In this document: positions 1 through 45,480 of the stretch, in pieces
How positions within the stretch are numbered: the stretch's first letter is position 1
Layout: every line of letters starts with the position of its first letter
Source of the DNA: a virus
Length of the DNA: 45,480 bases
Strand: one strand, 5' to 3'
Virus record (IMG/VR): IMGVR_UViG_3300031999_000049
Coordinates: 1-45,480 of that record
Position numbers and translations under genes: made by a program
Notes under the pieces: generated by a model
Told to the model about the DNA's origin: nothing
The model's database searches: none
What the model saw: the letters and a program-made list of their open reading frames with translations, nothing else

Positions 1-50
1 CCGCCAAGGCCAGTAAAATTATTGATGAGGTAAAAATATGGCAGCAATGA
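1..50 (+). CDS. C-terminal end of an upstream gene (partial)
   Basis: The frame beginning at base 3 is open from the window edge to a TGA at 48-50 and encodes the tail AKASKIIDEVKIWQQ. It looks like an ordinary hydrophilic C-terminus. It would overlap the next start (38) by 13 bases, an arrangement common here. Another frame also runs from the edge to a TAA at 31-33, so the assignment is tentative and no function can be given. Confidence 0.3.
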   Translation, partial: AKASKIIDEVKIWQQ

Positions 51-256
51 TTTTTACTGGCGATGGCTCTGGCCATGGCTCTGGCTCTGGCTATGGCTCT
101 GGCGATGGCTGTGGCTCTGGCGATGGCTATGGCTCTGGCTATGGCTCTGGCTATGGCTATGGCTATGGCTATGGCTATGGCTATGGCTATGGCTCTGGCG
201 ATGGCGATGGCTCTGGCGATGGCGATGGCTCTGGCGATGGCGATGGTAAAGGTTAG
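38..256 (+). CDS. Gly-rich dipeptide-repeat protein
   Basis: This 72-residue ORF starts at an ATG with GAGG eight bases upstream. After MAAMIFT it is almost entirely Gly-X dipeptides, with X = Asp, Ser, Tyr, His or Cys, ending in GKG. It has no hydrophobic core, signal peptide or membrane segment, so it is probably disordered or a low-complexity aggregate-former. The chosen frame is the only one of the open frames with a ribosome binding site and a varied lead-in. The repeat has no stop codons in several frames on both strands, so openness alone proves nothing. Similar short Gly/Ser/Tyr/Asp repeat ORFs are, to my recollection, seen in other phages, with no known role. A non-coding repeat remains possible. 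Confidence 0.5.
   Translation: MAAMIFTGDGSGHGSGSGYGSGDGCGSGDGYGSGYGSGYGYGYGYGYGYGYGSGDGDGSGDGDGSGDGDGKG
59..244 (+). repeat. Hexanucleotide tandem repeat GGCNNT, 31 units
   Basis: Thirty-one uninterrupted 6-bp units occur, mainly GGCTAT, GGCTCT and GGCGAT, with single GGCCAT and GGCTGT variants. Seven GGCTAT units in a row lie near the centre and a higher-order GGCTCT-GGCGAT-GGCGAT triplet repeats near the 3' end. Unit number is likely to vary by slippage. Its base composition differs strongly from the AT-rich surroundings. Confidence 0.95.
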
Positions 257-286
257 CGTTGATTGAGAAGAAGGCGAGGGTGAAGG

Positions 287-490
287 GTGGGTAAATGTAG
301 AATTTGCAAAAATGAAATAAATCTAACTGTCGCAGGTTTACCTGTTGACTTATGTTGGGGTTGTATTGATAAAATAAGTATAGAGAAGATTCTTGATAAA
401 GCAGTGCAGGATACTTTATTAAAATGTCCGCCAAGGTGTGAATTACCTAAGCTAATTGAAGGTGTAGCTACATCAGAGGTTAAAAAATGA
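287..490 (+). CDS. Small zinc-ribbon protein
   Basis: This 67-residue protein starts at a GTG preceded by a G-rich purine stretch. The N-terminal half has two Cys pairs, CRIC near residue 4 and CWGC near residue 23, spaced as in a four-Cys zinc ribbon. The rest is helical, with one more Cys pair-like segment (CPPRC). The stop overlaps the next start by four bases (ATGA), so it is co-translated with the RuvC-like gene. A nucleic-acid-binding role is likely from the fold only, and no specific family was recognised. Confidence 0.7.
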   Translation: MGKCRICKNEINLTVAGLPVDLCWGCIDKISIEKILDKAVQDTLLKCPPRCELPKLIEGVATSEVKK

Positions 491-1107
491 CTATCGTAGG
501 AATTGACCCAGGACATCATGGGGCTATAGTAAGTATAGTAGCTACTGATGAAGCATCGGGTTGCTTTTATCGTATTCAAGATATGCCGATTAAGGACATA
601 AAGGTAAGTAAGAAGATTAGGTCTGATTATGATTTGAATGCTATAGAGAAGTTGATAAATTGTTGGGTATTAGAGAATGCTATTGTGTTTATTGAGAAAG
701 CTCAACCGAAGCCACCCCCGTTTGGAAAAAGATTCGGTTTAGCCACCAGCAGTATTTCAAACTTTCAATCAGGGTATTGTCGAGGATTATTTAGAATGGG
801 GCTGAAGGTAGCTAATGTTCGTTGCATTGAAGTACTTCCTAAAGAGTGGCAGAAGCACTTTGGAATAGTAAAGCCTAAAGATAAAGAGCAGAGAAAGTTA
901 TATGATACAAAGAAAGAGTCGTATAAGGTAGCATCAAAGCTATTTCCGAAGGCTGAATTGACTACGCCTATTAAGGAGTTCAAGACTGGAAGGAAGGTTG
1001 GTGGTAAGATACTTGATGGACGAGCAGATGCCTTATTGATTGGTGTTTGGGGATTGAATTATTTAAAAAGAGAAGGCGAGTGCAAAGAAAATAAAGTGGG
1101 ATTATAG
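487..1107 (+). CDS. RuvC-like Holliday junction resolvase
   Basis: This 206-residue protein has the RNase H-like layout of phage RuvC-type resolvases. GIDPGHHGAI at the N-terminus gives the first catalytic Asp (D7). VFIEKAQ (about 65-72) gives the catalytic Glu. LDGRADALLIG (about 176-186) gives the C-terminal acidic pair. Between them the VLPKEWQK segment is also typical. Such enzymes cut branched DNA during recombination and clear junctions before packaging, which fits its place just ahead of the terminase genes. It overlaps the zinc-ribbon gene by 4 bases and the endonuclease gene follows two bases after its stop. All key residues are visible, so I am confident in the superfamily. Confidence 0.85.
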   Translation: MTIVGIDPGHHGAIVSIVATDEASGCFYRIQDMPIKDIKVSKKIRSDYDLNAIEKLINCWVLENAIVFIEKAQPKPPPFGKRFGLATSSISNFQSGYCRGLFRMGLKVANVRCIEVLPKEWQKHFGIVKPKDKEQRKLYDTKKESYKVASKLFPKAELTTPIKEFKTGRKVGGKILDGRADALLIGVWGLNYLKREGECKENKVGL

Positions 1108-1108
1108 T

Positions 1109-1873
1109 ATGAATTTATGCGAATGCGGTTGTGGTAAAGAGACGACTATTATGCGAGATAGTAATGCTACGTTAGGGTATGTGAAAGGTGCCTATCATCG
1201 TTTTGTACTTGGGCACAGGGACCCGACTTTGTCTATTTGGAATAAAGGACTAACAGCTGACATGGATAAAAGAATTAAGAGGGCAAGTGAGGAGACCAAT
1301 GAAGAAATTTACGGTGCTAGAGCTGGGACTATTAGAGCTAATATGTCTCTTAGTTCTAAGAAGGCACATGCTAATCCTAAAAATTATCAAAACGTTGTTG
1401 TAGGAACAAGTAGAAAAGGATATTTTTGGTCGGATAAGAATAATTGTGACATTTTTTACGCTTCTAGTTACGAGTTAACTGTTTGTATGATACTAGAGAA
1501 AGACGGTTCTGTGGTAAGATGGGGCCGTTGCCATTATAGAATAATGTACGTAGTGGAGGGTGTGGATAGGAGTTATGCTCCTGACTTCTTTGTTGAGTAT
1601 AAAGACGGGGTGAAAAAGATTATTGAATCTAAGTCCATTTGGGAATTTACGTATCCTGAGAGAAGAAAAGTGATAGAGTGCAAGAAAGAGGCAGCAATTA
1701 AGTTTTGTCTTCAGCATAGTATGATTTACGAGATTTGGACAGAGACTTTTTTATTTGAGAAAGAGAAGAGTACTTTAAGCTTAGGTGACCAGGAGAAAGT
1801 GATGAGTATAAGAAATAATTTAGAGAAGGAAGCAGAGAATTCACCCAAGAAAGAAGAAGTAGAGAAAGTATAA
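1109..1873 (+). CDS. Freestanding homing endonuclease, PD-(D/E)XK type
   Basis: This 254-residue protein opens with CECGCG, a short Cys motif found in three other endonuclease genes of this window. Next comes a segment with NKGL (NUMOD3-like) and EEIYGARAGTIRANM, a motif repeated in the intron-1 endonuclease. The C-terminal half (from about residue 110) has a PD-(D/E)XK nuclease layout: SSYELTV, then APDF at about residue 157, then IIESK at about 170-174. It sits between RuvC and terminase genes with no group I intron core elements that I could see nearby, so it is a freestanding (intronless) homing gene. It probably cleaves related phage genomes lacking it and is copied by repair. Confidence 0.75.
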   Translation: MNLCECGCGKETTIMRDSNATLGYVKGAYHRFVLGHRDPTLSIWNKGLTADMDKRIKRASEETNEEIYGARAGTIRANMSLSSKKAHANPKNYQNVVVGTSRKGYFWSDKNNCDIFYASSYELTVCMILEKDGSVVRWGRCHYRIMYVVEGVDRSYAPDFFVEYKDGVKKIIESKSIWEFTYPERRKVIECKKEAAIKFCLQHSMIYEIWTETFLFEKEKSTLSLGDQEKVMSIRNNLEKEAENSPKKEEVEKV

Positions 1874-1931
1874 AGATAGATTCGTTCATTGGCTGAGAGT
1901 TGAAAACAGATGGACATATTTATGAGAAATA

Positions 1932-2639
1932 ATGTCCGATTTAGAAAAGTTCAAGACCCTGGAAAAGATTAAGCTGTCTTACCTAAGACACCGTGGGAAT
2001 GTCCTTGAGGTGTCCGCCGAATTAGGCCTACCATTAGACTTCATTAAAAAGAGCATTGGTAAGATTAAGGGGCAAGAGAAGAGGGATGTCTCTGTGCTTA
2101 TTGCCAATACTTTGATGCAGCATATCTTGTTGGGGCATGATTCAAGAGTGCACTATTTGATGGATATACTGCGTTCGACTGCTGATAGGAAGCAGATAGA
2201 GCTATCAGTCTGCTGTGATATGCCGGTTACTACCCAGGAAGGAAGAACTATTTGTGCAAAATGTACAAAAGAAGCTATAGTTAAGAAGATAGATAAGACT
2301 TCGATTTACGAAATAATCCAAAAGACACTTGAATTATTACGGCTTGAAGATGAATACCTTGTAAATGTTGCAGAGAAAATGGGATATACGAATAAGGTTG
2401 AAGTAGCGCAACAACCTACAATTAGCTTAAAGCAGAACTTTATTAACTTTGGAACAAAGGAAGCCCCTCAGATTATAGATGTGCAGAAGTTAGGAGGATT
2501 GGAAGCTGAGAAAGTGATAAAGGAGTTGGAAGCGATAGCTCAAGGAGGACAAGATGGACACAGTGCAGGAACGTCAATCGAAGGGACTTTGCCCCCTATG
2601 CAAGGAACCTCTACCGAAGGAAGTGGAGATAGTAAATGA
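1932..2639 (+). CDS. Probable terminase small subunit
   Basis: The 235-residue product starts with a helix-turn-helix-like segment (about 12-48; NVLEVSAELGLPLDFIKKSI), as in terminase small subunits that recognise phage DNA. A central part contains a Cys cluster (CCDM, CAKC at about 95-118), possibly zinc-binding. Predicted helices follow, with a Gly/Ser/Thr-rich tail at the C-terminus. Its position two genes upstream of the large terminase supports the call, although the sequence alone is not decisive and a transcription factor is the alternative. The last 86 bases overlap a small zinc-finger gene in another frame, so the low-complexity tail may partly be shaped by that second frame. Confidence 0.55.
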   Translation: MSDLEKFKTLEKIKLSYLRHRGNVLEVSAELGLPLDFIKKSIGKIKGQEKRDVSVLIANTLMQHILLGHDSRVHYLMDILRSTADRKQIELSVCCDMPVTTQEGRTICAKCTKEAIVKKIDKTSIYEIIQKTLELLRLEDEYLVNVAEKMGYTNKVEVAQQPTISLKQNFINFGTKEAPQIIDVQKLGGLEAEKVIKELEAIAQGGQDGHSAGTSIEGTLPPMQGTSTEGSGDSK

Positions 2640-2706
2640 TAGAAAGTATGGTGAGGTGAAGGTTTGTAGAAAGCACACTAAAGTGAAGGAGGAAGAAGAT
2701 GTGTGA
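2554..2706 (+). CDS. Small overlapping zinc-finger protein
   Basis: This is a 50-residue ORF with an excellent ribosome binding site (AAGGAGG, with the ATG at 2554). It contains CPLC near residue 13 and CRKH near residue 35, a C-X2-C / C-X2-H set typical of small zinc fingers, followed by a charged KVKEEE tail. It overlaps the end of the preceding gene by 86 bases and the start of the GroES-like gene by 8 bases, filling what would otherwise be a 59-base gap. The Shine-Dalgarno spacing and metal ligands argue for a real gene. Function unknown. Confidence 0.62.
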   Translation: MDTVQERQSKGLCPLCKEPLPKEVEIVNDRKYGEVKVCRKHTKVKEEEDV

Positions 2707-3166
2707 GTCGAAGTGCATTGAATGTGGCACAGAGTTAAAAGATATTGATTTAAGAAAAGTGGTTAATGGCACAATAGATGTGCCATTTGTTTGTTCTCAT
2801 TGTGGTTCGATTAAGTTTCCTTTTGAACCTACGAGGGATGTAGTATTTTTGTTGAGAGAACCAGCACCTGAAGTGTCGAAAGGTGGTATTTACTTAATAG
2901 AGGAAACGAACTTCGTTGGAGGAGGCCCAAGGACGTATTTACGAGGGAATAGCGCAAGAGTATTAGCTATTGGCCCAGGTTTTTATAATCCTAAAGGAGG
3001 ATTTATTCCTACTGAATTGCAGGTAGGACAGATAGTCCACTTCAACGTTAAGGTTCCGTGGCACATTGACCTTAAAGGGGATGATGGTAAAGAGTACCAC
3101 GTGGTTTATTGTGGAGAAAAAGACGTATGGTTAAAGAGAGATAATGAAGAAAAATCCCAAAGATAA
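2699..3166 (+). CDS. GroES-like co-chaperonin with N-terminal zinc ribbon
   Basis: The 155-residue product has two parts. Residues 1-45 carry two Cys pairs (CIEC, CSHC), a zinc ribbon. Residues about 48-150 resemble the GroES beta-barrel: RDVVFLLREP at the strand-1 position, then SKGGIYLIEE at the mobile-loop and hydrophobic position, then ARVLAIGPGF, LQVGQIVHFN and a closing EYHVVYCGEKDVWL, in the order seen in GroES. Phage co-chaperonins such as T4 gp31 replace host GroES so that the capsid protein can fold in GroEL, which fits its place beside terminase in a structural operon. The zinc ribbon is not part of classical GroES. Start chosen for AAGGAGG upstream. Confidence 0.72.
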   Translation: MCESKCIECGTELKDIDLRKVVNGTIDVPFVCSHCGSIKFPFEPTRDVVFLLREPAPEVSKGGIYLIEETNFVGGGPRTYLRGNSARVLAIGPGFYNPKGGFIPTELQVGQIVHFNVKVPWHIDLKGDDGKEYHVVYCGEKDVWLKRDNEEKSQR

Positions 3167-5090
3167 AGGCTTTCAGAGCTATATAGATTATTTTTATCAA
3201 TTGCATTATGCCGAAAAGCCTGTAGACATAATTACGTTTTTGAAAGAGGACGAGTTTATAGGCAGGTCAACGAATAACCTAGCTACTGTGTACGAAGGTT
3301 GGCTAGACGTAATGAAGGAGATATTTCGAAATGATTCGAAGTATCTCGTTGTTTTGACTGGAGCTATAGGAATTGGTAAGACAACGATAGCTGACTACTG
3401 CCTGGCATACGTATTGTATAGGCATATGAATTTAAAGTCACCTTGGGGGTATTACGAGAAATCCCCGCTTGGAAAGATGGCTGTATCGTTCTTTAGCCTT
3501 ACGCGGTCTTTATCTGCGTCAAAGGGTTATAGGACATTGATGAACATAATTAGTAGAAGCCCCTGGTTTATAAATCATGGTGCTAGAGTAAGGAACACCC
3601 TTGAAACAGACGTTGATATTCCCTTATTTGAGTGGGCACTTTCATCGCCGAGCTCCAAAGGCTTTGGGGTCCAGAGCAAAGATGTGATAACAGCGATGCT
3701 TGATGAGGTTGATGACCCGATGTCTTCACTTGGTCAAAAGAAAAGAGTTGTGGCTGCTTACGATGCTACAGTAAGGCGATTTGAATCTCGCTTTGTCTTT
3801 AAAGGTTCGAGTCTTGGAAGACTGTTTTTAATATCTTCTAAGACTGACGAGCTTGCATTTTTGGAAACATTTATTGAAGAGATGAAGAGTTCCAACAAAG
3901 TGCTAGTATTTGATAAAGCGCAATGGGAGATATTTCCAAAGAAAAGATACTCTGGAAAAAGATTCTCTGTGTTAGTAGGAGATGCTTATTTGCCCTCGAG
4001 AATAATCGGCTCAGAAGAAGAAAAGATTACGTTAGTAAGGGCAGGAAAAACTCTTAAAGAGATACCGGAAGAATTACGTTTTGATTTTGAGAAGGACGTA
4101 GTGGGAAGCTTGAGAGATTATGCGGGGATAAGTGTATTAGGAACAAGAAGATATAAGCTGTTTCCGTCTGAAAAGTTTATTATAGAATGTTTTGATAAGA
4201 CAAAACCAGACCCGGTAGTTGTGAATACTTTGTTGGTAGGACTGGAAGGAGATGTGCCTTGGATAAAGAGTTTAAACCTAAGTGCGATACGCATGCCATT
4301 AAGCATTCCGAGATGCATGCATTTGGATATATCGTTCTCGGGAGATGCGATGGCTTTATCTTCGGCAGGAATAAAGCGCTGGACAGAGGTGCAGGTTCAG
4401 ACTGAAGAAGGCACGTTTAAGTCTGAGATACTTCCGGTAATAGAGACTGATTTTATTCTAAGGATTAAAGCAAGGGAAGGAGATAGAATACCTTTGCATA
4501 TGATGCGTAAGTTTGTGCTTGATTTAAAGTCTGCTGGAATGAAGATACAGTTGTTTACAGCAGATTTGCGGTTAGCATCAGAGGATACAATGCAGCTGCT
4601 AACGAAAGCTGGGATATCGTCGGAGTATTTTTCTTTGGATACATCGATTACGCCATATATGGACTTTAGAAGTTTGGTATTTGAGAAGCGTTGGATTTGC
4701 CACCAGCATGAATACTTATTTTTTGAGTTAAAGAACCTTGAGTTTAATCGTGATGAGCACGGAGGCAAAGGTAAGATAGACCACCCGATTAAAGTAAAGG
4801 ATATTGAGATACTTAATGATGGAACTTATCGGGATATAGTGATGGAAGGAACTAAGGATGTATCTGATGCTTGCGTAGGTGCTGTAATAAATGCGCTATT
4901 GCTTGCTAAGAAGATGATGCGCCCTGAAGACGTTAAGAAGATGTTTGAAGCGTTAGACACAAAGCCAGCTGAAGGATTACCGAGCGATTGGTTTATCAAT
5001 CGAAAGTCGACTGGAGGGAAGGCCGTATTGACTGACGAAGAGGAGATAGCTAGAAAGAATCTTGAGATATTGAAGAATTGGCAACCTTAA
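3144..5090 (+). CDS. terL: Terminase large subunit (ATPase-nuclease)
   Basis: This 648-residue DNA-packaging motor protein has an ATPase domain with a Walker A motif GAIGIGKTT (about 73-81), a Walker B motif VITAMLDEVDD (about 181-191) and a coupling motif LISSKTDE soon after. A C-terminal RNase H-like nuclease domain carries LDISFSGDAMAL (about 394), FTADLRLAS (about 471), IDHPIK (about 545) and KDVSDACVGAV (about 571), matching the acidic sites of large terminases. It would dock on the portal encoded at 6587. The start overlaps the co-chaperonin gene by 23 bases. It is full length, with no intein or intron seen. Confidence 0.92.
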   Translation: MKKNPKDKGFQSYIDYFYQLHYAEKPVDIITFLKEDEFIGRSTNNLATVYEGWLDVMKEIFRNDSKYLVVLTGAIGIGKTTIADYCLAYVLYRHMNLKSPWGYYEKSPLGKMAVSFFSLTRSLSASKGYRTLMNIISRSPWFINHGARVRNTLETDVDIPLFEWALSSPSSKGFGVQSKDVITAMLDEVDDPMSSLGQKKRVVAAYDATVRRFESRFVFKGSSLGRLFLISSKTDELAFLETFIEEMKSSNKVLVFDKAQWEIFPKKRYSGKRFSVLVGDAYLPSRIIGSEEEKITLVRAGKTLKEIPEELRFDFEKDVVGSLRDYAGISVLGTRRYKLFPSEKFIIECFDKTKPDPVVVNTLLVGLEGDVPWIKSLNLSAIRMPLSIPRCMHLDISFSGDAMALSSAGIKRWTEVQVQTEEGTFKSEILPVIETDFILRIKAREGDRIPLHMMRKFVLDLKSAGMKIQLFTADLRLASEDTMQLLTKAGISSEYFSLDTSITPYMDFRSLVFEKRWICHQHEYLFFELKNLEFNRDEHGGKGKIDHPIKVKDIEILNDGTYRDIVMEGTKDVSDACVGAVINALLLAKKMMRPEDVKKMFEALDTKPAEGLPSDWFINRKSTGGKAVLTDEEEIARKNLEILKNWQP

Positions 5091-5096
5091 ACCCCT

Positions 5097-5747
5097 ATGA
5101 CATACGACCCTAATAAATCGAGAACGATAATATCGTCTGAGCTTGCTCCCTTAATAATTAAGTTCAGAGAAAAGCAAGAGCCGGAGACGTTTTGCCAAAT
5201 CCTGCTGCTAATCGACCCTTTGATACTTCGCATAGTTAATCAGCTGGTTAAGAAGGTTCCGCATTTGCGAGACTGTGTCAGGGGTGAGCTTTACCATACT
5301 GCGATAGTCGCTACGCATAAAGCGATATGCGAATTTGAGATTAGGGATGAGAAGAGCATATATAGCTTTCCGATGCAGTTGAAAGGTAAGATAATCTATG
5401 CGTTTAAGCGAACGTTCTTTCCGAAGGAGTTTTATGTTCCGATTGAAGAGTTTGAGCACTTCCGGGTGAATACTCAGTGGCAAATGCCGTTGAATGAAAG
5501 TGCCCTTAGATTACGGATGGTGGAAGAAGCGCTAGAGTATCTTGTTAAGAACCGCTATGTCTATCCGAAGATAAAGTCGGTTATCATGCTTAGGTTGGCC
5601 GGAAAGACGCATAAGGAAGTAGCCAAGATTACCGGGATACCGTTCGGAACCGTGAAGTATTACGCTGTGGAAGGCATTAAGAGCCTTAAGAGATTGTTTA
5701 AGAAAGGTACGCTAAAGAAGGAGGATAAGCATGGCAAACCCGCATAG
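5097..5747 (+). CDS. Sigma-70-family-like transcription factor
   Basis: The 216-residue product looks like a divergent small sigma factor. The middle (about 45-130) is helical with a region 2-like core. The C-terminus has a helix-turn-helix of the region 4 type (about 165-200): MLRLAGKTHKEVAKITG, then GTVKYYAVEGIKSLKRLF. T4-like phages use such a factor (gp55) for late transcription, and location inside the terminase-to-portal stretch is consistent with control of late genes. The start at 5097 lacks a good Shine-Dalgarno sequence, so translation may be coupled to terL, which ends six bases earlier. A host-like ECF factor or other HTH regulator is the alternative. Confidence 0.65.
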   Translation: MTYDPNKSRTIISSELAPLIIKFREKQEPETFCQILLLIDPLILRIVNQLVKKVPHLRDCVRGELYHTAIVATHKAICEFEIRDEKSIYSFPMQLKGKIIYAFKRTFFPKEFYVPIEEFEHFRVNTQWQMPLNESALRLRMVEEALEYLVKNRYVYPKIKSVIMLRLAGKTHKEVAKITGIPFGTVKYYAVEGIKSLKRLFKKGTLKKEDKHGKPA

Positions 5748-5901
5748 AGATAAAGTGAGAGGATGTTTCGGTCAGCCTAAGTATAAAGGAGAAAGCGACC
5801 CCAAACAGCAAGCATCTGCTAATATAGAGATTGGCCAAGGGTTTAAGATAACAAAGAAGGAGAAACCGAATGACGATAAAGCATCCGAACAGAGCAAATA
5901 A
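5731..5901 (+). CDS. Small hydrophilic protein
   Basis: This 56-residue ORF starts at an ATG six bases after AAGGAGG. The protein is charged and Lys/Gln-rich (MANPHRDKVRGCFGQPKY at the start), with no motif or membrane segment. It overlaps the end of the sigma-like gene by 17 bases and the next tiny gene by 32, forming a translationally coupled run. Function unknown. Confidence 0.55.
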   Translation: MANPHRDKVRGCFGQPKYKGESDPKQQASANIEIGQGFKITKKEKPNDDKASEQSK

Positions 5902-6016
5902 GAGAATATGTAAGAAAGGAGCAGGATGTAAAGCATGCAAACCGCATAAGGGTAAGTACGCTCCGCACTTCAAGAATAGAGAGAGAGCACTACGGAAAGA
6001 AGCTATCGACCCTTGA
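5870..6016 (+). CDS. Very basic small Cys-containing protein
   Basis: This 48-residue ORF follows a strong ribosome binding site (AAGGAG, six to seven bases before ATG 5870). It is rich in Lys, Arg and His and has three Cys in CKKGAGCKAC, which could bind a metal. The charge suggests nucleic acid or ribosome binding. It is the last gene before a roughly 100-base gap holding a promoter-like sequence. Function unknown. Confidence 0.58.
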   Translation: MTIKHPNRANKRICKKGAGCKACKPHKGKYAPHFKNRERALRKEAIDP

Positions 6017-6031
6017 AATCAAAATATCGAC

Positions 6032-6061
6032 TTGCAAAGTACCTAAAAAAGGACTTATATT
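6032..6061 (+). promoter_or_regulatory. Sigma-70-type promoter candidate
   Basis: TTGCAA (6032-6037) and TATATT (6056-6061) are separated by 18 bases, matching four of six and five of six consensus positions. It lies in one of the few real intergenic gaps (6017-6112), upstream of the gene at 6113 and the portal gene. AT-rich DNA gives such matches by chance, so confidence is low. Confidence 0.35.
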
Positions 6062-6112
6062 AGTATTAGGAGGGAGTAAGGAAAAAACTGAAATTTTGCG
6101 TTGGAGGCACTA

Positions 6113-6577
6113 GTGGGGTTGCAAATAGACTTGGAAAGAGACAAATGTCAGCAGCTTTTGAATGATTTAGGCTTGAATGCTACATATAGTGCTATTGTTA
6201 CAAAGAAGCTATTCGCTGATTATGTTGGAATTACTAAAGGTGACGATATAGTTATAGATGGCAAGTTATATGGCCAGAAGGATGGGGACATAGTAATAGT
6301 CGAAAGAAAGAGTTGTGCAAGACCAGAGAACGCGCTTTGTCAGATTTTTAGATATCTTGAAGAGTATAAGAGGGAATTTAAAGGTAAGTCGCGAAATTGT
6401 TTCAACTTTCCTAATAGCAAGTTTTTATTGATTATTTACTATGATAGAAAAGCCGGTGTTACTGAGTTTCAGAGACTTTGGCAGCAATATAAGAAGTACT
6501 TTTATAAAGAGAACGTAGAATACAAAGTACAGTTTGTTTATCGTGATGAAGAAGGTATTCCAATAGTCTTAGAATAG
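6113..6577 (+). CDS. PD-(D/E)XK nuclease-fold protein
   Basis: I take the GTG at 6113 as the start, because GGAGG (6103-6107) lies five bases before it; a TTG at 6101 is in frame but overlaps that site. The product is 154 residues. GDIVIVERKS at about residues 58-67 supplies the D...ExK signature of a PD-(D/E)XK nuclease. The following helix (ENALCQIFRYLEEY) and the strand FLLIIYYDRK fit the same fold. It stands alone between the promoter candidate and the portal. It could be a head-associated nuclease or a homing-type relic; nothing in the sequence decides between them. Confidence 0.58.
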   Translation: MGLQIDLERDKCQQLLNDLGLNATYSAIVTKKLFADYVGITKGDDIVIDGKLYGQKDGDIVIVERKSCARPENALCQIFRYLEEYKREFKGKSRNCFNFPNSKFLLIIYYDRKAGVTEFQRLWQQYKKYFYKENVEYKVQFVYRDEEGIPIVLE

Positions 6578-6586
6578 GAGAGTCGA

Positions 6587-8437
6587 ATGAAGTTGTCAGC
6601 CCTAAGAGAGTGGATACCGTTTATAAAGAATAAGCAGATAGTCCCGCCCCCGATAGACATACCCGCTAAGACGCTACAGAACCTAGCAGCCGACCCAGCG
6701 ACAAGTAAGCTACAGCAAGAGATGTCCGCAAGGACAGGAAGCTATTTGGATAAGACAGATTTGGGTAGGCTGATATCCGAAGAGCTGACCCTTAGTTTGT
6801 ATAGGCGCAATCTTTATTACGAAGCGCAGGATGCTTGTGGCCATGCTCTAGTGAATGGTGCTCTTGAAAGGTATGTAGATTCGTGTTGCGGTAAAAACCA
6901 TTTAACGAATGCGAGTGTGTGGGTAACCAGTGATGATGAACGGACAGAGAACGTATTGAATCAGTTCCTGTCAGATATAACGATAGAGTCGAGAATAAGA
7001 GATTGGACAGGCAACTTGGCTAAGAATGGAGACTTGTTTATTGAACCGATAGGCGCTATGGGAAGCGGAGTGATGTATATAGATGACAATATTCACCCAG
7101 CTGATATGGAGCGAATCGACATTAACGGTAGGCTTGAAGGATTCGTTAGAACACAGCTACAGTCGCAGACGACTAGTCCGCTAGACCTTGAACCGCCGTG
7201 GAAGTATGTTCACTTCCGTTTGTTTGGTATGCGCAATCAGATAGTTAATACAACCCTTGGCTTGTTTGGCGACCCAGGAACGAGATATGGCTTTGAAGGG
7301 ATAAGACCGAATAGTACGCTGTTTAGAGTTACGACCCGCTATGGTGTAAGCTTAATCGCCCCCGCAGTCCCGGTGTATAAGCGCTTGAAGATGAGCGAAG
7401 ATACGATAATGCTTGCCAGGGTTAGCCGAGGCATGCTGTGGTATCTGTATAAGATTAAGCTCGATAGTGGTATGGCAGACCAGGCTGGAGTAATCCTAAG
7501 AGACTATGCAAGTAAGTTAAAGAGAACGACAGGTATGGATACAGGAACACAAGTCGGACATAGTAAGTATTTTAAGGATAAGTTTTCGCCTATCTTTGCG
7601 CAGGTAGAAGATATGTTCGTTCCTGAGACAGAGTCAATGTCAGTTTCAGTTGAGAAGATGGGTGGTGAGGTAGATATCAAGGCTATAGTAGATGTTGAGA
7701 TGTTGGAAGACCGCCTATTAGCTGCGTTAAGGTGCTCAAGGACGATGCTTGGGTTATCGAATGAAGGCGCTATATTCGGTCAGACAGCCCAGACAAGGGT
7801 TAGTATAGACTTTGCAAGGAATGCGTTACGCCTGCAGGAAGCGATGAGAGATGGCGTAGCTCGTCTCTGTCAGCTTCATCTTGCGTATTTGGGCGACGAT
7901 GCAGACCCGACAAAGTTTGAAGTTCACTTCGCGGAAATATCAACTGCAGAAGAAGAAGAGGTTAAGAACGCTATGTCGTCCGGTGTAGACATAGTGGATA
8001 AGATGGTTGAAGTAATGGCTAAGTCGGTAGGTGAAGGCGCTATCAAACGCGTTCAGCTTCTTGATTATCTGGTTAAGAAGGTGCTTAAGCTGGATGACTT
8101 TGAAGTAACGAACTTTATCGCCTTACAGCCAGGAACACAGCCGGCACCCGAAGGTGAAGCAGTACCACCAATGGGAGCAGAGGGTGAGATACCCGCTGAA
8201 GGTGCGAATATAGATATGGCTAAGACACTTGAGAGCTTAAGAGAGGCCTTAAAGACTAAGAAAAAGAAAGCAGGCAGAGGGCGCATTGTAATAAATAATG
8301 AAGACTTGTTTGCATTGCTCCCTGGTTCTGAAAGCCCTAAGAGATATCGCTTATTCGAAGGTAAGCTTGACTTAGATACGAAAGTGGAATGGAATCCACC
8401 TAAGGTTGTATTCACAAAAGAGAATGAAGGCGTATGA
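6587..8437 (+). CDS. Portal protein (T4 gp20-like)
   Basis: The 616-residue product is of the size and gene-order position of a myovirus portal, which forms the dodecameric ring at the capsid vertex for DNA passage, tail attachment and prohead initiation. Visible segments typical of the family include RDWTGNLAKNGDLFIEPIG (about 140-158), IHPADMERI (about 168), the stem-like segment PVYKRLKMSEDTIMLARVSR (about 262-282) and a long polar C-terminal part. The C-terminal 80 residues are Pro/Ala/Glu-rich then Lys-rich, perhaps facing the head core. The ribosome binding site is AGGAG. The stop overlaps the next start by four bases. Confidence 0.85.
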   Translation: MKLSALREWIPFIKNKQIVPPPIDIPAKTLQNLAADPATSKLQQEMSARTGSYLDKTDLGRLISEELTLSLYRRNLYYEAQDACGHALVNGALERYVDSCCGKNHLTNASVWVTSDDERTENVLNQFLSDITIESRIRDWTGNLAKNGDLFIEPIGAMGSGVMYIDDNIHPADMERIDINGRLEGFVRTQLQSQTTSPLDLEPPWKYVHFRLFGMRNQIVNTTLGLFGDPGTRYGFEGIRPNSTLFRVTTRYGVSLIAPAVPVYKRLKMSEDTIMLARVSRGMLWYLYKIKLDSGMADQAGVILRDYASKLKRTTGMDTGTQVGHSKYFKDKFSPIFAQVEDMFVPETESMSVSVEKMGGEVDIKAIVDVEMLEDRLLAALRCSRTMLGLSNEGAIFGQTAQTRVSIDFARNALRLQEAMRDGVARLCQLHLAYLGDDADPTKFEVHFAEISTAEEEEVKNAMSSGVDIVDKMVEVMAKSVGEGAIKRVQLLDYLVKKVLKLDDFEVTNFIALQPGTQPAPEGEAVPPMGAEGEIPAEGANIDMAKTLESLREALKTKKKKAGRGRIVINNEDLFALLPGSESPKRYRLFEGKLDLDTKVEWNPPKVVFTKENEGV

Positions 8438-9600
8438 TTAAAGTCCTAAAAGAAGCTGAAGAGATTATGTGGATAAGTCGTCAGCAGGCCGATATGGAAG
8501 ACTATCACTTTGATAGGACTTTAATACATAGAGATTCAGTTCAGCAAGCAGCCAATAAGATTGCTGAAGCGTATCCGGATGAGTTTGGAGAGCTGCCCGA
8601 GATAGCCTCAAAGCATGATAGCAGTAAGCTTGAAGAGCCCGAACTGACTCCGTATATTTCGATTAGCTGGCGACATAAGCTTGAGAAAGAGAATGATGAG
8701 TTCGACCCTATCAATAGCAAAGGCTATCAGACGCCTGGTATGTTAGATAAGAAGGAAGAGAATGAAGCTACGCTTCATCATGTGACAAGCAACCCGCATC
8801 ACCCCGAGTACTGGGACCCCGATGAAGCGAATATAGACCCGGACAACAGAAATAAGTCAGTTGCAGTAATCTCAGTGCCTGATATGCCTCCGATGGCGAT
8901 AGCTGAGATGGTAGCCGATTGGGAAGTGATGTCGACAGAGCTTGGAAAGAACACAGCGAGAGAGTGGTTTGAAAAACAGAAAGGCGTACGCTGGAACTTT
9001 ACGAAAGAGCAGGAAGAACTAATCAATAAGCTGTTGCAGATATTTGAAGTGAAAGAAACTAGAGAAGATAAGAGTGATATCCCTGTAGTGCGCGGAGTGA
9101 TATCAAAATCACATGATGCGCCTATTGGTTTGTTCTGGTGGGATTTCAGGGAGAATAAGCTTTCGTATACGCCTTATACGCCTGGGTTGTATCATGGAGC
9201 ATTGTCTGATTTTAGTCAGATGAAAGGCAATGATTCGATAATACGTGGAAGACTGTTTAAAGATGGTGAGAAGAATGTGGTGTTGGTATATCTCACCGAC
9301 TATGATAGAATGCCTATGACGCAGGATAGCCTGAATAGTTTAGCAAGTGCTGTATCAAGCGAAGCGAATGTAACTGTATCTTATGTTGTTGATGAGAACG
9401 GTTTCGACTTAGTTGAATCAAAGCTGGATGAAACAAAGATTGAATGCCCTCACTGTGGTGCGAGAGAAGTAGAACCTACGTCGTGGAGTAACGTTAAGTT
9501 TGTATGCGGGAATTGCGGAAGAGAGACAGAGCTTGGTAAAGAAACTAAGCCTGGTGACCCGGAGCTAAAGAAAAAGAATGATAGAAACACAGACCGATAG
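8434..9600 (+). CDS. DUF5662-like domain fused to a repeated phage module and a zinc ribbon
   Basis: Three parts are visible in 388 residues. First (about 15-205) is a His/Asp-rich helical domain with SKHDSSKL, TSNPHHPEYWD and MPPMAIAEMVADW, which I recognise as resembling DUF5662, a metal-binding HD-like family of unknown function. Second (about 215-328) is a domain starting RGVISKSHDAPIGLFWWDF, clearly related to a segment of the protease polyprotein at about 15950-16270. Third is a four-Cys zinc ribbon (CPHCG, CGNCG). The second and third parts are joined by VESKLDETK, close to the ESKVNE linker of the giant proteins. Placed between portal and core genes, it is probably a head component. 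Confidence 0.55.
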   Translation: MIKVLKEAEEIMWISRQQADMEDYHFDRTLIHRDSVQQAANKIAEAYPDEFGELPEIASKHDSSKLEEPELTPYISISWRHKLEKENDEFDPINSKGYQTPGMLDKKEENEATLHHVTSNPHHPEYWDPDEANIDPDNRNKSVAVISVPDMPPMAIAEMVADWEVMSTELGKNTAREWFEKQKGVRWNFTKEQEELINKLLQIFEVKETREDKSDIPVVRGVISKSHDAPIGLFWWDFRENKLSYTPYTPGLYHGALSDFSQMKGNDSIIRGRLFKDGEKNVVLVYLTDYDRMPMTQDSLNSLASAVSSEANVTVSYVVDENGFDLVESKLDETKIECPHCGAREVEPTSWSNVKFVCGNCGRETELGKETKPGDPELKKKNDRNTDR

Positions 9601-9961
9601 ATTGACCGAACGATATGAAGCGCTCTTTCAGGTGTATAAAGATACGCCCCGGAGAGCGATACTTGATGCGATTGAGCAAGCAATGCTCATAGGTGATAGA
9701 GAAGCGGCATTATTGCTATTGAATGACCTTGATAGTATGGAACGGCTATATGAAAGAATCTTTGAGTTCATCAAAGATAAGCCGGTATTCAAGACGCTTA
9801 AGAAGATAAAGAGTGGTAAGGCTAGCAGATATGAGCTACTAAAAGGAATAAGCAGTTTGTTTACGCACATTTCAATTGAATGTGAGAAAGGTGAGACGCA
9901 GTACGAGGCGCTATTGAAAGATGTATACGATGTAATAGGAGATAAGCTATATGGGAGCTGA
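9578..9961 (+). CDS. Helical head-region protein, function unknown
   Basis: The 127-residue product is predicted to be almost wholly helical, charged and coiled-coil-like, with no Cys pair or membrane segment. It overlaps both neighbours by 23 and 11 bases, so it belongs to the portal-to-protease operon. In T4 this interval holds the small head-core proteins gp67 and gp68, and this gene may play such a role. That is inference from position only. Confidence 0.5.
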   Translation: MIETQTDRLTERYEALFQVYKDTPRRAILDAIEQAMLIGDREAALLLLNDLDSMERLYERIFEFIKDKPVFKTLKKIKSGKASRYELLKGISSLFTHISIECEKGETQYEALLKDVYDVIGDKLYGS

Positions 9962-10271
9962 AGGCGAAGCTGGTAGAATGTTTGTTGAAATGATGTGTGG
10001 TGAGTTAGCTGGACAGAAGGGGGCTTTCGTTCCACCAAGCGTGATGAATGAGTCTATGAAAGCTCAACCGATTCAGCCCATTGCAGATAAAGAAAAGCTT
10101 CTGAATGACTTCGCTAAGAGTACGTATAATGCTAACGTGAAGCCGATTCTAAGCACTAAGCTAGTTGAGACAAAAAAGGCTATAGAGAAGGAGCAGGCAA
10201 GAGACTTCCAGAAGGAAGCTCTTGATGAGAGTCAGAAGACATTGGCGAACTTGTTAAAAAGCTTACAATAG
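9951..10271 (+). CDS. Small head-region protein, core candidate
   Basis: This 106-residue protein has a helical, Lys/Glu-rich C-terminal half. PPSVMNESMKAQP contains an M-N-E sequence, matching the hydrophobic-X-Glu pattern of T4-type prohead protease sites, so it may be trimmed. It sits ten bases before the first giant polyprotein. A gp67/68-like core role is possible by position. No family recognised. Confidence 0.48.
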   Translation: MGAEGEAGRMFVEMMCGELAGQKGAFVPPSVMNESMKAQPIQPIADKEKLLNDFAKSTYNANVKPILSTKLVETKKAIEKEQARDFQKEALDESQKTLANLLKSLQ

Positions 10272-10281
10272 GAGGTACTTT

Positions 10282-13161
10282 ATGTTTGGTGATACGCTGA
10301 ATACGATGAAGACTTTGAAAGGTTCGAAAGTTTTAAGAGAAGATGTAGTGATTAAGAAGAAATCAACGCTGATGGCTATCTTGGAAGCTGCGCAAGCCGA
10401 GGTAAAGATAGGCGGTGGTACGCAAGACATCGCTAGCGATAAAGACTTGGACAGAGACGTTAAAGTGCCTGAGAAAACCGTTGTCGACAAAGCTCCTGAA
10501 GTTAAAGGTGAACAGATGGACGGAGGCAAAATAGAGGGGCAAGACACGGTTAAGAAGGAAGGCAAAGAGAACGAGAAGAACGAAGCCAAAGTCAATGAAG
10601 GCAAGAAGGAAGACGAAGCAGCCGCAGCGGTAACTAAGTCAGCTGTGTCCTTATTGCGCAAGATACATAAAGCAGAGAACGTAGAGGCTCTTGAGGACAT
10701 AATGAATACGCTTGAGAAGTCCGCTACGAAAGGTAGCATCAGTTCAGAGCAAGAGACAAGACTGAAAGCAGCTTGGGCTCGTAGGAAAGAGGCTTTGAAA
10801 GACAATCCGAAAGCCCCAGCGGATGAACCGACGCAGGCTGAAGAGGATGCTATAGAGAAAGAAGAGCCTAAGGATGACACAGATGAGTCTTTTGCTAACA
10901 AGAGTATGTCACGCCCATTGAATGAATCGACAAGTATGGATGACATGATTAAGAAGTTAAGAGATGTCACCTTGTCAGTCAGTGAATCGGACAAAGTTGA
11001 CACTGACCAGAATCCGGGCAAAGAGGGTGGTGTTAAGACTGAAGGTGCTCCTGCGAAAGACCCGGATGCTAAGCCTAAGCAAGATGTTAAGAGCTCTGAT
11101 GCGCCTGTTAAGCAGGATACAGGGGCTCTCGACGTTGACAAGGAAGTTAAGGACACCGACCCCAAGCTGAACAAAGAGAATGTTAGCAATGAGGGAGAGC
11201 CGGGATTACAAGGCGGTAAGGCTCCTGTAGTGAAACAGAACACATCGGCCCTTGATGGCAACTCCGCTGACGTAAACTTATCTAAGGACGGGGTTAAGAA
11301 AGAAGAGAACATCGACAAGCTTGATGACAAGGGCAAAGAGACCGTTAAGCAGAACGTGGGTGCTTTGACTGATAGCAAAGAATCGAAAGTAAATGAGATG
11401 GCCATGATTAAGATTGACAATGAAGGACTAATGCAACTGGTAAGAAAAGCTCAAAAATATTTAAAGCGGTTAGAGGCAAGCACCCAGACAAGTGACAAAG
11501 AGTTAAAAAAGATTTATGATAAGGACGTTGAAGTTGTAAAGACTGCTTTAACATTTTTAGAGAAAGGTGATTTGAAAGGCGCCCAAAGTTTTTTGGAAAA
11601 GAATAGTCGTACTGATAGTCGCGGAAGAGACAGAGCTAGAGGTGCGGACTGGGCCGATATTTTATTGAGTGACTTGGAAGACTTAGTGAATAGTGCTTAT
11701 GAAAAGGCAATACAGCCGTATCAGAGTAAACTTGACAAATATTCGAAGACACTCGATGACCCTCGGACTGGACGTAAGTACGATACTGAAGAATCGAAAG
11801 TCCCTGACGTTACTAGTGACAGCATAGAGGCTATTACGAAGGCGCTATATGAAATGGTTGATGCAGACAAGGAAGAGAAAGCTGAGAAGAAAGATGGTAG
11901 AGAGTATTTTGGTATGTCAGGAAAGGAAACTCTTTACGCTGCTATTGACAAAGGCGAAGGAGCCGGTGAGGGGGAGGAAGGAGTAGAAGGCACTGAAGTA
12001 AAGAACGTGAAGTCCATAAAAAGTATAACTGTGTACGATTCAATCGGTAATGAAGTGGCTAAGCTACAGAACGATGGCGAGATGCCGAATGCTAAGTTTA
12101 TATCCTTGGCCGCAGAGAATGCTAAGCTGGATTCGGTTGGCTTTCAGATTCTGCAGGGTTTAGGCATATTGAATACAGAGGAAGAAGAGCAGCCGGTTGA
12201 CCAGCCTGCTATGAAAGAGAAAGGTGAAGAAGAAGGCGCTACTTCCGATGTAACCAATGACGAGAAGGAAGCTTCGAAGGCAACGGCAGCTGATCAGGAT
12301 GCGGAGCCTGTTGAACAGCATGAGAGCAAGAAAGGTAAGGCAGTTAAAGGGAAGATGAATGAAGGTACGAAAGAGTTAAAAACTGGAGAAGATGTAGCAC
12401 AGTATGTTGTTGATAATTTAAAGTTCCCTTCTGACAGCGAAAATGGCTATGTAGTGTATAAAGGAGTAAAGTATTCTGACATAAAGAGTAGAGGGCACTC
12501 CACAGGCGAAGTAGCATTAAAGTTAGGAAAGGCGTTGGGAATTGACATGAGTAAAGCTGTGGATTTGAAGTATATGAAAAAGAACCTACTTGAATCCACA
12601 GTGAATGAAGGCATAGCTGAGAATACACAGATAGCTTTGTCTCATGCCATCACCAGCCTTGACAATTCAAGTAAGTTCGTGGCTCAAGGATTGAAAGCTG
12701 AAGGCGTTATGAAGAAGGACCAGCTTGAATTAGCTATTAAAGAACTTGGAGAAGCTGAAGCGCAAATCAAGATGGTGCTAGGAACGAACGCACAGCCTGT
12801 GGCATTACCGCAGGAAGCAGCCCCAACGTTAGAACCGACCGCGGCAGCAGAGCCCGCTCTAGAGGCTCCTGCGGAAGGTGGAGAAGGAACTGAGGGGTAT
12901 GAATCAAGAATGAATGAGGACAAAGGTGCACCAATTTATTTGCGGGATTTGAATCAGAGGCTCCAGAGTACATACACAGAAGACATAGAGAAATTAAGAG
13001 CAAAGATGGGGAATATAGAAGATAAAGACATAATTGTAGGTTATTTTATAGAGCCAATTCAGGTAATGGAATCTAAAATTCCTGATGTTACTGCAGACGA
13101 CATAGACACCATAACGAAGAAGCTGTACGAGAAGTATATTAAGAAGACGGAGGCAAAGTAA
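10282..13161 (+). CDS. Head-core polyprotein 1 with ESKVNE-type linkers
   Basis: This 959-residue, very acidic Lys/Glu-rich protein starts after AGGAGG. Residues about 60-370 are low complexity. Distinct folded-looking segments follow: a helical one (about 370-480), an SDI-type repeat at about 504-527 that recurs at the extreme C-terminus, a segment with ITVYDSIGNEVAKLQ (about 580), one with ENGYVVYKGVKYSDIKSRG (about 714), and a helical one (about 780-835). The segments are separated by linkers with EAKVNE (101), ESKVNE (367), KMNEG (about 691), ESTVNE (771) and ESRMNE (874). These end in hydrophobic-X-Glu like T4 gp21 cleavage sites. In T4 the same interval encodes core proteins cut during maturation. 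I infer a processed internal head protein; an unprocessed scaffold is the alternative. Confidence 0.6.
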   Translation: MFGDTLNTMKTLKGSKVLREDVVIKKKSTLMAILEAAQAEVKIGGGTQDIASDKDLDRDVKVPEKTVVDKAPEVKGEQMDGGKIEGQDTVKKEGKENEKNEAKVNEGKKEDEAAAAVTKSAVSLLRKIHKAENVEALEDIMNTLEKSATKGSISSEQETRLKAAWARRKEALKDNPKAPADEPTQAEEDAIEKEEPKDDTDESFANKSMSRPLNESTSMDDMIKKLRDVTLSVSESDKVDTDQNPGKEGGVKTEGAPAKDPDAKPKQDVKSSDAPVKQDTGALDVDKEVKDTDPKLNKENVSNEGEPGLQGGKAPVVKQNTSALDGNSADVNLSKDGVKKEENIDKLDDKGKETVKQNVGALTDSKESKVNEMAMIKIDNEGLMQLVRKAQKYLKRLEASTQTSDKELKKIYDKDVEVVKTALTFLEKGDLKGAQSFLEKNSRTDSRGRDRARGADWADILLSDLEDLVNSAYEKAIQPYQSKLDKYSKTLDDPRTGRKYDTEESKVPDVTSDSIEAITKALYEMVDADKEEKAEKKDGREYFGMSGKETLYAAIDKGEGAGEGEEGVEGTEVKNVKSIKSITVYDSIGNEVAKLQNDGEMPNAKFISLAAENAKLDSVGFQILQGLGILNTEEEEQPVDQPAMKEKGEEEGATSDVTNDEKEASKATAADQDAEPVEQHESKKGKAVKGKMNEGTKELKTGEDVAQYVVDNLKFPSDSENGYVVYKGVKYSDIKSRGHSTGEVALKLGKALGIDMSKAVDLKYMKKNLLESTVNEGIAENTQIALSHAITSLDNSSKFVAQGLKAEGVMKKDQLELAIKELGEAEAQIKMVLGTNAQPVALPQEAAPTLEPTAAAEPALEAPAEGGEGTEGYESRMNEDKGAPIYLRDLNQRLQSTYTEDIEKLRAKMGNIEDKDIIVGYFIEPIQVMESKIPDVTADDIDTITKKLYEKYIKKTEAK
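10582..12918 (+). repeat. ESKVNE linker set in polyprotein 1
   Basis: The clearest copies are EAKVNE 10582-10599, ESKVNE 11380-11397, ESTVNE 12592-12609 and ESRMNE 12901-12918. Each lies at a boundary between unlike segments. A separate internal duplication begins at 11791 and 13069 (ESKVPDVTSDSIEAITK and ESKIPDVTADDIDTITK). Confidence 0.8.
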
Positions 13162-13165
13162 CGCA

Positions 13166-13357
13166 ATGAAGATTCGCTTTAAGTGTGGCTGTCTCTTTGT
13201 GCATTATCATGACGATAGTGGAAAAGAGGATGCGTCATTAAAGGTTTGCCCTTCGCATGAGATGGTTCCGAATACGTATAGCTTTTTGGGCATTGAAGAA
13301 GTCTCATTGGATAGGGATGGAGGACATGAAGAGAGGCGACATAGTGAGAGAGCATAA
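13166..13357 (+). CDS. Small Cys/His protein
   Basis: This 63-residue ORF begins four bases after the preceding stop, with GGAGG twelve bases upstream. CGC near residue 8 and CPSH near residue 28 could form a zinc site, with HYHDD between them. The C-terminal third is charged (EERRHSERA) and lies against the start of the next gene. Function unknown. The length and motif make it a reasonable but unproven gene. Confidence 0.5.
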   Translation: MKIRFKCGCLFVHYHDDSGKEDASLKVCPSHEMVPNTYSFLGIEEVSLDRDGGHEERRHSERA

Positions 13358-13370
13358 GAGGAGGTTTCGA

Positions 13371-13559
13371 ATGGCTGCAGAAGTAAAAGTTGGACCGAAG
13401 AAAAAGAACGTGGCAGTGATTGTTGCGATTGTGGTAATTGGTCTTGCTATAGCGGGCTTAATCTTTGTACGTACTACGAAGAAAGCCCCGAAAGTGGAAG
13501 AGGTTAGTAACACGACCGTGACGAGTGTTGTAGCAACAGCGCCCGCAGTAAAGAAATAG
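13371..13559 (+). CDS. Single-span membrane protein
   Basis: I chose ATG 13371 because GAGGAGG lies just upstream; longer in-frame starts (13326, 13257) overlap the previous gene and lack good spacing. The 62-residue product has a short Lys-rich head (KVGPKKKN), one transmembrane helix (about 14-34; VAVIVAIVVIGLAIAGLIFV), then a Thr/Val/Ala-rich tail. By positive-inside charge the N-terminus is probably cytoplasmic. It lies directly before the tubulin-like GTPase, 11 bases apart, so a membrane partner of that filament is one idea. A small holin-like or virion membrane protein is another. Confidence 0.6.
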   Translation: MAAEVKVGPKKKNVAVIVAIVVIGLAIAGLIFVRTTKKAPKVEEVSNTTVTSVVATAPAVKK

Positions 13560-13570
13560 GAGAATAAACC

Positions 13571-14653
13571 ATGAGTGCTGATGTACCAAAGCTACCTTTA
13601 GAAGAATTCGAAATACCGGCGACTGACTCTAAGTCTGAAGCGGGGCTTAAGAATGAGTATAAGGGTTCTCTTGACTTTGGTATAATCGGTAGTGGTCAGG
13701 CTGGTGGAAAGATAGCTAAGAGCTTCTATGGCGTAGGTTATAAGAAGGTCTTAGCTATCAACACCGCCGAAGCAGACTTGAATCCGCTAGAGCTTCCGAA
13801 AGAGCAGAAGATGCGCATTGGCAATCTGCAGGGCTCTGGAAAGGATATGAATGTTGGAAGGAAGGCAACCGAGGAAGCGTATCAGCATATCTTTGACGCT
13901 GTTAAGAAGAGCTTTGGCAAGGTAGATAAGATAATCATCACCCTTGGCTTCGGTGGTGGGACAGGCGCTGGAAGCTTACAGACACTAATAAGCATATCGC
14001 AGGAGTACTTACGCTTGCTAGGCAATCCGGACTATATGACCGATGTGCTGGTAGTAGGAGCATTGCCTTCAGCGGGTGAGCTAAGGAGTGATAGGATAAG
14101 ACAGAATACCGAGGCAGCAAAGAAGCAGATTTATGCGCTTACAGATGCTGGGAAGGTAGGCCCAATTATCCTAATGGACAATAGCAAGATAGAGCAGCTT
14201 TATAGAGGCATACCGCCTAATAAGTATTGGCCAGCGATAAATGATTCGATAAGCATGCTGTTTCAGATATTCAATAACCTAAGCACACAGCAGAGCAACT
14301 ATCACTCGTTTGATGCGACAGATTATCGAGTACTTTTAAGTCAGCCCGGCATAGCGGTAATGGGTGTTACGAGAGTGCCGGAGAAAGATTTAATGGTAGC
14401 GCAGGCCTTGCAGGATAACTTTAAGAAGACGCTATTGAATAGTGCGATAGACTTTAAGACAGCGAAAGCTGCTGCTTGTGTATTCGTTGTGGATGAGAAG
14501 CTAATGGGAACGATAGCGATGGATGTGTTCAATTATGGTTTCGATACAATCGCTAATCTTATTGGTGGCGCTACAGTGTATCGAGGCTTGTATGATAATA
14601 AGGGCAATGGCATAAGGGCATATACGCTGATATCAGGTTGTAAAGCAATATAG
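13571..14653 (+). CDS. Tubulin/FtsZ-superfamily GTPase
   Basis: The 360-residue product has the diagnostic GTP-binding loops in order. The T1 loop is GIIGSGQAGGKI (about 37-48). The T3-like loop is INTAEADL. The tubulin signature is LGFGGGTGAGSL (about 134-145). The T6-like segment is RQNTEAAKKQ. A T7 catalytic loop SFDATDYRVLL has two Asp residues spaced as in FtsZ (D-X-X-D), followed by a GIAVMG strand as in FtsZ. This implies a polymerising GTPase that hydrolyses GTP at subunit interfaces. Phage tubulins (PhuZ of phiKZ-like phages) centre the phage nucleus and move capsids. This one is placed between head-core and protease genes and lacks an obvious acidic tail. It is full length, with AGGAG upstream. 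Confidence 0.85.
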   Translation: MSADVPKLPLEEFEIPATDSKSEAGLKNEYKGSLDFGIIGSGQAGGKIAKSFYGVGYKKVLAINTAEADLNPLELPKEQKMRIGNLQGSGKDMNVGRKATEEAYQHIFDAVKKSFGKVDKIIITLGFGGGTGAGSLQTLISISQEYLRLLGNPDYMTDVLVVGALPSAGELRSDRIRQNTEAAKKQIYALTDAGKVGPIILMDNSKIEQLYRGIPPNKYWPAINDSISMLFQIFNNLSTQQSNYHSFDATDYRVLLSQPGIAVMGVTRVPEKDLMVAQALQDNFKKTLLNSAIDFKTAKAAACVFVVDEKLMGTIAMDVFNYGFDTIANLIGGATVYRGLYDNKGNGIRAYTLISGCKAI

Positions 14654-14666
14654 GAGATAAGAAGAG

Positions 14667-15041
14667 ATGGACAAGACGATATTTGGTTATGAAGTTGCGA
14701 TAGATTTGATAAATTGCAATGAGAGGATAAAGATTGAAGAAGAGCTACATAGATACGCGAAGGAACTTTGTGAGGTAATTGACATGAAGCCATTTGGTAA
14801 GTGCCAGACGCCTTACTTTGGTGAGAAGAGTGAGATAACGAAAGGCTATTCATTATTGCAGTTCGTGGAGACAAGTTCGATAACCGGACACTTTAGTGAG
14901 CACTATAAGAGCGCGCATATAAATATTTTTAGCTGTAAGAAGTTTGATATGGAGAGAGCGACTTTATTTACTAAGAAGTTTTTTGGAGGCAAACTAATTA
15001 CAGAAAATTGCCTCGTTCGATATTGCACAGATAATAATTGA
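14667..15041 (+). CDS. speD: SpeD-like pyruvoyl decarboxylase homologue
   Basis: The 124-residue product matches the small bacterial S-adenosylmethionine decarboxylase (SpeD) fold. The start FGYEVAIDLINC resembles the SpeD N-terminus. VETSSITGHF aligns with the ESHISIHT segment, keeping the Ser that self-cleaves to form the pyruvoyl group and the later His. INIFSC aligns with the IFTC segment that carries the catalytic Cys. The Glu before the cleavage Ser is replaced by Thr. Canonical enzymes make decarboxylated AdoMet for spermidine. Some small SpeD homologues are known to have become arginine or ornithine decarboxylases, so the substrate is uncertain. Its place inside the head operon suggests polyamine supply for DNA packaging, an inference. 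Confidence 0.7.
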   Translation: MDKTIFGYEVAIDLINCNERIKIEEELHRYAKELCEVIDMKPFGKCQTPYFGEKSEITKGYSLLQFVETSSITGHFSEHYKSAHINIFSCKKFDMERATLFTKKFFGGKLITENCLVRYCTDNN

Positions 15042-15053
15042 CGGAGGTTTATA

Positions 15054-18000
15054 ATGGGCAAACCTATTCAGATGTCTTTAAATGAAAGAGAGATAGTTAA
15101 GTATCAGAAGCTTAACGAGAGTGAGTCAGGCAAATTGTTCGATGGCGTACTCTGTCGTGTTAAGTATCCGATATATTGGTTCGGACAGCTGAATAGGAAC
15201 AATCGTATGTATGAAGAGCAGATAATGGATAAGCTCGAAGGCGACAAGGACATCAAAGAGGCCATTGAGAAACGTTCGAGCTTCATGCAGGAAGAGCATC
15301 CTTTGCTTGATAATAAGACCAGAACAGCCCATATCGCTGGTGTTCTTGTAGGTTTTACGCGTGAGTCAATTGACGGTAAGAAAGCCGGCTTTGCTGTGAT
15401 GGATGTGCTTGATACTCCGATGGGAAGGATAGTCGACACATTGATTAAGGCTAATTGTGGTATAGGCACATCAACGAGAGCCGATGGTGCTGTTGAAGAA
15501 TGCATGGATGAAGGAACGCAGAAGAGGTTCCATAAGGTCATCACTGAGAGCTATAAGTTCTTTGCTTTAGACTTCACCGCTGAACCGAGTACGTATGGCT
15601 CATATCCGCAAGACGTTCAGAGAAGTGTTGTTGACATAATCAAAGAGAGTGTAGGCAATGGTAAGTTGGATAGAGAGACAGGCCTTAGACTACTTGAAAG
15701 CTTGAATGCCCCTGAAGCTACTAGCCTGAATGAGACAATCAAGAGCTGCTGCGGCAAATGCCCCGAAGCTTGCAATAAGATATTGAAAGGCACCTGCGAT
15801 TGCAGTGAAGAGAAGGAAGAAGATAAATGCAAAGGATGTGGGGCTAAGCTAGACAAAGGTGCATGTTTAAAGTGTGATTACGACAATGAAGGAAAGATGA
15901 AAGAGTCCAAAGTGAATGAAGAAGAGAAAAAAGATATAGATGCTAAGTTTTTGTATTCAATCGCTCACAAGCCGGAATACAATAAAGGTACGTGGTGGTA
16001 TAACCTTACGACAGGAGAGATACAAGTTGGTAAAGACTCTGCAAGTGCACATAATGACGAGGAGTTTAAAGACATAGCACATAAGCCGGGTTGGATAAAC
16101 GGAAGAGTTTTTAGTTGGAATAACAAAAATATTTTGATAGTCTATTATCCGAAAGATAACGTGACTAGTACGATGCTTTTAGATTTAGACAAAAAATTAG
16201 AGAATGAGCTTGGATTAAAGATTGACTATGCTATAAATCAGAAAGGGGAAGACATATCTCACTTGTTGGAATCGCTAATTTCAAGAACAAATATAAAAGT
16301 GCGCGAAGATGCAGAGCAGTCTGTGCAAGTTCAAAAAATAGTCAAGGACATAGTGAGTAATTATAAAGAGATTACTGGGCAAGAGATTAAAGACGTGATT
16401 AGCAAGTCAGGAAAGTTCACTGACCGTATTGTCGATGCTTGGGAAGACGCAAGAGATTACATCGAGGAGAAATACAATATAACAGATAGTTCGCTATTGG
16501 ACATAATCGCTAGAGATTTAGACACTGCGTTGACAGCACGCATTAAGAACGAGTCCAAAGTGAACGAAGAGCAAGGGACTATAAGCTTCGATGGCAAAGC
16601 TTATAAGTGGATGAATGAATCCAAAGTGAATGAAGAAGACATCGTAAAACCGTCGCTCTCAGCGGGTGAAAAAGTTAAGACTCCGAAAGGTGTCGGTATA
16701 GTCGTATTTGTAGGACGATTTGATTCCTATGTAAAAGTTGATGGTAAGCAATATGAGTTTAAGAATAAAGAGTTGATTAAAGAATCCAAAGCAAATGAAG
16801 ACATCAATATCAAAGTAGGTGACATGGTTGAAGTGCTTGATAGCGGTGCTGTAGCCGCTCCAGCCTCGAAGGTAACGAATACGAAAGAGACCTTGAATGC
16901 TAATGGCACAAAGACAGTACTTGTCCAGACCGAGAAGGGTGGAGAGACTTGGTTTGATTCGACAAAGGTTAAGCTGAATAAGTTTAATGAGAGTATTGGA
17001 GAGTCTAAGCTTAATGAAGAACGCTATAAAGAAATAGCTAGGGATTTGAATAGTGCGTTGCAAAGGATTGACATGGCTTCAGCGGCCGCACCTCGTCTAA
17101 GAGGATTGAGAGATGAGCTTGGAAAAGCTTTTGCTGATATAGAAGGTTATGTGCATAAAGCTTTGAGTAGGTTAGCTGATGCTGAGGAATACGTAGAGGA
17201 AAAGAATGAATCTAAGCTTAATGAAGAGGACGAAGACAGAGCCCTTATGAATAAGCTATTCAAAGACGCTCATGCTTACTTTGATAAAATGAAGATACAG
17301 CCCGTTGAAGACGACATTATGGATTACGTAATTCAGGGATATGCTGAAGCAAAAGGAACGAATTACGATAAGGCTGCATCGTTCGTCGAAAGGTATTGCT
17401 CTTATGAAGATGAGGAAGAATGCGCTGAGAGCTTTAAGAAAGGCGACAAGCTTGAGATGAATGTACATGGCAAGACTGTCAAAGCTGTGGCTCTTGACGA
17501 CTCTCATAAGATAGGGCAGGTTGAAGTGGTTAAGATAGCCCAGGAAGGGAATAAAGAGCCGGTGACCGTTATGGTTGGTAGGGTTAAGAAGCTTGGAGAG
17601 AGTGCATTGAATGAAGCTAAGTTCCTGCTTTGGGATAAGGCCGCAATGAAGGTGTTAACAAAGAAGAACGGAAGCGTTCTTGAATTTAGTTCAACGATGG
17701 AAGCTAGAAAGCATGTTGAGGATTTGCTTGGCGAGCTTGAGAGATATGAGATACTCGCTAGAACGAATACCTCTCCAGTACAGAGGGAGGCGGCTATGGT
17801 AGGTTCTAGAGAAACAAAATTGACTGAAGAGGAAGGACGCTATAAGAACAATCCCGCAGGAGATAAAGAGTTTGTTAAGAAGACCGGAGGGAGGTTTAGT
17901 GAGCCTGACGATAAGAACAATCCCGACACAGTTAAGGGAAATGAGAGCAAAGAGGCTAAAGTGAATGAGGCGGAAAAGAAAGATAGGATTGATGAGTTAT

Positions 18001-19082
18001 GGAAGTTAGTTGATAATTTTTCACATGGGAATCCGTCAAGCTTAGTTGATTTAACTAGATTAAGTGACTTTGTTGAAGTAGCGAGAAAGAAAGGATTTAA
18101 AGACAAAGAGATATGCCTTGCATTAACTCACTATTTTAATAGAGATTTACTTAGAGGGGCCCAGCTTGGGTTAGAGTCTTGCCCTGAAGAATCTCGACTT
18201 CATGAGGGCTTTAACTTCGACAAAGACCTTGACAAGTTTATGAGCATAATCAAAGGCCTTATCAGTGAAGATGAAGTTAAGTCGTTATCTGAATCCAAGA
18301 GCATTAGCGAAGGAGTCTCTGACCTATTAGCTAAACGCAAGCATGCTCAAGCCATTATTGAAGCTGAAAGAGATAAGGCCATAGAGATAGTTACTTTGTA
18401 TGAAACAATCATCGGGGCTCAAGAGAAAGCGCTTAAAGAGGCCAAAAATGAAGTGAACTATGAAGAGTTGGCAAAAGATTTACAGCCTAAGACCAAAGAG
18501 GTATTCGTAAAGTTCATGAACGCTCGTTGGCCTGATAGTGGCCCAAAGTACGATATTGGCTATGCAGAGACTTGGCTAGAAAGATTTAAGCGTGGAGAGG
18601 AATGGGAGTTCTCAGATAGCCAAAGTAGAGACGTGTTAAAAGGCTTAGGTGATTACGCTAAGAAAGAAGAGGGAGTAAGAGAATCAGAAAAGAAAGCTCT
18701 TATCACTAAGGTGCATGAAGAGCTAAACAAAGTCTTTAGCACTAAGTTAGCTGAACAGAAGGAAAGCTTTGAGAAGCAAACCAAAGCCCTTAATGAATCG
18801 CATGCAAATGAAATCTTTCAACGCACTATCGTTGATAGAAAAATAGAGAAGTCTGGGTTGACTTTACCTGAGCCTGTCGTAGCACTACTACGAGAAGCCA
18901 AAAGCGAGGAGCAGGTTGATTCAATCATTGGTCGCTATCGTCTGAACTTGAATGAGGCTTTGCTGCACTCCGGCAAGCCACAAGGAATGACAGTAACGGT
19001 CAACGAACCAGGCAAACCGACAGACTCGGTTATGCAGGCGTCTCTTGACGAGACAAAGAAAACGTTGAAATTTATGAAATAG
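15054..19082 (+). CDS. Prohead protease-scaffold polyprotein with inserted modules (polyprotein 2)
   Basis: This protein has 1342 residues. About 1-205 match a T4 gp21-type prohead protease: YPIYWFGQLNRNNRMYEE, then MQEEHPLLDNKTRTAH with the likely catalytic His, then CGIGTSTRADG with a candidate catalytic Ser. A Cys-rich zinc segment (about 228-280) follows. Then modules appear between ESKVNE-like linkers at residues 284, 500, 522, 577, 650, 719, 849 and 967, including an SH3/KOW-like domain (about 530-575; KVKTPKGVGIVVFV). The C-terminal ~320 residues are coiled-coil, scaffold-like, with an inserted domain (about 1140-1205; FVKFMNARWPDSG and YAETWLERFKRG). T4 encodes protease and scaffold as separate proteins of about 210 and 270 residues, so about 800 residues are extra. 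It directly precedes the major capsid gene. Confidence 0.75.
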   Translation: MGKPIQMSLNEREIVKYQKLNESESGKLFDGVLCRVKYPIYWFGQLNRNNRMYEEQIMDKLEGDKDIKEAIEKRSSFMQEEHPLLDNKTRTAHIAGVLVGFTRESIDGKKAGFAVMDVLDTPMGRIVDTLIKANCGIGTSTRADGAVEECMDEGTQKRFHKVITESYKFFALDFTAEPSTYGSYPQDVQRSVVDIIKESVGNGKLDRETGLRLLESLNAPEATSLNETIKSCCGKCPEACNKILKGTCDCSEEKEEDKCKGCGAKLDKGACLKCDYDNEGKMKESKVNEEEKKDIDAKFLYSIAHKPEYNKGTWWYNLTTGEIQVGKDSASAHNDEEFKDIAHKPGWINGRVFSWNNKNILIVYYPKDNVTSTMLLDLDKKLENELGLKIDYAINQKGEDISHLLESLISRTNIKVREDAEQSVQVQKIVKDIVSNYKEITGQEIKDVISKSGKFTDRIVDAWEDARDYIEEKYNITDSSLLDIIARDLDTALTARIKNESKVNEEQGTISFDGKAYKWMNESKVNEEDIVKPSLSAGEKVKTPKGVGIVVFVGRFDSYVKVDGKQYEFKNKELIKESKANEDINIKVGDMVEVLDSGAVAAPASKVTNTKETLNANGTKTVLVQTEKGGETWFDSTKVKLNKFNESIGESKLNEERYKEIARDLNSALQRIDMASAAAPRLRGLRDELGKAFADIEGYVHKALSRLADAEEYVEEKNESKLNEEDEDRALMNKLFKDAHAYFDKMKIQPVEDDIMDYVIQGYAEAKGTNYDKAASFVERYCSYEDEEECAESFKKGDKLEMNVHGKTVKAVALDDSHKIGQVEVVKIAQEGNKEPVTVMVGRVKKLGESALNEAKFLLWDKAAMKVLTKKNGSVLEFSSTMEARKHVEDLLGELERYEILARTNTSPVQREAAMVGSRETKLTEEEGRYKNNPAGDKEFVKKTGGRFSEPDDKNNPDTVKGNESKEAKVNEAEKKDRIDELWKLVDNFSHGNPSSLVDLTRLSDFVEVARKKGFKDKEICLALTHYFNRDLLRGAQLGLESCPEESRLHEGFNFDKDLDKFMSIIKGLISEDEVKSLSESKSISEGVSDLLAKRKHAQAIIEAERDKAIEIVTLYETIIGAQEKALKEAKNEVNYEELAKDLQPKTKEVFVKFMNARWPDSGPKYDIGYAETWLERFKRGEEWEFSDSQSRDVLKGLGDYAKKEEGVRESEKKALITKVHEELNKVFSTKLAEQKESFEKQTKALNESHANEIFQRTIVDRKIEKSGLTLPEPVVALLREAKSEEQVDSIIGRYRLNLNEALLHSGKPQGMTVTVNEPGKPTDSVMQASLDETKKTLKFMK
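15903..17969 (+). repeat. ESKVNE linker set in polyprotein 2
   Basis: Eight copies: 15903-15920, 16551-16568 and 16617-16634 (ESKVNE), 16782-16799 (ESKANE), 17001-17018 and 17208-17225 (ESKLNE), 17598-17615 (ESALNE) and 17952-17969 (EAKVNE). Most are preceded by Asn or Gly and followed by Glu. Copies use different synonymous codons, so conservation is at the protein level. Confidence 0.9.
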
Positions 19083-19092
19083 GAGTATTATC

Positions 19093-22000
19093 ATGGCTGA
19101 AACTTTAGACATTAGAAAGCTAGCCGAAGCGCGTATGGCGGAATTCCAAAACCGCAATAAGGCCGCTAATGCTCGTTGGCAGCCGTATATCTCTTTGGTG
19201 GAAACCCACTATAAGAGCGAAGGCCGCGAACTTTTGGAATATCAAAAGGCAAACATTTTTTGTAATTAAAAGGTGTCATAGCAGGGTAACCTGCTAAAGT
19301 AAACAGGGTGAATTCAGGGAACGCTAAAAGGAAAGATTGAAATGAAAACGTGCGAGTGTGGTTGTGGTAATCAAGTGAACGTAGGAAGACGCTTTGTCCT
19401 AGGGCATTCAAACTTTGTTCTTCGTAGAGGTCGTACTTACGAACAGATTTATGGTAAGGAAAGAGCAGCTACTGTTATAGTTAACTGCTCCGGACACGTT
19501 AGTTCTAAGAAAGGTAAGACCTACGAAGAGTTTTATGGAGAAGAAAAAGCGTCTAAGATAAACCAAAAGATAATCACTTCAAGATTTGACCGCTTTCCTA
19601 CTGAAGAGCGAACGAAGATGGCAAGCGAAAATGCCAAGATAGGTGCTTCTCATATAAAGGGGAAGACTCTTGAGCAGTTTCATGGGGTAGAGAAAGGAAG
19701 AAAGCTTAGAAGTGGACGTAGAGATGCAATGATATATCGTTTAGAAAATGGAACTTCATATCTTGGGACGAAAAGAGGCTATGCTTTTGGCGTACGCTTT
19801 GATTCGTCTTGGGAAGAGCGTTTATTATTGCAGTTAAACAAGTTCGATTTGGCTGGGCAGGGTTTTAGTATTGAACGCTGCCATTACCGAATTGAGTACT
19901 TCTACGGCAAATTGAGGGTTTATTTACCCGATTATCAGCTAAAACAGTTTGGGCACGTTGTGGCAATAATCGAAGTAAAATGCGAGCAAAGGCTATTGAC
20001 GGTAGAAAAAGAATTAGCCCCGTACAAAATGCGTGCATTAAAGAGATTTTGCCAGGATATGCTTATAACGCCATGCTTGTATACCGAACAGCACTTTCCT
20101 AATGCCAATCCTGAGCCAAGCTCCGTGAATGAATTGATTCAGCTTACCCACAAGAGGTTTGCTGAATATGTAGCGGAGAAGGTGCACAGACTAGAGAGTG
20201 AGGACAATCAAACCAATAACCTCTCAGTAGCGCAGGAGGTGCCTAATGTATAGTTTATTGCTTGCATTGGCTCTCTTGCTCGAAGCGCCCTGCCCCTTGC
20301 ATGGCAAGGGTGAAGATATAGTCGGAGCCATTAGAAATAATGGAACTACTCGCGCCCAGGTATGCGACAACTTGTTTGACTTCTATGTCATCGGGAAGAT
20401 GGGTCAAGGGTTGTCAGAAGCTACTACGTCAGATGCAATCGCGTTTGCACGTCAGATGCTTCCTACGATTCCCGCTCTGCTATCCAGCTTGGTCGCTGAC
20501 CAGGTAGCCGTTGTTCAGGCCATTGACAGACCGCAGGCACAGATTTACTACATGAACGTGAAAGCTTCGACAGCTCGCGGTTCTATCACGGTTGCTCAGC
20601 AGTTAATTGGTGCTACGACTGGCCATGCGACTAATGAGGCTTCTCGGTTGTATGCTTCGGACCAGGTTACTGACGAAACTTTCGCGACAGGTGACGGCTC
20701 GACTAAGGATTATGTGGCCGTTATTCTGGCTCATCACCCGGTCATCACAGGTTCGGTTGTTGTGTATTCAACAGCCGTAGGTGGGGCAACTGTTGAAACC
20801 TTAACTGATAATGGTGCGGGCGTATTGGTGTCCGACTTGTCAGGCGGTGGCAATGGTACGGTTAACAATTATACGACCGGTTCCGTTACCGTGCATTTCA
20901 AGAGCAATGTTGCGAACACTGCGAAAGTGTATGCTACCTATCGTGCTAATGTAGAACTTGACACAACAGCTATTGGCGGTTTGGACTTTGAAGTTACTTC
21001 CAGCAACGTCGATGCTATGGTGTTCCCGTTAAGTAATTTTAGCGGCCTACAAGCGAGAGCTTGTTTGAATTAAAAGGGTTAATTGAGGGAAATCTAAAAT
21101 GTTTAAGAAAACAGACGAATCATTGGCAAAAATGAAAGCAAGCAAGGCAAGGTACTGGAGCAGCCCAGAGAATCGTAATGCGCAGTCTTTGCGTAGGAAA
21201 GCTTATTTTGCCAAAGAAGAGAATCGTTTGTTGACAAGTATAGCCACTAAGAAAGGAATGGCAAACCCCGAATTTAAGAAAAAGTTTGCGATTGCAATTA
21301 CAAAGAGCCACGCTTCACCTGAGTACAGGGCAAGACGTTCGGTTATATCTAAGCAGGTATTTCAGAGGGAAGATGTACAAAAGAAGCACAAGGTAGCGTG
21401 TAAGAATCGCAAACGCGAACCTCATACCCAAGAGACAAAAGAGAAACAAAGTATATCAGCTATTAAGACTTGGCAAGATAGCGAAATAAGAGAAAAGAGA
21501 ATGTTTAGCTGGAGTAAGAGCAGAAAAATGAATAATTGGGAAAAGATAGTCGACGATTTACTCCAAGCTGTGTTGCCTAGTGCGTATAGATATACTGGAA
21601 ACTTCTCTGAAAGCACTTATGGTTTGTATCCTGATTGGAAATCGAACAAGGGTAATATGCTAATCGAGCTATTTGGTGAGAGATGGCATAAGCCTCAAGA
21701 TGAACAGGATAGGGCTAATTGCTTTAAACAATTTGGGTATGAGACTTTAGTTATTTGGGGAAGAGAGCTAAAAGACATAGAGACATTAAAGAGCAAAATC
21801 CTTTTGTGGCATACTAAACATCATGACAATCCTCAGCCAAGCCCAGTGCAGTCTGGGAAGGTTCAGAGACTAGCGGAGGACGATACATCGTCCTTAATGA
21901 CCGCAAGCAGGGAGAAAAGCATATGAGAAAGTTAATACTCGCTTTTCTACTCGTAGTGCCCTTTACCCAATTAGCAGTGGGTAGTGATATAGTCCAACCC

Positions 22001-22678
22001 TCTATGAAAATAGAGGAACAAGTTGTAAAGTTGAATTACACTGTGTTTTCTGCGATTAACTTGCAGAAGATTCATGGAATGGTTTTGGCCGATGAAGGCA
22101 TGAAGTTCTGCACGCAGGAGATTAAGTTTGCGATTGACCAAATCGTATTAAAGTACGCTTTGGCAGCTGCGCAGAGCTCCGGTGGTGCGAACTCTGGCGT
22201 TTCCATTGGTGCTTTTAGCACGGTTATGGATTCTGGTCAAGAATGGCTATGGAGAATCAACGAGTTTAAACGCTACGTCAGTAAGGCGTCTATGGCAATC
22301 TTTTCGAAGACCTTACGTGCACAGGGTAACGTTATCGTTGGTGGCGTGAATGTTTGTTCCTTGATTGAGCAGTTGCAGGACTTCAAAGGCGCTGCAGGTC
22401 TTGGTACGACACCGCCTTCCGGCCCTCACGTATTTGGTACATTAGGCAACCGTATGGTAATCTGCAATCCGTTCTATGATGCTAGCCAGTATGTGGTTCT
22501 GCATCGCGGTAGCAATTACTTGTACGCAGGTTTGGTGTATGCACCTTACGTGCCTCTGTATGCTACAGACCCTGTGACTCTTGCAGACTTGACAACTCAG
22601 CGTGGCTTTATGAGTCAGGCAGCTGTTAAGACTGTGAATGCCGGAATGTTTTGTTGGGGCACAATTTCTGGATATTAG
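19093..22678 (+). CDS. Major capsid protein, three exons split by two group I introns
   Basis: The exons are predicted as 19093-19256, 20353-21029 and 22023-22678. Together they give 1497 bases, 498 residues plus stop, in frame across both junctions, which read KANI-AQVCDNLFDFYV and DAMVFP-F-VKLNYTVFSA. The protein has features of T4 gp23-like capsid proteins: an N-terminal helical start, VCDNLFDFYVIGKMGQGLS, the QAIDRPQAQIYYMNVKAS segment that follows a run of small residues, and a C-terminal KIHGMVLADE helix region. Expression follows AGGAG at 19081. It is immediately downstream of the protease-scaffold gene and ends 12 bases before a strong terminator. ATGs at 20246 and 21923 only extend exons 2 and 3 into the introns and are not real starts. 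Confidence 0.85.
19257..20352 (+). mobile_element. Group I intron 1 in the capsid gene
   Basis: P1 is a nine-pair helix between the exon end and intron start (19253-19261) and AAAAGGTGT (19268-19276), with a U-G pair at the splice site after T19256. P2 is AGCAGG-GTAA-CCTGCT (19280-19295). Core elements are P AATTCAGGGAAC (19311-19322), Q AATCCTGAGCCAAGC (20107-20121), R GTGCACAGACTAGA (20182-20195) and S AAGATATAGTC (20313-20323). P pairs with Q (P4) and R with S (P7). A P8-like hairpin (about 20292-20310) and P9 (20328-20343) follow, and the terminal G is 20352. It carries an endonuclease ORF that extends into the core. Confidence 0.9.
19342..20253 (+). CDS. Intron-1 homing endonuclease, PD-(D/E)XK type
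   Basis: The 303-residue product begins with CECGCG. It then has three copies of a motif of the form G-(R/K)-T-Y-E-(Q/E)-(I/F)-Y-G-(K/E)-E-(R/K)-A at about 30, 55 and 112, probably DNA-binding repeats. The C-terminal nuclease part has SSWEERLLLQL (about 154), YLPDYQL (about 193) and IIEVK (about 210), a PD-(D/E)XK site. It is the same architecture as the gene at 1109. It lies between intron elements P and R, and its last 70 codons run through Q and R, so translation and intron folding compete. Spread of intron 1 into intronless capsid genes is its likely role. Confidence 0.8.
   Translation: MKTCECGCGNQVNVGRRFVLGHSNFVLRRGRTYEQIYGKERAATVIVNCSGHVSSKKGKTYEEFYGEEKASKINQKIITSRFDRFPTEERTKMASENAKIGASHIKGKTLEQFHGVEKGRKLRSGRRDAMIYRLENGTSYLGTKRGYAFGVRFDSSWEERLLLQLNKFDLAGQGFSIERCHYRIEYFYGKLRVYLPDYQLKQFGHVVAIIEVKCEQRLLTVEKELAPYKMRALKRFCQDMLITPCLYTEQHFPNANPEPSSVNELIQLTHKRFAEYVAEKVHRLESEDNQTNNLSVAQEVPNV
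21030..22022 (+). mobile_element. Group I intron 2 in the capsid gene
   Basis: P1 pairs CCGTTA (21026-21031) with TAGCGG (21040-21045), putting a U-G pair at the splice site after T21029. P2 is ACAAGC-GAGA-GCTTGT (21049-21064). Core elements are P AATTGAGGGAAA (21081-21092), Q AATCCTCAGCCAAGC (21828-21842), R GTTCAGAGACTAGC (21861-21874) and S GTGATATAGTCC (21984-21995). The P/Q pair differs from intron 1 at matching positions (TCAGG/CCTGA against TGAGG/CCTCA), a compensatory change. P9 is CCTCTAT-GAAA-ATAGAGG (21999-22016, with an extra A). The terminal G is 22022. Confidence 0.88.
21099..21926 (+). CDS. Intron-2 homing endonuclease, Vsr-like
   Basis: This 275-residue protein has a basic N-terminal ~140 residues with repeated short helices (SPENRNAQ, ASPEYRARR, HTQETKEKQ) like NUMOD-type DNA-binding repeats. 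The C-terminal domain resembles very-short-patch-repair (Vsr/EDxHD) endonucleases: NWEKIVDDLL, then PDWKSNKGNMLIELFGERWH with Asp, Glu and the WH pair, then GYETLVIWGREL. It is a different nuclease fold from that of intron 1. The ORF ends beyond Q and R, overlapping the ribozyme core. It probably promotes homing of intron 2. Confidence 0.78.
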   Translation: MFKKTDESLAKMKASKARYWSSPENRNAQSLRRKAYFAKEENRLLTSIATKKGMANPEFKKKFAIAITKSHASPEYRARRSVISKQVFQREDVQKKHKVACKNRKREPHTQETKEKQSISAIKTWQDSEIREKRMFSWSKSRKMNNWEKIVDDLLQAVLPSAYRYTGNFSESTYGLYPDWKSNKGNMLIELFGERWHKPQDEQDRANCFKQFGYETLVIWGRELKDIETLKSKILLWHTKHHDNPQPSPVQSGKVQRLAEDDTSSLMTASREKSI

Positions 22679-22690
22679 ACTCAACATGGT

Positions 22691-22724
22691 TGAGAGAGGG
22701 ATAAACCCTCTCTCACCCGTTTTT
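22691..22724 (+). terminator. Rho-independent terminator after the capsid gene
   Basis: TGAGAGAGGG (22691-22700) and CCCTCTCTCA (22706-22715) form a perfect ten-pair stem with an ATAAA loop. It can extend by two more G-C pairs after one mismatch. It is followed by CCCG and TTTTTA. Located 12 bases past the capsid stop, it probably sets high capsid expression apart from downstream genes. Confidence 0.85.
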
Positions 22725-22740
22725 ATTTTGAGGAAGTTTT

Positions 22741-23439
22741 ATGAATAAGTGTCCTTGTGGTTGTGGAAGATTAGTCAAGCCGGGAAAAATATACGCTGCT
22801 ATTGGCTGTAATTCTCGTTTTGACAATCCTAGTAGTACGCCTGAAAGTAAGTTAAAGATTAGTAAGAAGTTAAAGGGTAGAGCATTTAGCGTTGCGTGGA
22901 GAAAGAGACTTAGTATAGCCGCAAAGAATAGAGACAAAGCAACTAGAGTATTGTCTTCTGAAGCTTGCAAAAAGATTTCTGAGAGAATGAAAGCTCACCC
23001 GAATAGAGCATGCGGTGAAAGAAATGCTATGAAGAGGCCTGGAATGAAAGAGAAATTATCCCGACTATTTCACAGTCAATCTAAAGAGTGGCATGAGGCT
23101 CGCTTAAAGAAGTGTTTAGCTGTTATTCAACGTGGCCCCAATAGTTTTGAAATAGATGTAATGCATGCTTTAGAAAAGAGTATGCCCGGGAAGTTTAAGT
23201 ATGTTGGTAATGGTGAGATAGTTATAAATGGCCGTTCAGCTGACTTTATAGATGAACAGAATAAAGTTATAGTTCTTGCCCATGGTATCTACTGGCATTT
23301 GAAAAAGAAAGGTTTGCAGAATACGCTCGAAGAGAAGAAGAGAATAGCTGAAGAAGACGCACGGCCTTTCGTAACTGCTGGTTACGAAGTAAGGGTAGTT
23401 TGGGAAGATGAGTTTCGAAAAGGATTGGTGAGACTATGA
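22741..23439 (+). CDS. Freestanding homing endonuclease, Vsr-like
   Basis: The 232-residue product begins with CPCGCG, the motif shared with other endonucleases here, then a NUMOD3-like stretch (STPESKLKISKKLKGR, about 38-55). The C-terminal Vsr-like domain starts at about residue 138 (SFEIDVMHALEK). It contains NGRSADFIDEQNKVIVLAHG with the Asp, then IYWHLKKKG with the WH pair, then AGYEVRVVWEDEF. It sits between the terminator and the neck gene, overlapping the latter by four bases, and has no intron core around it. The closest relative in the window is the gene at 41513. Confidence 0.75.
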   Translation: MNKCPCGCGRLVKPGKIYAAIGCNSRFDNPSSTPESKLKISKKLKGRAFSVAWRKRLSIAAKNRDKATRVLSSEACKKISERMKAHPNRACGERNAMKRPGMKEKLSRLFHSQSKEWHEARLKKCLAVIQRGPNSFEIDVMHALEKSMPGKFKYVGNGEIVINGRSADFIDEQNKVIVLAHGIYWHLKKKGLQNTLEEKKRIAEEDARPFVTAGYEVRVVWEDEFRKGLVRL

Positions 23440-24137
23440 CGGACTCCGAGATAATGCAGTGGTGCCAGACCGAATTTGCTCCATTGACTTTAGCTACACC
23501 GCCAGAGTCGATTCAACAATTTATTACGAACTCTCGTAGGTATTGGAATACGCATTCAGCGTACAAAGTTATAAGAATGTACTCGTTTAGTTCTGGAACG
23601 GATACGCAAGCACAATGCCAGGTTGATGCTGATATAAAGCAGGTAGTGACTTGCTATCCGTCGGTGCTGAGAGAAGAGCTATTTAGTAATCACCCGATGT
23701 GGGTGCTACTTGGATTTATTACTCTGGATAGAAATACGCAAGACCTTATCCAGTTGAGCCATACGTTTGAAGGCTATAGAGTTTATCTTGGTAATGACTT
23801 TCGTTGGCACTTTGAAAGAAGCTTAGACAATGGTACAACGCCTGGTTGGTTATATATGCAACAGATGCCGACAGGTGCGTCTAGTGTTGCTGTGGTTGGT
23901 ACGAAGAGATTAACGGACACGGAAGAAATTAAAGACGATTATATTCTCGATTGGATAATGCAGTATACGAAGGCCCAGGTTAATCTTGCTGAAGGAAATA
24001 CAATGCGCAAATTGCCTACGACTGGTTTGACTCTCGATGGTGACGCATTGGTTGCAGAAGGAAAAGCATCGATTGACCGACTGCAAGATGTGCTTAAGAA
24101 AGAAGGCCATTGGGTACTATTCTCTGAAAGGGCATAG
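23436..24137 (+). CDS. Putative neck or head-tail connector protein
   Basis: This 233-residue protein follows the capsid region, the place of neck genes (T4 gp13/gp14) in myoviruses. It starts with a helical part (about 1-45), has a mixed middle, and a C-terminal helical part with DYILDWIMQYTKAQVNLAEG (about 170-190), followed by EGKASIDRLQDVLKKEGHW. A fold homologous to T4 gp13 is plausible, but I cannot prove it by eye. The stop is followed directly by a structured non-coding element. Confidence 0.5.
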   Translation: MTDSEIMQWCQTEFAPLTLATPPESIQQFITNSRRYWNTHSAYKVIRMYSFSSGTDTQAQCQVDADIKQVVTCYPSVLREELFSNHPMWVLLGFITLDRNTQDLIQLSHTFEGYRVYLGNDFRWHFERSLDNGTTPGWLYMQQMPTGASSVAVVGTKRLTDTEEIKDDYILDWIMQYTKAQVNLAEGNTMRKLPTTGLTLDGDALVAEGKASIDRLQDVLKKEGHWVLFSERA

Positions 24138-24270
24138 GGTTAGTTGCGGTATATTCGCTAGGAATACCCCGGAATCAAGCGGAAATACGGCTAGAAATCA
24201 CTAGAAGAGGTAACTCGATACTTTTCTCATAGACAGAGTCGACCCTCGCTAGAGCGGCTTATAGCAAGGA
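24137..24270 (+). ncRNA. Structured intergenic element A (pair with 34457-34568)
   Basis: This 141-base gap has no ORF. It contains GAATCAAGCGGAAATA (24172-24187), identical to 34470-34485. A second block at 24221-24241 matches 34520-34540 at 16 of 21 bases, and AGCAAGGA (24263-24270) matches 34561-34568. The spacing from the first to the last block is 91 bases in both copies. Candidate stems are GGGTTA (24137-24142) with TAACTC (24211-24216), GGTAT (24148-24152) with ATACC (24164-24168), CTAG-AAATCA-CTAG (24191-24204) and AGTCG (24237-24241) with CGGCT (24255-24259). It ends at the likely ribosome binding site of the gene at 24279. Confidence 0.65.
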
Positions 24271-24278
24271 TTGCAAAG

Positions 24279-24902
24279 ATGGATGGAATAGCACTTTACC
24301 CCAGGTTGAGACAGCTAGATGAGATGAGCATCCCTAAGATGGAAGCAGGGCAGGCTTCTGTTGGAAGGCTGTTCAAAGACTTTGACGGTAAGGTCGGGGG
24401 CGTAGCTACCGCTGGCGGGATAAAGCTTAGAGATGAATCGAAAGGTGTTTGGAAGTTCAAAGTTGCTTCTGGTACGCAAGGAAAAAGAGATGTCTATGAC
24501 CTGATTATTTACTGGAGTGATTTGCCAAAGCAGATAGCCAAGTTTGGTAGAGATAAGAGAGTATGGAAAGATGATGGCACAGGAATAGATTTATCAAAGT
24601 TAGCACAAGCGATATTCGATGAGGCTGACATAAAGGTGCAGCACAATTGTCCGGCTTGGCTATATTGGGGCTTTAAGTATATGGCAACAAAGAATAAAAT
24701 GGCTTATGCTGATTTTGAAAGACGTCCGCCAGATATTCGCAATCCTCAACGCTTAGGTGTTGGTTGCAAGCATTTTCAGTTGTGGTTAGAAAGAATTCCG
24801 TTCTATACTGGAACGCTCGCAGGACATATAGGACGTTATTATCGTAGAGAAGTTCAACAGGCTGAAAGGGGCATATTAAAACAGAAGGTGGAAAATGGAT
24901 GA
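24279..24902 (+). CDS. Head-region protein with SWIM-like Cys/His motif
   Basis: In this 207-residue protein, residues about 45-100 look like a beta-rich part (WKFKVASGTQGKRDVYDLIIYWSD). Near residues 124-170 there is NCPAWLYWGFKYMATK followed by a PPDIRNP turn and VGCKHFQLWL, a pattern like a degenerate SWIM zinc finger (C then C-X-H). The first of the two N-terminal Cys expected in SWIM domains is not present. It follows structured element A and is probably a virion or connector protein by position. It overlaps the next gene by eight bases. Confidence 0.45.
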   Translation: MDGIALYPRLRQLDEMSIPKMEAGQASVGRLFKDFDGKVGGVATAGGIKLRDESKGVWKFKVASGTQGKRDVYDLIIYWSDLPKQIAKFGRDKRVWKDDGTGIDLSKLAQAIFDEADIKVQHNCPAWLYWGFKYMATKNKMAYADFERRPPDIRNPQRLGVGCKHFQLWLERIPFYTGTLAGHIGRYYRREVQQAERGILKQKVENG

Positions 24903-25599
24903 TTTATATAACAGGCTGAAAGAAGAAACAACGAGTGGTTCGATAGCCTATGCGAGAGGCGAGATGAAGCAAGCTAATACAGCTGCTAAAGAGTTTGCGA
25001 AAGACCATAGCGGCGAAATGAATAAAGAGACTGAAGAGCAGATTAAGAAAAAGAAAGCATTGCAAGAAGCTGTTGATAATGACGTGCTTACTTCAAAGAA
25101 AGGAATAATTGATGCGCTAAAGAAAGTCATATCGGAACAGCCATTACCGTCTGCGAGAGAGATGGTAGATAATTTTAGATGCTCTGATTTAACGCCAAAG
25201 AATACTTTGATAAGAGTGCTACACGCTGATGAAGATTTAAGCAGACTTGAAAAGCTATTGCCTAATGACCTTGGTGCTTTAGAGATAATGGAAGGAGCTA
25301 TAACGGATAGAACGCCTTTAAGTAAGTTTGCAACGTTTAGACCGTTTTTGTATTTGTATGGAGCACGATTGGTAACAGCTCCGTACGGTCGCTATGGCGG
25401 AAAGATAGTTTATATCGGAGCGATTGGTTTAGGGTATGTAGGGAAAGAGCTTTTATATGTTGAAGATTTAGGATTAGTTGAAGCAATACAGAAGAATATT
25501 TCTGATGTAAAATCGATAAGTAGGAATGTATATCCAAGAGGGTCGATGTTTAAGCCTGGTGTAATCAAGATGATAAAAGAACTTAGCATGAAGGAGTAA
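24895..25599 (+). CDS. Unknown head-region protein
   Basis: The 234-residue product has a charged helical N-terminal third (about 1-85). Its start, MDDLYNRLKEET, resembles that of the gene at 29790 (MSDLYNKLRQRTLNE), suggesting a shared targeting or core-binding sequence. The C-terminal half is more hydrophobic (LYLYGARLVTAPYGRYGGK, then IVYIGAIGLGYVGKE). The start is preceded by AGAAGGTGG. No family recognised. Context points to a head or neck role. Confidence 0.45.
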   Translation: MDDLYNRLKEETTSGSIAYARGEMKQANTAAKEFAKDHSGEMNKETEEQIKKKKALQEAVDNDVLTSKKGIIDALKKVISEQPLPSAREMVDNFRCSDLTPKNTLIRVLHADEDLSRLEKLLPNDLGALEIMEGAITDRTPLSKFATFRPFLYLYGARLVTAPYGRYGGKIVYIGAIGLGYVGKELLYVEDLGLVEAIQKNISDVKSISRNVYPRGSMFKPGVIKMIKELSMKE

Positions 25600-25600
25600 T

Positions 25601-26023
25601 ATGGATTTAAAAGAATTGAATGAAGCGAGAGATTTATATTCGTATAAATTGCTGTTGAATATGCTTGGTGAGTTTACTGAGAGAAATCCTGGAACAGCTG
25701 TAAGCAAAATGTATAAGCAAGTATTGGCAGGCGGGATTAGCTGTATGCCGAAGGATAAACAGGCTTTAGTGATAATTCAGTACGTTCTTAGCGAGTTAGG
25801 AACTCCGAAGGCTTTGAATGATTTGATGAATACGAACTTCTCTGAATTGCCAATAACGAATAGGCCTTTGTATGCTACTAAAGATAAAAAGAATATCGTG
25901 GCATTTTGGTGCAAAGGTGGTAAGCTTTATAGTCGTGTGATAGACCTTCTTAGCTTTGAAGGTAAGACAGGTAAGTGGTCTGACGAAAAATGTGGAAATG
26001 TGACTCTGACTGAAAAGGAGTAA
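25601..26023 (+). CDS. Unknown protein upstream of polyprotein 3
   Basis: The 140-residue product begins MDLKELNEARD; its LNE tripeptide fits the hydrophobic-X-Glu pattern of the protease sites described here, so the first seven residues might be removed. The rest appears to be a compact helical domain (about 10-85) and a short beta region (NIVAFWCKGGKLYSR). It has AAGGAG upstream and lies two bases after the preceding gene. Function unknown. Confidence 0.45.
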   Translation: MDLKELNEARDLYSYKLLLNMLGEFTERNPGTAVSKMYKQVLAGGISCMPKDKQALVIIQYVLSELGTPKALNDLMNTNFSELPITNRPLYATKDKKNIVAFWCKGGKLYSRVIDLLSFEGKTGKWSDEKCGNVTLTEKE

Positions 26024-26027
26024 ATAT

Positions 26028-29000
26028 ATGGCTGAGTTTAGAATTAAAGATAACTTTTTAGTTGGCATGCTTGAGAAAGCACGTCAGGCTGACTTTAGTG
26101 GCATAGTCTATGGCCACAAAGTTAATGAAGAGACGAAAAAGACCTTTGGTTATAGACCTTATAAAGGTGGAGCAGGGCCATCAGAAGAGCAGGTTAGAAA
26201 GAGGAATGAAGCTTTGCTAAAGGCTCTCCAAGCTAAAGGTATTAAGGCAAGTTTAAAAATGATTGATATAGGAGCTGATGAAGAGATTCAAACTGTTGAG
26301 GCGAATGGACGACAGGCCGGGTTTGATAGGTGGGGTTATAACAGTGATGACAGCGACACTTTAGACCAAGCTAGCTTTGAAGAGGCTTTAGCTTACTTAA
26401 TGGGAAAAAATGAGTCGAAGGTTAATGAAGAAACCATAGACGAGTTAGCAGACCTTGGCGGAATAGCTGAGGCTCTTGCGAAAGAAAACGATATGTCAGC
26501 TGAGAAAATCAAAGAGGGTGCACAGGTCGAGTTTAAAGAGCACAAAGAGTCGATTGGCGGTGACATCAAGATAGCGGCTAAGATAGCTATTGACCATATG
26601 AAGGAAGACCCTGAGTACTACGCTAAGCTTGCTAAGATGGAAGCTGGTAAGAACGCGGAAGGGTCTGCAACGCCTTCAGTGGTAGAGAGCAAAGCGCATG
26701 AAAGCATTAAAAAGATTTCAGTAGAAGAAGTTAAGAAGCTATTTAAAAAGGTAGATGCTAAGTATGCCGAGCTTTTAGCGAATACTTGTGGTTCAAAAGA
26801 AGAGATTATTGAAAAAGGCAAAAGTGCCGGTTTAGAAATAAGTGAATCTAAAGTAAATGAAGACCGTGATAAAGAGTTTATTGCCATATATCAAGAGTTA
26901 CTTGCTAAAGGGTTAGACAAAAATGCAGCATTTGGTATGGCAGTGTTACGAATAGCAAAGAAGTATAACATCACAGAATTTTCTAAAGATGAGCCTAAAA
27001 AGATGACCGAATCAAAGAATGAACCAGATTACGCTAAGCAAAATGGCAATTACATCTACGTTCTATCAACTGATGAAGATTCTCATGAGAACGTGTGGAA
27101 GCGCAATAGAAATTCCTTTAAGAAAGATGGCAAGTGGGTAGCAGGCACCGTTGTCGAGATAGCTAACGACCGTGGACGAGTAGTATACATTTTGCGGGCT
27201 GACGGTTCGCTCCGGAAAGCTCACTACGTCGAGAAAGACAAGAATTTTCCAATTGATGAACCCAGCAATGAGAGCAAAGAAAACGACATGTTATCAAGTG
27301 GCTTTTCCGTAGGACAGAAAGTTAAGACGCCAAAAGGTGTGGGTGTTGTTACTAAGCCTACATTTGATGGCTATAATAAGGACGTAGTTTCGGTTAATTT
27401 ACCTGACGGTAATACTCGCTTTGATGTTAAGGATGTTGAGATTATTGAATCCGCAGTGAATGAAGCCTTCGACATCAAAGTAGGTGATGGTGAATGTGCT
27501 ATAAATGAGATGACAGGAGAACAGTGGGATGGAGAGGTAGAAAAAATAAATAAACTGCCCAAAGAGCAACAAGAGAACGCATGGGAAGATTTGTATAAGC
27601 GCTTGTATCAAAGCACTAAAGCCGCAATGGAGAAGAAGGGGTTAGACCCAAAGACGGCAAGACCTAAAGAAAAGAACGAATCAGAAGTGAATGAAGAAGC
27701 GATGGTTTTTAATCCGTACGAGAGAAAGGACTCTGTTCAAGCTCTCGCGGCTATACGTAGTGAGGCTGAAATACCGAATAATGTTAGACCTACATTATCG
27801 AAGCATCTTACGTTCTCAGAAGGAGCGCATAATAAGTATCATTATTTCGCGTTGTTTAATGTTGGTGATGGACATTGGATAGCTGCAAATGCTTATGCTC
27901 GCATAGGCTATACTCCACAGGTGGATGTGTTCTATTCTGGAAATGATGAGAATGTAGCAAAAGAGGCTTATCAGAAGAAGCTCGAAGGTAAGTTAAGCAA
28001 GGGCTATGAGGTCGATGAGTCAACGCTTAATGAAAAAATAGTGAAGGCAGGCAGCAAGTGGCAGGTTCAATCGCACAAAGGAAAGAACCTTGGCACTTTC
28101 GATACGAAGGAAGAAGCTAAGAAAAGATTAGGGCAGGTAGAGTTCTTTAAGCATAAGAATGAATCCAAAGTGAACGAAGCTTCGGCACATATCTTTAAGA
28201 TTGGTGAGAAAGTAGTAATGCAGAGTGGGTCTCCTATTAGCGCAAGATTTAGAGGAATAGGCGAAGTTATAAAGGTCACTCCGTTGCCTAATGTTTCGGG
28301 TGGGTATGAGATAGAAGTAAAGGATAGGAATGGAGAGATTATAAAGACGCATGATAACTTTATTAAGTTGTCATCTATGAATGAAGATGTAGCACCGACA
28401 GGTCAGAATCCGAATAAGTATCAGTCCATTGCTCGTGGTATTGCTGATGAGAACGAAGCTAAGAAAATCGCTATGGAAAAGAAAGGAACTGTTCAGAAGG
28501 ACGACCAAGACAAAGAAGGCAAGCGCTTTATGGTTGTGGTGAAAGAGAGTACGAATGAAGAAGAAAAGAAACCGGTAATAGCTTTATTCCCTAAAGCTAT
28601 TGATTTTCGTTATATTCAAGGCAAGGCTAGCTATAAGCAAGGAACTGAAGAGTATAGACTGTTAGATGGTATGAACGAAGAGCTTTGGGATAAGTACCTT
28701 AATGTAATGGCAGGCAGCGGAACAACCGTTGAGTACGATAGCGTTAACGATGTATTCAATGTTGAGAATATGACAGGAGTTGGTGAGTCTAAGATAAACG
28801 AAGTTAGCTTTCCGCTATGGGCAATTATAGATAGGAATGCTGAGCATGGACAGGAGTACCTTAAAGACAAAGATGGTCAGCTCTTGACTTTTTATTCGAA
28901 GGCAGAAGCTCGCAAGCATATTGTTGATGTACTTGGTCCTGAAAAAGGTCGCTATCAGATTATGCCGATGAGTGATGCAGCTAGCCAAGTGGAAGCAAGA

Positions 29001-29780
29001 CCGGTAGGCGAATCTAAAGTAAATGAAGAGAAGCATGAGGAAGTAAAGGTATTCGAGCTTCCTAAATGTGATTTTTGCGCTCAAGATGGTAAAGACAAAG
29101 AAGCCATGTACGATGGAAAGACGAACATTGGTCCTTGGGCTAATATGTGTAAAGAGCACTTTCAGCAGTATGGCACAGGTTTGGGGTTAGGAAAAGGCCA
29201 GAAGCTTATTAAAGATGCAACTGCAAAGAATGAGGGTGTTCTTGATAAGCATTATGGGTCACGTGATGAGAAAGATTTAATACAAGCCAAGGCTAGACTA
29301 AAGAGCTTGGAAGGAACACATGAGTTCGCTTCTGAGAAAGAGCACCTTAGAAAGGTAATCGGAGAGCTAGAGCAGAAGACCAAGCTAGCTGGCCCAAGTG
29401 TGCATAGGTCAACTGGTCCTATGGTTGAAAAGTTTCTTTTAGCTGGAAGCCTTATTGATAAGCTAAAAGTGGAAGGTATAAATGAACAGGAAGAAAAGTT
29501 CCTACAAGAGTTTGAAGCAGAATTCAGCCACTTGACTGAAGATGCTAAGAAGGCTTTAGAACTTTCAGCCACTAAGTTGAAAGAGGAAGCAGCTAAAATG
29601 GTTAGCGCGCCTTATGCGGTAGGTAATGTTAAGAAAGGTGATTCGGTTAGGATTGAAAACGTTGACAGCCAGTCAGGACATTTGTCCTTTGATGTAGTAG
29701 AATCAGCGACTGGGAAAGTGGTTGGAAGATTATCGTTTGATAGCTCGGCAGAGGCGAAGGAGGCCGGCTGGCAAGTTTAA
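26028..29780 (+). CDS. Head polyprotein 3 with ESKVNE-type linkers
   Basis: This 1250-residue protein is built as a chain of small domains. The linkers ESKVNE, ESAVNE, ESEVNE, ESTLNE and ESKINE lie at residues 129, 273, 474, 551, 664, 712, 920 and 995. Modules include a helical one like DUF5661 (about 170-215; IDHMKEDPEYYAKLAKME), an SH3/KOW-like one (about 425-470; KVKTPKGVGVVTKP) related to one in polyprotein 2, a WQVQSHKGKNLGTFDTKEEA module (about 675-710), a FPLWAI module (about 926-990) also related to polyprotein 2, and a zinc module with CDFC and CKEHF (about 1010-1065). Several resemble small proteins that I have seen encoded alone in other phages and bacteria. I infer processing into internal head proteins. 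Confidence 0.62.
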   Translation: MAEFRIKDNFLVGMLEKARQADFSGIVYGHKVNEETKKTFGYRPYKGGAGPSEEQVRKRNEALLKALQAKGIKASLKMIDIGADEEIQTVEANGRQAGFDRWGYNSDDSDTLDQASFEEALAYLMGKNESKVNEETIDELADLGGIAEALAKENDMSAEKIKEGAQVEFKEHKESIGGDIKIAAKIAIDHMKEDPEYYAKLAKMEAGKNAEGSATPSVVESKAHESIKKISVEEVKKLFKKVDAKYAELLANTCGSKEEIIEKGKSAGLEISESKVNEDRDKEFIAIYQELLAKGLDKNAAFGMAVLRIAKKYNITEFSKDEPKKMTESKNEPDYAKQNGNYIYVLSTDEDSHENVWKRNRNSFKKDGKWVAGTVVEIANDRGRVVYILRADGSLRKAHYVEKDKNFPIDEPSNESKENDMLSSGFSVGQKVKTPKGVGVVTKPTFDGYNKDVVSVNLPDGNTRFDVKDVEIIESAVNEAFDIKVGDGECAINEMTGEQWDGEVEKINKLPKEQQENAWEDLYKRLYQSTKAAMEKKGLDPKTARPKEKNESEVNEEAMVFNPYERKDSVQALAAIRSEAEIPNNVRPTLSKHLTFSEGAHNKYHYFALFNVGDGHWIAANAYARIGYTPQVDVFYSGNDENVAKEAYQKKLEGKLSKGYEVDESTLNEKIVKAGSKWQVQSHKGKNLGTFDTKEEAKKRLGQVEFFKHKNESKVNEASAHIFKIGEKVVMQSGSPISARFRGIGEVIKVTPLPNVSGGYEIEVKDRNGEIIKTHDNFIKLSSMNEDVAPTGQNPNKYQSIARGIADENEAKKIAMEKKGTVQKDDQDKEGKRFMVVVKESTNEEEKKPVIALFPKAIDFRYIQGKASYKQGTEEYRLLDGMNEELWDKYLNVMAGSGTTVEYDSVNDVFNVENMTGVGESKINEVSFPLWAIIDRNAEHGQEYLKDKDGQLLTFYSKAEARKHIVDVLGPEKGRYQIMPMSDAASQVEARPVGESKVNEEKHEEVKVFELPKCDFCAQDGKDKEAMYDGKTNIGPWANMCKEHFQQYGTGLGLGKGQKLIKDATAKNEGVLDKHYGSRDEKDLIQAKARLKSLEGTHEFASEKEHLRKVIGELEQKTKLAGPSVHRSTGPMVEKFLLAGSLIDKLKVEGINEQEEKFLQEFEAEFSHLTEDAKKALELSATKLKEEAAKMVSAPYAVGNVKKGDSVRIENVDSQSGHLSFDVVESATGKVVGRLSFDSSAEAKEAGWQV
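26412..29027 (+). repeat. ESKVNE linker set in polyprotein 3
   Basis: Copies are at 26412-26429, 26844-26861, 28161-28178 and 29010-29027 (ESKVNE), 27447-27464 (ESAVNE), 27678-27695 (ESEVNE), 28017-28034 (ESTLNE) and 28785-28802 (ESKINE). Shorter relatives (HKVNE near 26115, SSMNED near 28373, EGINEQ near 29476) also end in hydrophobic-X-Glu. Confidence 0.9.
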
Positions 29781-29789
29781 AGGGGTTGT

Positions 29790-30182
29790 ATGAGTGACTT
29801 ATATAATAAACTAAGGCAGAGAACTTTAAATGAGCATGATGAAGATTACCATGCATCGGTTAAAGTCTATCTGCACAAAGATGGGGCATTGCTAGAGGAT
29901 GCAGGAGATGTTGGTATTTATTTTGATATAGATATCAACTACACGAGCTCCGGCATTCGCGGAATAGTGCCCATTATTGGTAGAATAGACGGAATTAGCT
30001 ATACTGAAGTTGGGGAAGGTGAACAGAAGACTTCGAAAGTGCTTACTGTAAGAAGAGACTTAGTTGAGATTGAGTGGGTGGAAGCTGGTGGCTATTTCCC
30101 GATGGAATTGGAAGTAACGCTTAATCCGGATGACACGGTTAAAAGTGCAATGCTACAGTTTGGCTATTTAAAGCCTGTATAA
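29790..30182 (+). CDS. Unknown small virion-region protein
   Basis: The 130-residue product starts MSDLYNKLRQRTLNEHDED. The LNE triplet at residues 13-15 fits a prohead protease site, and the beginning resembles that of the gene at 24895. The remainder looks like a single beta-rich domain (VKVYLHKDGALLEDAGDVG, later ELEVTLNPDDTV). It is a plausible head protein with a removable N-terminal leader, by analogy with T4 internal proteins; this is inference. Ribosome binding site AAGGGG. Confidence 0.45.
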   Translation: MSDLYNKLRQRTLNEHDEDYHASVKVYLHKDGALLEDAGDVGIYFDIDINYTSSGIRGIVPIIGRIDGISYTEVGEGEQKTSKVLTVRRDLVEIEWVEAGGYFPMELEVTLNPDDTVKSAMLQFGYLKPV

Positions 30183-30196
30183 AGAAGGAGAGAACC

Positions 30197-30514
30197 ATGT
30201 CAGAAGAAGTTAAGAATGCTGAGCAGGAAATAAAAGATACAGTTGGAACTGTGGCAGTACCTGGAGTAAAGGATACGTTCGACCAGCAGAAGATATCCCA
30301 GGAGGATTACGTAAGAGCGTTAGCGCATTCGACAATTACGTTCTTGAATTTGATAAATACCGCTTTGGTTAAAATGAACTATTCAAGAAAGCAAAGGAAG
30401 CAGGCCTTTCGCGACTTTATGGATAGGGGCTTGTTAGATGGCAATATCAATGTTGAGCTACAGAAGCTAATTGAGTTAACGACGAAGATAAATTGGGAGG
30501 TTATAGATGAGTGA
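30197..30514 (+). CDS. Small helical protein, function unknown
   Basis: The 105-residue product has an acidic N-terminus (about 1-30), then amphipathic helices with EDYVRALAHSTITFLNLIN and QRKQAFRDFMDRG. No Cys pair or membrane span is seen. AAGGAGAG precedes the start. It overlaps the membrane protein gene by eight bases. Confidence 0.45.
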   Translation: MSEEVKNAEQEIKDTVGTVAVPGVKDTFDQQKISQEDYVRALAHSTITFLNLINTALVKMNYSRKQRKQAFRDFMDRGLLDGNINVELQKLIELTTKINWEVIDE

Positions 30515-30806
30515 TACTAAAGAGAATGGTTCAAAACCTAATATGCTTTTTGAGGTATTAAGATTGCTTACTCCGGCTGGCGTGACGATATCGATATTTT
30601 TGATGTCGTTACTTATCAATAAGGTTGATAAGCTGGATGACAAGGTTTTTAAGCATTTGACTAATGATGAGATACATGTTTCAAGAATGCAAGTTATATC
30701 GAAAGCAGAGTTTGATATGCAGAGCCAATTTAAGGATAAAGAGATGCGAGATTTTAGAGAGTTAGTAGCTGGCTTGCGTCAAGACATAAAGGATTTAAAG
30801 AAATGA
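30507..30806 (+). CDS. Single-span membrane protein with coiled coil
   Basis: In this 99-residue protein, residues about 20-43 form one hydrophobic segment (LLTPAGVTISIFLMSLLIN) after a polar start, followed by a charged, heptad-like tail to the C-terminus ending in Lys-rich sequence. The layout resembles phage holin- or spanin-like small membrane proteins (or a haemolysin XhlA-like anchor). No lysin gene lies nearby, so a lysis role is unsupported. The start overlaps the previous gene and the stop overlaps the next by four bases. Confidence 0.5.
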   Translation: MSDTKENGSKPNMLFEVLRLLTPAGVTISIFLMSLLINKVDKLDDKVFKHLTNDEIHVSRMQVISKAEFDMQSQFKDKEMRDFRELVAGLRQDIKDLKK

Positions 30807-31252
30807 GCAGATTAGTTCCTGATAGAGTTATTGATGCAGTTAAGAACTTCAATGATATAGCTGTCGACATAGCTGGGATTGACTGCACTTTGTATATTCC
30901 AAGCAATCTCGCTAATGTAGATATGAATACGGCCTATGTGCCAACGCTAACCTTTACCGAATATCTTGAGCAGAAAGTATGGATTGAATGGAAGCCGACA
31001 ATAAAGAGATTAAGAAAGCTTGGCTGGTTTTCAGAGGATGAGTTGCCAATAATCGCTTGGTTTAAGCATGACCCAATGGTTGTGATAAAGAGCTATATTA
31101 AAGTGCCTTATAAGTACGTTTTGGATACACGAGTAGCGCCATCAACGACTGACACAACGATAACTGAATTGGAAGTGATAGAGCTTCTTGGTGGTGTAGC
31201 GCATGATGCGGAATTAACACGGTGTGTTAAATTGGCTTCTCGGAGGGTGTGA
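30803..31252 (+). CDS. Putative head completion or neck protein
   Basis: This 149-residue protein shows a mixed fold with PSNLANVDMNTAYV, LEQKVWIEWKPT and KYVLDTRVAP. Its position before small joining proteins and the sheath suggests a head-tail adaptor, but no diagnostic motif is visible. The start overlaps the upstream stop as ATGA and the stop overlaps the next ATG as TGATG. Confidence 0.42.
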   Translation: MSRLVPDRVIDAVKNFNDIAVDIAGIDCTLYIPSNLANVDMNTAYVPTLTFTEYLEQKVWIEWKPTIKRLRKLGWFSEDELPIIAWFKHDPMVVIKSYIKVPYKYVLDTRVAPSTTDTTITELEVIELLGGVAHDAELTRCVKLASRRV

Positions 31253-31488
31253 TGGATACGCCTTATTATACAAAGGTTAAGAAGATAACGAATACATCTA
31301 GTGCGCAGGTAGCCATTGAATTGGAATCTGGCGAGTCGATATACTTGCTTCCGAGAATGTTTATTGAGGATGTAAGCATCCCGACAATGTACCTAAGGAA
31401 GATAGCTAAGTATGTAAAGATAGAGTATAGCCTTAATGAAGTAATGCACAACGAAGCACCGAAGCGTTCAAGGAGATTCGATGGATGA
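31252..31488 (+). CDS. Small beta-rich protein
   Basis: I chose ATG 31252 over the adjacent GTG 31249 because GGAGGG (31242-31247) is then better spaced. The product has 78 residues, beta-rich in the first half (AQVAIELESGESIYLLPRMF), with a basic C-terminus (APKRSRRFDG). It is part of the neck or tail-connector gene run. Function unknown. Confidence 0.42.
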   Translation: MDTPYYTKVKKITNTSSAQVAIELESGESIYLLPRMFIEDVSIPTMYLRKIAKYVKIEYSLNEVMHNEAPKRSRRFDG

Positions 31489-31750
31489 GCTAAGACCCTC
31501 TACACTTGATGAGGTTATAGCTACACGTGCAATGACTATAGCTCAGAGATGCTCTGAGATATATCCTTTTGCTCAAAAGACCGGTTGGGGGCCTGAGAGC
31601 CACTTTGAACAGATTTTTTACGAGTATAGACGTATATTTCTTGAGAGCTGGACCGATAGAAACATTGAAGCTTTGAAGAAGGCGACTTGGCATAAGTTTA
31701 TGCATATGTTGCAGGCTAATGCGCGTCATAGAAGGTTTGGTAATGGCTAG
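31481..31750 (+). CDS. Small protein of the connector run
   Basis: The 89-residue product is helical with many aromatics (EQIFYEYRRIFLESW) and a basic C-terminus. AAGGAGATTCG precedes the ATG. It overlaps both neighbours by eight bases, so the three genes are probably co-translated. Function unknown. Confidence 0.42.
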   Translation: MDELRPSTLDEVIATRAMTIAQRCSEIYPFAQKTGWGPESHFEQIFYEYRRIFLESWTDRNIEALKKATWHKFMHMLQANARHRRFGNG

Positions 31751-32387
31751 TTTTTTACCAAGTATAGATGCTGGGATAAGAGCACTTGCATATAGCAAGT
31801 TTGGTACGTTACTTAGTTTAACGAGTATGGCTAATGATACCGCCCTTTTTCCGAGAAAAATAGCTATGAGAATGATAGCTGAAACTAAGGGTAGAACGGT
31901 GGCATCATTTATAAGTGTGTGGCGAGAAAGGACAAGCTTTTCGTGGCAGAGGAATAGAACACCTGTGTCAAGAATAGGACTAAATACTTTGTTGGCAGAT
32001 AGCTCAAAGACTTTGATTACGAATATAAAAGCTGTTCCTGTTGATTTAGAATATTCCCTTTGGTTTATTTCGAAGAGTTTACCAGCTTTGCAGGATGTTG
32101 TGGATATGTATTTATTTTGGGCACAGACAGACCCCAGTTTAAAATTGACATTTAACAGCCAGTATCCTCTTGAGTATAAGCTTCACTTCGGTGATATAGT
32201 CGATGAGTCTACGGTGATGGAACAGTTTGAACAGGGTTTATACTATGTTTATCGAATGCCCCTAAAGGTTGATGGCTGGATATTTGATTTGGACGAAGCT
32301 AAGACAATCAAGACAATTTATCTGGATGTGTATGATGAAGAAGGTACAGACAATATTTTATTGTTTGAAAGAGTAATTACGGAGTAG
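31743..32387 (+). CDS. Putative tail terminator or connector protein
   Basis: The chosen start, ATG 31743 with GAAGG upstream, gives 214 residues; an upstream in-frame ATG at 31719 lies deep in the previous gene. The protein is mixed, with VPVDLEYSLWFISKSLPALQ in the middle and an acidic C-terminal half. Its place two genes before the sheath corresponds to tail-terminator genes (gp15-like) in myoviruses. Assignment is by position only. Confidence 0.42.
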   Translation: MASFLPSIDAGIRALAYSKFGTLLSLTSMANDTALFPRKIAMRMIAETKGRTVASFISVWRERTSFSWQRNRTPVSRIGLNTLLADSSKTLITNIKAVPVDLEYSLWFISKSLPALQDVVDMYLFWAQTDPSLKLTFNSQYPLEYKLHFGDIVDESTVMEQFEQGLYYVYRMPLKVDGWIFDLDEAKTIKTIYLDVYDEEGTDNILLFERVITE

Positions 32388-32391
32388 CATA

Positions 32392-32841
32392 ATGTTTGAA
32401 GAAGTTCTCAAAGATGCAAAGAAAGTGACAGAAGGTGACTTGAGTAAATTGTATGAAGGCAATTCCGGGATTTATGCGTCTACGGATATACGCCCTCAGC
32501 CCAGTGATGTTACGATTGCTGCGTGGTTGTATAGAATTTCACAGTGGGGGCCATTAACGATAACGCATTATAATCCTGAGAGCAAAATTAAAAGAGTAAT
32601 AACGCAAGATGAGTTTATACAGAAAGTAAGCGACCCTGAGTTAAATAAGTTATTTGGAACGTGGGATGGGGACAGATTGGATATAGATAAAGCGGTGTGG
32701 TTTAGAGATTACGTTGGATTGGATGGAAAAAAGTATCAGGAAAAGTTTACCATTGAAGTGGATTTAAGTGCCATTGAGGGGTTTAAGGAAAAGGATAATT
32801 GGCTATTAAAAACAGCTAAAAAGTTTTTAGGGTTAAAGTAG
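32392..32841 (+). CDS. Unknown protein upstream of the sheath gene
   Basis: In this 149-residue protein, the N-terminus is helical and polar. A Trp-rich middle (AAWLYRISQWGPLTI) and a C-terminal amphipathic helix (WLLKTAKKFLGLK) are visible. GGAG precedes the start. It may be a tail-completion protein. No family recognised. Confidence 0.42.
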   Translation: MFEEVLKDAKKVTEGDLSKLYEGNSGIYASTDIRPQPSDVTIAAWLYRISQWGPLTITHYNPESKIKRVITQDEFIQKVSDPELNKLFGTWDGDRLDIDKAVWFRDYVGLDGKKYQEKFTIEVDLSAIEGFKEKDNWLLKTAKKFLGLK

Positions 32842-32853
32842 AGGAGGTAGTAT

Positions 32854-34443
32854 ATGGGCTTTTATGTGGCTCCGGGAGTATATTCGATTGAAAGAGACTT
32901 AAGTCAGATAGTTCCTAATCTGTTAACAAGCAGTGCCGGTATTGTTGGGTATTCTGTTAAGGGCGATGTCGATGAGATTAAGCTCATGACAAACTCTCAG
33001 CAGTTTATTCAAGAATACGGCGAGCCTGTTACCGGTTACTACTTCCATTATAGCGCTTTGGCTTATTTGGAAAAGGGTAATGTGCTATATTGCAAACGTG
33101 TAGTGAATGGGGCTAAGTATGGTGGTGTGAAGATTCGTCCAAGTACAGAAGTAAGCAATGCTGCTTTTAGTGTTGGAACATCGGCAAAGACCTACTTCAG
33201 TGTGAGCGGTGAGGAAATACTTTTTGAAGTCTTTGGTAAAGACCCGGGAGTATGGAATGCTGATGTTGGTGTTAGGATTGAAAATATTGATGATACTGAG
33301 TATAGTTTCGATTTAGTGGTTTATTGCAAAGATGATGACGCAGTATACCAGAAGATGGAAACTTGGACAGTATCAAGAAAGCATAAGAATGACGGCTATG
33401 GCAATCAGATGTATCTTGAAGAGAAGATTAACGGGTTTAGTTCTTACATTGCAGTAGCAAACAATACTGGTAAAGCTGACACTGTTTTGCCAAAGGCGCA
33501 GGTTACTACGTTAGCGTTTACTTATGGTAGTGATGGTTCCGCAGTTTCAAGTAGCCATGTTAATACTGGTTGGAACTTGTTCGCAAATCCGGATGACATT
33601 GACGTAAGAATACTTATTAACGGTGGTTATACGGATGTAGCAGTGCAGACAAAGATGAAGACTATAGTCGAAGACAGAAAAGATTGTATAGCTGTCTTGG
33701 ATATACCTTCGAGCAGTTTGGCTACTCCTGCAGACATGATTACCTGGAGAAATGCGACACAGAATTTCAATTCAAGTTATACTGCGTTGTATGGTGGTTG
33801 GCTAAAAATAAATGACGATTACAATGGCGGTATAATTGTGCAAGTTCCGACGTCAGGTTACATGGCCGCACAGATGGCTTACAATGACTACATTGGAGAG
33901 CCTTGGACGGCACCCGCAGGTACGACAAGAGGCATGCTTAATGTTATTGGCGTAACGAATAAGCTTGAACAAGGTGACTTAGAGACAATGTATGTTGCTG
34001 GAATAAACCCAATAAGGTTTGTACGTGGAAGAGGCATAATGATTTGGGGTCAAAAGACACAGCAAACTAAAGCATCAGCATTGGACAGACTAAATGTTCG
34101 TAGGTCGTTAATCGTCATGGAGAAGGCTATATCAATAGCTCTTTATGATTTCGTGTTTGAGAACAATAGCGTAACGACTCGCTTTAGAATAAGCGCAATG
34201 GTTGAGGATTACTTTGATGCTTTATCGGCACGTGGAGCATTTCAGACTACCGGCGACGACAAGGGGTATAGAATAGTTTGCGACGAGACAAATAATACCC
34301 CGGCAATCATTGGCCGAAATGAGCTTCATGTAGACGTGTTTGTGAAGCCGATAAGGACGGCAGAGTTTATCCAGTTGCAGACTATTGTTACAGCTACGTC
34401 GATTTCTTTCGATGAGCTGATAGCCAAAGGTTCATTGATTTAA
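32854..34443 (+). CDS. Tail sheath protein (gp18-like)
   Basis: The 529-residue product begins with YVAPGVYSIERDLSQIV, the Pro-Gly-Val-Tyr opening typical of contractile sheath proteins. The C-terminal domain contains WGQKTQQTKASALDRLNVRRS and FVFENNSVTTRFRI, matching the conserved sheath core, which inserts strands into neighbouring subunits. The middle is variable and surface-exposed in such proteins. It shares the operon with tube genes after structured element B. Strong ribosome binding site GAGGAGG. Confidence 0.92.
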   Translation: MGFYVAPGVYSIERDLSQIVPNLLTSSAGIVGYSVKGDVDEIKLMTNSQQFIQEYGEPVTGYYFHYSALAYLEKGNVLYCKRVVNGAKYGGVKIRPSTEVSNAAFSVGTSAKTYFSVSGEEILFEVFGKDPGVWNADVGVRIENIDDTEYSFDLVVYCKDDDAVYQKMETWTVSRKHKNDGYGNQMYLEEKINGFSSYIAVANNTGKADTVLPKAQVTTLAFTYGSDGSAVSSSHVNTGWNLFANPDDIDVRILINGGYTDVAVQTKMKTIVEDRKDCIAVLDIPSSSLATPADMITWRNATQNFNSSYTALYGGWLKINDDYNGGIIVQVPTSGYMAAQMAYNDYIGEPWTAPAGTTRGMLNVIGVTNKLEQGDLETMYVAGINPIRFVRGRGIMIWGQKTQQTKASALDRLNVRRSLIVMEKAISIALYDFVFENNSVTTRFRISAMVEDYFDALSARGAFQTTGDDKGYRIVCDETNNTPAIIGRNELHVDVFVKPIRTAEFIQLQTIVTATSISFDELIAKGSLI

Positions 34444-34456
34444 TAGGATAAGTGGT

Positions 34457-34568
34457 GCTAAACCCCTAAGAATCAAGCGGAAATAGGTTGCGCTAACGGT
34501 TTGAAGGGGTTTAGCCTATCTTTCCTTATAGCAGGAGTCGCTAGCGCTATACGCGTTTTAAGCAAGGA
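34457..34568 (+). ncRNA. Structured intergenic element B (pair with 24137-24270)
   Basis: This gap of 142 bases between sheath and tube genes has no ORF. GCTAAACCCCT (34457-34467) pairs perfectly with AGGGGTTTAGC (34505-34515), enclosing GAATCAAGCGGAAATA (34470-34485), which is shared with element A. A second shared block is 34520-34540 and a third is AGCAAGGA (34561-34568), with spacing equal to element A within one base. The enclosed and joining sequences differ between copies while length and outer pairing are kept. A downstream hairpin may form between AGTCGC and GCGTTT with one mismatch. The tube gene start lies 17 bases beyond. Confidence 0.68.
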
Positions 34569-34585
34569 AATACGAGGAGGGAATT

Positions 34586-35101
34586 ATGGCTGAAATGGGC
34601 GTAAATAGTTTAAAAGCCGAGTTAACAAATCCGGCTCGTTTGTACATGTGGACGGTGCAGATACCGGGCATCGTCGGCGGTGGAGATGAGAACTCCATGA
34701 TGCTTAGATGCCAAGCATCGTCAATCCCAGGTTTTGGCTTTGGTGAGATAAAGGTGCCTTACAAGCAGACTGCTGGTTTCAAAGTGCCTGGCAAAGAAAC
34801 GTTTCCGCAAACTTGGACGACTACGTTTATCGAAGGTGAGGACAGAAAGGTATTTGACGCTCTTTGGGGTTGGAAGAAACAGATTGTCAATCCTACTAGT
34901 GGCGTAGGTGCTGACGGTTCGTCAATAAAAGCGAATATCTATTTGACATTGGAAACGACGCAGGGAACGATTTATAACAAGCTGAAGCTTTCTGGAGCAT
35001 GGGTTCAGGCTGTCCCTGACACGGCATTGAACTTTACTGAAGATGGCGCAATATATTACTCGGTTACATTTGCGTATGACAGCATCGAATCAATGAACTA
35101 A
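34586..35101 (+). CDS. Tail tube protein (gp19-like)
   Basis: This 171-residue protein is right for a myovirus tube subunit, which stacks in hexameric rings inside the sheath. ARLYMWTVQIPGI, CQASSIPGFGFGEIKVPYK and TWTTTFIEGEDRKVFDALWGW are typical tube-fold segments. It follows the sheath as in T4, with the tape measure further on. GAGGAGGG is the ribosome binding site. Confidence 0.85.
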   Translation: MAEMGVNSLKAELTNPARLYMWTVQIPGIVGGGDENSMMLRCQASSIPGFGFGEIKVPYKQTAGFKVPGKETFPQTWTTTFIEGEDRKVFDALWGWKKQIVNPTSGVGADGSSIKANIYLTLETTQGTIYNKLKLSGAWVQAVPDTALNFTEDGAIYYSVTFAYDSIESMN

Positions 35102-35102
35102 T

Positions 35103-35732
35103 ATGTCACAGCTTTCGAATGTGCTTAATCAGGCGGTATCTGGAATAGGCTTAGATACAAATAAGCTTGTAGGCGCCCTCATGGGTTCTGGAGGTGCAAA
35201 TCCTATAAAGTGGAATGTTGGTTTCCAACGTAACTATATGTGGGATGTGCTATTACCTGACCTTGGGGGCGGCCTTGGCTTAAGTATTCTTGGCATACAG
35301 TTACCGAAAGGTTTTTCAGCTCCGGTTGGTGTTTTGGTATCACGTTATTGTCAAGAGGTTAAGTTTGGTCAGTATGGAGTGACAGAATTAGTAGAGATGA
35401 AGAAGGGTGGAAAGTTAGAGAAGTTTGCGGGCTTAAGAAATATCGACAAAATCACGCTTACATTTTTGAAGCCGGTGCCTGATGTGGTATCGTATTACTT
35501 TTATCGTTGGCGTCAATTAGTTTGTAACGATAAAGGTTATTACGGAGTAAAATCCGCATACGCAAAGACAATGCGAATGATATTGTACGATGTTACTGGC
35601 ATACCGACGGCATGGTTTAAGGCAGTAAATACGTTTCCTTTAAGTGCACCGGTATATTCAATGGACTACACGAATGAAAAGTTATTAACGCTATCTATGG
35701 AGTTTAGCGTAGATGATGTTGAAGGTTGGTAA
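35103..35732 (+). CDS. Second tube-like protein
   Basis: The 209-residue product shows a tube-type layout: NYMWDVLLPDLG, VSRYCQEVKFGQYGVTELV and DKITLTFLKPVPDVVSYYF. Length and order suggest a paralogue of the tube protein, such as a tube initiator or baseplate-tube adaptor. Start one base after the tube stop with only a weak ribosome binding site, so translation is likely coupled. Confidence 0.62.
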   Translation: MSQLSNVLNQAVSGIGLDTNKLVGALMGSGGANPIKWNVGFQRNYMWDVLLPDLGGGLGLSILGIQLPKGFSAPVGVLVSRYCQEVKFGQYGVTELVEMKKGGKLEKFAGLRNIDKITLTFLKPVPDVVSYYFYRWRQLVCNDKGYYGVKSAYAKTMRMILYDVTGIPTAWFKAVNTFPLSAPVYSMDYTNEKLLTLSMEFSVDDVEGW

Positions 35733-35752
35733 AAAGAAAGAAGGGGGAAGGT

Positions 35753-36472
35753 ATGGAGAAGACTTTAATAAGTTTGCCGTCGAAGAGACTACCTTATGGT
35801 GAGAAGGTTACTGATGTATCCTTAAGCCCTTTTAGTGGCAGAGAGGAAATGCTAATTGCTGAGATAACGAATGATAACTTTTATAAGAAGTTTGTTACTG
35901 TGTTTAAGAACGTTCTTACCGGCATTGACCCGATAGACCTAACAGTCGGTGATATGCTTTACCTGCTAATATGGGAAGCAATCAATTCGTTTTCAAAAGA
36001 GTACAAAGTAACGTACACCTGCTCAACTTGCCTCGCAACAAATGAAGCTATAATAGACTTGAGTAAGTTTGAAAAGATAGAGCTACCGGACTCTTATAAA
36101 GAGCCTTATGCTGTAACGCTATCTGACGGCAAGGTATTGAATTTACGCCTTCAGCGGGTTAGTGATGAGATAAAGATAGTTGACTATGAGAAGAATCAGC
36201 AGAACTCTTGGATGTTTAGATATGCTTTAACGATAGTCGATGGTGAGAAAAAGACCATGGATATAGTTGAGAAGATGGAATATTTAAAGAGTTTATCAAC
36301 GAAAGATACGTCAATGATAAGAGCATTTCAAGAAGAGTTTAAACATGGGTTAGATATGAGACAGAACTGTACATGTAAAAATTGCGATGCTCTGGAGCTG
36401 GTCGCTTGCCCCTTTCAACTTGATATGGTTTTTCCGTTTGGTTCCGGACTTAAAAAGTATTTTAGAGCGTAA
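35753..36472 (+). CDS. Tail assembly or baseplate chaperone with Cys pairs
   Basis: I choose ATG 35753, preceded by AGGGGGAAGG, over an upstream TTG at 35726. The product has 239 residues. Cys pairs CSTC (about 92) and CTCKNC (about 212) suggest a zinc site, and a helical middle follows. It lies just before the tape measure, where tail assembly chaperones (and T4 gp26/gp51-type baseplate proteins) are found. Its 3' end overlaps another open frame that probably extends it by frameshifting. Confidence 0.6.
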   Translation: MEKTLISLPSKRLPYGEKVTDVSLSPFSGREEMLIAEITNDNFYKKFVTVFKNVLTGIDPIDLTVGDMLYLLIWEAINSFSKEYKVTYTCSTCLATNEAIIDLSKFEKIELPDSYKEPYAVTLSDGKVLNLRLQRVSDEIKIVDYEKNQQNSWMFRYALTIVDGEKKTMDIVEKMEYLKSLSTKDTSMIRAFQEEFKHGLDMRQNCTCKNCDALELVACPFQLDMVFPFGSGLKKYFRA

Positions 36473-36602
36473 CTTTGTTCTTGCTTATTATGGGCACTTG
36501 TCGAGAGCAGAAGTGATGGAGATGGACTTAAAGGAAATTGACTGGTGGCATGGAAGAACAATCGAAGAACTAAAGAAACAGCAGACTAAGGAAGAAAAGT
36601 AA
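36387..36602 (+). CDS. Frameshift extension of the tail assembly chaperone (C-terminal part)
   Basis: This frame is open across the end of the previous gene and continues to a TAA at 36600-36602, whose last base is the first base of the tape measure ATG. The part beyond 36460 (ILERNFVLAYYGHLSRAEVM, then MDLKEIDWWHGRTIEELKKQ) looks like conserved protein, and no start with a ribosome binding site precedes it. Reading from the upstream frame would need a +1 (or -2) shift, for example in CTTAAAAAGTATTTTAGA (36449-36466). Tail chaperone genes upstream of tape measures are commonly frameshifted, usually by -1. Reinitiation is the alternative. Confidence 0.55.
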   Translation: MLWSWSLAPFNLIWFFRLVPDLKSILERNFVLAYYGHLSRAEVMEMDLKEIDWWHGRTIEELKKQQTKEEK

Positions 36603-38299
36603 TGGCATATAAGTGGAAGAAAGAATACGAGGAAAAAGGATTTGCAGTCTTCGATAAGCAGACTGCCTATTTGCTTGATGTTGTTGAGCAAAAGTATGGT
36701 AAGGACTATTATGCTTTTCTTGACAAGCTAAGATTCGAGTATATTGATTTAAAGCATCTACCTGAAGTTGGAAAGGTAGCAACTGAATTGGCCTCTCAGA
36801 TTAGTTCAATATCAAGGATGATTGGGGTGTTAAGAGGGAAGGGCGGTGAGTTTGCTAAGCCTGAACAGATAGATGCGCTATTTGACTTAATGAAAAATGC
36901 AGATGATAATTTTTCCTATCTTTTAGATAAGGCAGAATCGACAGCTGCATTTAAAGAACGACTTTCCAAGGTTGAGAAAGAGACAGGCATGAGCTTGGAA
37001 AATATTGTTAAGACGAATAAGATAGTAAAGAGCAGAATGGAGAACCTTAGTAAGTCTAAAACGTTTGCTGGAAAGGTTGTTAGTGGTATTGGCGCTGGAG
37101 CTGCTGGAATAGGAGGCTTAGCTGTTGGAATGCTTGGAATGATAGCCCCTCTTGCTCCGATAGCTGAATTGGCTTTATTGTCTGGAAGAGGCATAGGGAA
37201 GATGGTAAGAAGAGCGAAGGAAGCACGAATAGCCAAGAAGGAGCATGCTCTTGCAGAAGGTTTAACATTGAAGGAAAGCTTTAGTCCTGAAAGTGTGGCA
37301 AAGACTTATGAAGGATTGAAGTCAAATCCACCATATTTGCGAGATACTTATGGTGGTTATGGTAGGACAAAATATGGCTATGATGATTACACAAAGGCAA
37401 CTGGTGCAGGAAGAAGAGAAGCTGCTGGAGGAATGGGACCGGAAGGAAGAACAGCTGGAGATGTGGCTGTTAGCTCTGGTGCTTTAAGCGATGGCTTAAC
37501 AATGTTTTTTATGAAGCCTGCATATAAAGCTGGATGGACAAGAGATGTATTGAATGCTTTGAATAAGATGTCTGGAAAAGCTACTGGAGAAGCTGGTGCT
37601 GGTAGTGGTGTTGGCGGTACAGCTGCCGAGGTTGGTGTAGGGACTGCATTAGGTAGAGGTGCAGCAGTAATAGCTCCTTGGATACTTCCGGTAGCAATCC
37701 CTGCTGGAATAGTGACTCTTTTGGGTGGCTTGTTTAAGAAGATAACTGACGATAGAACTCTTTGGGGGGTACTTGCGGATGCCTTTAAAACGATATCGGG
37801 AATGGCCACTCCCGAAGAAGAGAAAAGAAGCCAGAAGAATTTAGGAAGAATGGGAGTAACCTTTGCTCGTGGCATAGAGAAATCGTCTGAGATAATGAGT
37901 AAGAGCATTTACTCAGCATTTGGTCTTGGTAGCAAGCCTTTAGCAACTGCTAAGGCTTTGGCAAAAGAGAACGCTGGATATGCTAGATTAGCAACTGCAA
38001 CTCCTATGCCACAGATAGATAAAGGATACGCTAGTTTTGAAGCACGTTTAGCTTATTCTGGGGTTGGAAAGTTTAATGAGTTTAGACAAGATATGAAGGA
38101 TTTTAATACTAGTTTGATTGCACAGTATAAAATTGAAAGTGAAAAGACTAGAGGAGCATTGAACAAGTTTACTACGGCTATGGGAGAGCAAAAAAGTGCT
38201 GGGAAAGCTTCAACTGGTAGGTCAGTACAGAGAGAGATGTTTAATATTGGTGACCCATTAGTTGAAATGCTTAATGCGTCCAGCTTAGAATCGGAGTAA
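36602..38299 (+). CDS. Tape measure protein
   Basis: In this 565-residue protein, a helical coiled N-terminal part (about 1-155) is followed by a hydrophobic segment (about 163-195; GIGAGAAGIGGLAVGMLGMI), a Gly-rich middle, a second hydrophobic segment (about 355-385; APWILPVAIPAGIVTLLGGL), then a helical tail. Length is near that of T4 gp29 (590). It sets tail length and threads through the tube. Hydrophobic segments may enter the host membrane during DNA injection. AAGGAAG precedes the start. Confidence 0.75.
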   Translation: MAYKWKKEYEEKGFAVFDKQTAYLLDVVEQKYGKDYYAFLDKLRFEYIDLKHLPEVGKVATELASQISSISRMIGVLRGKGGEFAKPEQIDALFDLMKNADDNFSYLLDKAESTAAFKERLSKVEKETGMSLENIVKTNKIVKSRMENLSKSKTFAGKVVSGIGAGAAGIGGLAVGMLGMIAPLAPIAELALLSGRGIGKMVRRAKEARIAKKEHALAEGLTLKESFSPESVAKTYEGLKSNPPYLRDTYGGYGRTKYGYDDYTKATGAGRREAAGGMGPEGRTAGDVAVSSGALSDGLTMFFMKPAYKAGWTRDVLNALNKMSGKATGEAGAGSGVGGTAAEVGVGTALGRGAAVIAPWILPVAIPAGIVTLLGGLFKKITDDRTLWGVLADAFKTISGMATPEEEKRSQKNLGRMGVTFARGIEKSSEIMSKSIYSAFGLGSKPLATAKALAKENAGYARLATATPMPQIDKGYASFEARLAYSGVGKFNEFRQDMKDFNTSLIAQYKIESEKTRGALNKFTTAMGEQKSAGKASTGRSVQREMFNIGDPLVEMLNASSLESE

Positions 38300-38300
38300 T

Positions 38301-39122
38301 ATGGACTTAGTAGGAAGTTTGACAGCAGGTGCGGAACAGCTAGGAAAGAGTATTACTACGAATGTGACTAACTTTACCAAAGAAGCCACACAGAATTTGC
38401 TTGGTAATCCTACCTATGGTGGAAAAAATAAGTATGGCTATATTACATCGTCGTTTGGAAATACTCCGGCTCAGTATCAGGTACTGATACATAGTTCATT
38501 GAGAACGCATGCTGATAGGTCCGAGACTCTTGTTAAGGCTTTGATGCAGAATAATTTTGAGATGCGCGTCGAAGGCGACTGGGTTGCGATGCCTCAGATA
38601 ACAGATGCACTTGGAGGATTAGGAACATTTATACAGAAGTGGGGTGAGCAAACAGCTCAAACTTTTGGTTTTAGTACTAAGACGCTTTTTAATTCTCGTA
38701 GAATGTGGAATGGTTCCTCACCTATTGAGATACCTTTAACGTTAAAGTTTGAGGCAATAAGAGACCCGTATAACGAAGTTTATATGGCATGCAAGGCATT
38801 ACAGAAAATGGCATTGCCTGGAATACTATCAAAGACAGCATCTGCTGGAATTGGATTGATTCCACCTGGACCAAGTCCTGTATATGGTAATTCGACATCA
38901 CAGGGTGATAAGATACGTATAATGATAGGAAGATTTTTGGTGTTCAATTTGGTGATAATAAAAAGTGTAAATGTTGAATTCTCTGCAAGAATGACTGAAC
39001 AGGGTTTACCATTAGGTGCAAAGGTGGATTTAATGTTTCAGACGTATGAGATTCAGACAAAGACATCTTTGAATAAGATTTATAGTGGCAGTAATGTGGT
39101 TAGCTCAAAAACCTTTTTTTAA
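38301..39122 (+). CDS. Baseplate-tube junction protein candidate
   Basis: The 273-residue product has a tube-like fold hint in QYQVLIHSSLRTHADRSETL and IEIPLTLKFEAIRDPYNEVY, and a C-terminal KSVNVEFSARMTEQGLPLGA segment as in tail proteins joining tube to hub (T4 gp48/gp54-type). Position between tape measure and gp53-like protein agrees. No single decisive motif. The start has CGGAG upstream. Confidence 0.55.
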   Translation: MDLVGSLTAGAEQLGKSITTNVTNFTKEATQNLLGNPTYGGKNKYGYITSSFGNTPAQYQVLIHSSLRTHADRSETLVKALMQNNFEMRVEGDWVAMPQITDALGGLGTFIQKWGEQTAQTFGFSTKTLFNSRRMWNGSSPIEIPLTLKFEAIRDPYNEVYMACKALQKMALPGILSKTASAGIGLIPPGPSPVYGNSTSQGDKIRIMIGRFLVFNLVIIKSVNVEFSARMTEQGLPLGAKVDLMFQTYEIQTKTSLNKIYSGSNVVSSKTFF

Positions 39123-39124
39123 TT

Positions 39125-39430
39125 ATGGATAGAACAAAGTTTTGTGAGAAAGTTGAAGTAGATGATATTGGTGAGTTAGATTATTTAAGAAATAACTTGT
39201 CAAGGTTTACAATGCAGTATCCGCCCGACAAGTATATTGTTAGTGAGACTGACTTGTTGCGTCCGGATATGATAAGCTATAAGGCTTATGGGGATGTTGG
39301 TTTTTGGTGGATTATAATGTATGTAAATGATATCGATTGCATTTACATTGATTTGGTTGAAGGAATGACTCTTGATATTCCTAGTTTAATTGACTTGTAT
39401 AATTTCCATAAGCAATATGCCTTGAGGTAG
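39125..39430 (+). CDS. Baseplate wedge protein (gp53-like)
   Basis: This 101-residue protein has the segment LLRPDMISYKAYGDVGFWWI, close to the conserved gp53 pattern in which a Pro-Asp and an aromatic-rich helix hold wedge proteins together. A later Asp-Leu-Val-Glu-Gly-Met turn is also typical. T4 gp53 is nearly twice this length, so this is the conserved core. It links wedge and hub. Confidence 0.72.
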   Translation: MDRTKFCEKVEVDDIGELDYLRNNLSRFTMQYPPDKYIVSETDLLRPDMISYKAYGDVGFWWIIMYVNDIDCIYIDLVEGMTLDIPSLIDLYNFHKQYALR

Positions 39431-39431
39431 T

Positions 39432-40622
39432 ATGTTTACGTTGCAAGATAATTATAGAATAAAGTTAATGTTCGGACAGACTGAGATACCGATAACGCCT
39501 CAGCATATTGATGAATTAACGATAGTGCAGGACATGGAAAAGTTTTTGCCGTCATTTCGTTTAAGAATACAGGACTCAGATGGAATATTGACGCATATTG
39601 CTCCTTTTGATATAAGTTTAAGTAAGATATCGATAAGTATATTGGAAGATAGCGTTGATAATAAAAGCAGCAGTTTTGACTTTACGGTGTTTAGAAGGTT
39701 TCCTGAAAGTGACGCTACATTGCAAAGTAGTCTTGATATCGTTGGATTGTTGGACGTACAGGGAATGTTTTCGCCGGATTACTGTAGAAGTTGGAATAAG
39801 TCTATTGGAACGGTGCTAAGAGATATAGCTGTTGATGAGCTAAAATGTAATAAGGTTGAAATTAGCCCTTCATTGAATATTGCACAGATATTGGTACAGC
39901 CTCGTTGGTCAAATATACAGTTTTTAAAGTATCATAAAGGAAACTTGTTAGGTAGGACTGATGAGCATAATTTTAAATGCTTTATTAAGGTGGAAGGAAA
40001 TAATAAGACCTTTGTTTTTAAGAGCATTGACGAACTAATAAAAGAGAGACAGACTTATACTTTTCAAGCATCAGGAGAAGTTAAGGATGACGTGTATCCT
40101 ATGTTTAGTTATAAAATAATTGATAACTATCGTATATTTGAATCGTTTGGTGGAAAGACTCAAAGTTATTCGTATTTTGATTACACCAATTCGGAATTTG
40201 TTCACAAAGAGGAGCAAGCATCAAATTATTTGTCATTGGCTGATTACTTCTTATTCGATGGTTCTGATTCAAGCAATAGCAATGAGATGACCGATACTGG
40301 TAGGTCTAGTGAGTTTACGAAAGATTTCGCTGGAAGAATAAAGACGAAGTATTCGCATAGATTGAATTCGGCTGTTAAGATGTGGGTGTCAACTGTTGGT
40401 TTAAAAGGTCTTGTTCCTGGCATGGTTGTACTATTGGTATTTCCACAGAGCACAGATTATGGTGGCGTAAGAATGCACCAGTATTCTGGATTTTGGCTGG
40501 TAGAAAGAGTATCGCATTCGATAGGTAGCATGTTTGCAACAGCAATGCTTTTAACTCGTAATGGTTTGGATACTGAAAAAAACACGACTTTGGTAAAAGC
40601 TACAAGGAAGAAGACTGTATGA
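39432..40622 (+). CDS. Baseplate hub protein (gp27 / gpD-like)
   Basis: The 396-residue product follows the layout of hub proteins: IDELTIVQDMEKFLPSFRLR at the first beta-barrel, a middle of the LysM/gpD type (DIVGLLDVQGMFSPDY, TVLRDIAVDEL), and a C-terminal barrel with VGLKGLVPGMVVLL and SGFWLVERVSHSIG. Trimers of it form the hub that holds the spike. It shares a four-base overlap with the spike gene. Confidence 0.78.
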   Translation: MFTLQDNYRIKLMFGQTEIPITPQHIDELTIVQDMEKFLPSFRLRIQDSDGILTHIAPFDISLSKISISILEDSVDNKSSSFDFTVFRRFPESDATLQSSLDIVGLLDVQGMFSPDYCRSWNKSIGTVLRDIAVDELKCNKVEISPSLNIAQILVQPRWSNIQFLKYHKGNLLGRTDEHNFKCFIKVEGNNKTFVFKSIDELIKERQTYTFQASGEVKDDVYPMFSYKIIDNYRIFESFGGKTQSYSYFDYTNSEFVHKEEQASNYLSLADYFLFDGSDSSNSNEMTDTGRSSEFTKDFAGRIKTKYSHRLNSAVKMWVSTVGLKGLVPGMVVLLVFPQSTDYGGVRMHQYSGFWLVERVSHSIGSMFATAMLLTRNGLDTEKNTTLVKATRKKTV

Positions 40623-41245
40623 GTGGTGACATCTTAAAAAAGTTTAGTGAGAAGTATTATGGTAATTATCGAATGAAGGTATTGGATAATAATGACCCTT
40701 CTAAGCTTGGAAGAGTTAAGGCTTGGATATATCCGATGTTGGTAGATGATAAGTTAAAAGCAAGTGAGTTACCGTGGGTAGTTCCCGCAATGCCGCTATT
40801 CGATGGTGCGGGTACAGGTATTGGTTCTTTTATTGTACCGAGAGTAGGAACAATGTTGTGGGGATTTTTTGAGGCGGGAGACATATACCAGCCTGTATAC
40901 TTTGCGGAAGCTACTGATGGGGTAAAAGGGCTACCGACGAATCATACGTTAGCTTATCCTGATATTAAGGCATGGCAGACAAAGAACGGTTTTAAGGTTA
41001 CTTTGGTTGATGGGCCCGCAGTTGCGAATGTTTATTTGAAGATAGTGCATCCGAAAGGACATACGATAACGATTGATAACAATGTGGTATCAATTGCCGC
41101 TATTGGAAACTTGGAGACTACTTCGACTGTTGATACAACTATTGAACCTGATGGCAATTTTACTGTTACGGTTGGAGGAAATGCGAGCATATCGGCTACC
41201 GGTAATGTTACAATAGAGGGTGCTACAGTTAGCATAAATCCGTAA
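40619..41245 (+). CDS. Baseplate central spike (gp5 / gpV-like)
   Basis: This 208-residue protein has an N-terminal OB-fold (about 15-100; RMKVLDNNDPSKLGRVKAWI, VPRVGTMLWGFFEAGD), followed by a repetitive beta-helix-like end with TTIEPDGNFTVTVGGNASIS, as in the triple-stranded spike of gpV. There is no lysozyme domain as in T4 gp5. The next gene supplies the PAAR tip. Overlaps the hub gene by four bases. Confidence 0.8.
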   Translation: MSGDILKKFSEKYYGNYRMKVLDNNDPSKLGRVKAWIYPMLVDDKLKASELPWVVPAMPLFDGAGTGIGSFIVPRVGTMLWGFFEAGDIYQPVYFAEATDGVKGLPTNHTLAYPDIKAWQTKNGFKVTLVDGPAVANVYLKIVHPKGHTITIDNNVVSIAAIGNLETTSTVDTTIEPDGNFTVTVGGNASISATGNVTIEGATVSINP

Positions 41246-41511
41246 TGGGTAAAGATATAGCGCTAGTTGGAGATACGTCTACGCACGGAGGAGCGATTAC
41301 TGTTTCAGGACAGGATGGAACTTTTGATGTTGGGGGAATAGCTGTAGCAGTTAGCGGTGCAAAGTTAGCTTGTCCTATGCATGGTGTTCAAACGATAACA
41401 GCTGTAACGACTAAAAGCTTTCAGAATGGTAAGTTGATTGTTACCGCTGGTGCAACAGCTGGATGTGGAGCAACAATAACCCCGCCGTCAAGAGGGGTGC
41501 AGGTGGAATAG
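41245..41511 (+). CDS. PAAR spike-tip protein
   Basis: The 88-residue product matches PAAR proteins. It has the opening GDTSTHGGAI with His, then LACPMHGVQTI with Cys and His, and ATAGCGATI with a Cys, ligands for the zinc or iron at the spike tip. It sharpens the spike to pierce the host envelope. Its ATG overlaps the spike stop codon. Confidence 0.88.
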   Translation: MGKDIALVGDTSTHGGAITVSGQDGTFDVGGIAVAVSGAKLACPMHGVQTITAVTTKSFQNGKLIVTAGATAGCGATITPPSRGVQVE

Positions 41512-41512
41512 T

Positions 41513-42436
41513 ATGGCGAGTATAGAAGATAGACCTGGAATTAAGAGTCATAGAGATAGTAGCGCTTGTTGCATGTGCGAAGCAAAGAGAGGTAATTATA
41601 TTGGGTCTAATAATCCTATGTTTGGAAGAAAGCCCTGGAATGCGGGATTAACAAAAGATACAAGTGCCATGCTTGCCAAGATAGGAAGAAAGAATGCTAT
41701 ACATCTTGCTGGAAGACAGAAAGTTACCAGAGAGATTAGGAGCTGTGAGTGTGGATGCGGAAAAGAGTTTGAATGCAAGGCAAATAGTGCCCAAAAGTAC
41801 TTATTTAGGCACAGTGGCAGAAAGGGGCTACCGAAGAAGAGAATAAAGCCTATGCCTAAGCAATCTCTTGAAACCTGTTTAAAAAAGTCTGCGGCTTTTA
41901 AAAAGATATGGAGGGATAGGAGTATTGAAGAAAAGAAAGAGCTTGCTCGTAAGATAGGAGACGCGAATAGAGGTAAAACAGGATGGAGTGCAGGATTGAC
42001 GAAAGAAAATAATGTTTCTCTTGAAAAGCTTTCTAAAAGCATAAAAAAGTATCACGATAGTTTACCAACAGAAGAAAGAGATAGACAACTAGCAAAACGT
42101 CTTAGCGCTGCGTGTCAAAGACCGAATAAGTTTGAATTTAACTGTATGTCCAAGCTGAAAGAGCTGTATGGAAACAACTTTAAGTATACAGGTGATGGCA
42201 GTATGGTCGTTAATCATCGTTCAGCCGATGCTTATTCTGAAGGATTAAAGACAGTCGCTCTTTTCCATGGAATATATTGGCATTTAAAGAAGCTTGGCCT
42301 TGACGTTACTGAAGAAAACAAACGCTTAGTAGAGCAAGCCGATAGTATGGCATTTAGCTCCGCTGGGTATAAGGTAATTTTTATTTGGGAAGACAATGTT
42401 GATAATGTGGTCGAAGTAGATAAGGTTGGCGACTAA
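41513..42436 (+). CDS. Freestanding homing endonuclease, Vsr-like
   Basis: In this 307-residue protein, two NUMOD3-like stretches (NPMFGRKPWNAGLTKDTS at about 34 and GWSAGLTKENN at about 161) flank a CECGCG module near residue 79. The Vsr-like domain starts at about 205 (NKFEFNCMSKLKEL). It includes NHRSADAYSEGLKTVALFHG with the Asp, IYWHLKKLG with the WH pair and AGYKVIFIWEDN. It separates PAAR and gp25-like genes, with no intron core nearby, and is closely related to the 22741 gene. Confidence 0.76.
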   Translation: MASIEDRPGIKSHRDSSACCMCEAKRGNYIGSNNPMFGRKPWNAGLTKDTSAMLAKIGRKNAIHLAGRQKVTREIRSCECGCGKEFECKANSAQKYLFRHSGRKGLPKKRIKPMPKQSLETCLKKSAAFKKIWRDRSIEEKKELARKIGDANRGKTGWSAGLTKENNVSLEKLSKSIKKYHDSLPTEERDRQLAKRLSAACQRPNKFEFNCMSKLKELYGNNFKYTGDGSMVVNHRSADAYSEGLKTVALFHGIYWHLKKLGLDVTEENKRLVEQADSMAFSSAGYKVIFIWEDNVDNVVEVDKVGD

Positions 42437-42831
42437 TGTCAAAAAATTTAACTGTGGTCTGGTCAGAATTAAGTGAAGAATTATTTGTAGACCCCCAAGG
42501 TGGCGTAGCATTGGTGACAGACCTTGATGCAGTATTAAGTTCGGTTGACAATATTCTTGGAACGTATCCTGGTGAGAGGGTAATGCGTCCAACATTTGCT
42601 AGTCCGATGGAGAATTTTGTTTTTGAGGATATAGATGATTTCTTGATGGATGGTATGGCGAGAGATATAAAAGAAGCCATAGAGACTTGGGATGATAGAC
42701 CGATAGTTAATATGGTTGATATACAGCCAGACCCTGATAGTCACTTTGTTAAGGTACAGTTAAATCTTACGATAGCTGGCTTCAATCAAGGAGTACTATA
42801 CACTAAGAAGATTTTCGCTGGAGGAGTATAA
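42436..42831 (+). CDS. Baseplate wedge protein (gp25-like)
   Basis: The 131-residue product has the gp25/GPW fold signs: DLDAVLSSVDNILGTYPGER, then MRPTFASPMENFVFE, then DDFLMDGMARDIKEAIETW. It seeds sheath assembly at the baseplate. Its start overlaps the endonuclease stop and its stop overlaps the next start by one base. Confidence 0.85.
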   Translation: MSKNLTVVWSELSEELFVDPQGGVALVTDLDAVLSSVDNILGTYPGERVMRPTFASPMENFVFEDIDDFLMDGMARDIKEAIETWDDRPIVNMVDIQPDPDSHFVKVQLNLTIAGFNQGVLYTKKIFAGGV

Positions 42832-44510
42832 TGAGTAATACCTTAGATTATACCGCGTATGATTTTGATGATTTAGTAACCCAGTTACAAAATCGGGTGA
42901 AAGAAGTACCGACTTGGAAAGATACTTATCTTTCAGGAACAGGCGCAATGCTAATAGACCTGCTCGCTTATGTTCAGAATATGGATTTGTATTATATTGA
43001 AAGACGTGCAGAAGAGTCATATTTAGATACAGCAAAAAATAGGTCAAGCGTTATTAACTTGGTTAGATTATTGAATTACTCGCGTAAGTTAGATGTGTCA
43101 TCGACAGGTGAGCTAACGTTTACACTAGTGGCACCGCATTCGTATGATGTAATGATTCCAAGATATACGCAGTGCTCAACGAGTGCGGGTTTAGTTTATT
43201 CAACGACAGAGGATGTAAAGATTTTAGCTGGGGATACTACGGCAACGTCGGCGGCTATTCAAGGAAAGATAGTCCAGATTGAGGTTGCTGCCGATGGCTC
43301 TCAGTCTTATGCATATAATATCAATGATACGCAAGTTGAGAATACTAATACGCTTGTGTATGTTGATGGAACTCAGTGGACAGAGGTAAGCTCGTTTTTG
43401 CTTTCGACAGCTACATCAAAAGAGTATAAGCTTCGTTATGAGTTGGATGACACTGTTAGTGTGCTATTTGGTGATGGCGTAAAAGGAGCAATTCCGACTG
43501 CAGGAGATACGATTTTAATTCAGTACGTTAAGTCAGATGGTTTATCTGGTAATGCATATTCGAGTCCGAGTATTACGACAATAGATTCAAAGGTTTATGA
43601 TTCTGAAGCTACTTTGGTGACAGACCTATCTGTAACGAATGCGGCAGCATTCATTGGTGGAGAGGATATTGAAACTACTGATGAGATACGCTATAATGCT
43701 CCAAGAGTATTTGCTACTGGTGATAGAGCTGTGACAAAAGATGACTATATAGCGATACTAGAAGATTATTCGGGTGTTGCTAGTGCTAATGCTTGGGGGG
43801 AAGCTGAAGAAACGTCACCTGACCCGTCTGTAAATAATGTTGCCCGACTATGCATGTTGTTACAGGATTGGGTAGACCCCGACACAGATTTTCAGACTGC
43901 CTTAACGGCTTATTTGTATACGAAAGCTCAAATTACTGTAAAGTATGAGTACAAAACTGCGATACAGTTATATATAGTGCCAAGAATAATTCTTGTTGTT
44001 GAGAAGGGTTATTCGTTAACTGAAGTGGAAGACAATGTAACTACTGCATTGGAAAATGACTTTGAGTTAGGGACAACTGCAGAAATAGGTGAGTCAAGAA
44101 GATTTACTGAAGTTGTTACTACGATTAGCGCAGTAGCTGGTGTGGTTTATCATCAGACGGTTTTAGATGTAAGAAAGTTAATGACTTATGGGTATACTTC
44201 GCTTTATGATTATGGTAGCACGTTGGAAGCATCGCCAATATTAAAAGAATCTGTTAGGGTATATCATGGTTCCACACAGATAGCTGTAGATAACGGTGCT
44301 GGAGGATGGACTAGTACAGGTGGAGCTTATACGGTTACAGGTAATATAAGTTACACTACCGGTGTGACTAATATGGATATAGCTCCGGCGCCAACGTTGC
44401 CAATAGCTGTTTTATATAATCAGAGTGGGTCAGATGATATTGTTGTAACAAAGAGACAGATTTGTAGATTATCGAGTGTGACATATACGTCAGTAACATA
44501 CAATTTGTAA
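42831..44510 (+). CDS. Baseplate wedge protein (gp6 / J-like)
   Basis: This 559-residue protein has the N-terminal segment SGTGAMLIDLLAYVQNMDLY, characteristic of gp6/baseplate J proteins, followed by a long beta-rich region and a conserved ETTDEIRYNAPRVFATGDRA with VTKDDYIAILEDYSGV. It forms the wedge ring that opens on contraction. GGAGGAG precedes the start. Confidence 0.9.
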   Translation: MSNTLDYTAYDFDDLVTQLQNRVKEVPTWKDTYLSGTGAMLIDLLAYVQNMDLYYIERRAEESYLDTAKNRSSVINLVRLLNYSRKLDVSSTGELTFTLVAPHSYDVMIPRYTQCSTSAGLVYSTTEDVKILAGDTTATSAAIQGKIVQIEVAADGSQSYAYNINDTQVENTNTLVYVDGTQWTEVSSFLLSTATSKEYKLRYELDDTVSVLFGDGVKGAIPTAGDTILIQYVKSDGLSGNAYSSPSITTIDSKVYDSEATLVTDLSVTNAAAFIGGEDIETTDEIRYNAPRVFATGDRAVTKDDYIAILEDYSGVASANAWGEAEETSPDPSVNNVARLCMLLQDWVDPDTDFQTALTAYLYTKAQITVKYEYKTAIQLYIVPRIILVVEKGYSLTEVEDNVTTALENDFELGTTAEIGESRRFTEVVTTISAVAGVVYHQTVLDVRKLMTYGYTSLYDYGSTLEASPILKESVRVYHGSTQIAVDNGAGGWTSTGGAYTVTGNISYTTGVTNMDIAPAPTLPIAVLYNQSGSDDIVVTKRQICRLSSVTYTSVTYNL

Positions 44511-44521
44511 GGAGGATTAAG

Positions 44522-45019
44522 ATGCCAAAGCATGGATTTTATGAAGGAATATGGACGTTTAAGCACTTTAATAAAAATGGTAAGTTGCTTTATGAGCAGA
44601 CACAAAGAAATGCATTTGCTGATGAGGGTGAATACATGCTTTTGAATAGCTTCTTTAGAGGCCTTAGTTCGCCATCAGGATTTTATTTACGTTTAGCATA
44701 TGACGTTTTAAAAGTAACAGACACTCTTGTTGATGTTTATGCAGAGCCTGGTGTTGGTTATGGCTATTCAGCTAAAACGATTGAACGGTCAGCTGTAGGG
44801 TTTCCGACTATAGCGATGGATAGCGGGCATTATATGGCCACAACGAAGCATGTGACTTGGGTGGCTAGCGGTGGTGTTATCGGACCGCTTAATGTTATGT
44901 ATTTAGCAACGACGTCTGATAATACCGGTAAGCTTGTTTGCTATGTTCCTTTGCTTGTTGAACAGACTGTTGAAGATGGTGATAGCGCTGAGGCTTGGGT
45001 AACGATTAAGTTTATATAA
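44522..45019 (+). CDS. Distal tail or baseplate-associated protein
   Basis: The 165-residue product has an Asn-Gly-rich start (KHFNKNGKLLYEQTQRNAF) and a central FYLRLAYDVLKVTDTLVDVY, resembling small phage proteins placed between gp6-like proteins and tail fibres. Such proteins are probably receptor-apparatus components, but the exact role is unknown. Strong AAGGAGG ribosome binding site. Confidence 0.55.
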   Translation: MPKHGFYEGIWTFKHFNKNGKLLYEQTQRNAFADEGEYMLLNSFFRGLSSPSGFYLRLAYDVLKVTDTLVDVYAEPGVGYGYSAKTIERSAVGFPTIAMDSGHYMATTKHVTWVASGGVIGPLNVMYLATTSDNTGKLVCYVPLLVEQTVEDGDSAEAWVTIKFI

Positions 45020-45033
45020 CAGAGATTGGTGTT

Positions 45034-45456
45034 ATGGGTAGAGAAAAGAAGTTAAATAGCATTTATTTTGATGCAACACCTATTAAGAACGTAACGTTTC
45101 AAAATTGGGTAGATGGTAATGCTCTTAATTGGACGCTATCTGCTGGTGTGTGGGAGCAGGAAACTGAAACGATTAAGTTTGGCTTAAGTAGTTTGAAGCT
45201 TACGACAAGTGCTCATAGTGCTGTAGCAGCGCAATCTGTTTCGCAGTATACGCAATTTTTGGGGAAAGAAGTTACTGTAAGTGTTTTGGCTAGAACGAAT
45301 GTTGCAAGCTTTTGTAAAGCTGGAATAGACGATGGGATAACAGTAACGTACTCTGATTATCACTCTGGTGACGACACTTGGCAAGAATTGATTGTTACAA
45401 AGACGGTATCAGAATCAGCGACAAAGTTAACTATTTTGCTTACATTAGTAGATTAG
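45034..45456 (+). CDS. Carbohydrate-binding-like beta-sandwich tail protein
   Basis: The 140-residue product looks like a jelly-roll module: NWVDGNALNWTLSAGVWEQE, LSSLKLTTSAHSAVAAQSVS and a closing DDTWQELIVTKTVSESATKL. This repeats the pattern of carbohydrate-binding modules in tail fibre and capsid decorations. It has only a weak ribosome binding site. The role is inferred from fold appearance. Confidence 0.5.
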   Translation: MGREKKLNSIYFDATPIKNVTFQNWVDGNALNWTLSAGVWEQETETIKFGLSSLKLTTSAHSAVAAQSVSQYTQFLGKEVTVSVLARTNVASFCKAGIDDGITVTYSDYHSGDDTWQELIVTKTVSESATKLTILLTLVD

Positions 45457-45471
45457 GCATAAGAGGTTAGA

Positions 45472-45480
45472 ATGGCTACT
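45472..45480 (+). CDS. Start of a further gene, cut by the window end
   Basis: ATG at 45472 follows AAGAGG by five bases and reads Met-Ala-Thr to the end of the window. Nothing more can be said. Confidence 0.4.

Follow-up and report, generated by a model that had tools for sequence, protein, structure and literature searches.

Candidate prohead-core polyproteins with swappable domains joined by a protease-site-like linker in an uncultivated T4-like phage

Introduction

Phage cargo proteins are usually recognized gene by gene. In phage T4, the internal proteins IPI, IPII and IPIII as well as Alt each have their own gene and one N-terminal targeting leader of about 10 to 20 residues. Such capsid-targeting leaders are short N-terminal propeptides cleaved off by the prohead protease gp21 (PMC7411985), which cuts after L/I-X-E (PMC9026906) and is reported to strip nine N-terminal residues off itself (PMC9958956). 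When Asp stood at the cut site of a T4 leader, processing stopped and targeting was retained (PMC9026906). Among these internal proteins, IPI inhibits a restriction enzyme of the host (PMC3012670, PMC9958956). The T4 core proteins gp22, gp67, and gp68 are cut at several sites (PMC9026906) and yield peptides that exit the head. In the giant phages SPN3US and phiKZ, distant relatives of gp21 (gp245 and gp175) cleave numerous inner head proteins after x-X-E, at several sites per protein (PMC10052503, PMC5694885); the cuts remove propeptides from single proteins, and no chain of independent cargo domains is described in the available portions of these two sources. Polyvalent proteins carry many unlike small domains per polypeptide in shuffled architectures and are predicted to be injected (PMC5512222). 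For some of them, processing by metallopeptidase domains, rather than cutting of repeated sites by a protease of the gp21 type, has been proposed, and no array of linkers like the one described below is reported (PMC5512222).

Here, we analyzed a 45,480-base linear virus fragment from IMG/VR (the window), in which an earlier note, made from the sequence alone, had recognized three giant head proteins that share the linker ESKVNE. The note knew of no described phage polyprotein system with this design. This was overstated, as the multiply cut T4 gp22, gp67, and gp68 (PMC9026906), the multiply cut propeptides of giant phages (PMC5694885), and polyvalent proteins (PMC5512222) are all known. What stands is the specific design, namely swappable cassettes joined by ESKVNE, some of them with a gp21-type protease on one side and its scaffold domain on the other. 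In searches of the open-access literature, we found no polyprotein of linker-joined swappable cassettes cut by a gp21-type protease.

Results and Discussion

Gene content of the head cassette

The features to which we give positions below are encoded on the + strand. The head cassette of the window starts with a T4 gp20-like portal protein (6587-8437; Pfam Portal_T4, E 5e-19) and includes a gp23-like major capsid protein split by introns (exon matches at 20246-21073 and 21923-22678; Pfam Gp23, E 3e-6 and 1e-20), the two proteins by which a T4-type head was recognized. The three giant ORFs are as the earlier note had given them, encoding p10282 (10282-13161, 959 aa), p15054 (15054-19082, 1342 aa), and p26028 (26028-29780, 1250 aa). 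The linker, which had been assigned to these three proteins, is indeed present in each of them, and it also occurs in a fourth, p8434 (8434-9600), composed of a DUF5662 domain (E 3e-24), a module resembling one of p15054, the linker, and a zinc-ribbon-like end. The domains had been called otherwise unlike, which holds only in part: p26028 contains counterparts of two p15054 domains, and p8434 has a weak counterpart of one.

The genes for p8434, p10282, and p15054 are bracketed by those for the portal and the gp23-like capsid protein. In T4, core and protease genes occupy this interval, and p10282, between the portal and protease genes, has the position of a T4 core gene. The proposal that these are head-core proteins is therefore supported by location for p10282 and p15054. 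The third protein, p26028, is encoded outside the core block, downstream of the neck genes and past genes with weak connector matches. A tblastn search with p10282 against phage records returned no match.

A gp21-type protease and a scaffold-like end in one protein

As had been claimed, p15054 begins with a gp21-type prohead protease domain (15147-15734), which is followed by SLNE. The PHROG_207 profile (head maturation protease) aligns with residues 32-227 at E 5e-17, and a profile built from five relatives identifies the crystal structure of T4 gp21 (chain 5jbl) with E 1.1e-9. All five relatives share His82, Ser140, and Asp173, which were assigned as the catalytic triad by alignment; a His-Ser-Asp triad is reported for gp21 relatives (PMC5694885).

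At its other end, the last ~100 residues of p15054 are similar to the domain found C-terminal to the coiled coil in the protease ORFs of relatives. The scaffold-like domain itself comprises residues 1241-1318 (18774-19007; hmmsearch over 30 sequences, E 4e-6); it was found with a shorter profile, while a scaffold profile of 260 residues missed p15054. The same two ends, protease and scaffold-like, make up a 533-aa protein in the close relative L013, and ESKVNE-type linkers are absent from L013/G002, so this protease lineage can do without the linker device. Likewise, in Thornevirus SP-15 and LIS04 and in vB_SagM-GXN1, the same protease domain and a long coiled coil share one ORF located, like p15054, before the capsid gene, but these fusions measure about 560 aa and have neither linkers nor inserted modules. 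Since relatives have the same two ends and no array, the p15054 modules sit inside a protease-scaffold protein.

Three independent lines place a predicted hydrophobic-X-Glu cleavage site in this lineage. First, the N-terminal MSLNE of p15054 (15072-15086) is a candidate self-cleavage site, and the proteases of relatives start with MLLNE, MLLSE, MLLTE, and MLLTE. Second, a maturation site is predicted in exon 2 of the gp23-like protein, at LSE/ATTSDA (20411-20419; the slash marks the predicted cut), with matching sites in related capsid proteins (LNE/ATQPSD, MNE/ATQP, LTE/A, and LLE/T). Third, [VILMA]NE is enriched 4 to 7 times in the three giant proteins, with 6, 16, and 13 occurrences in p10282, p15054, and p26028 where 1.4, 2.2, and 2.2 are expected. 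The looser hydrophobic-X-E rule as a whole is hardly enriched in these proteins, and thus it would not by itself single out the linker sites. The predicted linker cut, V/L/I/A-N-E, fits the L/I-X-E rule of T4. On sequence, p15054 has the makings of a polyprotein with a cognate protease, as repeated sites of one consensus lie between independent domains and the protease is present in cis. Several observations count against cutting: most linkers have Val at P3 where the T4 rule has Leu or Ile, some linkers end in Asp, and the conserved ESK..E signature is longer than a short protease rule requires.

Distribution and variants of the linker

At the sequence level, the linker and its restriction to the four proteins are clear. 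With a threshold of at least 5/6 identity to ESKVNE, we counted 3, 7, and 7 copies in p10282, p15054, and p26028, as compared with 0.013, 0.04, and 0.043 in shuffles of the same proteins; at 4/6 or better, there were 6, 9, and 12 copies (0.6-0.9 in shuffles). We found 22 copies of the strict form E[SA]x[VILAM][ND]E, including a single one in p8434, a total that bears out the earlier estimate of at least 20 close copies. A linker PSSM (~0.055 false matches per 1000 residues) detected no true copy in the other listed ORFs of the window, tail genes included. The sole lookalike in the window was a weak one, ESTVME, in the ORF at 31719-32387.

The single copy of p8434 is ESKLDE (9415-9432). In p10282, the linkers are EAKVNE (10582-10599), ESKVNE (11380-11397), ESTVNE (12592-12609), and ESRMNE (12901-12918), along with the Asp-ending variants ESKVPD (11791-11808) and ESKIPD (13069-13086). 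The modules of p15054 are joined by ESKVNE (15903-15920, 16551-16568, and 16617-16634), ESKANE (16782-16799), ESKLNE (17001-17018 and 17208-17225), ESALNE (17598-17615), and EAKVNE (17952-17969), and ESHANE is found at 18795-18812. Four exact copies are present in p26028 (26412-26429, 26844-26861, 28161-28178, and 29010-29027), together with ESAVNE (27447-27464), ESEVNE (27678-27695), ESTLNE (28017-28034), ESKINE (28785-28802), the shorter ESKNE (27009-27023) and ESTNE (28545-28559), and a third Asp-ending variant, ESKEND (27270-27287). These Asp-ending linkers are predicted to stay whole and may be uncut joints, because Asp at this position blocked the processing of a T4 leader (PMC9026906).

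Two of these features could also indicate that the main role of the linker is in core binding or capsid targeting, each module having its own signal, and that at many copies cutting is of secondary importance or does not take place: its conservation reaches upstream of the hydrophobic-X-Glu rule, into ESK, and the T4 leader with Asp was still targeted (PMC9026906). We consider this very improbable, given that a single signal suffices for one chain fused to the protease and scaffold. Moreover, T4 targeting depends on leader residues 4 and 7, upstream of the site, and a comparison by eye revealed nothing in the linkers that corresponds to the aromatic residues of the leader.

The linker is also kept in the distant relatives L001/G001 and L015/G003. 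Its eight exact copies in the window are encoded by seven DNA versions, indicating that it is mostly conserved as protein; recently copied DNA was accordingly rejected as its sole cause. However, codon identity among these copies is 3.14 of 6 as compared with 2.63 expected from codon usage, and the rare Ser codon TCC (6% background) is used in four of the eight. At the DNA level, the shared codons and the TCC enrichment show some common descent of the copies through duplication or exchange.

Leader-like counterparts in other T4-like phages

Scanning IMG/VR for the patterns NESKVNEE and KNESKVNE led us to unrelated T4-like marine phages. Four of them (L098, L101, L105, and L117) have rows of small genes that begin with MKHVKLFEQFVNE/A, MKHIKLFEQYINE/S, and similar sequences and that lie near the gene for a gp21-type protease (L119). 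In L140, neighboring genes begin with MKTFWELRDEIKNESKVNE/IS and MKTFWELRDEIKEKEDVSE/IS. Judging by sequence, starts of the MKHVKLFEQFVNE/A and MKTFWELRDEIKNESKVNE/IS type look like T4 capsid-targeting leaders, suggesting that VNE closes a probable targeting leader elsewhere. The probable leaders in these other phages end in FVNE/A, and one ends in NESKVNE/I. A protein of L101 carries a second, internal NESKVNE and thereby looks like a two-module precursor. Five other records with NESKVNEE matches (L095, L100, L110, L139, and L146) were set aside as single chance-like occurrences. The protease N-terminus, the capsid protein, and the probable leaders of other phages all show the same V/L-N-E rule, in keeping with the earlier description of the linker as protease-site-like.

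Proposed processing and its implications

The explanation that we favor, and hold to be likely, is that p10282, p15054, and p26028, together with p8434, are prohead-core polyproteins cut at their linkers, some pieces being injected. Most of the head-core cargo of this phage would then probably be encoded as small swappable domains in three long chains, which are cut inside the head. Small domains strung on ESKVNE-type linkers would be carried into the prohead as core-protein fusions, an entry suggested by gene position and by the fusions themselves, those of p15054 entering between the protease and the scaffold-like C-terminus. Once the prohead is complete, the gp21-type protease would cut behind the Glu of the V/L/I/A-N-E linker end, a step to which the conservation of the sites points. 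Cutting would free about 20-25 small proteins, and the number of inter-linker pieces supports this count, which the earlier note had also given. By analogy with the T4 internal proteins, the scaffold part would be degraded and at least some of the freed pieces would be kept inside the head and pass into the host together with the DNA, as IPI-III and Alt do. The linker would double as a joint for cassette exchange, so that cargo could be swapped without new targeting signals.

This scheme resembles that of IPI-III and Alt in its gp21-type protease and L/I-X-E-like sites (PMC9026906, PMC3012670), in the joining of variable small head proteins to a constant processing signal, and in the gp23-type capsid protein and gp20-type portal. 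The T4 internal proteins each have a gene and one N-terminal leader, whereas here many domains share a chain, and the sites are internal and repeated. The system would thus work like T4 internal-protein packaging, in a fused form, yet it is not that system as defined, because the cargo shares one ORF in place of separate genes each with a leader.

A broader reading, to which we give an even chance, is that the chains represent a swappable arsenal of ~20 small host-directed proteins in which one site is both release signal and recombination joint, a general platform in an uncultivated T4-like lineage. The modules would presumably act on the host. If true, many small counter-defense or takeover proteins would be hidden as unnamed domains in giant 'hypothetical' head proteins, from which they could be computationally excised at a defined joint. 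A T4-type head would gain new cargo through in-frame cassette exchange, as an insertion between sites would add cargo without a new gene, promoter, or targeting leader. It would also be a natural modular protein-packaging system.

Modules between the linkers and their exchange

Named families among the modules are DUF5661, WGR, DUF5662, and weak zinc ribbons. Searched as isolated modules, two domains of p26028 matched Pfam DUF5661 (26502-26645, E 1e-11) and WGR (27696-28016, 22.9 bits with a cut-off of 22). A Cys-rich module of the same protein (29040-29210; phrog_23287) has a standalone homologue in gp103 of Arthrobacter phage Ranunculus (68% identity, 57 aa), and a second module has one in the N-terminal part of the prohead protease of Yersinia phage P400, a siphovirus; both homologues start near the linker end. 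Standalone relatives of inter-linker modules, for which the earlier note had proposed a search, thus exist. Residues 521-590 of p15054 and 414-487 of p26028 are one module, as are residues 847-926 and 918-1001 of the same two proteins, in both cases within linkers, while residues 270-337 of p8434 weakly resemble p15054 348-415 (E 0.001).

These data bear on whether the cut modules are disposable core or scaffold mass that leaves the head without injection. The modules share a chain with protease and scaffold parts, the first half of p10282 is acidic and of low complexity, and T4 gp22, gp67, and gp68 are cut into fragments that mostly exit the head (PMC9026906). Nevertheless, we regard disposal as unlikely, since the modules resemble functional folded domains (DUF5661, WGR, zinc-type), have standalone homologues in unrelated phages, and are exchanged like variable cargo, unlike conserved scaffold. 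Compared with these T4 core proteins, the system in the window is alike in its position beside the protease gene, in several predicted cuts per protein, and in the scaffold-like end, but its pieces are distinct exchangeable domains.

The exchange is best seen in L092, a 9.4-kb sequence from a different metagenome with a near-identical p26028. For ~330 bases, its DNA is 100% identical to the window; the identity ends with GAATCA in the linker at 27009, the left breakpoint of a module swap. Past this linker, four modules of the window stand opposite two unrelated modules of L092, and the sequences become homologous again at the next module common to both, which follows ESTLNE (the linker at 28017-28034, the right edge of the swap) or ESINE. 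Near 28120, 28660, and 28960, identity changes off linkers; in the replacement by unrelated domains, the left edge does coincide with a linker. In the distant relatives G001 (7440-9104) and G003 (30832-32892), the VQEL and Cys-rich modules occur in opposite order, with ESKVNE ahead of the VQEL module in one relative and ESINE ahead of it in the other. Judged from these sequences, the inter-linker domains are cassettes.

With several unlike domains per polypeptide and a variable architecture of swapped and permuted modules, the window proteins fit the loose definition of polyvalent proteins. Pfam searches of the window proteins revealed none of the enzymatic or nucleic-acid-targeting domains catalogued for that class (such as ParB, ART, MPTase, or PBECR), and most modules matched nothing. 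The chains could be intact internal proteins of the polyvalent type, the linker serving as a flexible tether and recombination joint that the head protease leaves uncut. Polyvalent proteins are multi-domain and predicted to be injected, and the N4 vRNAP stays uncut (PMC5512222); the linkers also show DNA kinship (TCC in four of eight copies, against the 6% background), and module swaps break at them. We judge it improbable all the same, as a mere tether has no need of hydrophobic-X-Glu, and VNE also closes capsid-targeting leaders in other T4-like phages. In addition, Glu is retained at most homologous module boundaries while the rest of the linker drifts, the two exceptions being ESKEND and KHFEG, in which Glu is shifted by one. 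AlphaFold2 models had a mean pLDDT of 39.5 for residues 230-1059 of p15054 (single sequence) and of 32.5 for residues 1-1075 of p26028 (two sequences), too low to tell where the linkers lie relative to folds.

A scan of genome contigs with one module gave no match. The search with a KOW-like module retrieved only the C-terminus of an IscB-like protein, with weak similarity. Lastly, L092 carries an extra DUF5419-like domain after its Cys-rich module.

Short leaders, and a recurrent motif of head-core proteins

The marine T4-like phage contigs L105 (13.5 kb) and L117 (20 kb) both carry rows of approximately eight adjoining small genes whose products begin with near-identical leaders, MKHVKLFEQF[VI][NSG]E. 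Judging from their sequences, these rows represent a putative internal-protein locus, in which no two mature parts are alike. Short leaders also open several small proteins near the polyproteins of the window (24279-24902, 24895-25599, 25601-26023 and 29790-30182), some of these leaders closing with LNE or LDE, as in MSDLYNKLRQRTLNE, MDLKELNE and MDGIALYPRLRQLDE. These are possibly further capsid-targeting leaders, the short N-terminal propeptides removed by gp21 protease.

Polyprotein 1 (11791-11808 and 13069-13086) shares a second repeated motif with the core proteins of two relatives, L014 (ORF 10001-12538, residues 359 and 617) and L001 (ORF 8084-9949, residue 101). It reads [SG]K[VI]PD, continues into an acidic stretch and closes with a short helix-like segment (I/K..L.E).

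Possible enzyme-like modules and neighboring genes

The KVKTPKGVG module, found at 27270-27464 and 16617-16799, weakly resembles (33% identity) an IscB-like RRXRR/HNH protein from another contig (L147, 2024-3235) in that protein's C-terminal region. In the relative L017, the modular head-core protein (5735-9970) contains the Cys motif CPHRKRGKPCGYCYV inside a large domain, which had no Pfam match and is possibly a radical-SAM-like enzyme. Between the genes of polyprotein 1 and the protease-bearing polyprotein (p15054), the head-core block of the window also houses two others: one (13571-14653) encodes a tubulin/FtsZ-like GTPase (PF00091, E 2e-9), the other (14667-15041) an S-adenosylmethionine decarboxylase (PF02675, E 2e-12).

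The gp23-like capsid gene (19093-22678) is interrupted by two insertions, each with an endonuclease-like ORF (19342-20253 and 21099-21926, respectively), and the second includes a group I intron (21664-22016; RF00028, 51.5 bits). The capsid gene of L001 (13044-16176) appears to be likewise split.

What the first reader, a model, noticed from the sequence alone, without database searches (positions are those of the whole stretch)
15054..19082. Prohead protease and scaffold in one chain with about 800 inserted residues
Protease (about 1-205) and scaffold-like C-terminus flank a run of modules and linkers. T4 encodes these as separate proteins totalling about 480 residues. The insertion puts the cargo physically between protease and scaffold, so cargo would be built into every prohead core and freed by the same enzyme.
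Basis: partly seen in the sequence, partly recalled or inferred. Interest (0 to 1): 0.7.

Follow-up and report, generated by a model that had tools for sequence, protein, structure and literature searches.

The report
Phage head protease carrying swappable cargo cassettes
In this large tailed phage, the enzyme that matures the virus head is made as one long chain with a scaffold-like part and about ten small, exchangeable protein modules between them, probably cut apart inside the new head and delivered to the next host cell; if so, the phage ships its effectors as a cut-to-order polyprotein.

Summary
Confirmed: window 15054-19082 is one intact 1342-aa ORF with a T4 gp21-type prohead protease at its N-terminus and a conserved helical, scaffold-like domain at its C-terminus. 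Between them lie about 850 aa of small modules separated by ten copies of a linker, typically ESK(V/L)NE (shuffles give 0.05; 10,699 aa of other window ORFs have none).

The fusion itself is not new: SP-15, LIS04 and most environmental relatives have it, usually at about 500-590 aa. New are the insert and its behaviour. Among nine close relatives the ORF runs from 611 to 1545 aa, with conserved ends and different middles. Two more window ORFs (10282-13161; 26028-29780) carry the same linker, and modules recur across these three slots in different phages. In a 98%-identical strain (L104) about 330 aa of the third ORF is replaced by 122 unrelated aa, with linkers at both junctions. Some modules exist elsewhere as stand-alone 52-99-aa phage genes.

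Best reading: a modular head-cargo polyprotein, cut by its own protease at L/VxE linkers. Cleavage, retention in the head and injection are inferred, not shown. New variant of a known kind.

The parts
15054..15731 (+). prohead protease domain (aa 1-226), gp21/S77 type; candidate triad H82, S140, D173; possible self-release site SLNE|T at aa 223-226
   Evidence: phrog_207 E 5e-17; tblastn; invariant columns; relatives reach Pfam Peptidase_S77 above its cut-off
15732..15920 (+). Cys-rich, zinc-ribbon-like segment (aa 227-289)
   Evidence: sequence; Cys-rich stretches at the same place in L092, L093 and L115
15903..18206 (+). ten linkers ending at aa 289, 505, 527, 582, 655, 724, 854, 925, 972 and 1051, typically ESK(V/L)NE|(E/A/D); an eleventh looser one (SESKSISE) ends at aa 1086
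15921..16568 (+). segment 2 (aa 290-505); in a low-confidence model an alpha/beta part (to about aa 395) then a helical part
   Evidence: mean pLDDT 52
16635..16799 (+). small KVKTPKGVG module (aa 528-582), paralogue in the 26028 ORF (46% identity)
16800..17615 (+). segments 583-655, 656-724 and 725-854 between linkers
   Evidence: aa about 726-785 is the best-predicted part of the insert
17616..17828 (+). module aa 855-925, paralogue at aa 926-1000 of the 26028 ORF (42%) and in L104
17829..18311 (+). segments 926-972, 973-1051 and 1052-1086 between linkers
18312..19079 (+). C-terminal helical, scaffold-like domain (aa 1087-1342), immediately before the major capsid protein gene
   Evidence: 34% identity to the C-terminus of L094 (E 1e-7); alignment A8
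18456..18713 (+). module aa 1135-1220 inserted within the scaffold-like domain; in L092 its homologue lies in the insert instead
   Evidence: 38% identity, E 2e-8
10282..13161 (+). slot A: 959-aa ORF with two linkers (EAKVNE, ESKVNE), a few ORFs after the portal gene
   Evidence: counterparts in slot A of relatives
26028..29780 (+). slot C: 1250-aa ORF with seven to eight linkers; contains DUF5661, a phrog_3684-type module and a phrog_23287 module
27024..28034 (+). segment of the slot C ORF (aa 333-669) replaced by 122 unrelated aa in strain L104; left junction inside the linker TES(K/I)NE, linkers ESTLNE / ESINE at the right junction
20246..21073 (+). middle part of the gp23-like major capsid gene; predicted maturation site GLSE|ATT at 20411-20419
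   Evidence: Pfam Gp23; the same (L/I)xE|(A/T)T site in the capsid proteins of L012, L092, L093, L094, L097, L098

Best explanation
The ORF is a head-assembly polyprotein. Its protease and scaffold-like ends would place the whole chain in the prohead core; when the protease activates it would cut at the ESK(V/L)NE linkers (the L/I-x-E specificity of T4 gp21), free itself, dismantle the scaffold part and release about ten small modules inside the shell. Some or all of these would stay with the DNA and be injected into the next host, as T4 internal proteins are. Two further ORFs (slots A and C) carry more modules with the same linkers. The linkers also look like the joints at which modules are exchanged between phages. 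Shown: the architecture, the specificity of the linkers to these ORFs, variable module content in relatives, modules recurring across the three slots, one strain-level replacement with linkers at its junctions. Inferred: cleavage at the linkers, retention, injection, any anti-host function.
For: Linker specificity: 10, 7 and 2 copies in three window ORFs, none in 10,699 aa of the others; shuffled mean about 0.05. In a 179-kb relative the similar motif ES[KE][LIVT]xE occurs 7 times in the slot A and B ORFs and once elsewhere in 54,788 aa; in the other relatives it is confined to slots A-C plus one neighbouring ORF. The capsid protein of every family member checked has a conserved (L/I)xE|(A/T)T site before the mature region, literally VLNE|ATT in L092, fitting the L/I-X-E specificity of gp21 (PMC9026906). 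Insert size varies while both ends are conserved. Modules recur in different slots: about 20 cross-slot matches at E<=1e-3, e.g. slot A of L098 with slot B of L115 (65%, 7e-30), slot A of L115 with slot B of L012 (59%, 3e-15), slot B of L094 with slot C of the window (54%, 6e-10). Replacement in L104. The segment found in L104 but not in the window matches a complete 52-aa mycobacteriophage gene, and the phrog_23287 module matches a 99-aa Arthrobacter phage gene. Segment sizes, mostly about 50-130 aa, suit passage through a portal, as argued for T4 IPI (PMC9026906).
Against: No cleavage or virion proteomics data. Half of the linkers have V or A at P3 and most have E or D after the cut, unlike the capsid site. 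A bare L/I/V-x-E motif is uninformative here: it lies near 33 of 60 BLAST-defined module starts against a 45% background (p 0.08). Several relatives (L092, L098, L094) have few or no ES-type linkers in the protease ORF. T4 cuts its own core proteins into many fragments and mostly expels them. The strain-level swap was seen in the third ORF, not in the protease ORF. Neither structure model reached useful confidence.
Confidence: 0.6

Rival explanations
1. Core filler: the modules are an enlarged prohead core, cut up at the linkers and expelled, like T4 gp22, gp67 and gp68. The insert would serve head size or volume, not delivery.
For: T4 core proteins are cut into many fragments that mostly leave the head (PMC9026906); one module sits inside the scaffold-like domain; many segments are short, charged and of low predicted order.
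Against: Filler would not need recognisable domains that are stand-alone genes elsewhere (DUF7249 in L094, DUF5661, phrog_23287, DUF5419), nor modules that recur across three ORFs and are exchanged between near-identical strains.
Confidence: 0.22
2. Polyvalent protein without cutting: the linkers are only flexible joints and recombination sites, and the chain acts whole.
For: Linkers are Glu/Ser/Lys-rich and lie at swap junctions; polyvalent proteins with 2-15 domains are known in phages (PMC5512222).
Against: The chain begins with an active-looking maturation protease whose family cuts after L/I-x-E, and T4 gp21 itself is processed; an uncut chain of 1342 aa carrying the scaffold could hardly leave through the portal.
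Confidence: 0.1
3. The modules are head-structural parts (inner-shell, portal-core or DNA-organising domains) that stay in the capsid.
For: Giant phages keep large internal protein masses (PMC5694885).
Against: Rapid module turnover between close strains is unlike structural parts; no match to known head proteins in Pfam, PHROGs or the PDB.
Confidence: 0.06
4. Artefact: adjacent genes fused by an assembly or reading error.
For: None found.
Against: Nine independent close relatives hold intact protease-to-scaffold ORFs of 611-1545 aa, and 64 of 80 wider loci have ORFs of 430 aa or more at the protease.
Confidence: 0.01

Closest known systems
T4 head core: gp21 protease, gp22 scaffold, internal proteins IPI-III and Alt with capsid targeting sequences
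   Same: gp21-type protease; L/I-x-E site in the capsid protein; genes between portal and capsid protein; small, variable cargo built into the core
   Different: T4 uses separate genes, each internal protein with its own N-terminal targeting peptide; here many modules lie in series within the protease-scaffold chain
Protease-scaffold fusions of Thornevirus SP-15 and LIS04 (560-569 aa) and Streptococcus phage GXN1 (558 aa)
   Same: protease at the N-terminus, coiled-coil C-terminus, capsid gene next
   Different: no module-and-linker insert; C-terminal homology to the window family not significant
Polyvalent proteins of phages and conjugative elements (Iyer et al. 2017, PMC5512222), e.g. P1 DdrB
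   Same: multidomain chain likely packaged in the head, with an embedded peptidase proposed to release the parts
   Different: the peptidase there is an MPTase; here it is the prohead protease itself, fused to a scaffold, with repeated linkers; none of their named domains was found
phiKZ / SPN3US giant-phage head proteins
   Same: glutamate-specific prohead protease, many processed head proteins, ejected protein mass
   Different: sites are S/A-x-E or A-x-E, mostly removing N-terminal propeptides; no serial cargo polyprotein found in the papers read

Membership tests
gp21-type (Peptidase S77) prohead protease | sequence match to the family | tested here: met
   phrog_207 E 5e-17; the window protein itself does not reach Pfam S77 but relatives at 36-45% identity do
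gp21-type (Peptidase S77) prohead protease | His-Ser-Asp catalytic residues | tested here: met
   H82, S140 and D173 invariant in A1 and A2, in the H...S...D order described for SPN3US gp245; activity not tested
gp21-type (Peptidase S77) prohead protease | cleavage after L/I-x-E in head proteins | not testable with these tools
   only the motif is seen: (L/I)xE|(A/T)T in the capsid proteins of the family
T4 gp22-type scaffold | sequence or profile similarity | tested here: not met
   hhalign of A8 with A10, probability 0.4
T4 gp22-type scaffold | gene position between protease and capsid protein; helical chain | tested here: met
   capsid exon 1 begins at 19093, just after the ORF; no separate scaffold gene between
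T4 internal proteins | own N-terminal capsid targeting sequence | tested here: not met
   modules in the protease ORF are internal; at most linkers precede them
T4 internal proteins | present in the mature head and injected | not testable with these tools
   needs virion proteomics
Polyvalent proteins | several unrelated domains in one chain with an embedded peptidase, encoded by a phage | tested here: met
Polyvalent proteins | MPTase peptidase or other named polyvalent domains | tested here: not met
   no such Pfam or NCBIfam match

The most novel reading that the evidence does not exclude
A lineage of large tailed phages has turned its head-maturation protease into a cargo polyprotein: about ten small effector cassettes ride between protease and scaffold (and in two sister ORFs), are cut out at a standard linker inside the prohead, are injected with the DNA, and are traded between phages at that same linker, so that one sequence is both cleavage site and cassette joint.
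Probability: 0.5. Interest if true: 0.82.

Novelty: new variant of a known kind. Interest (0 to 1): 0.7.

Why it matters
Many small phage genes of unknown function may act at the moment of DNA entry. If these chains are cargo polyproteins, they list head-delivered effectors directly and give a rule (linker to linker) for reading them. They would also show a cut-to-order polyprotein in a T4-type head, comparable in logic to polyproteins of eukaryotic RNA viruses, and a natural way in which scaffold-linked cargo is loaded and exchanged.

Tried and rejected
Full-length search of viral contigs with the protein found nothing; the protease alignments A1 and A2 were needed. tblastn of the insert against isolated phages found nothing at E up to 1. 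A bare [LIV]xE motif does not mark BLAST-defined module edges beyond background (33/60 vs 45%, p 0.08; [LI]xE not at all; the ES-type linker only at module ends, p 0.018 before correction): these chains are too rich in Glu. Internal start for a separate scaffold (lambda Nu3-like): no conserved ribosome-binding site and start near the scaffold-like domain. Homology of the C-terminal domain to SP-15-type or gp22-type scaffolds: not significant by hhalign; weak HMM links to L062 and L043 are confounded by coiled-coil bias. AlphaFold with few or no homologues: low confidence, so no fold search was run. No match to solved structures. Module-based scans found only L103, the L092 contig again, or nothing. 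A fusion or assembly artefact was rejected from nine intact relatives.
Full report
What is there. The ORF at 15054-19082 is a single open frame of 1342 aa. Its N-terminus matches head maturation proteases (phrog_207, E 5e-17; tblastn to Listeria LIS04, Bacillus SP-15, Streptococcus GXN1 and Pelagibacter HTVC008M). H82, S140 and D173 are invariant in two small alignments, in the order of the His-Ser-Asp triad described for SPN3US gp245 and T4 gp21 (PMC5694885). The neighbourhood is a T4-type head region: gp20-like portal at 6587-8437 and a gp23-like capsid gene starting just downstream. The last 255 residues are a helical domain homologous to the C-terminus of the close relatives (alignment A8). 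I call it scaffold-like: it lies where T4 has gene 22, no other scaffold gene lies between protease and capsid gene, but profile comparison with known scaffold-type proteins was not significant.

The middle. About 850 residues between these ends are divided by ten copies of a linker, typically ESKVNE or ESKLNE. Shuffled sequences give 0.05 copies on average, never more than one in 1000 trials, and 10,699 aa of other window ORFs contain none. The linker also occurs in two other window ORFs: 26028-29780 (1250 aa, seven copies) and 10282-13161 (959 aa, two copies). I call these slots C and A, with the protease ORF as slot B. Slots B and C share two modules (42% and 46% identity). Most segments between linkers are 47 to 130 aa.

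Is the fusion new? No. SP-15 (568 aa), LIS04 (559 aa) and GXN1 (558 aa) have protease and coiled-coil C-terminus in one chain. Of 80 environmental loci found with the protease alignment, 64 have an ORF of at least 430 aa at the protease, median 518. T4, Ochrobactrum phage OC and HTVC008M keep protease and core protein apart (T4 from general knowledge).

Do relatives vary? Yes. The closest relatives have slot B ORFs of 611 (L014), 621 (L098), 661 (L013; 650 from its likely start), 846 (L092), 872 (L093), 1013 (L012), 1235 (L115) and 1545 aa (L094), against 1342 here. Protease and C-terminal domain align across them; the middles mostly do not. Shared modules occur out of order: the window's module at aa 1135-1220, inside the scaffold-like domain, lies in the insert of L092 (38%, E 2e-8); a module of L098 (aa 229-297) lies at aa 495-559 in L012 (54%).

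Modules move between slots. Aligning 24 slot ORFs gave about 20 cross-slot matches at E<=1e-3: slot A of L098 with slot B of L115 (65%, 7e-30), slot A of L115 with slot B of L012 (59%, 3e-15), slot B of L094 with slot C of the window (54%, 6e-10), slot B of L115 with slot C of the window (45%, 5e-7), slot A of L012 with slot C of L098 (57%, 6e-9). The linker family follows the slots: in the 179-kb contig holding L115 the motif ES[KE][LIVT]xE occurs seven times in slots A and B and once elsewhere in 54,788 aa, and in other relatives it is confined to slot ORFs and one neighbouring ORF.

Strain-level exchange. L104 is a 9.4-kb contig 98% identical to the window over 7.1 kb. Its slot C ORF is identical or nearly so at both sides but replaces window aa 333-669 with about 122 unrelated residues, and carries an extra segment near the C-terminus. 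At the left junction the DNA is identical up to the second codon of the linker (GACCGAATCAA, then AGAATGAA in the window and TAAATGAA in L104, encoding TESKNE and TESINE). On the right both have a linker, ESTLNE and ESINE, just before the same type of module. The protease ORF is not covered by L104, so this was not seen in slot B itself.

What the modules are. Most match nothing. Exceptions: DUF5661 and phrog_23287 in the window's slot C, phrog_3684-type modules in slot C and in L094, DUF7249 in L094, and a DUF5419 match in L104 just under the Pfam cut-off. The phrog_23287 module is homologous to gene 103 of Arthrobacter phage Ranunculus (99 aa), and the L104 segment to gene 88 of Mycobacterium phage HaveUMetTed, 52 aa and covered almost whole. 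So some modules are small free-standing genes elsewhere. Their functions are unknown.

Likely mechanism. T4 gp21 cuts after L/I-X-E; T4 internal proteins enter the core, are trimmed by gp21 and injected, and some inhibit host restriction enzymes (PMC9026906; PMC12373910). In this family the capsid protein has a conserved (L/I)xE|(A/T)T site before the mature region: GLSE|ATT in the window, LFE|ATT in L093 and L098, VLNE|ATT in L092. The linkers fit this only in part: P3 is V in many and A in one, and P1' is often acidic. I therefore infer, without direct proof, that the protease cuts the linkers in the prohead. Fusion to protease and scaffold-like part would place the modules of slot B in the core without a targeting peptide of their own; slots A and C would need another signal, perhaps their N-termini. 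Retention and injection are inferred from module identity and turnover. The main rival is that the modules are core filler that is cut and expelled.

Limits. The bare L/I/V-x-E motif gave no significant association with module edges across the family. Two AlphaFold runs had low confidence (mean pLDDT 48.6 and 52.0); they show mixed helical and strand stretches separated by poorly predicted ones and do not support one continuous domain, but cannot define edges. No proteome or biochemical data exist for this phage group in the tools used. The literature searches covered open-access PMC papers only; none described a prohead protease used as a cargo polyprotein, and the polyvalent-protein paper describes other peptidases.

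Verdict. Observation confirmed; architecture and variability well supported; cargo function likely but unproven. A new variant of known kinds (T4-type head cargo and polyvalent proteins).

Noticed in passing
19093-22678: The gp23-like capsid gene is split: exon 1 at 19093 to about 19255, a middle part within 20246-21073 and the last part to 22678, with intron-type ORFs between (19342-20253, 21099-21926). Rfam finds a group I intron at 21664-22016 (51.5 bits). The capsid gene of L012 looks interrupted too, and SP-15 has an endonuclease in its own.
   Followed up: partly
L115 and L117-L125: The best genome contigs relative is a 179-kb phage-like contig binned in a MAG named Candidatus Borrarchaeum weybense (Asgard archaea), with 11 tRNA genes and T4-like replication genes by eye. 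It may be mis-binned; the host was not tested.
   Followed up: partly
L094 12-2280 and 17459-18621; L108 6099-7645: Several small ORFs begin with near-identical amphipathic N-termini such as MKKLLESLLEQDIFKPPTEEEL, reminiscent of capsid targeting sequences; window ORFs 24895, 25601 and 29790 begin in a similar style.
   Followed up: no
13571-14653: Tubulin/FtsZ-family gene (Pfam Tubulin 2e-9) next to the head genes; weak match to phage PhuZ.
   Followed up: no
14667-15041: S-adenosylmethionine decarboxylase gene directly before the protease ORF (Pfam 2e-12).
   Followed up: no
2699-3166: Cpn10/GroES-like ORF (Pfam 5e-6), possibly a gp31-type co-chaperonin for capsid folding.
   Followed up: no
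L097 5735-9973: A 1412-aa slot A ORF includes a long stretch with a Cys cluster (CPHRKRGKPCGYC) that resembles a radical-SAM-type enzyme by eye; no Pfam match.
   Followed up: no
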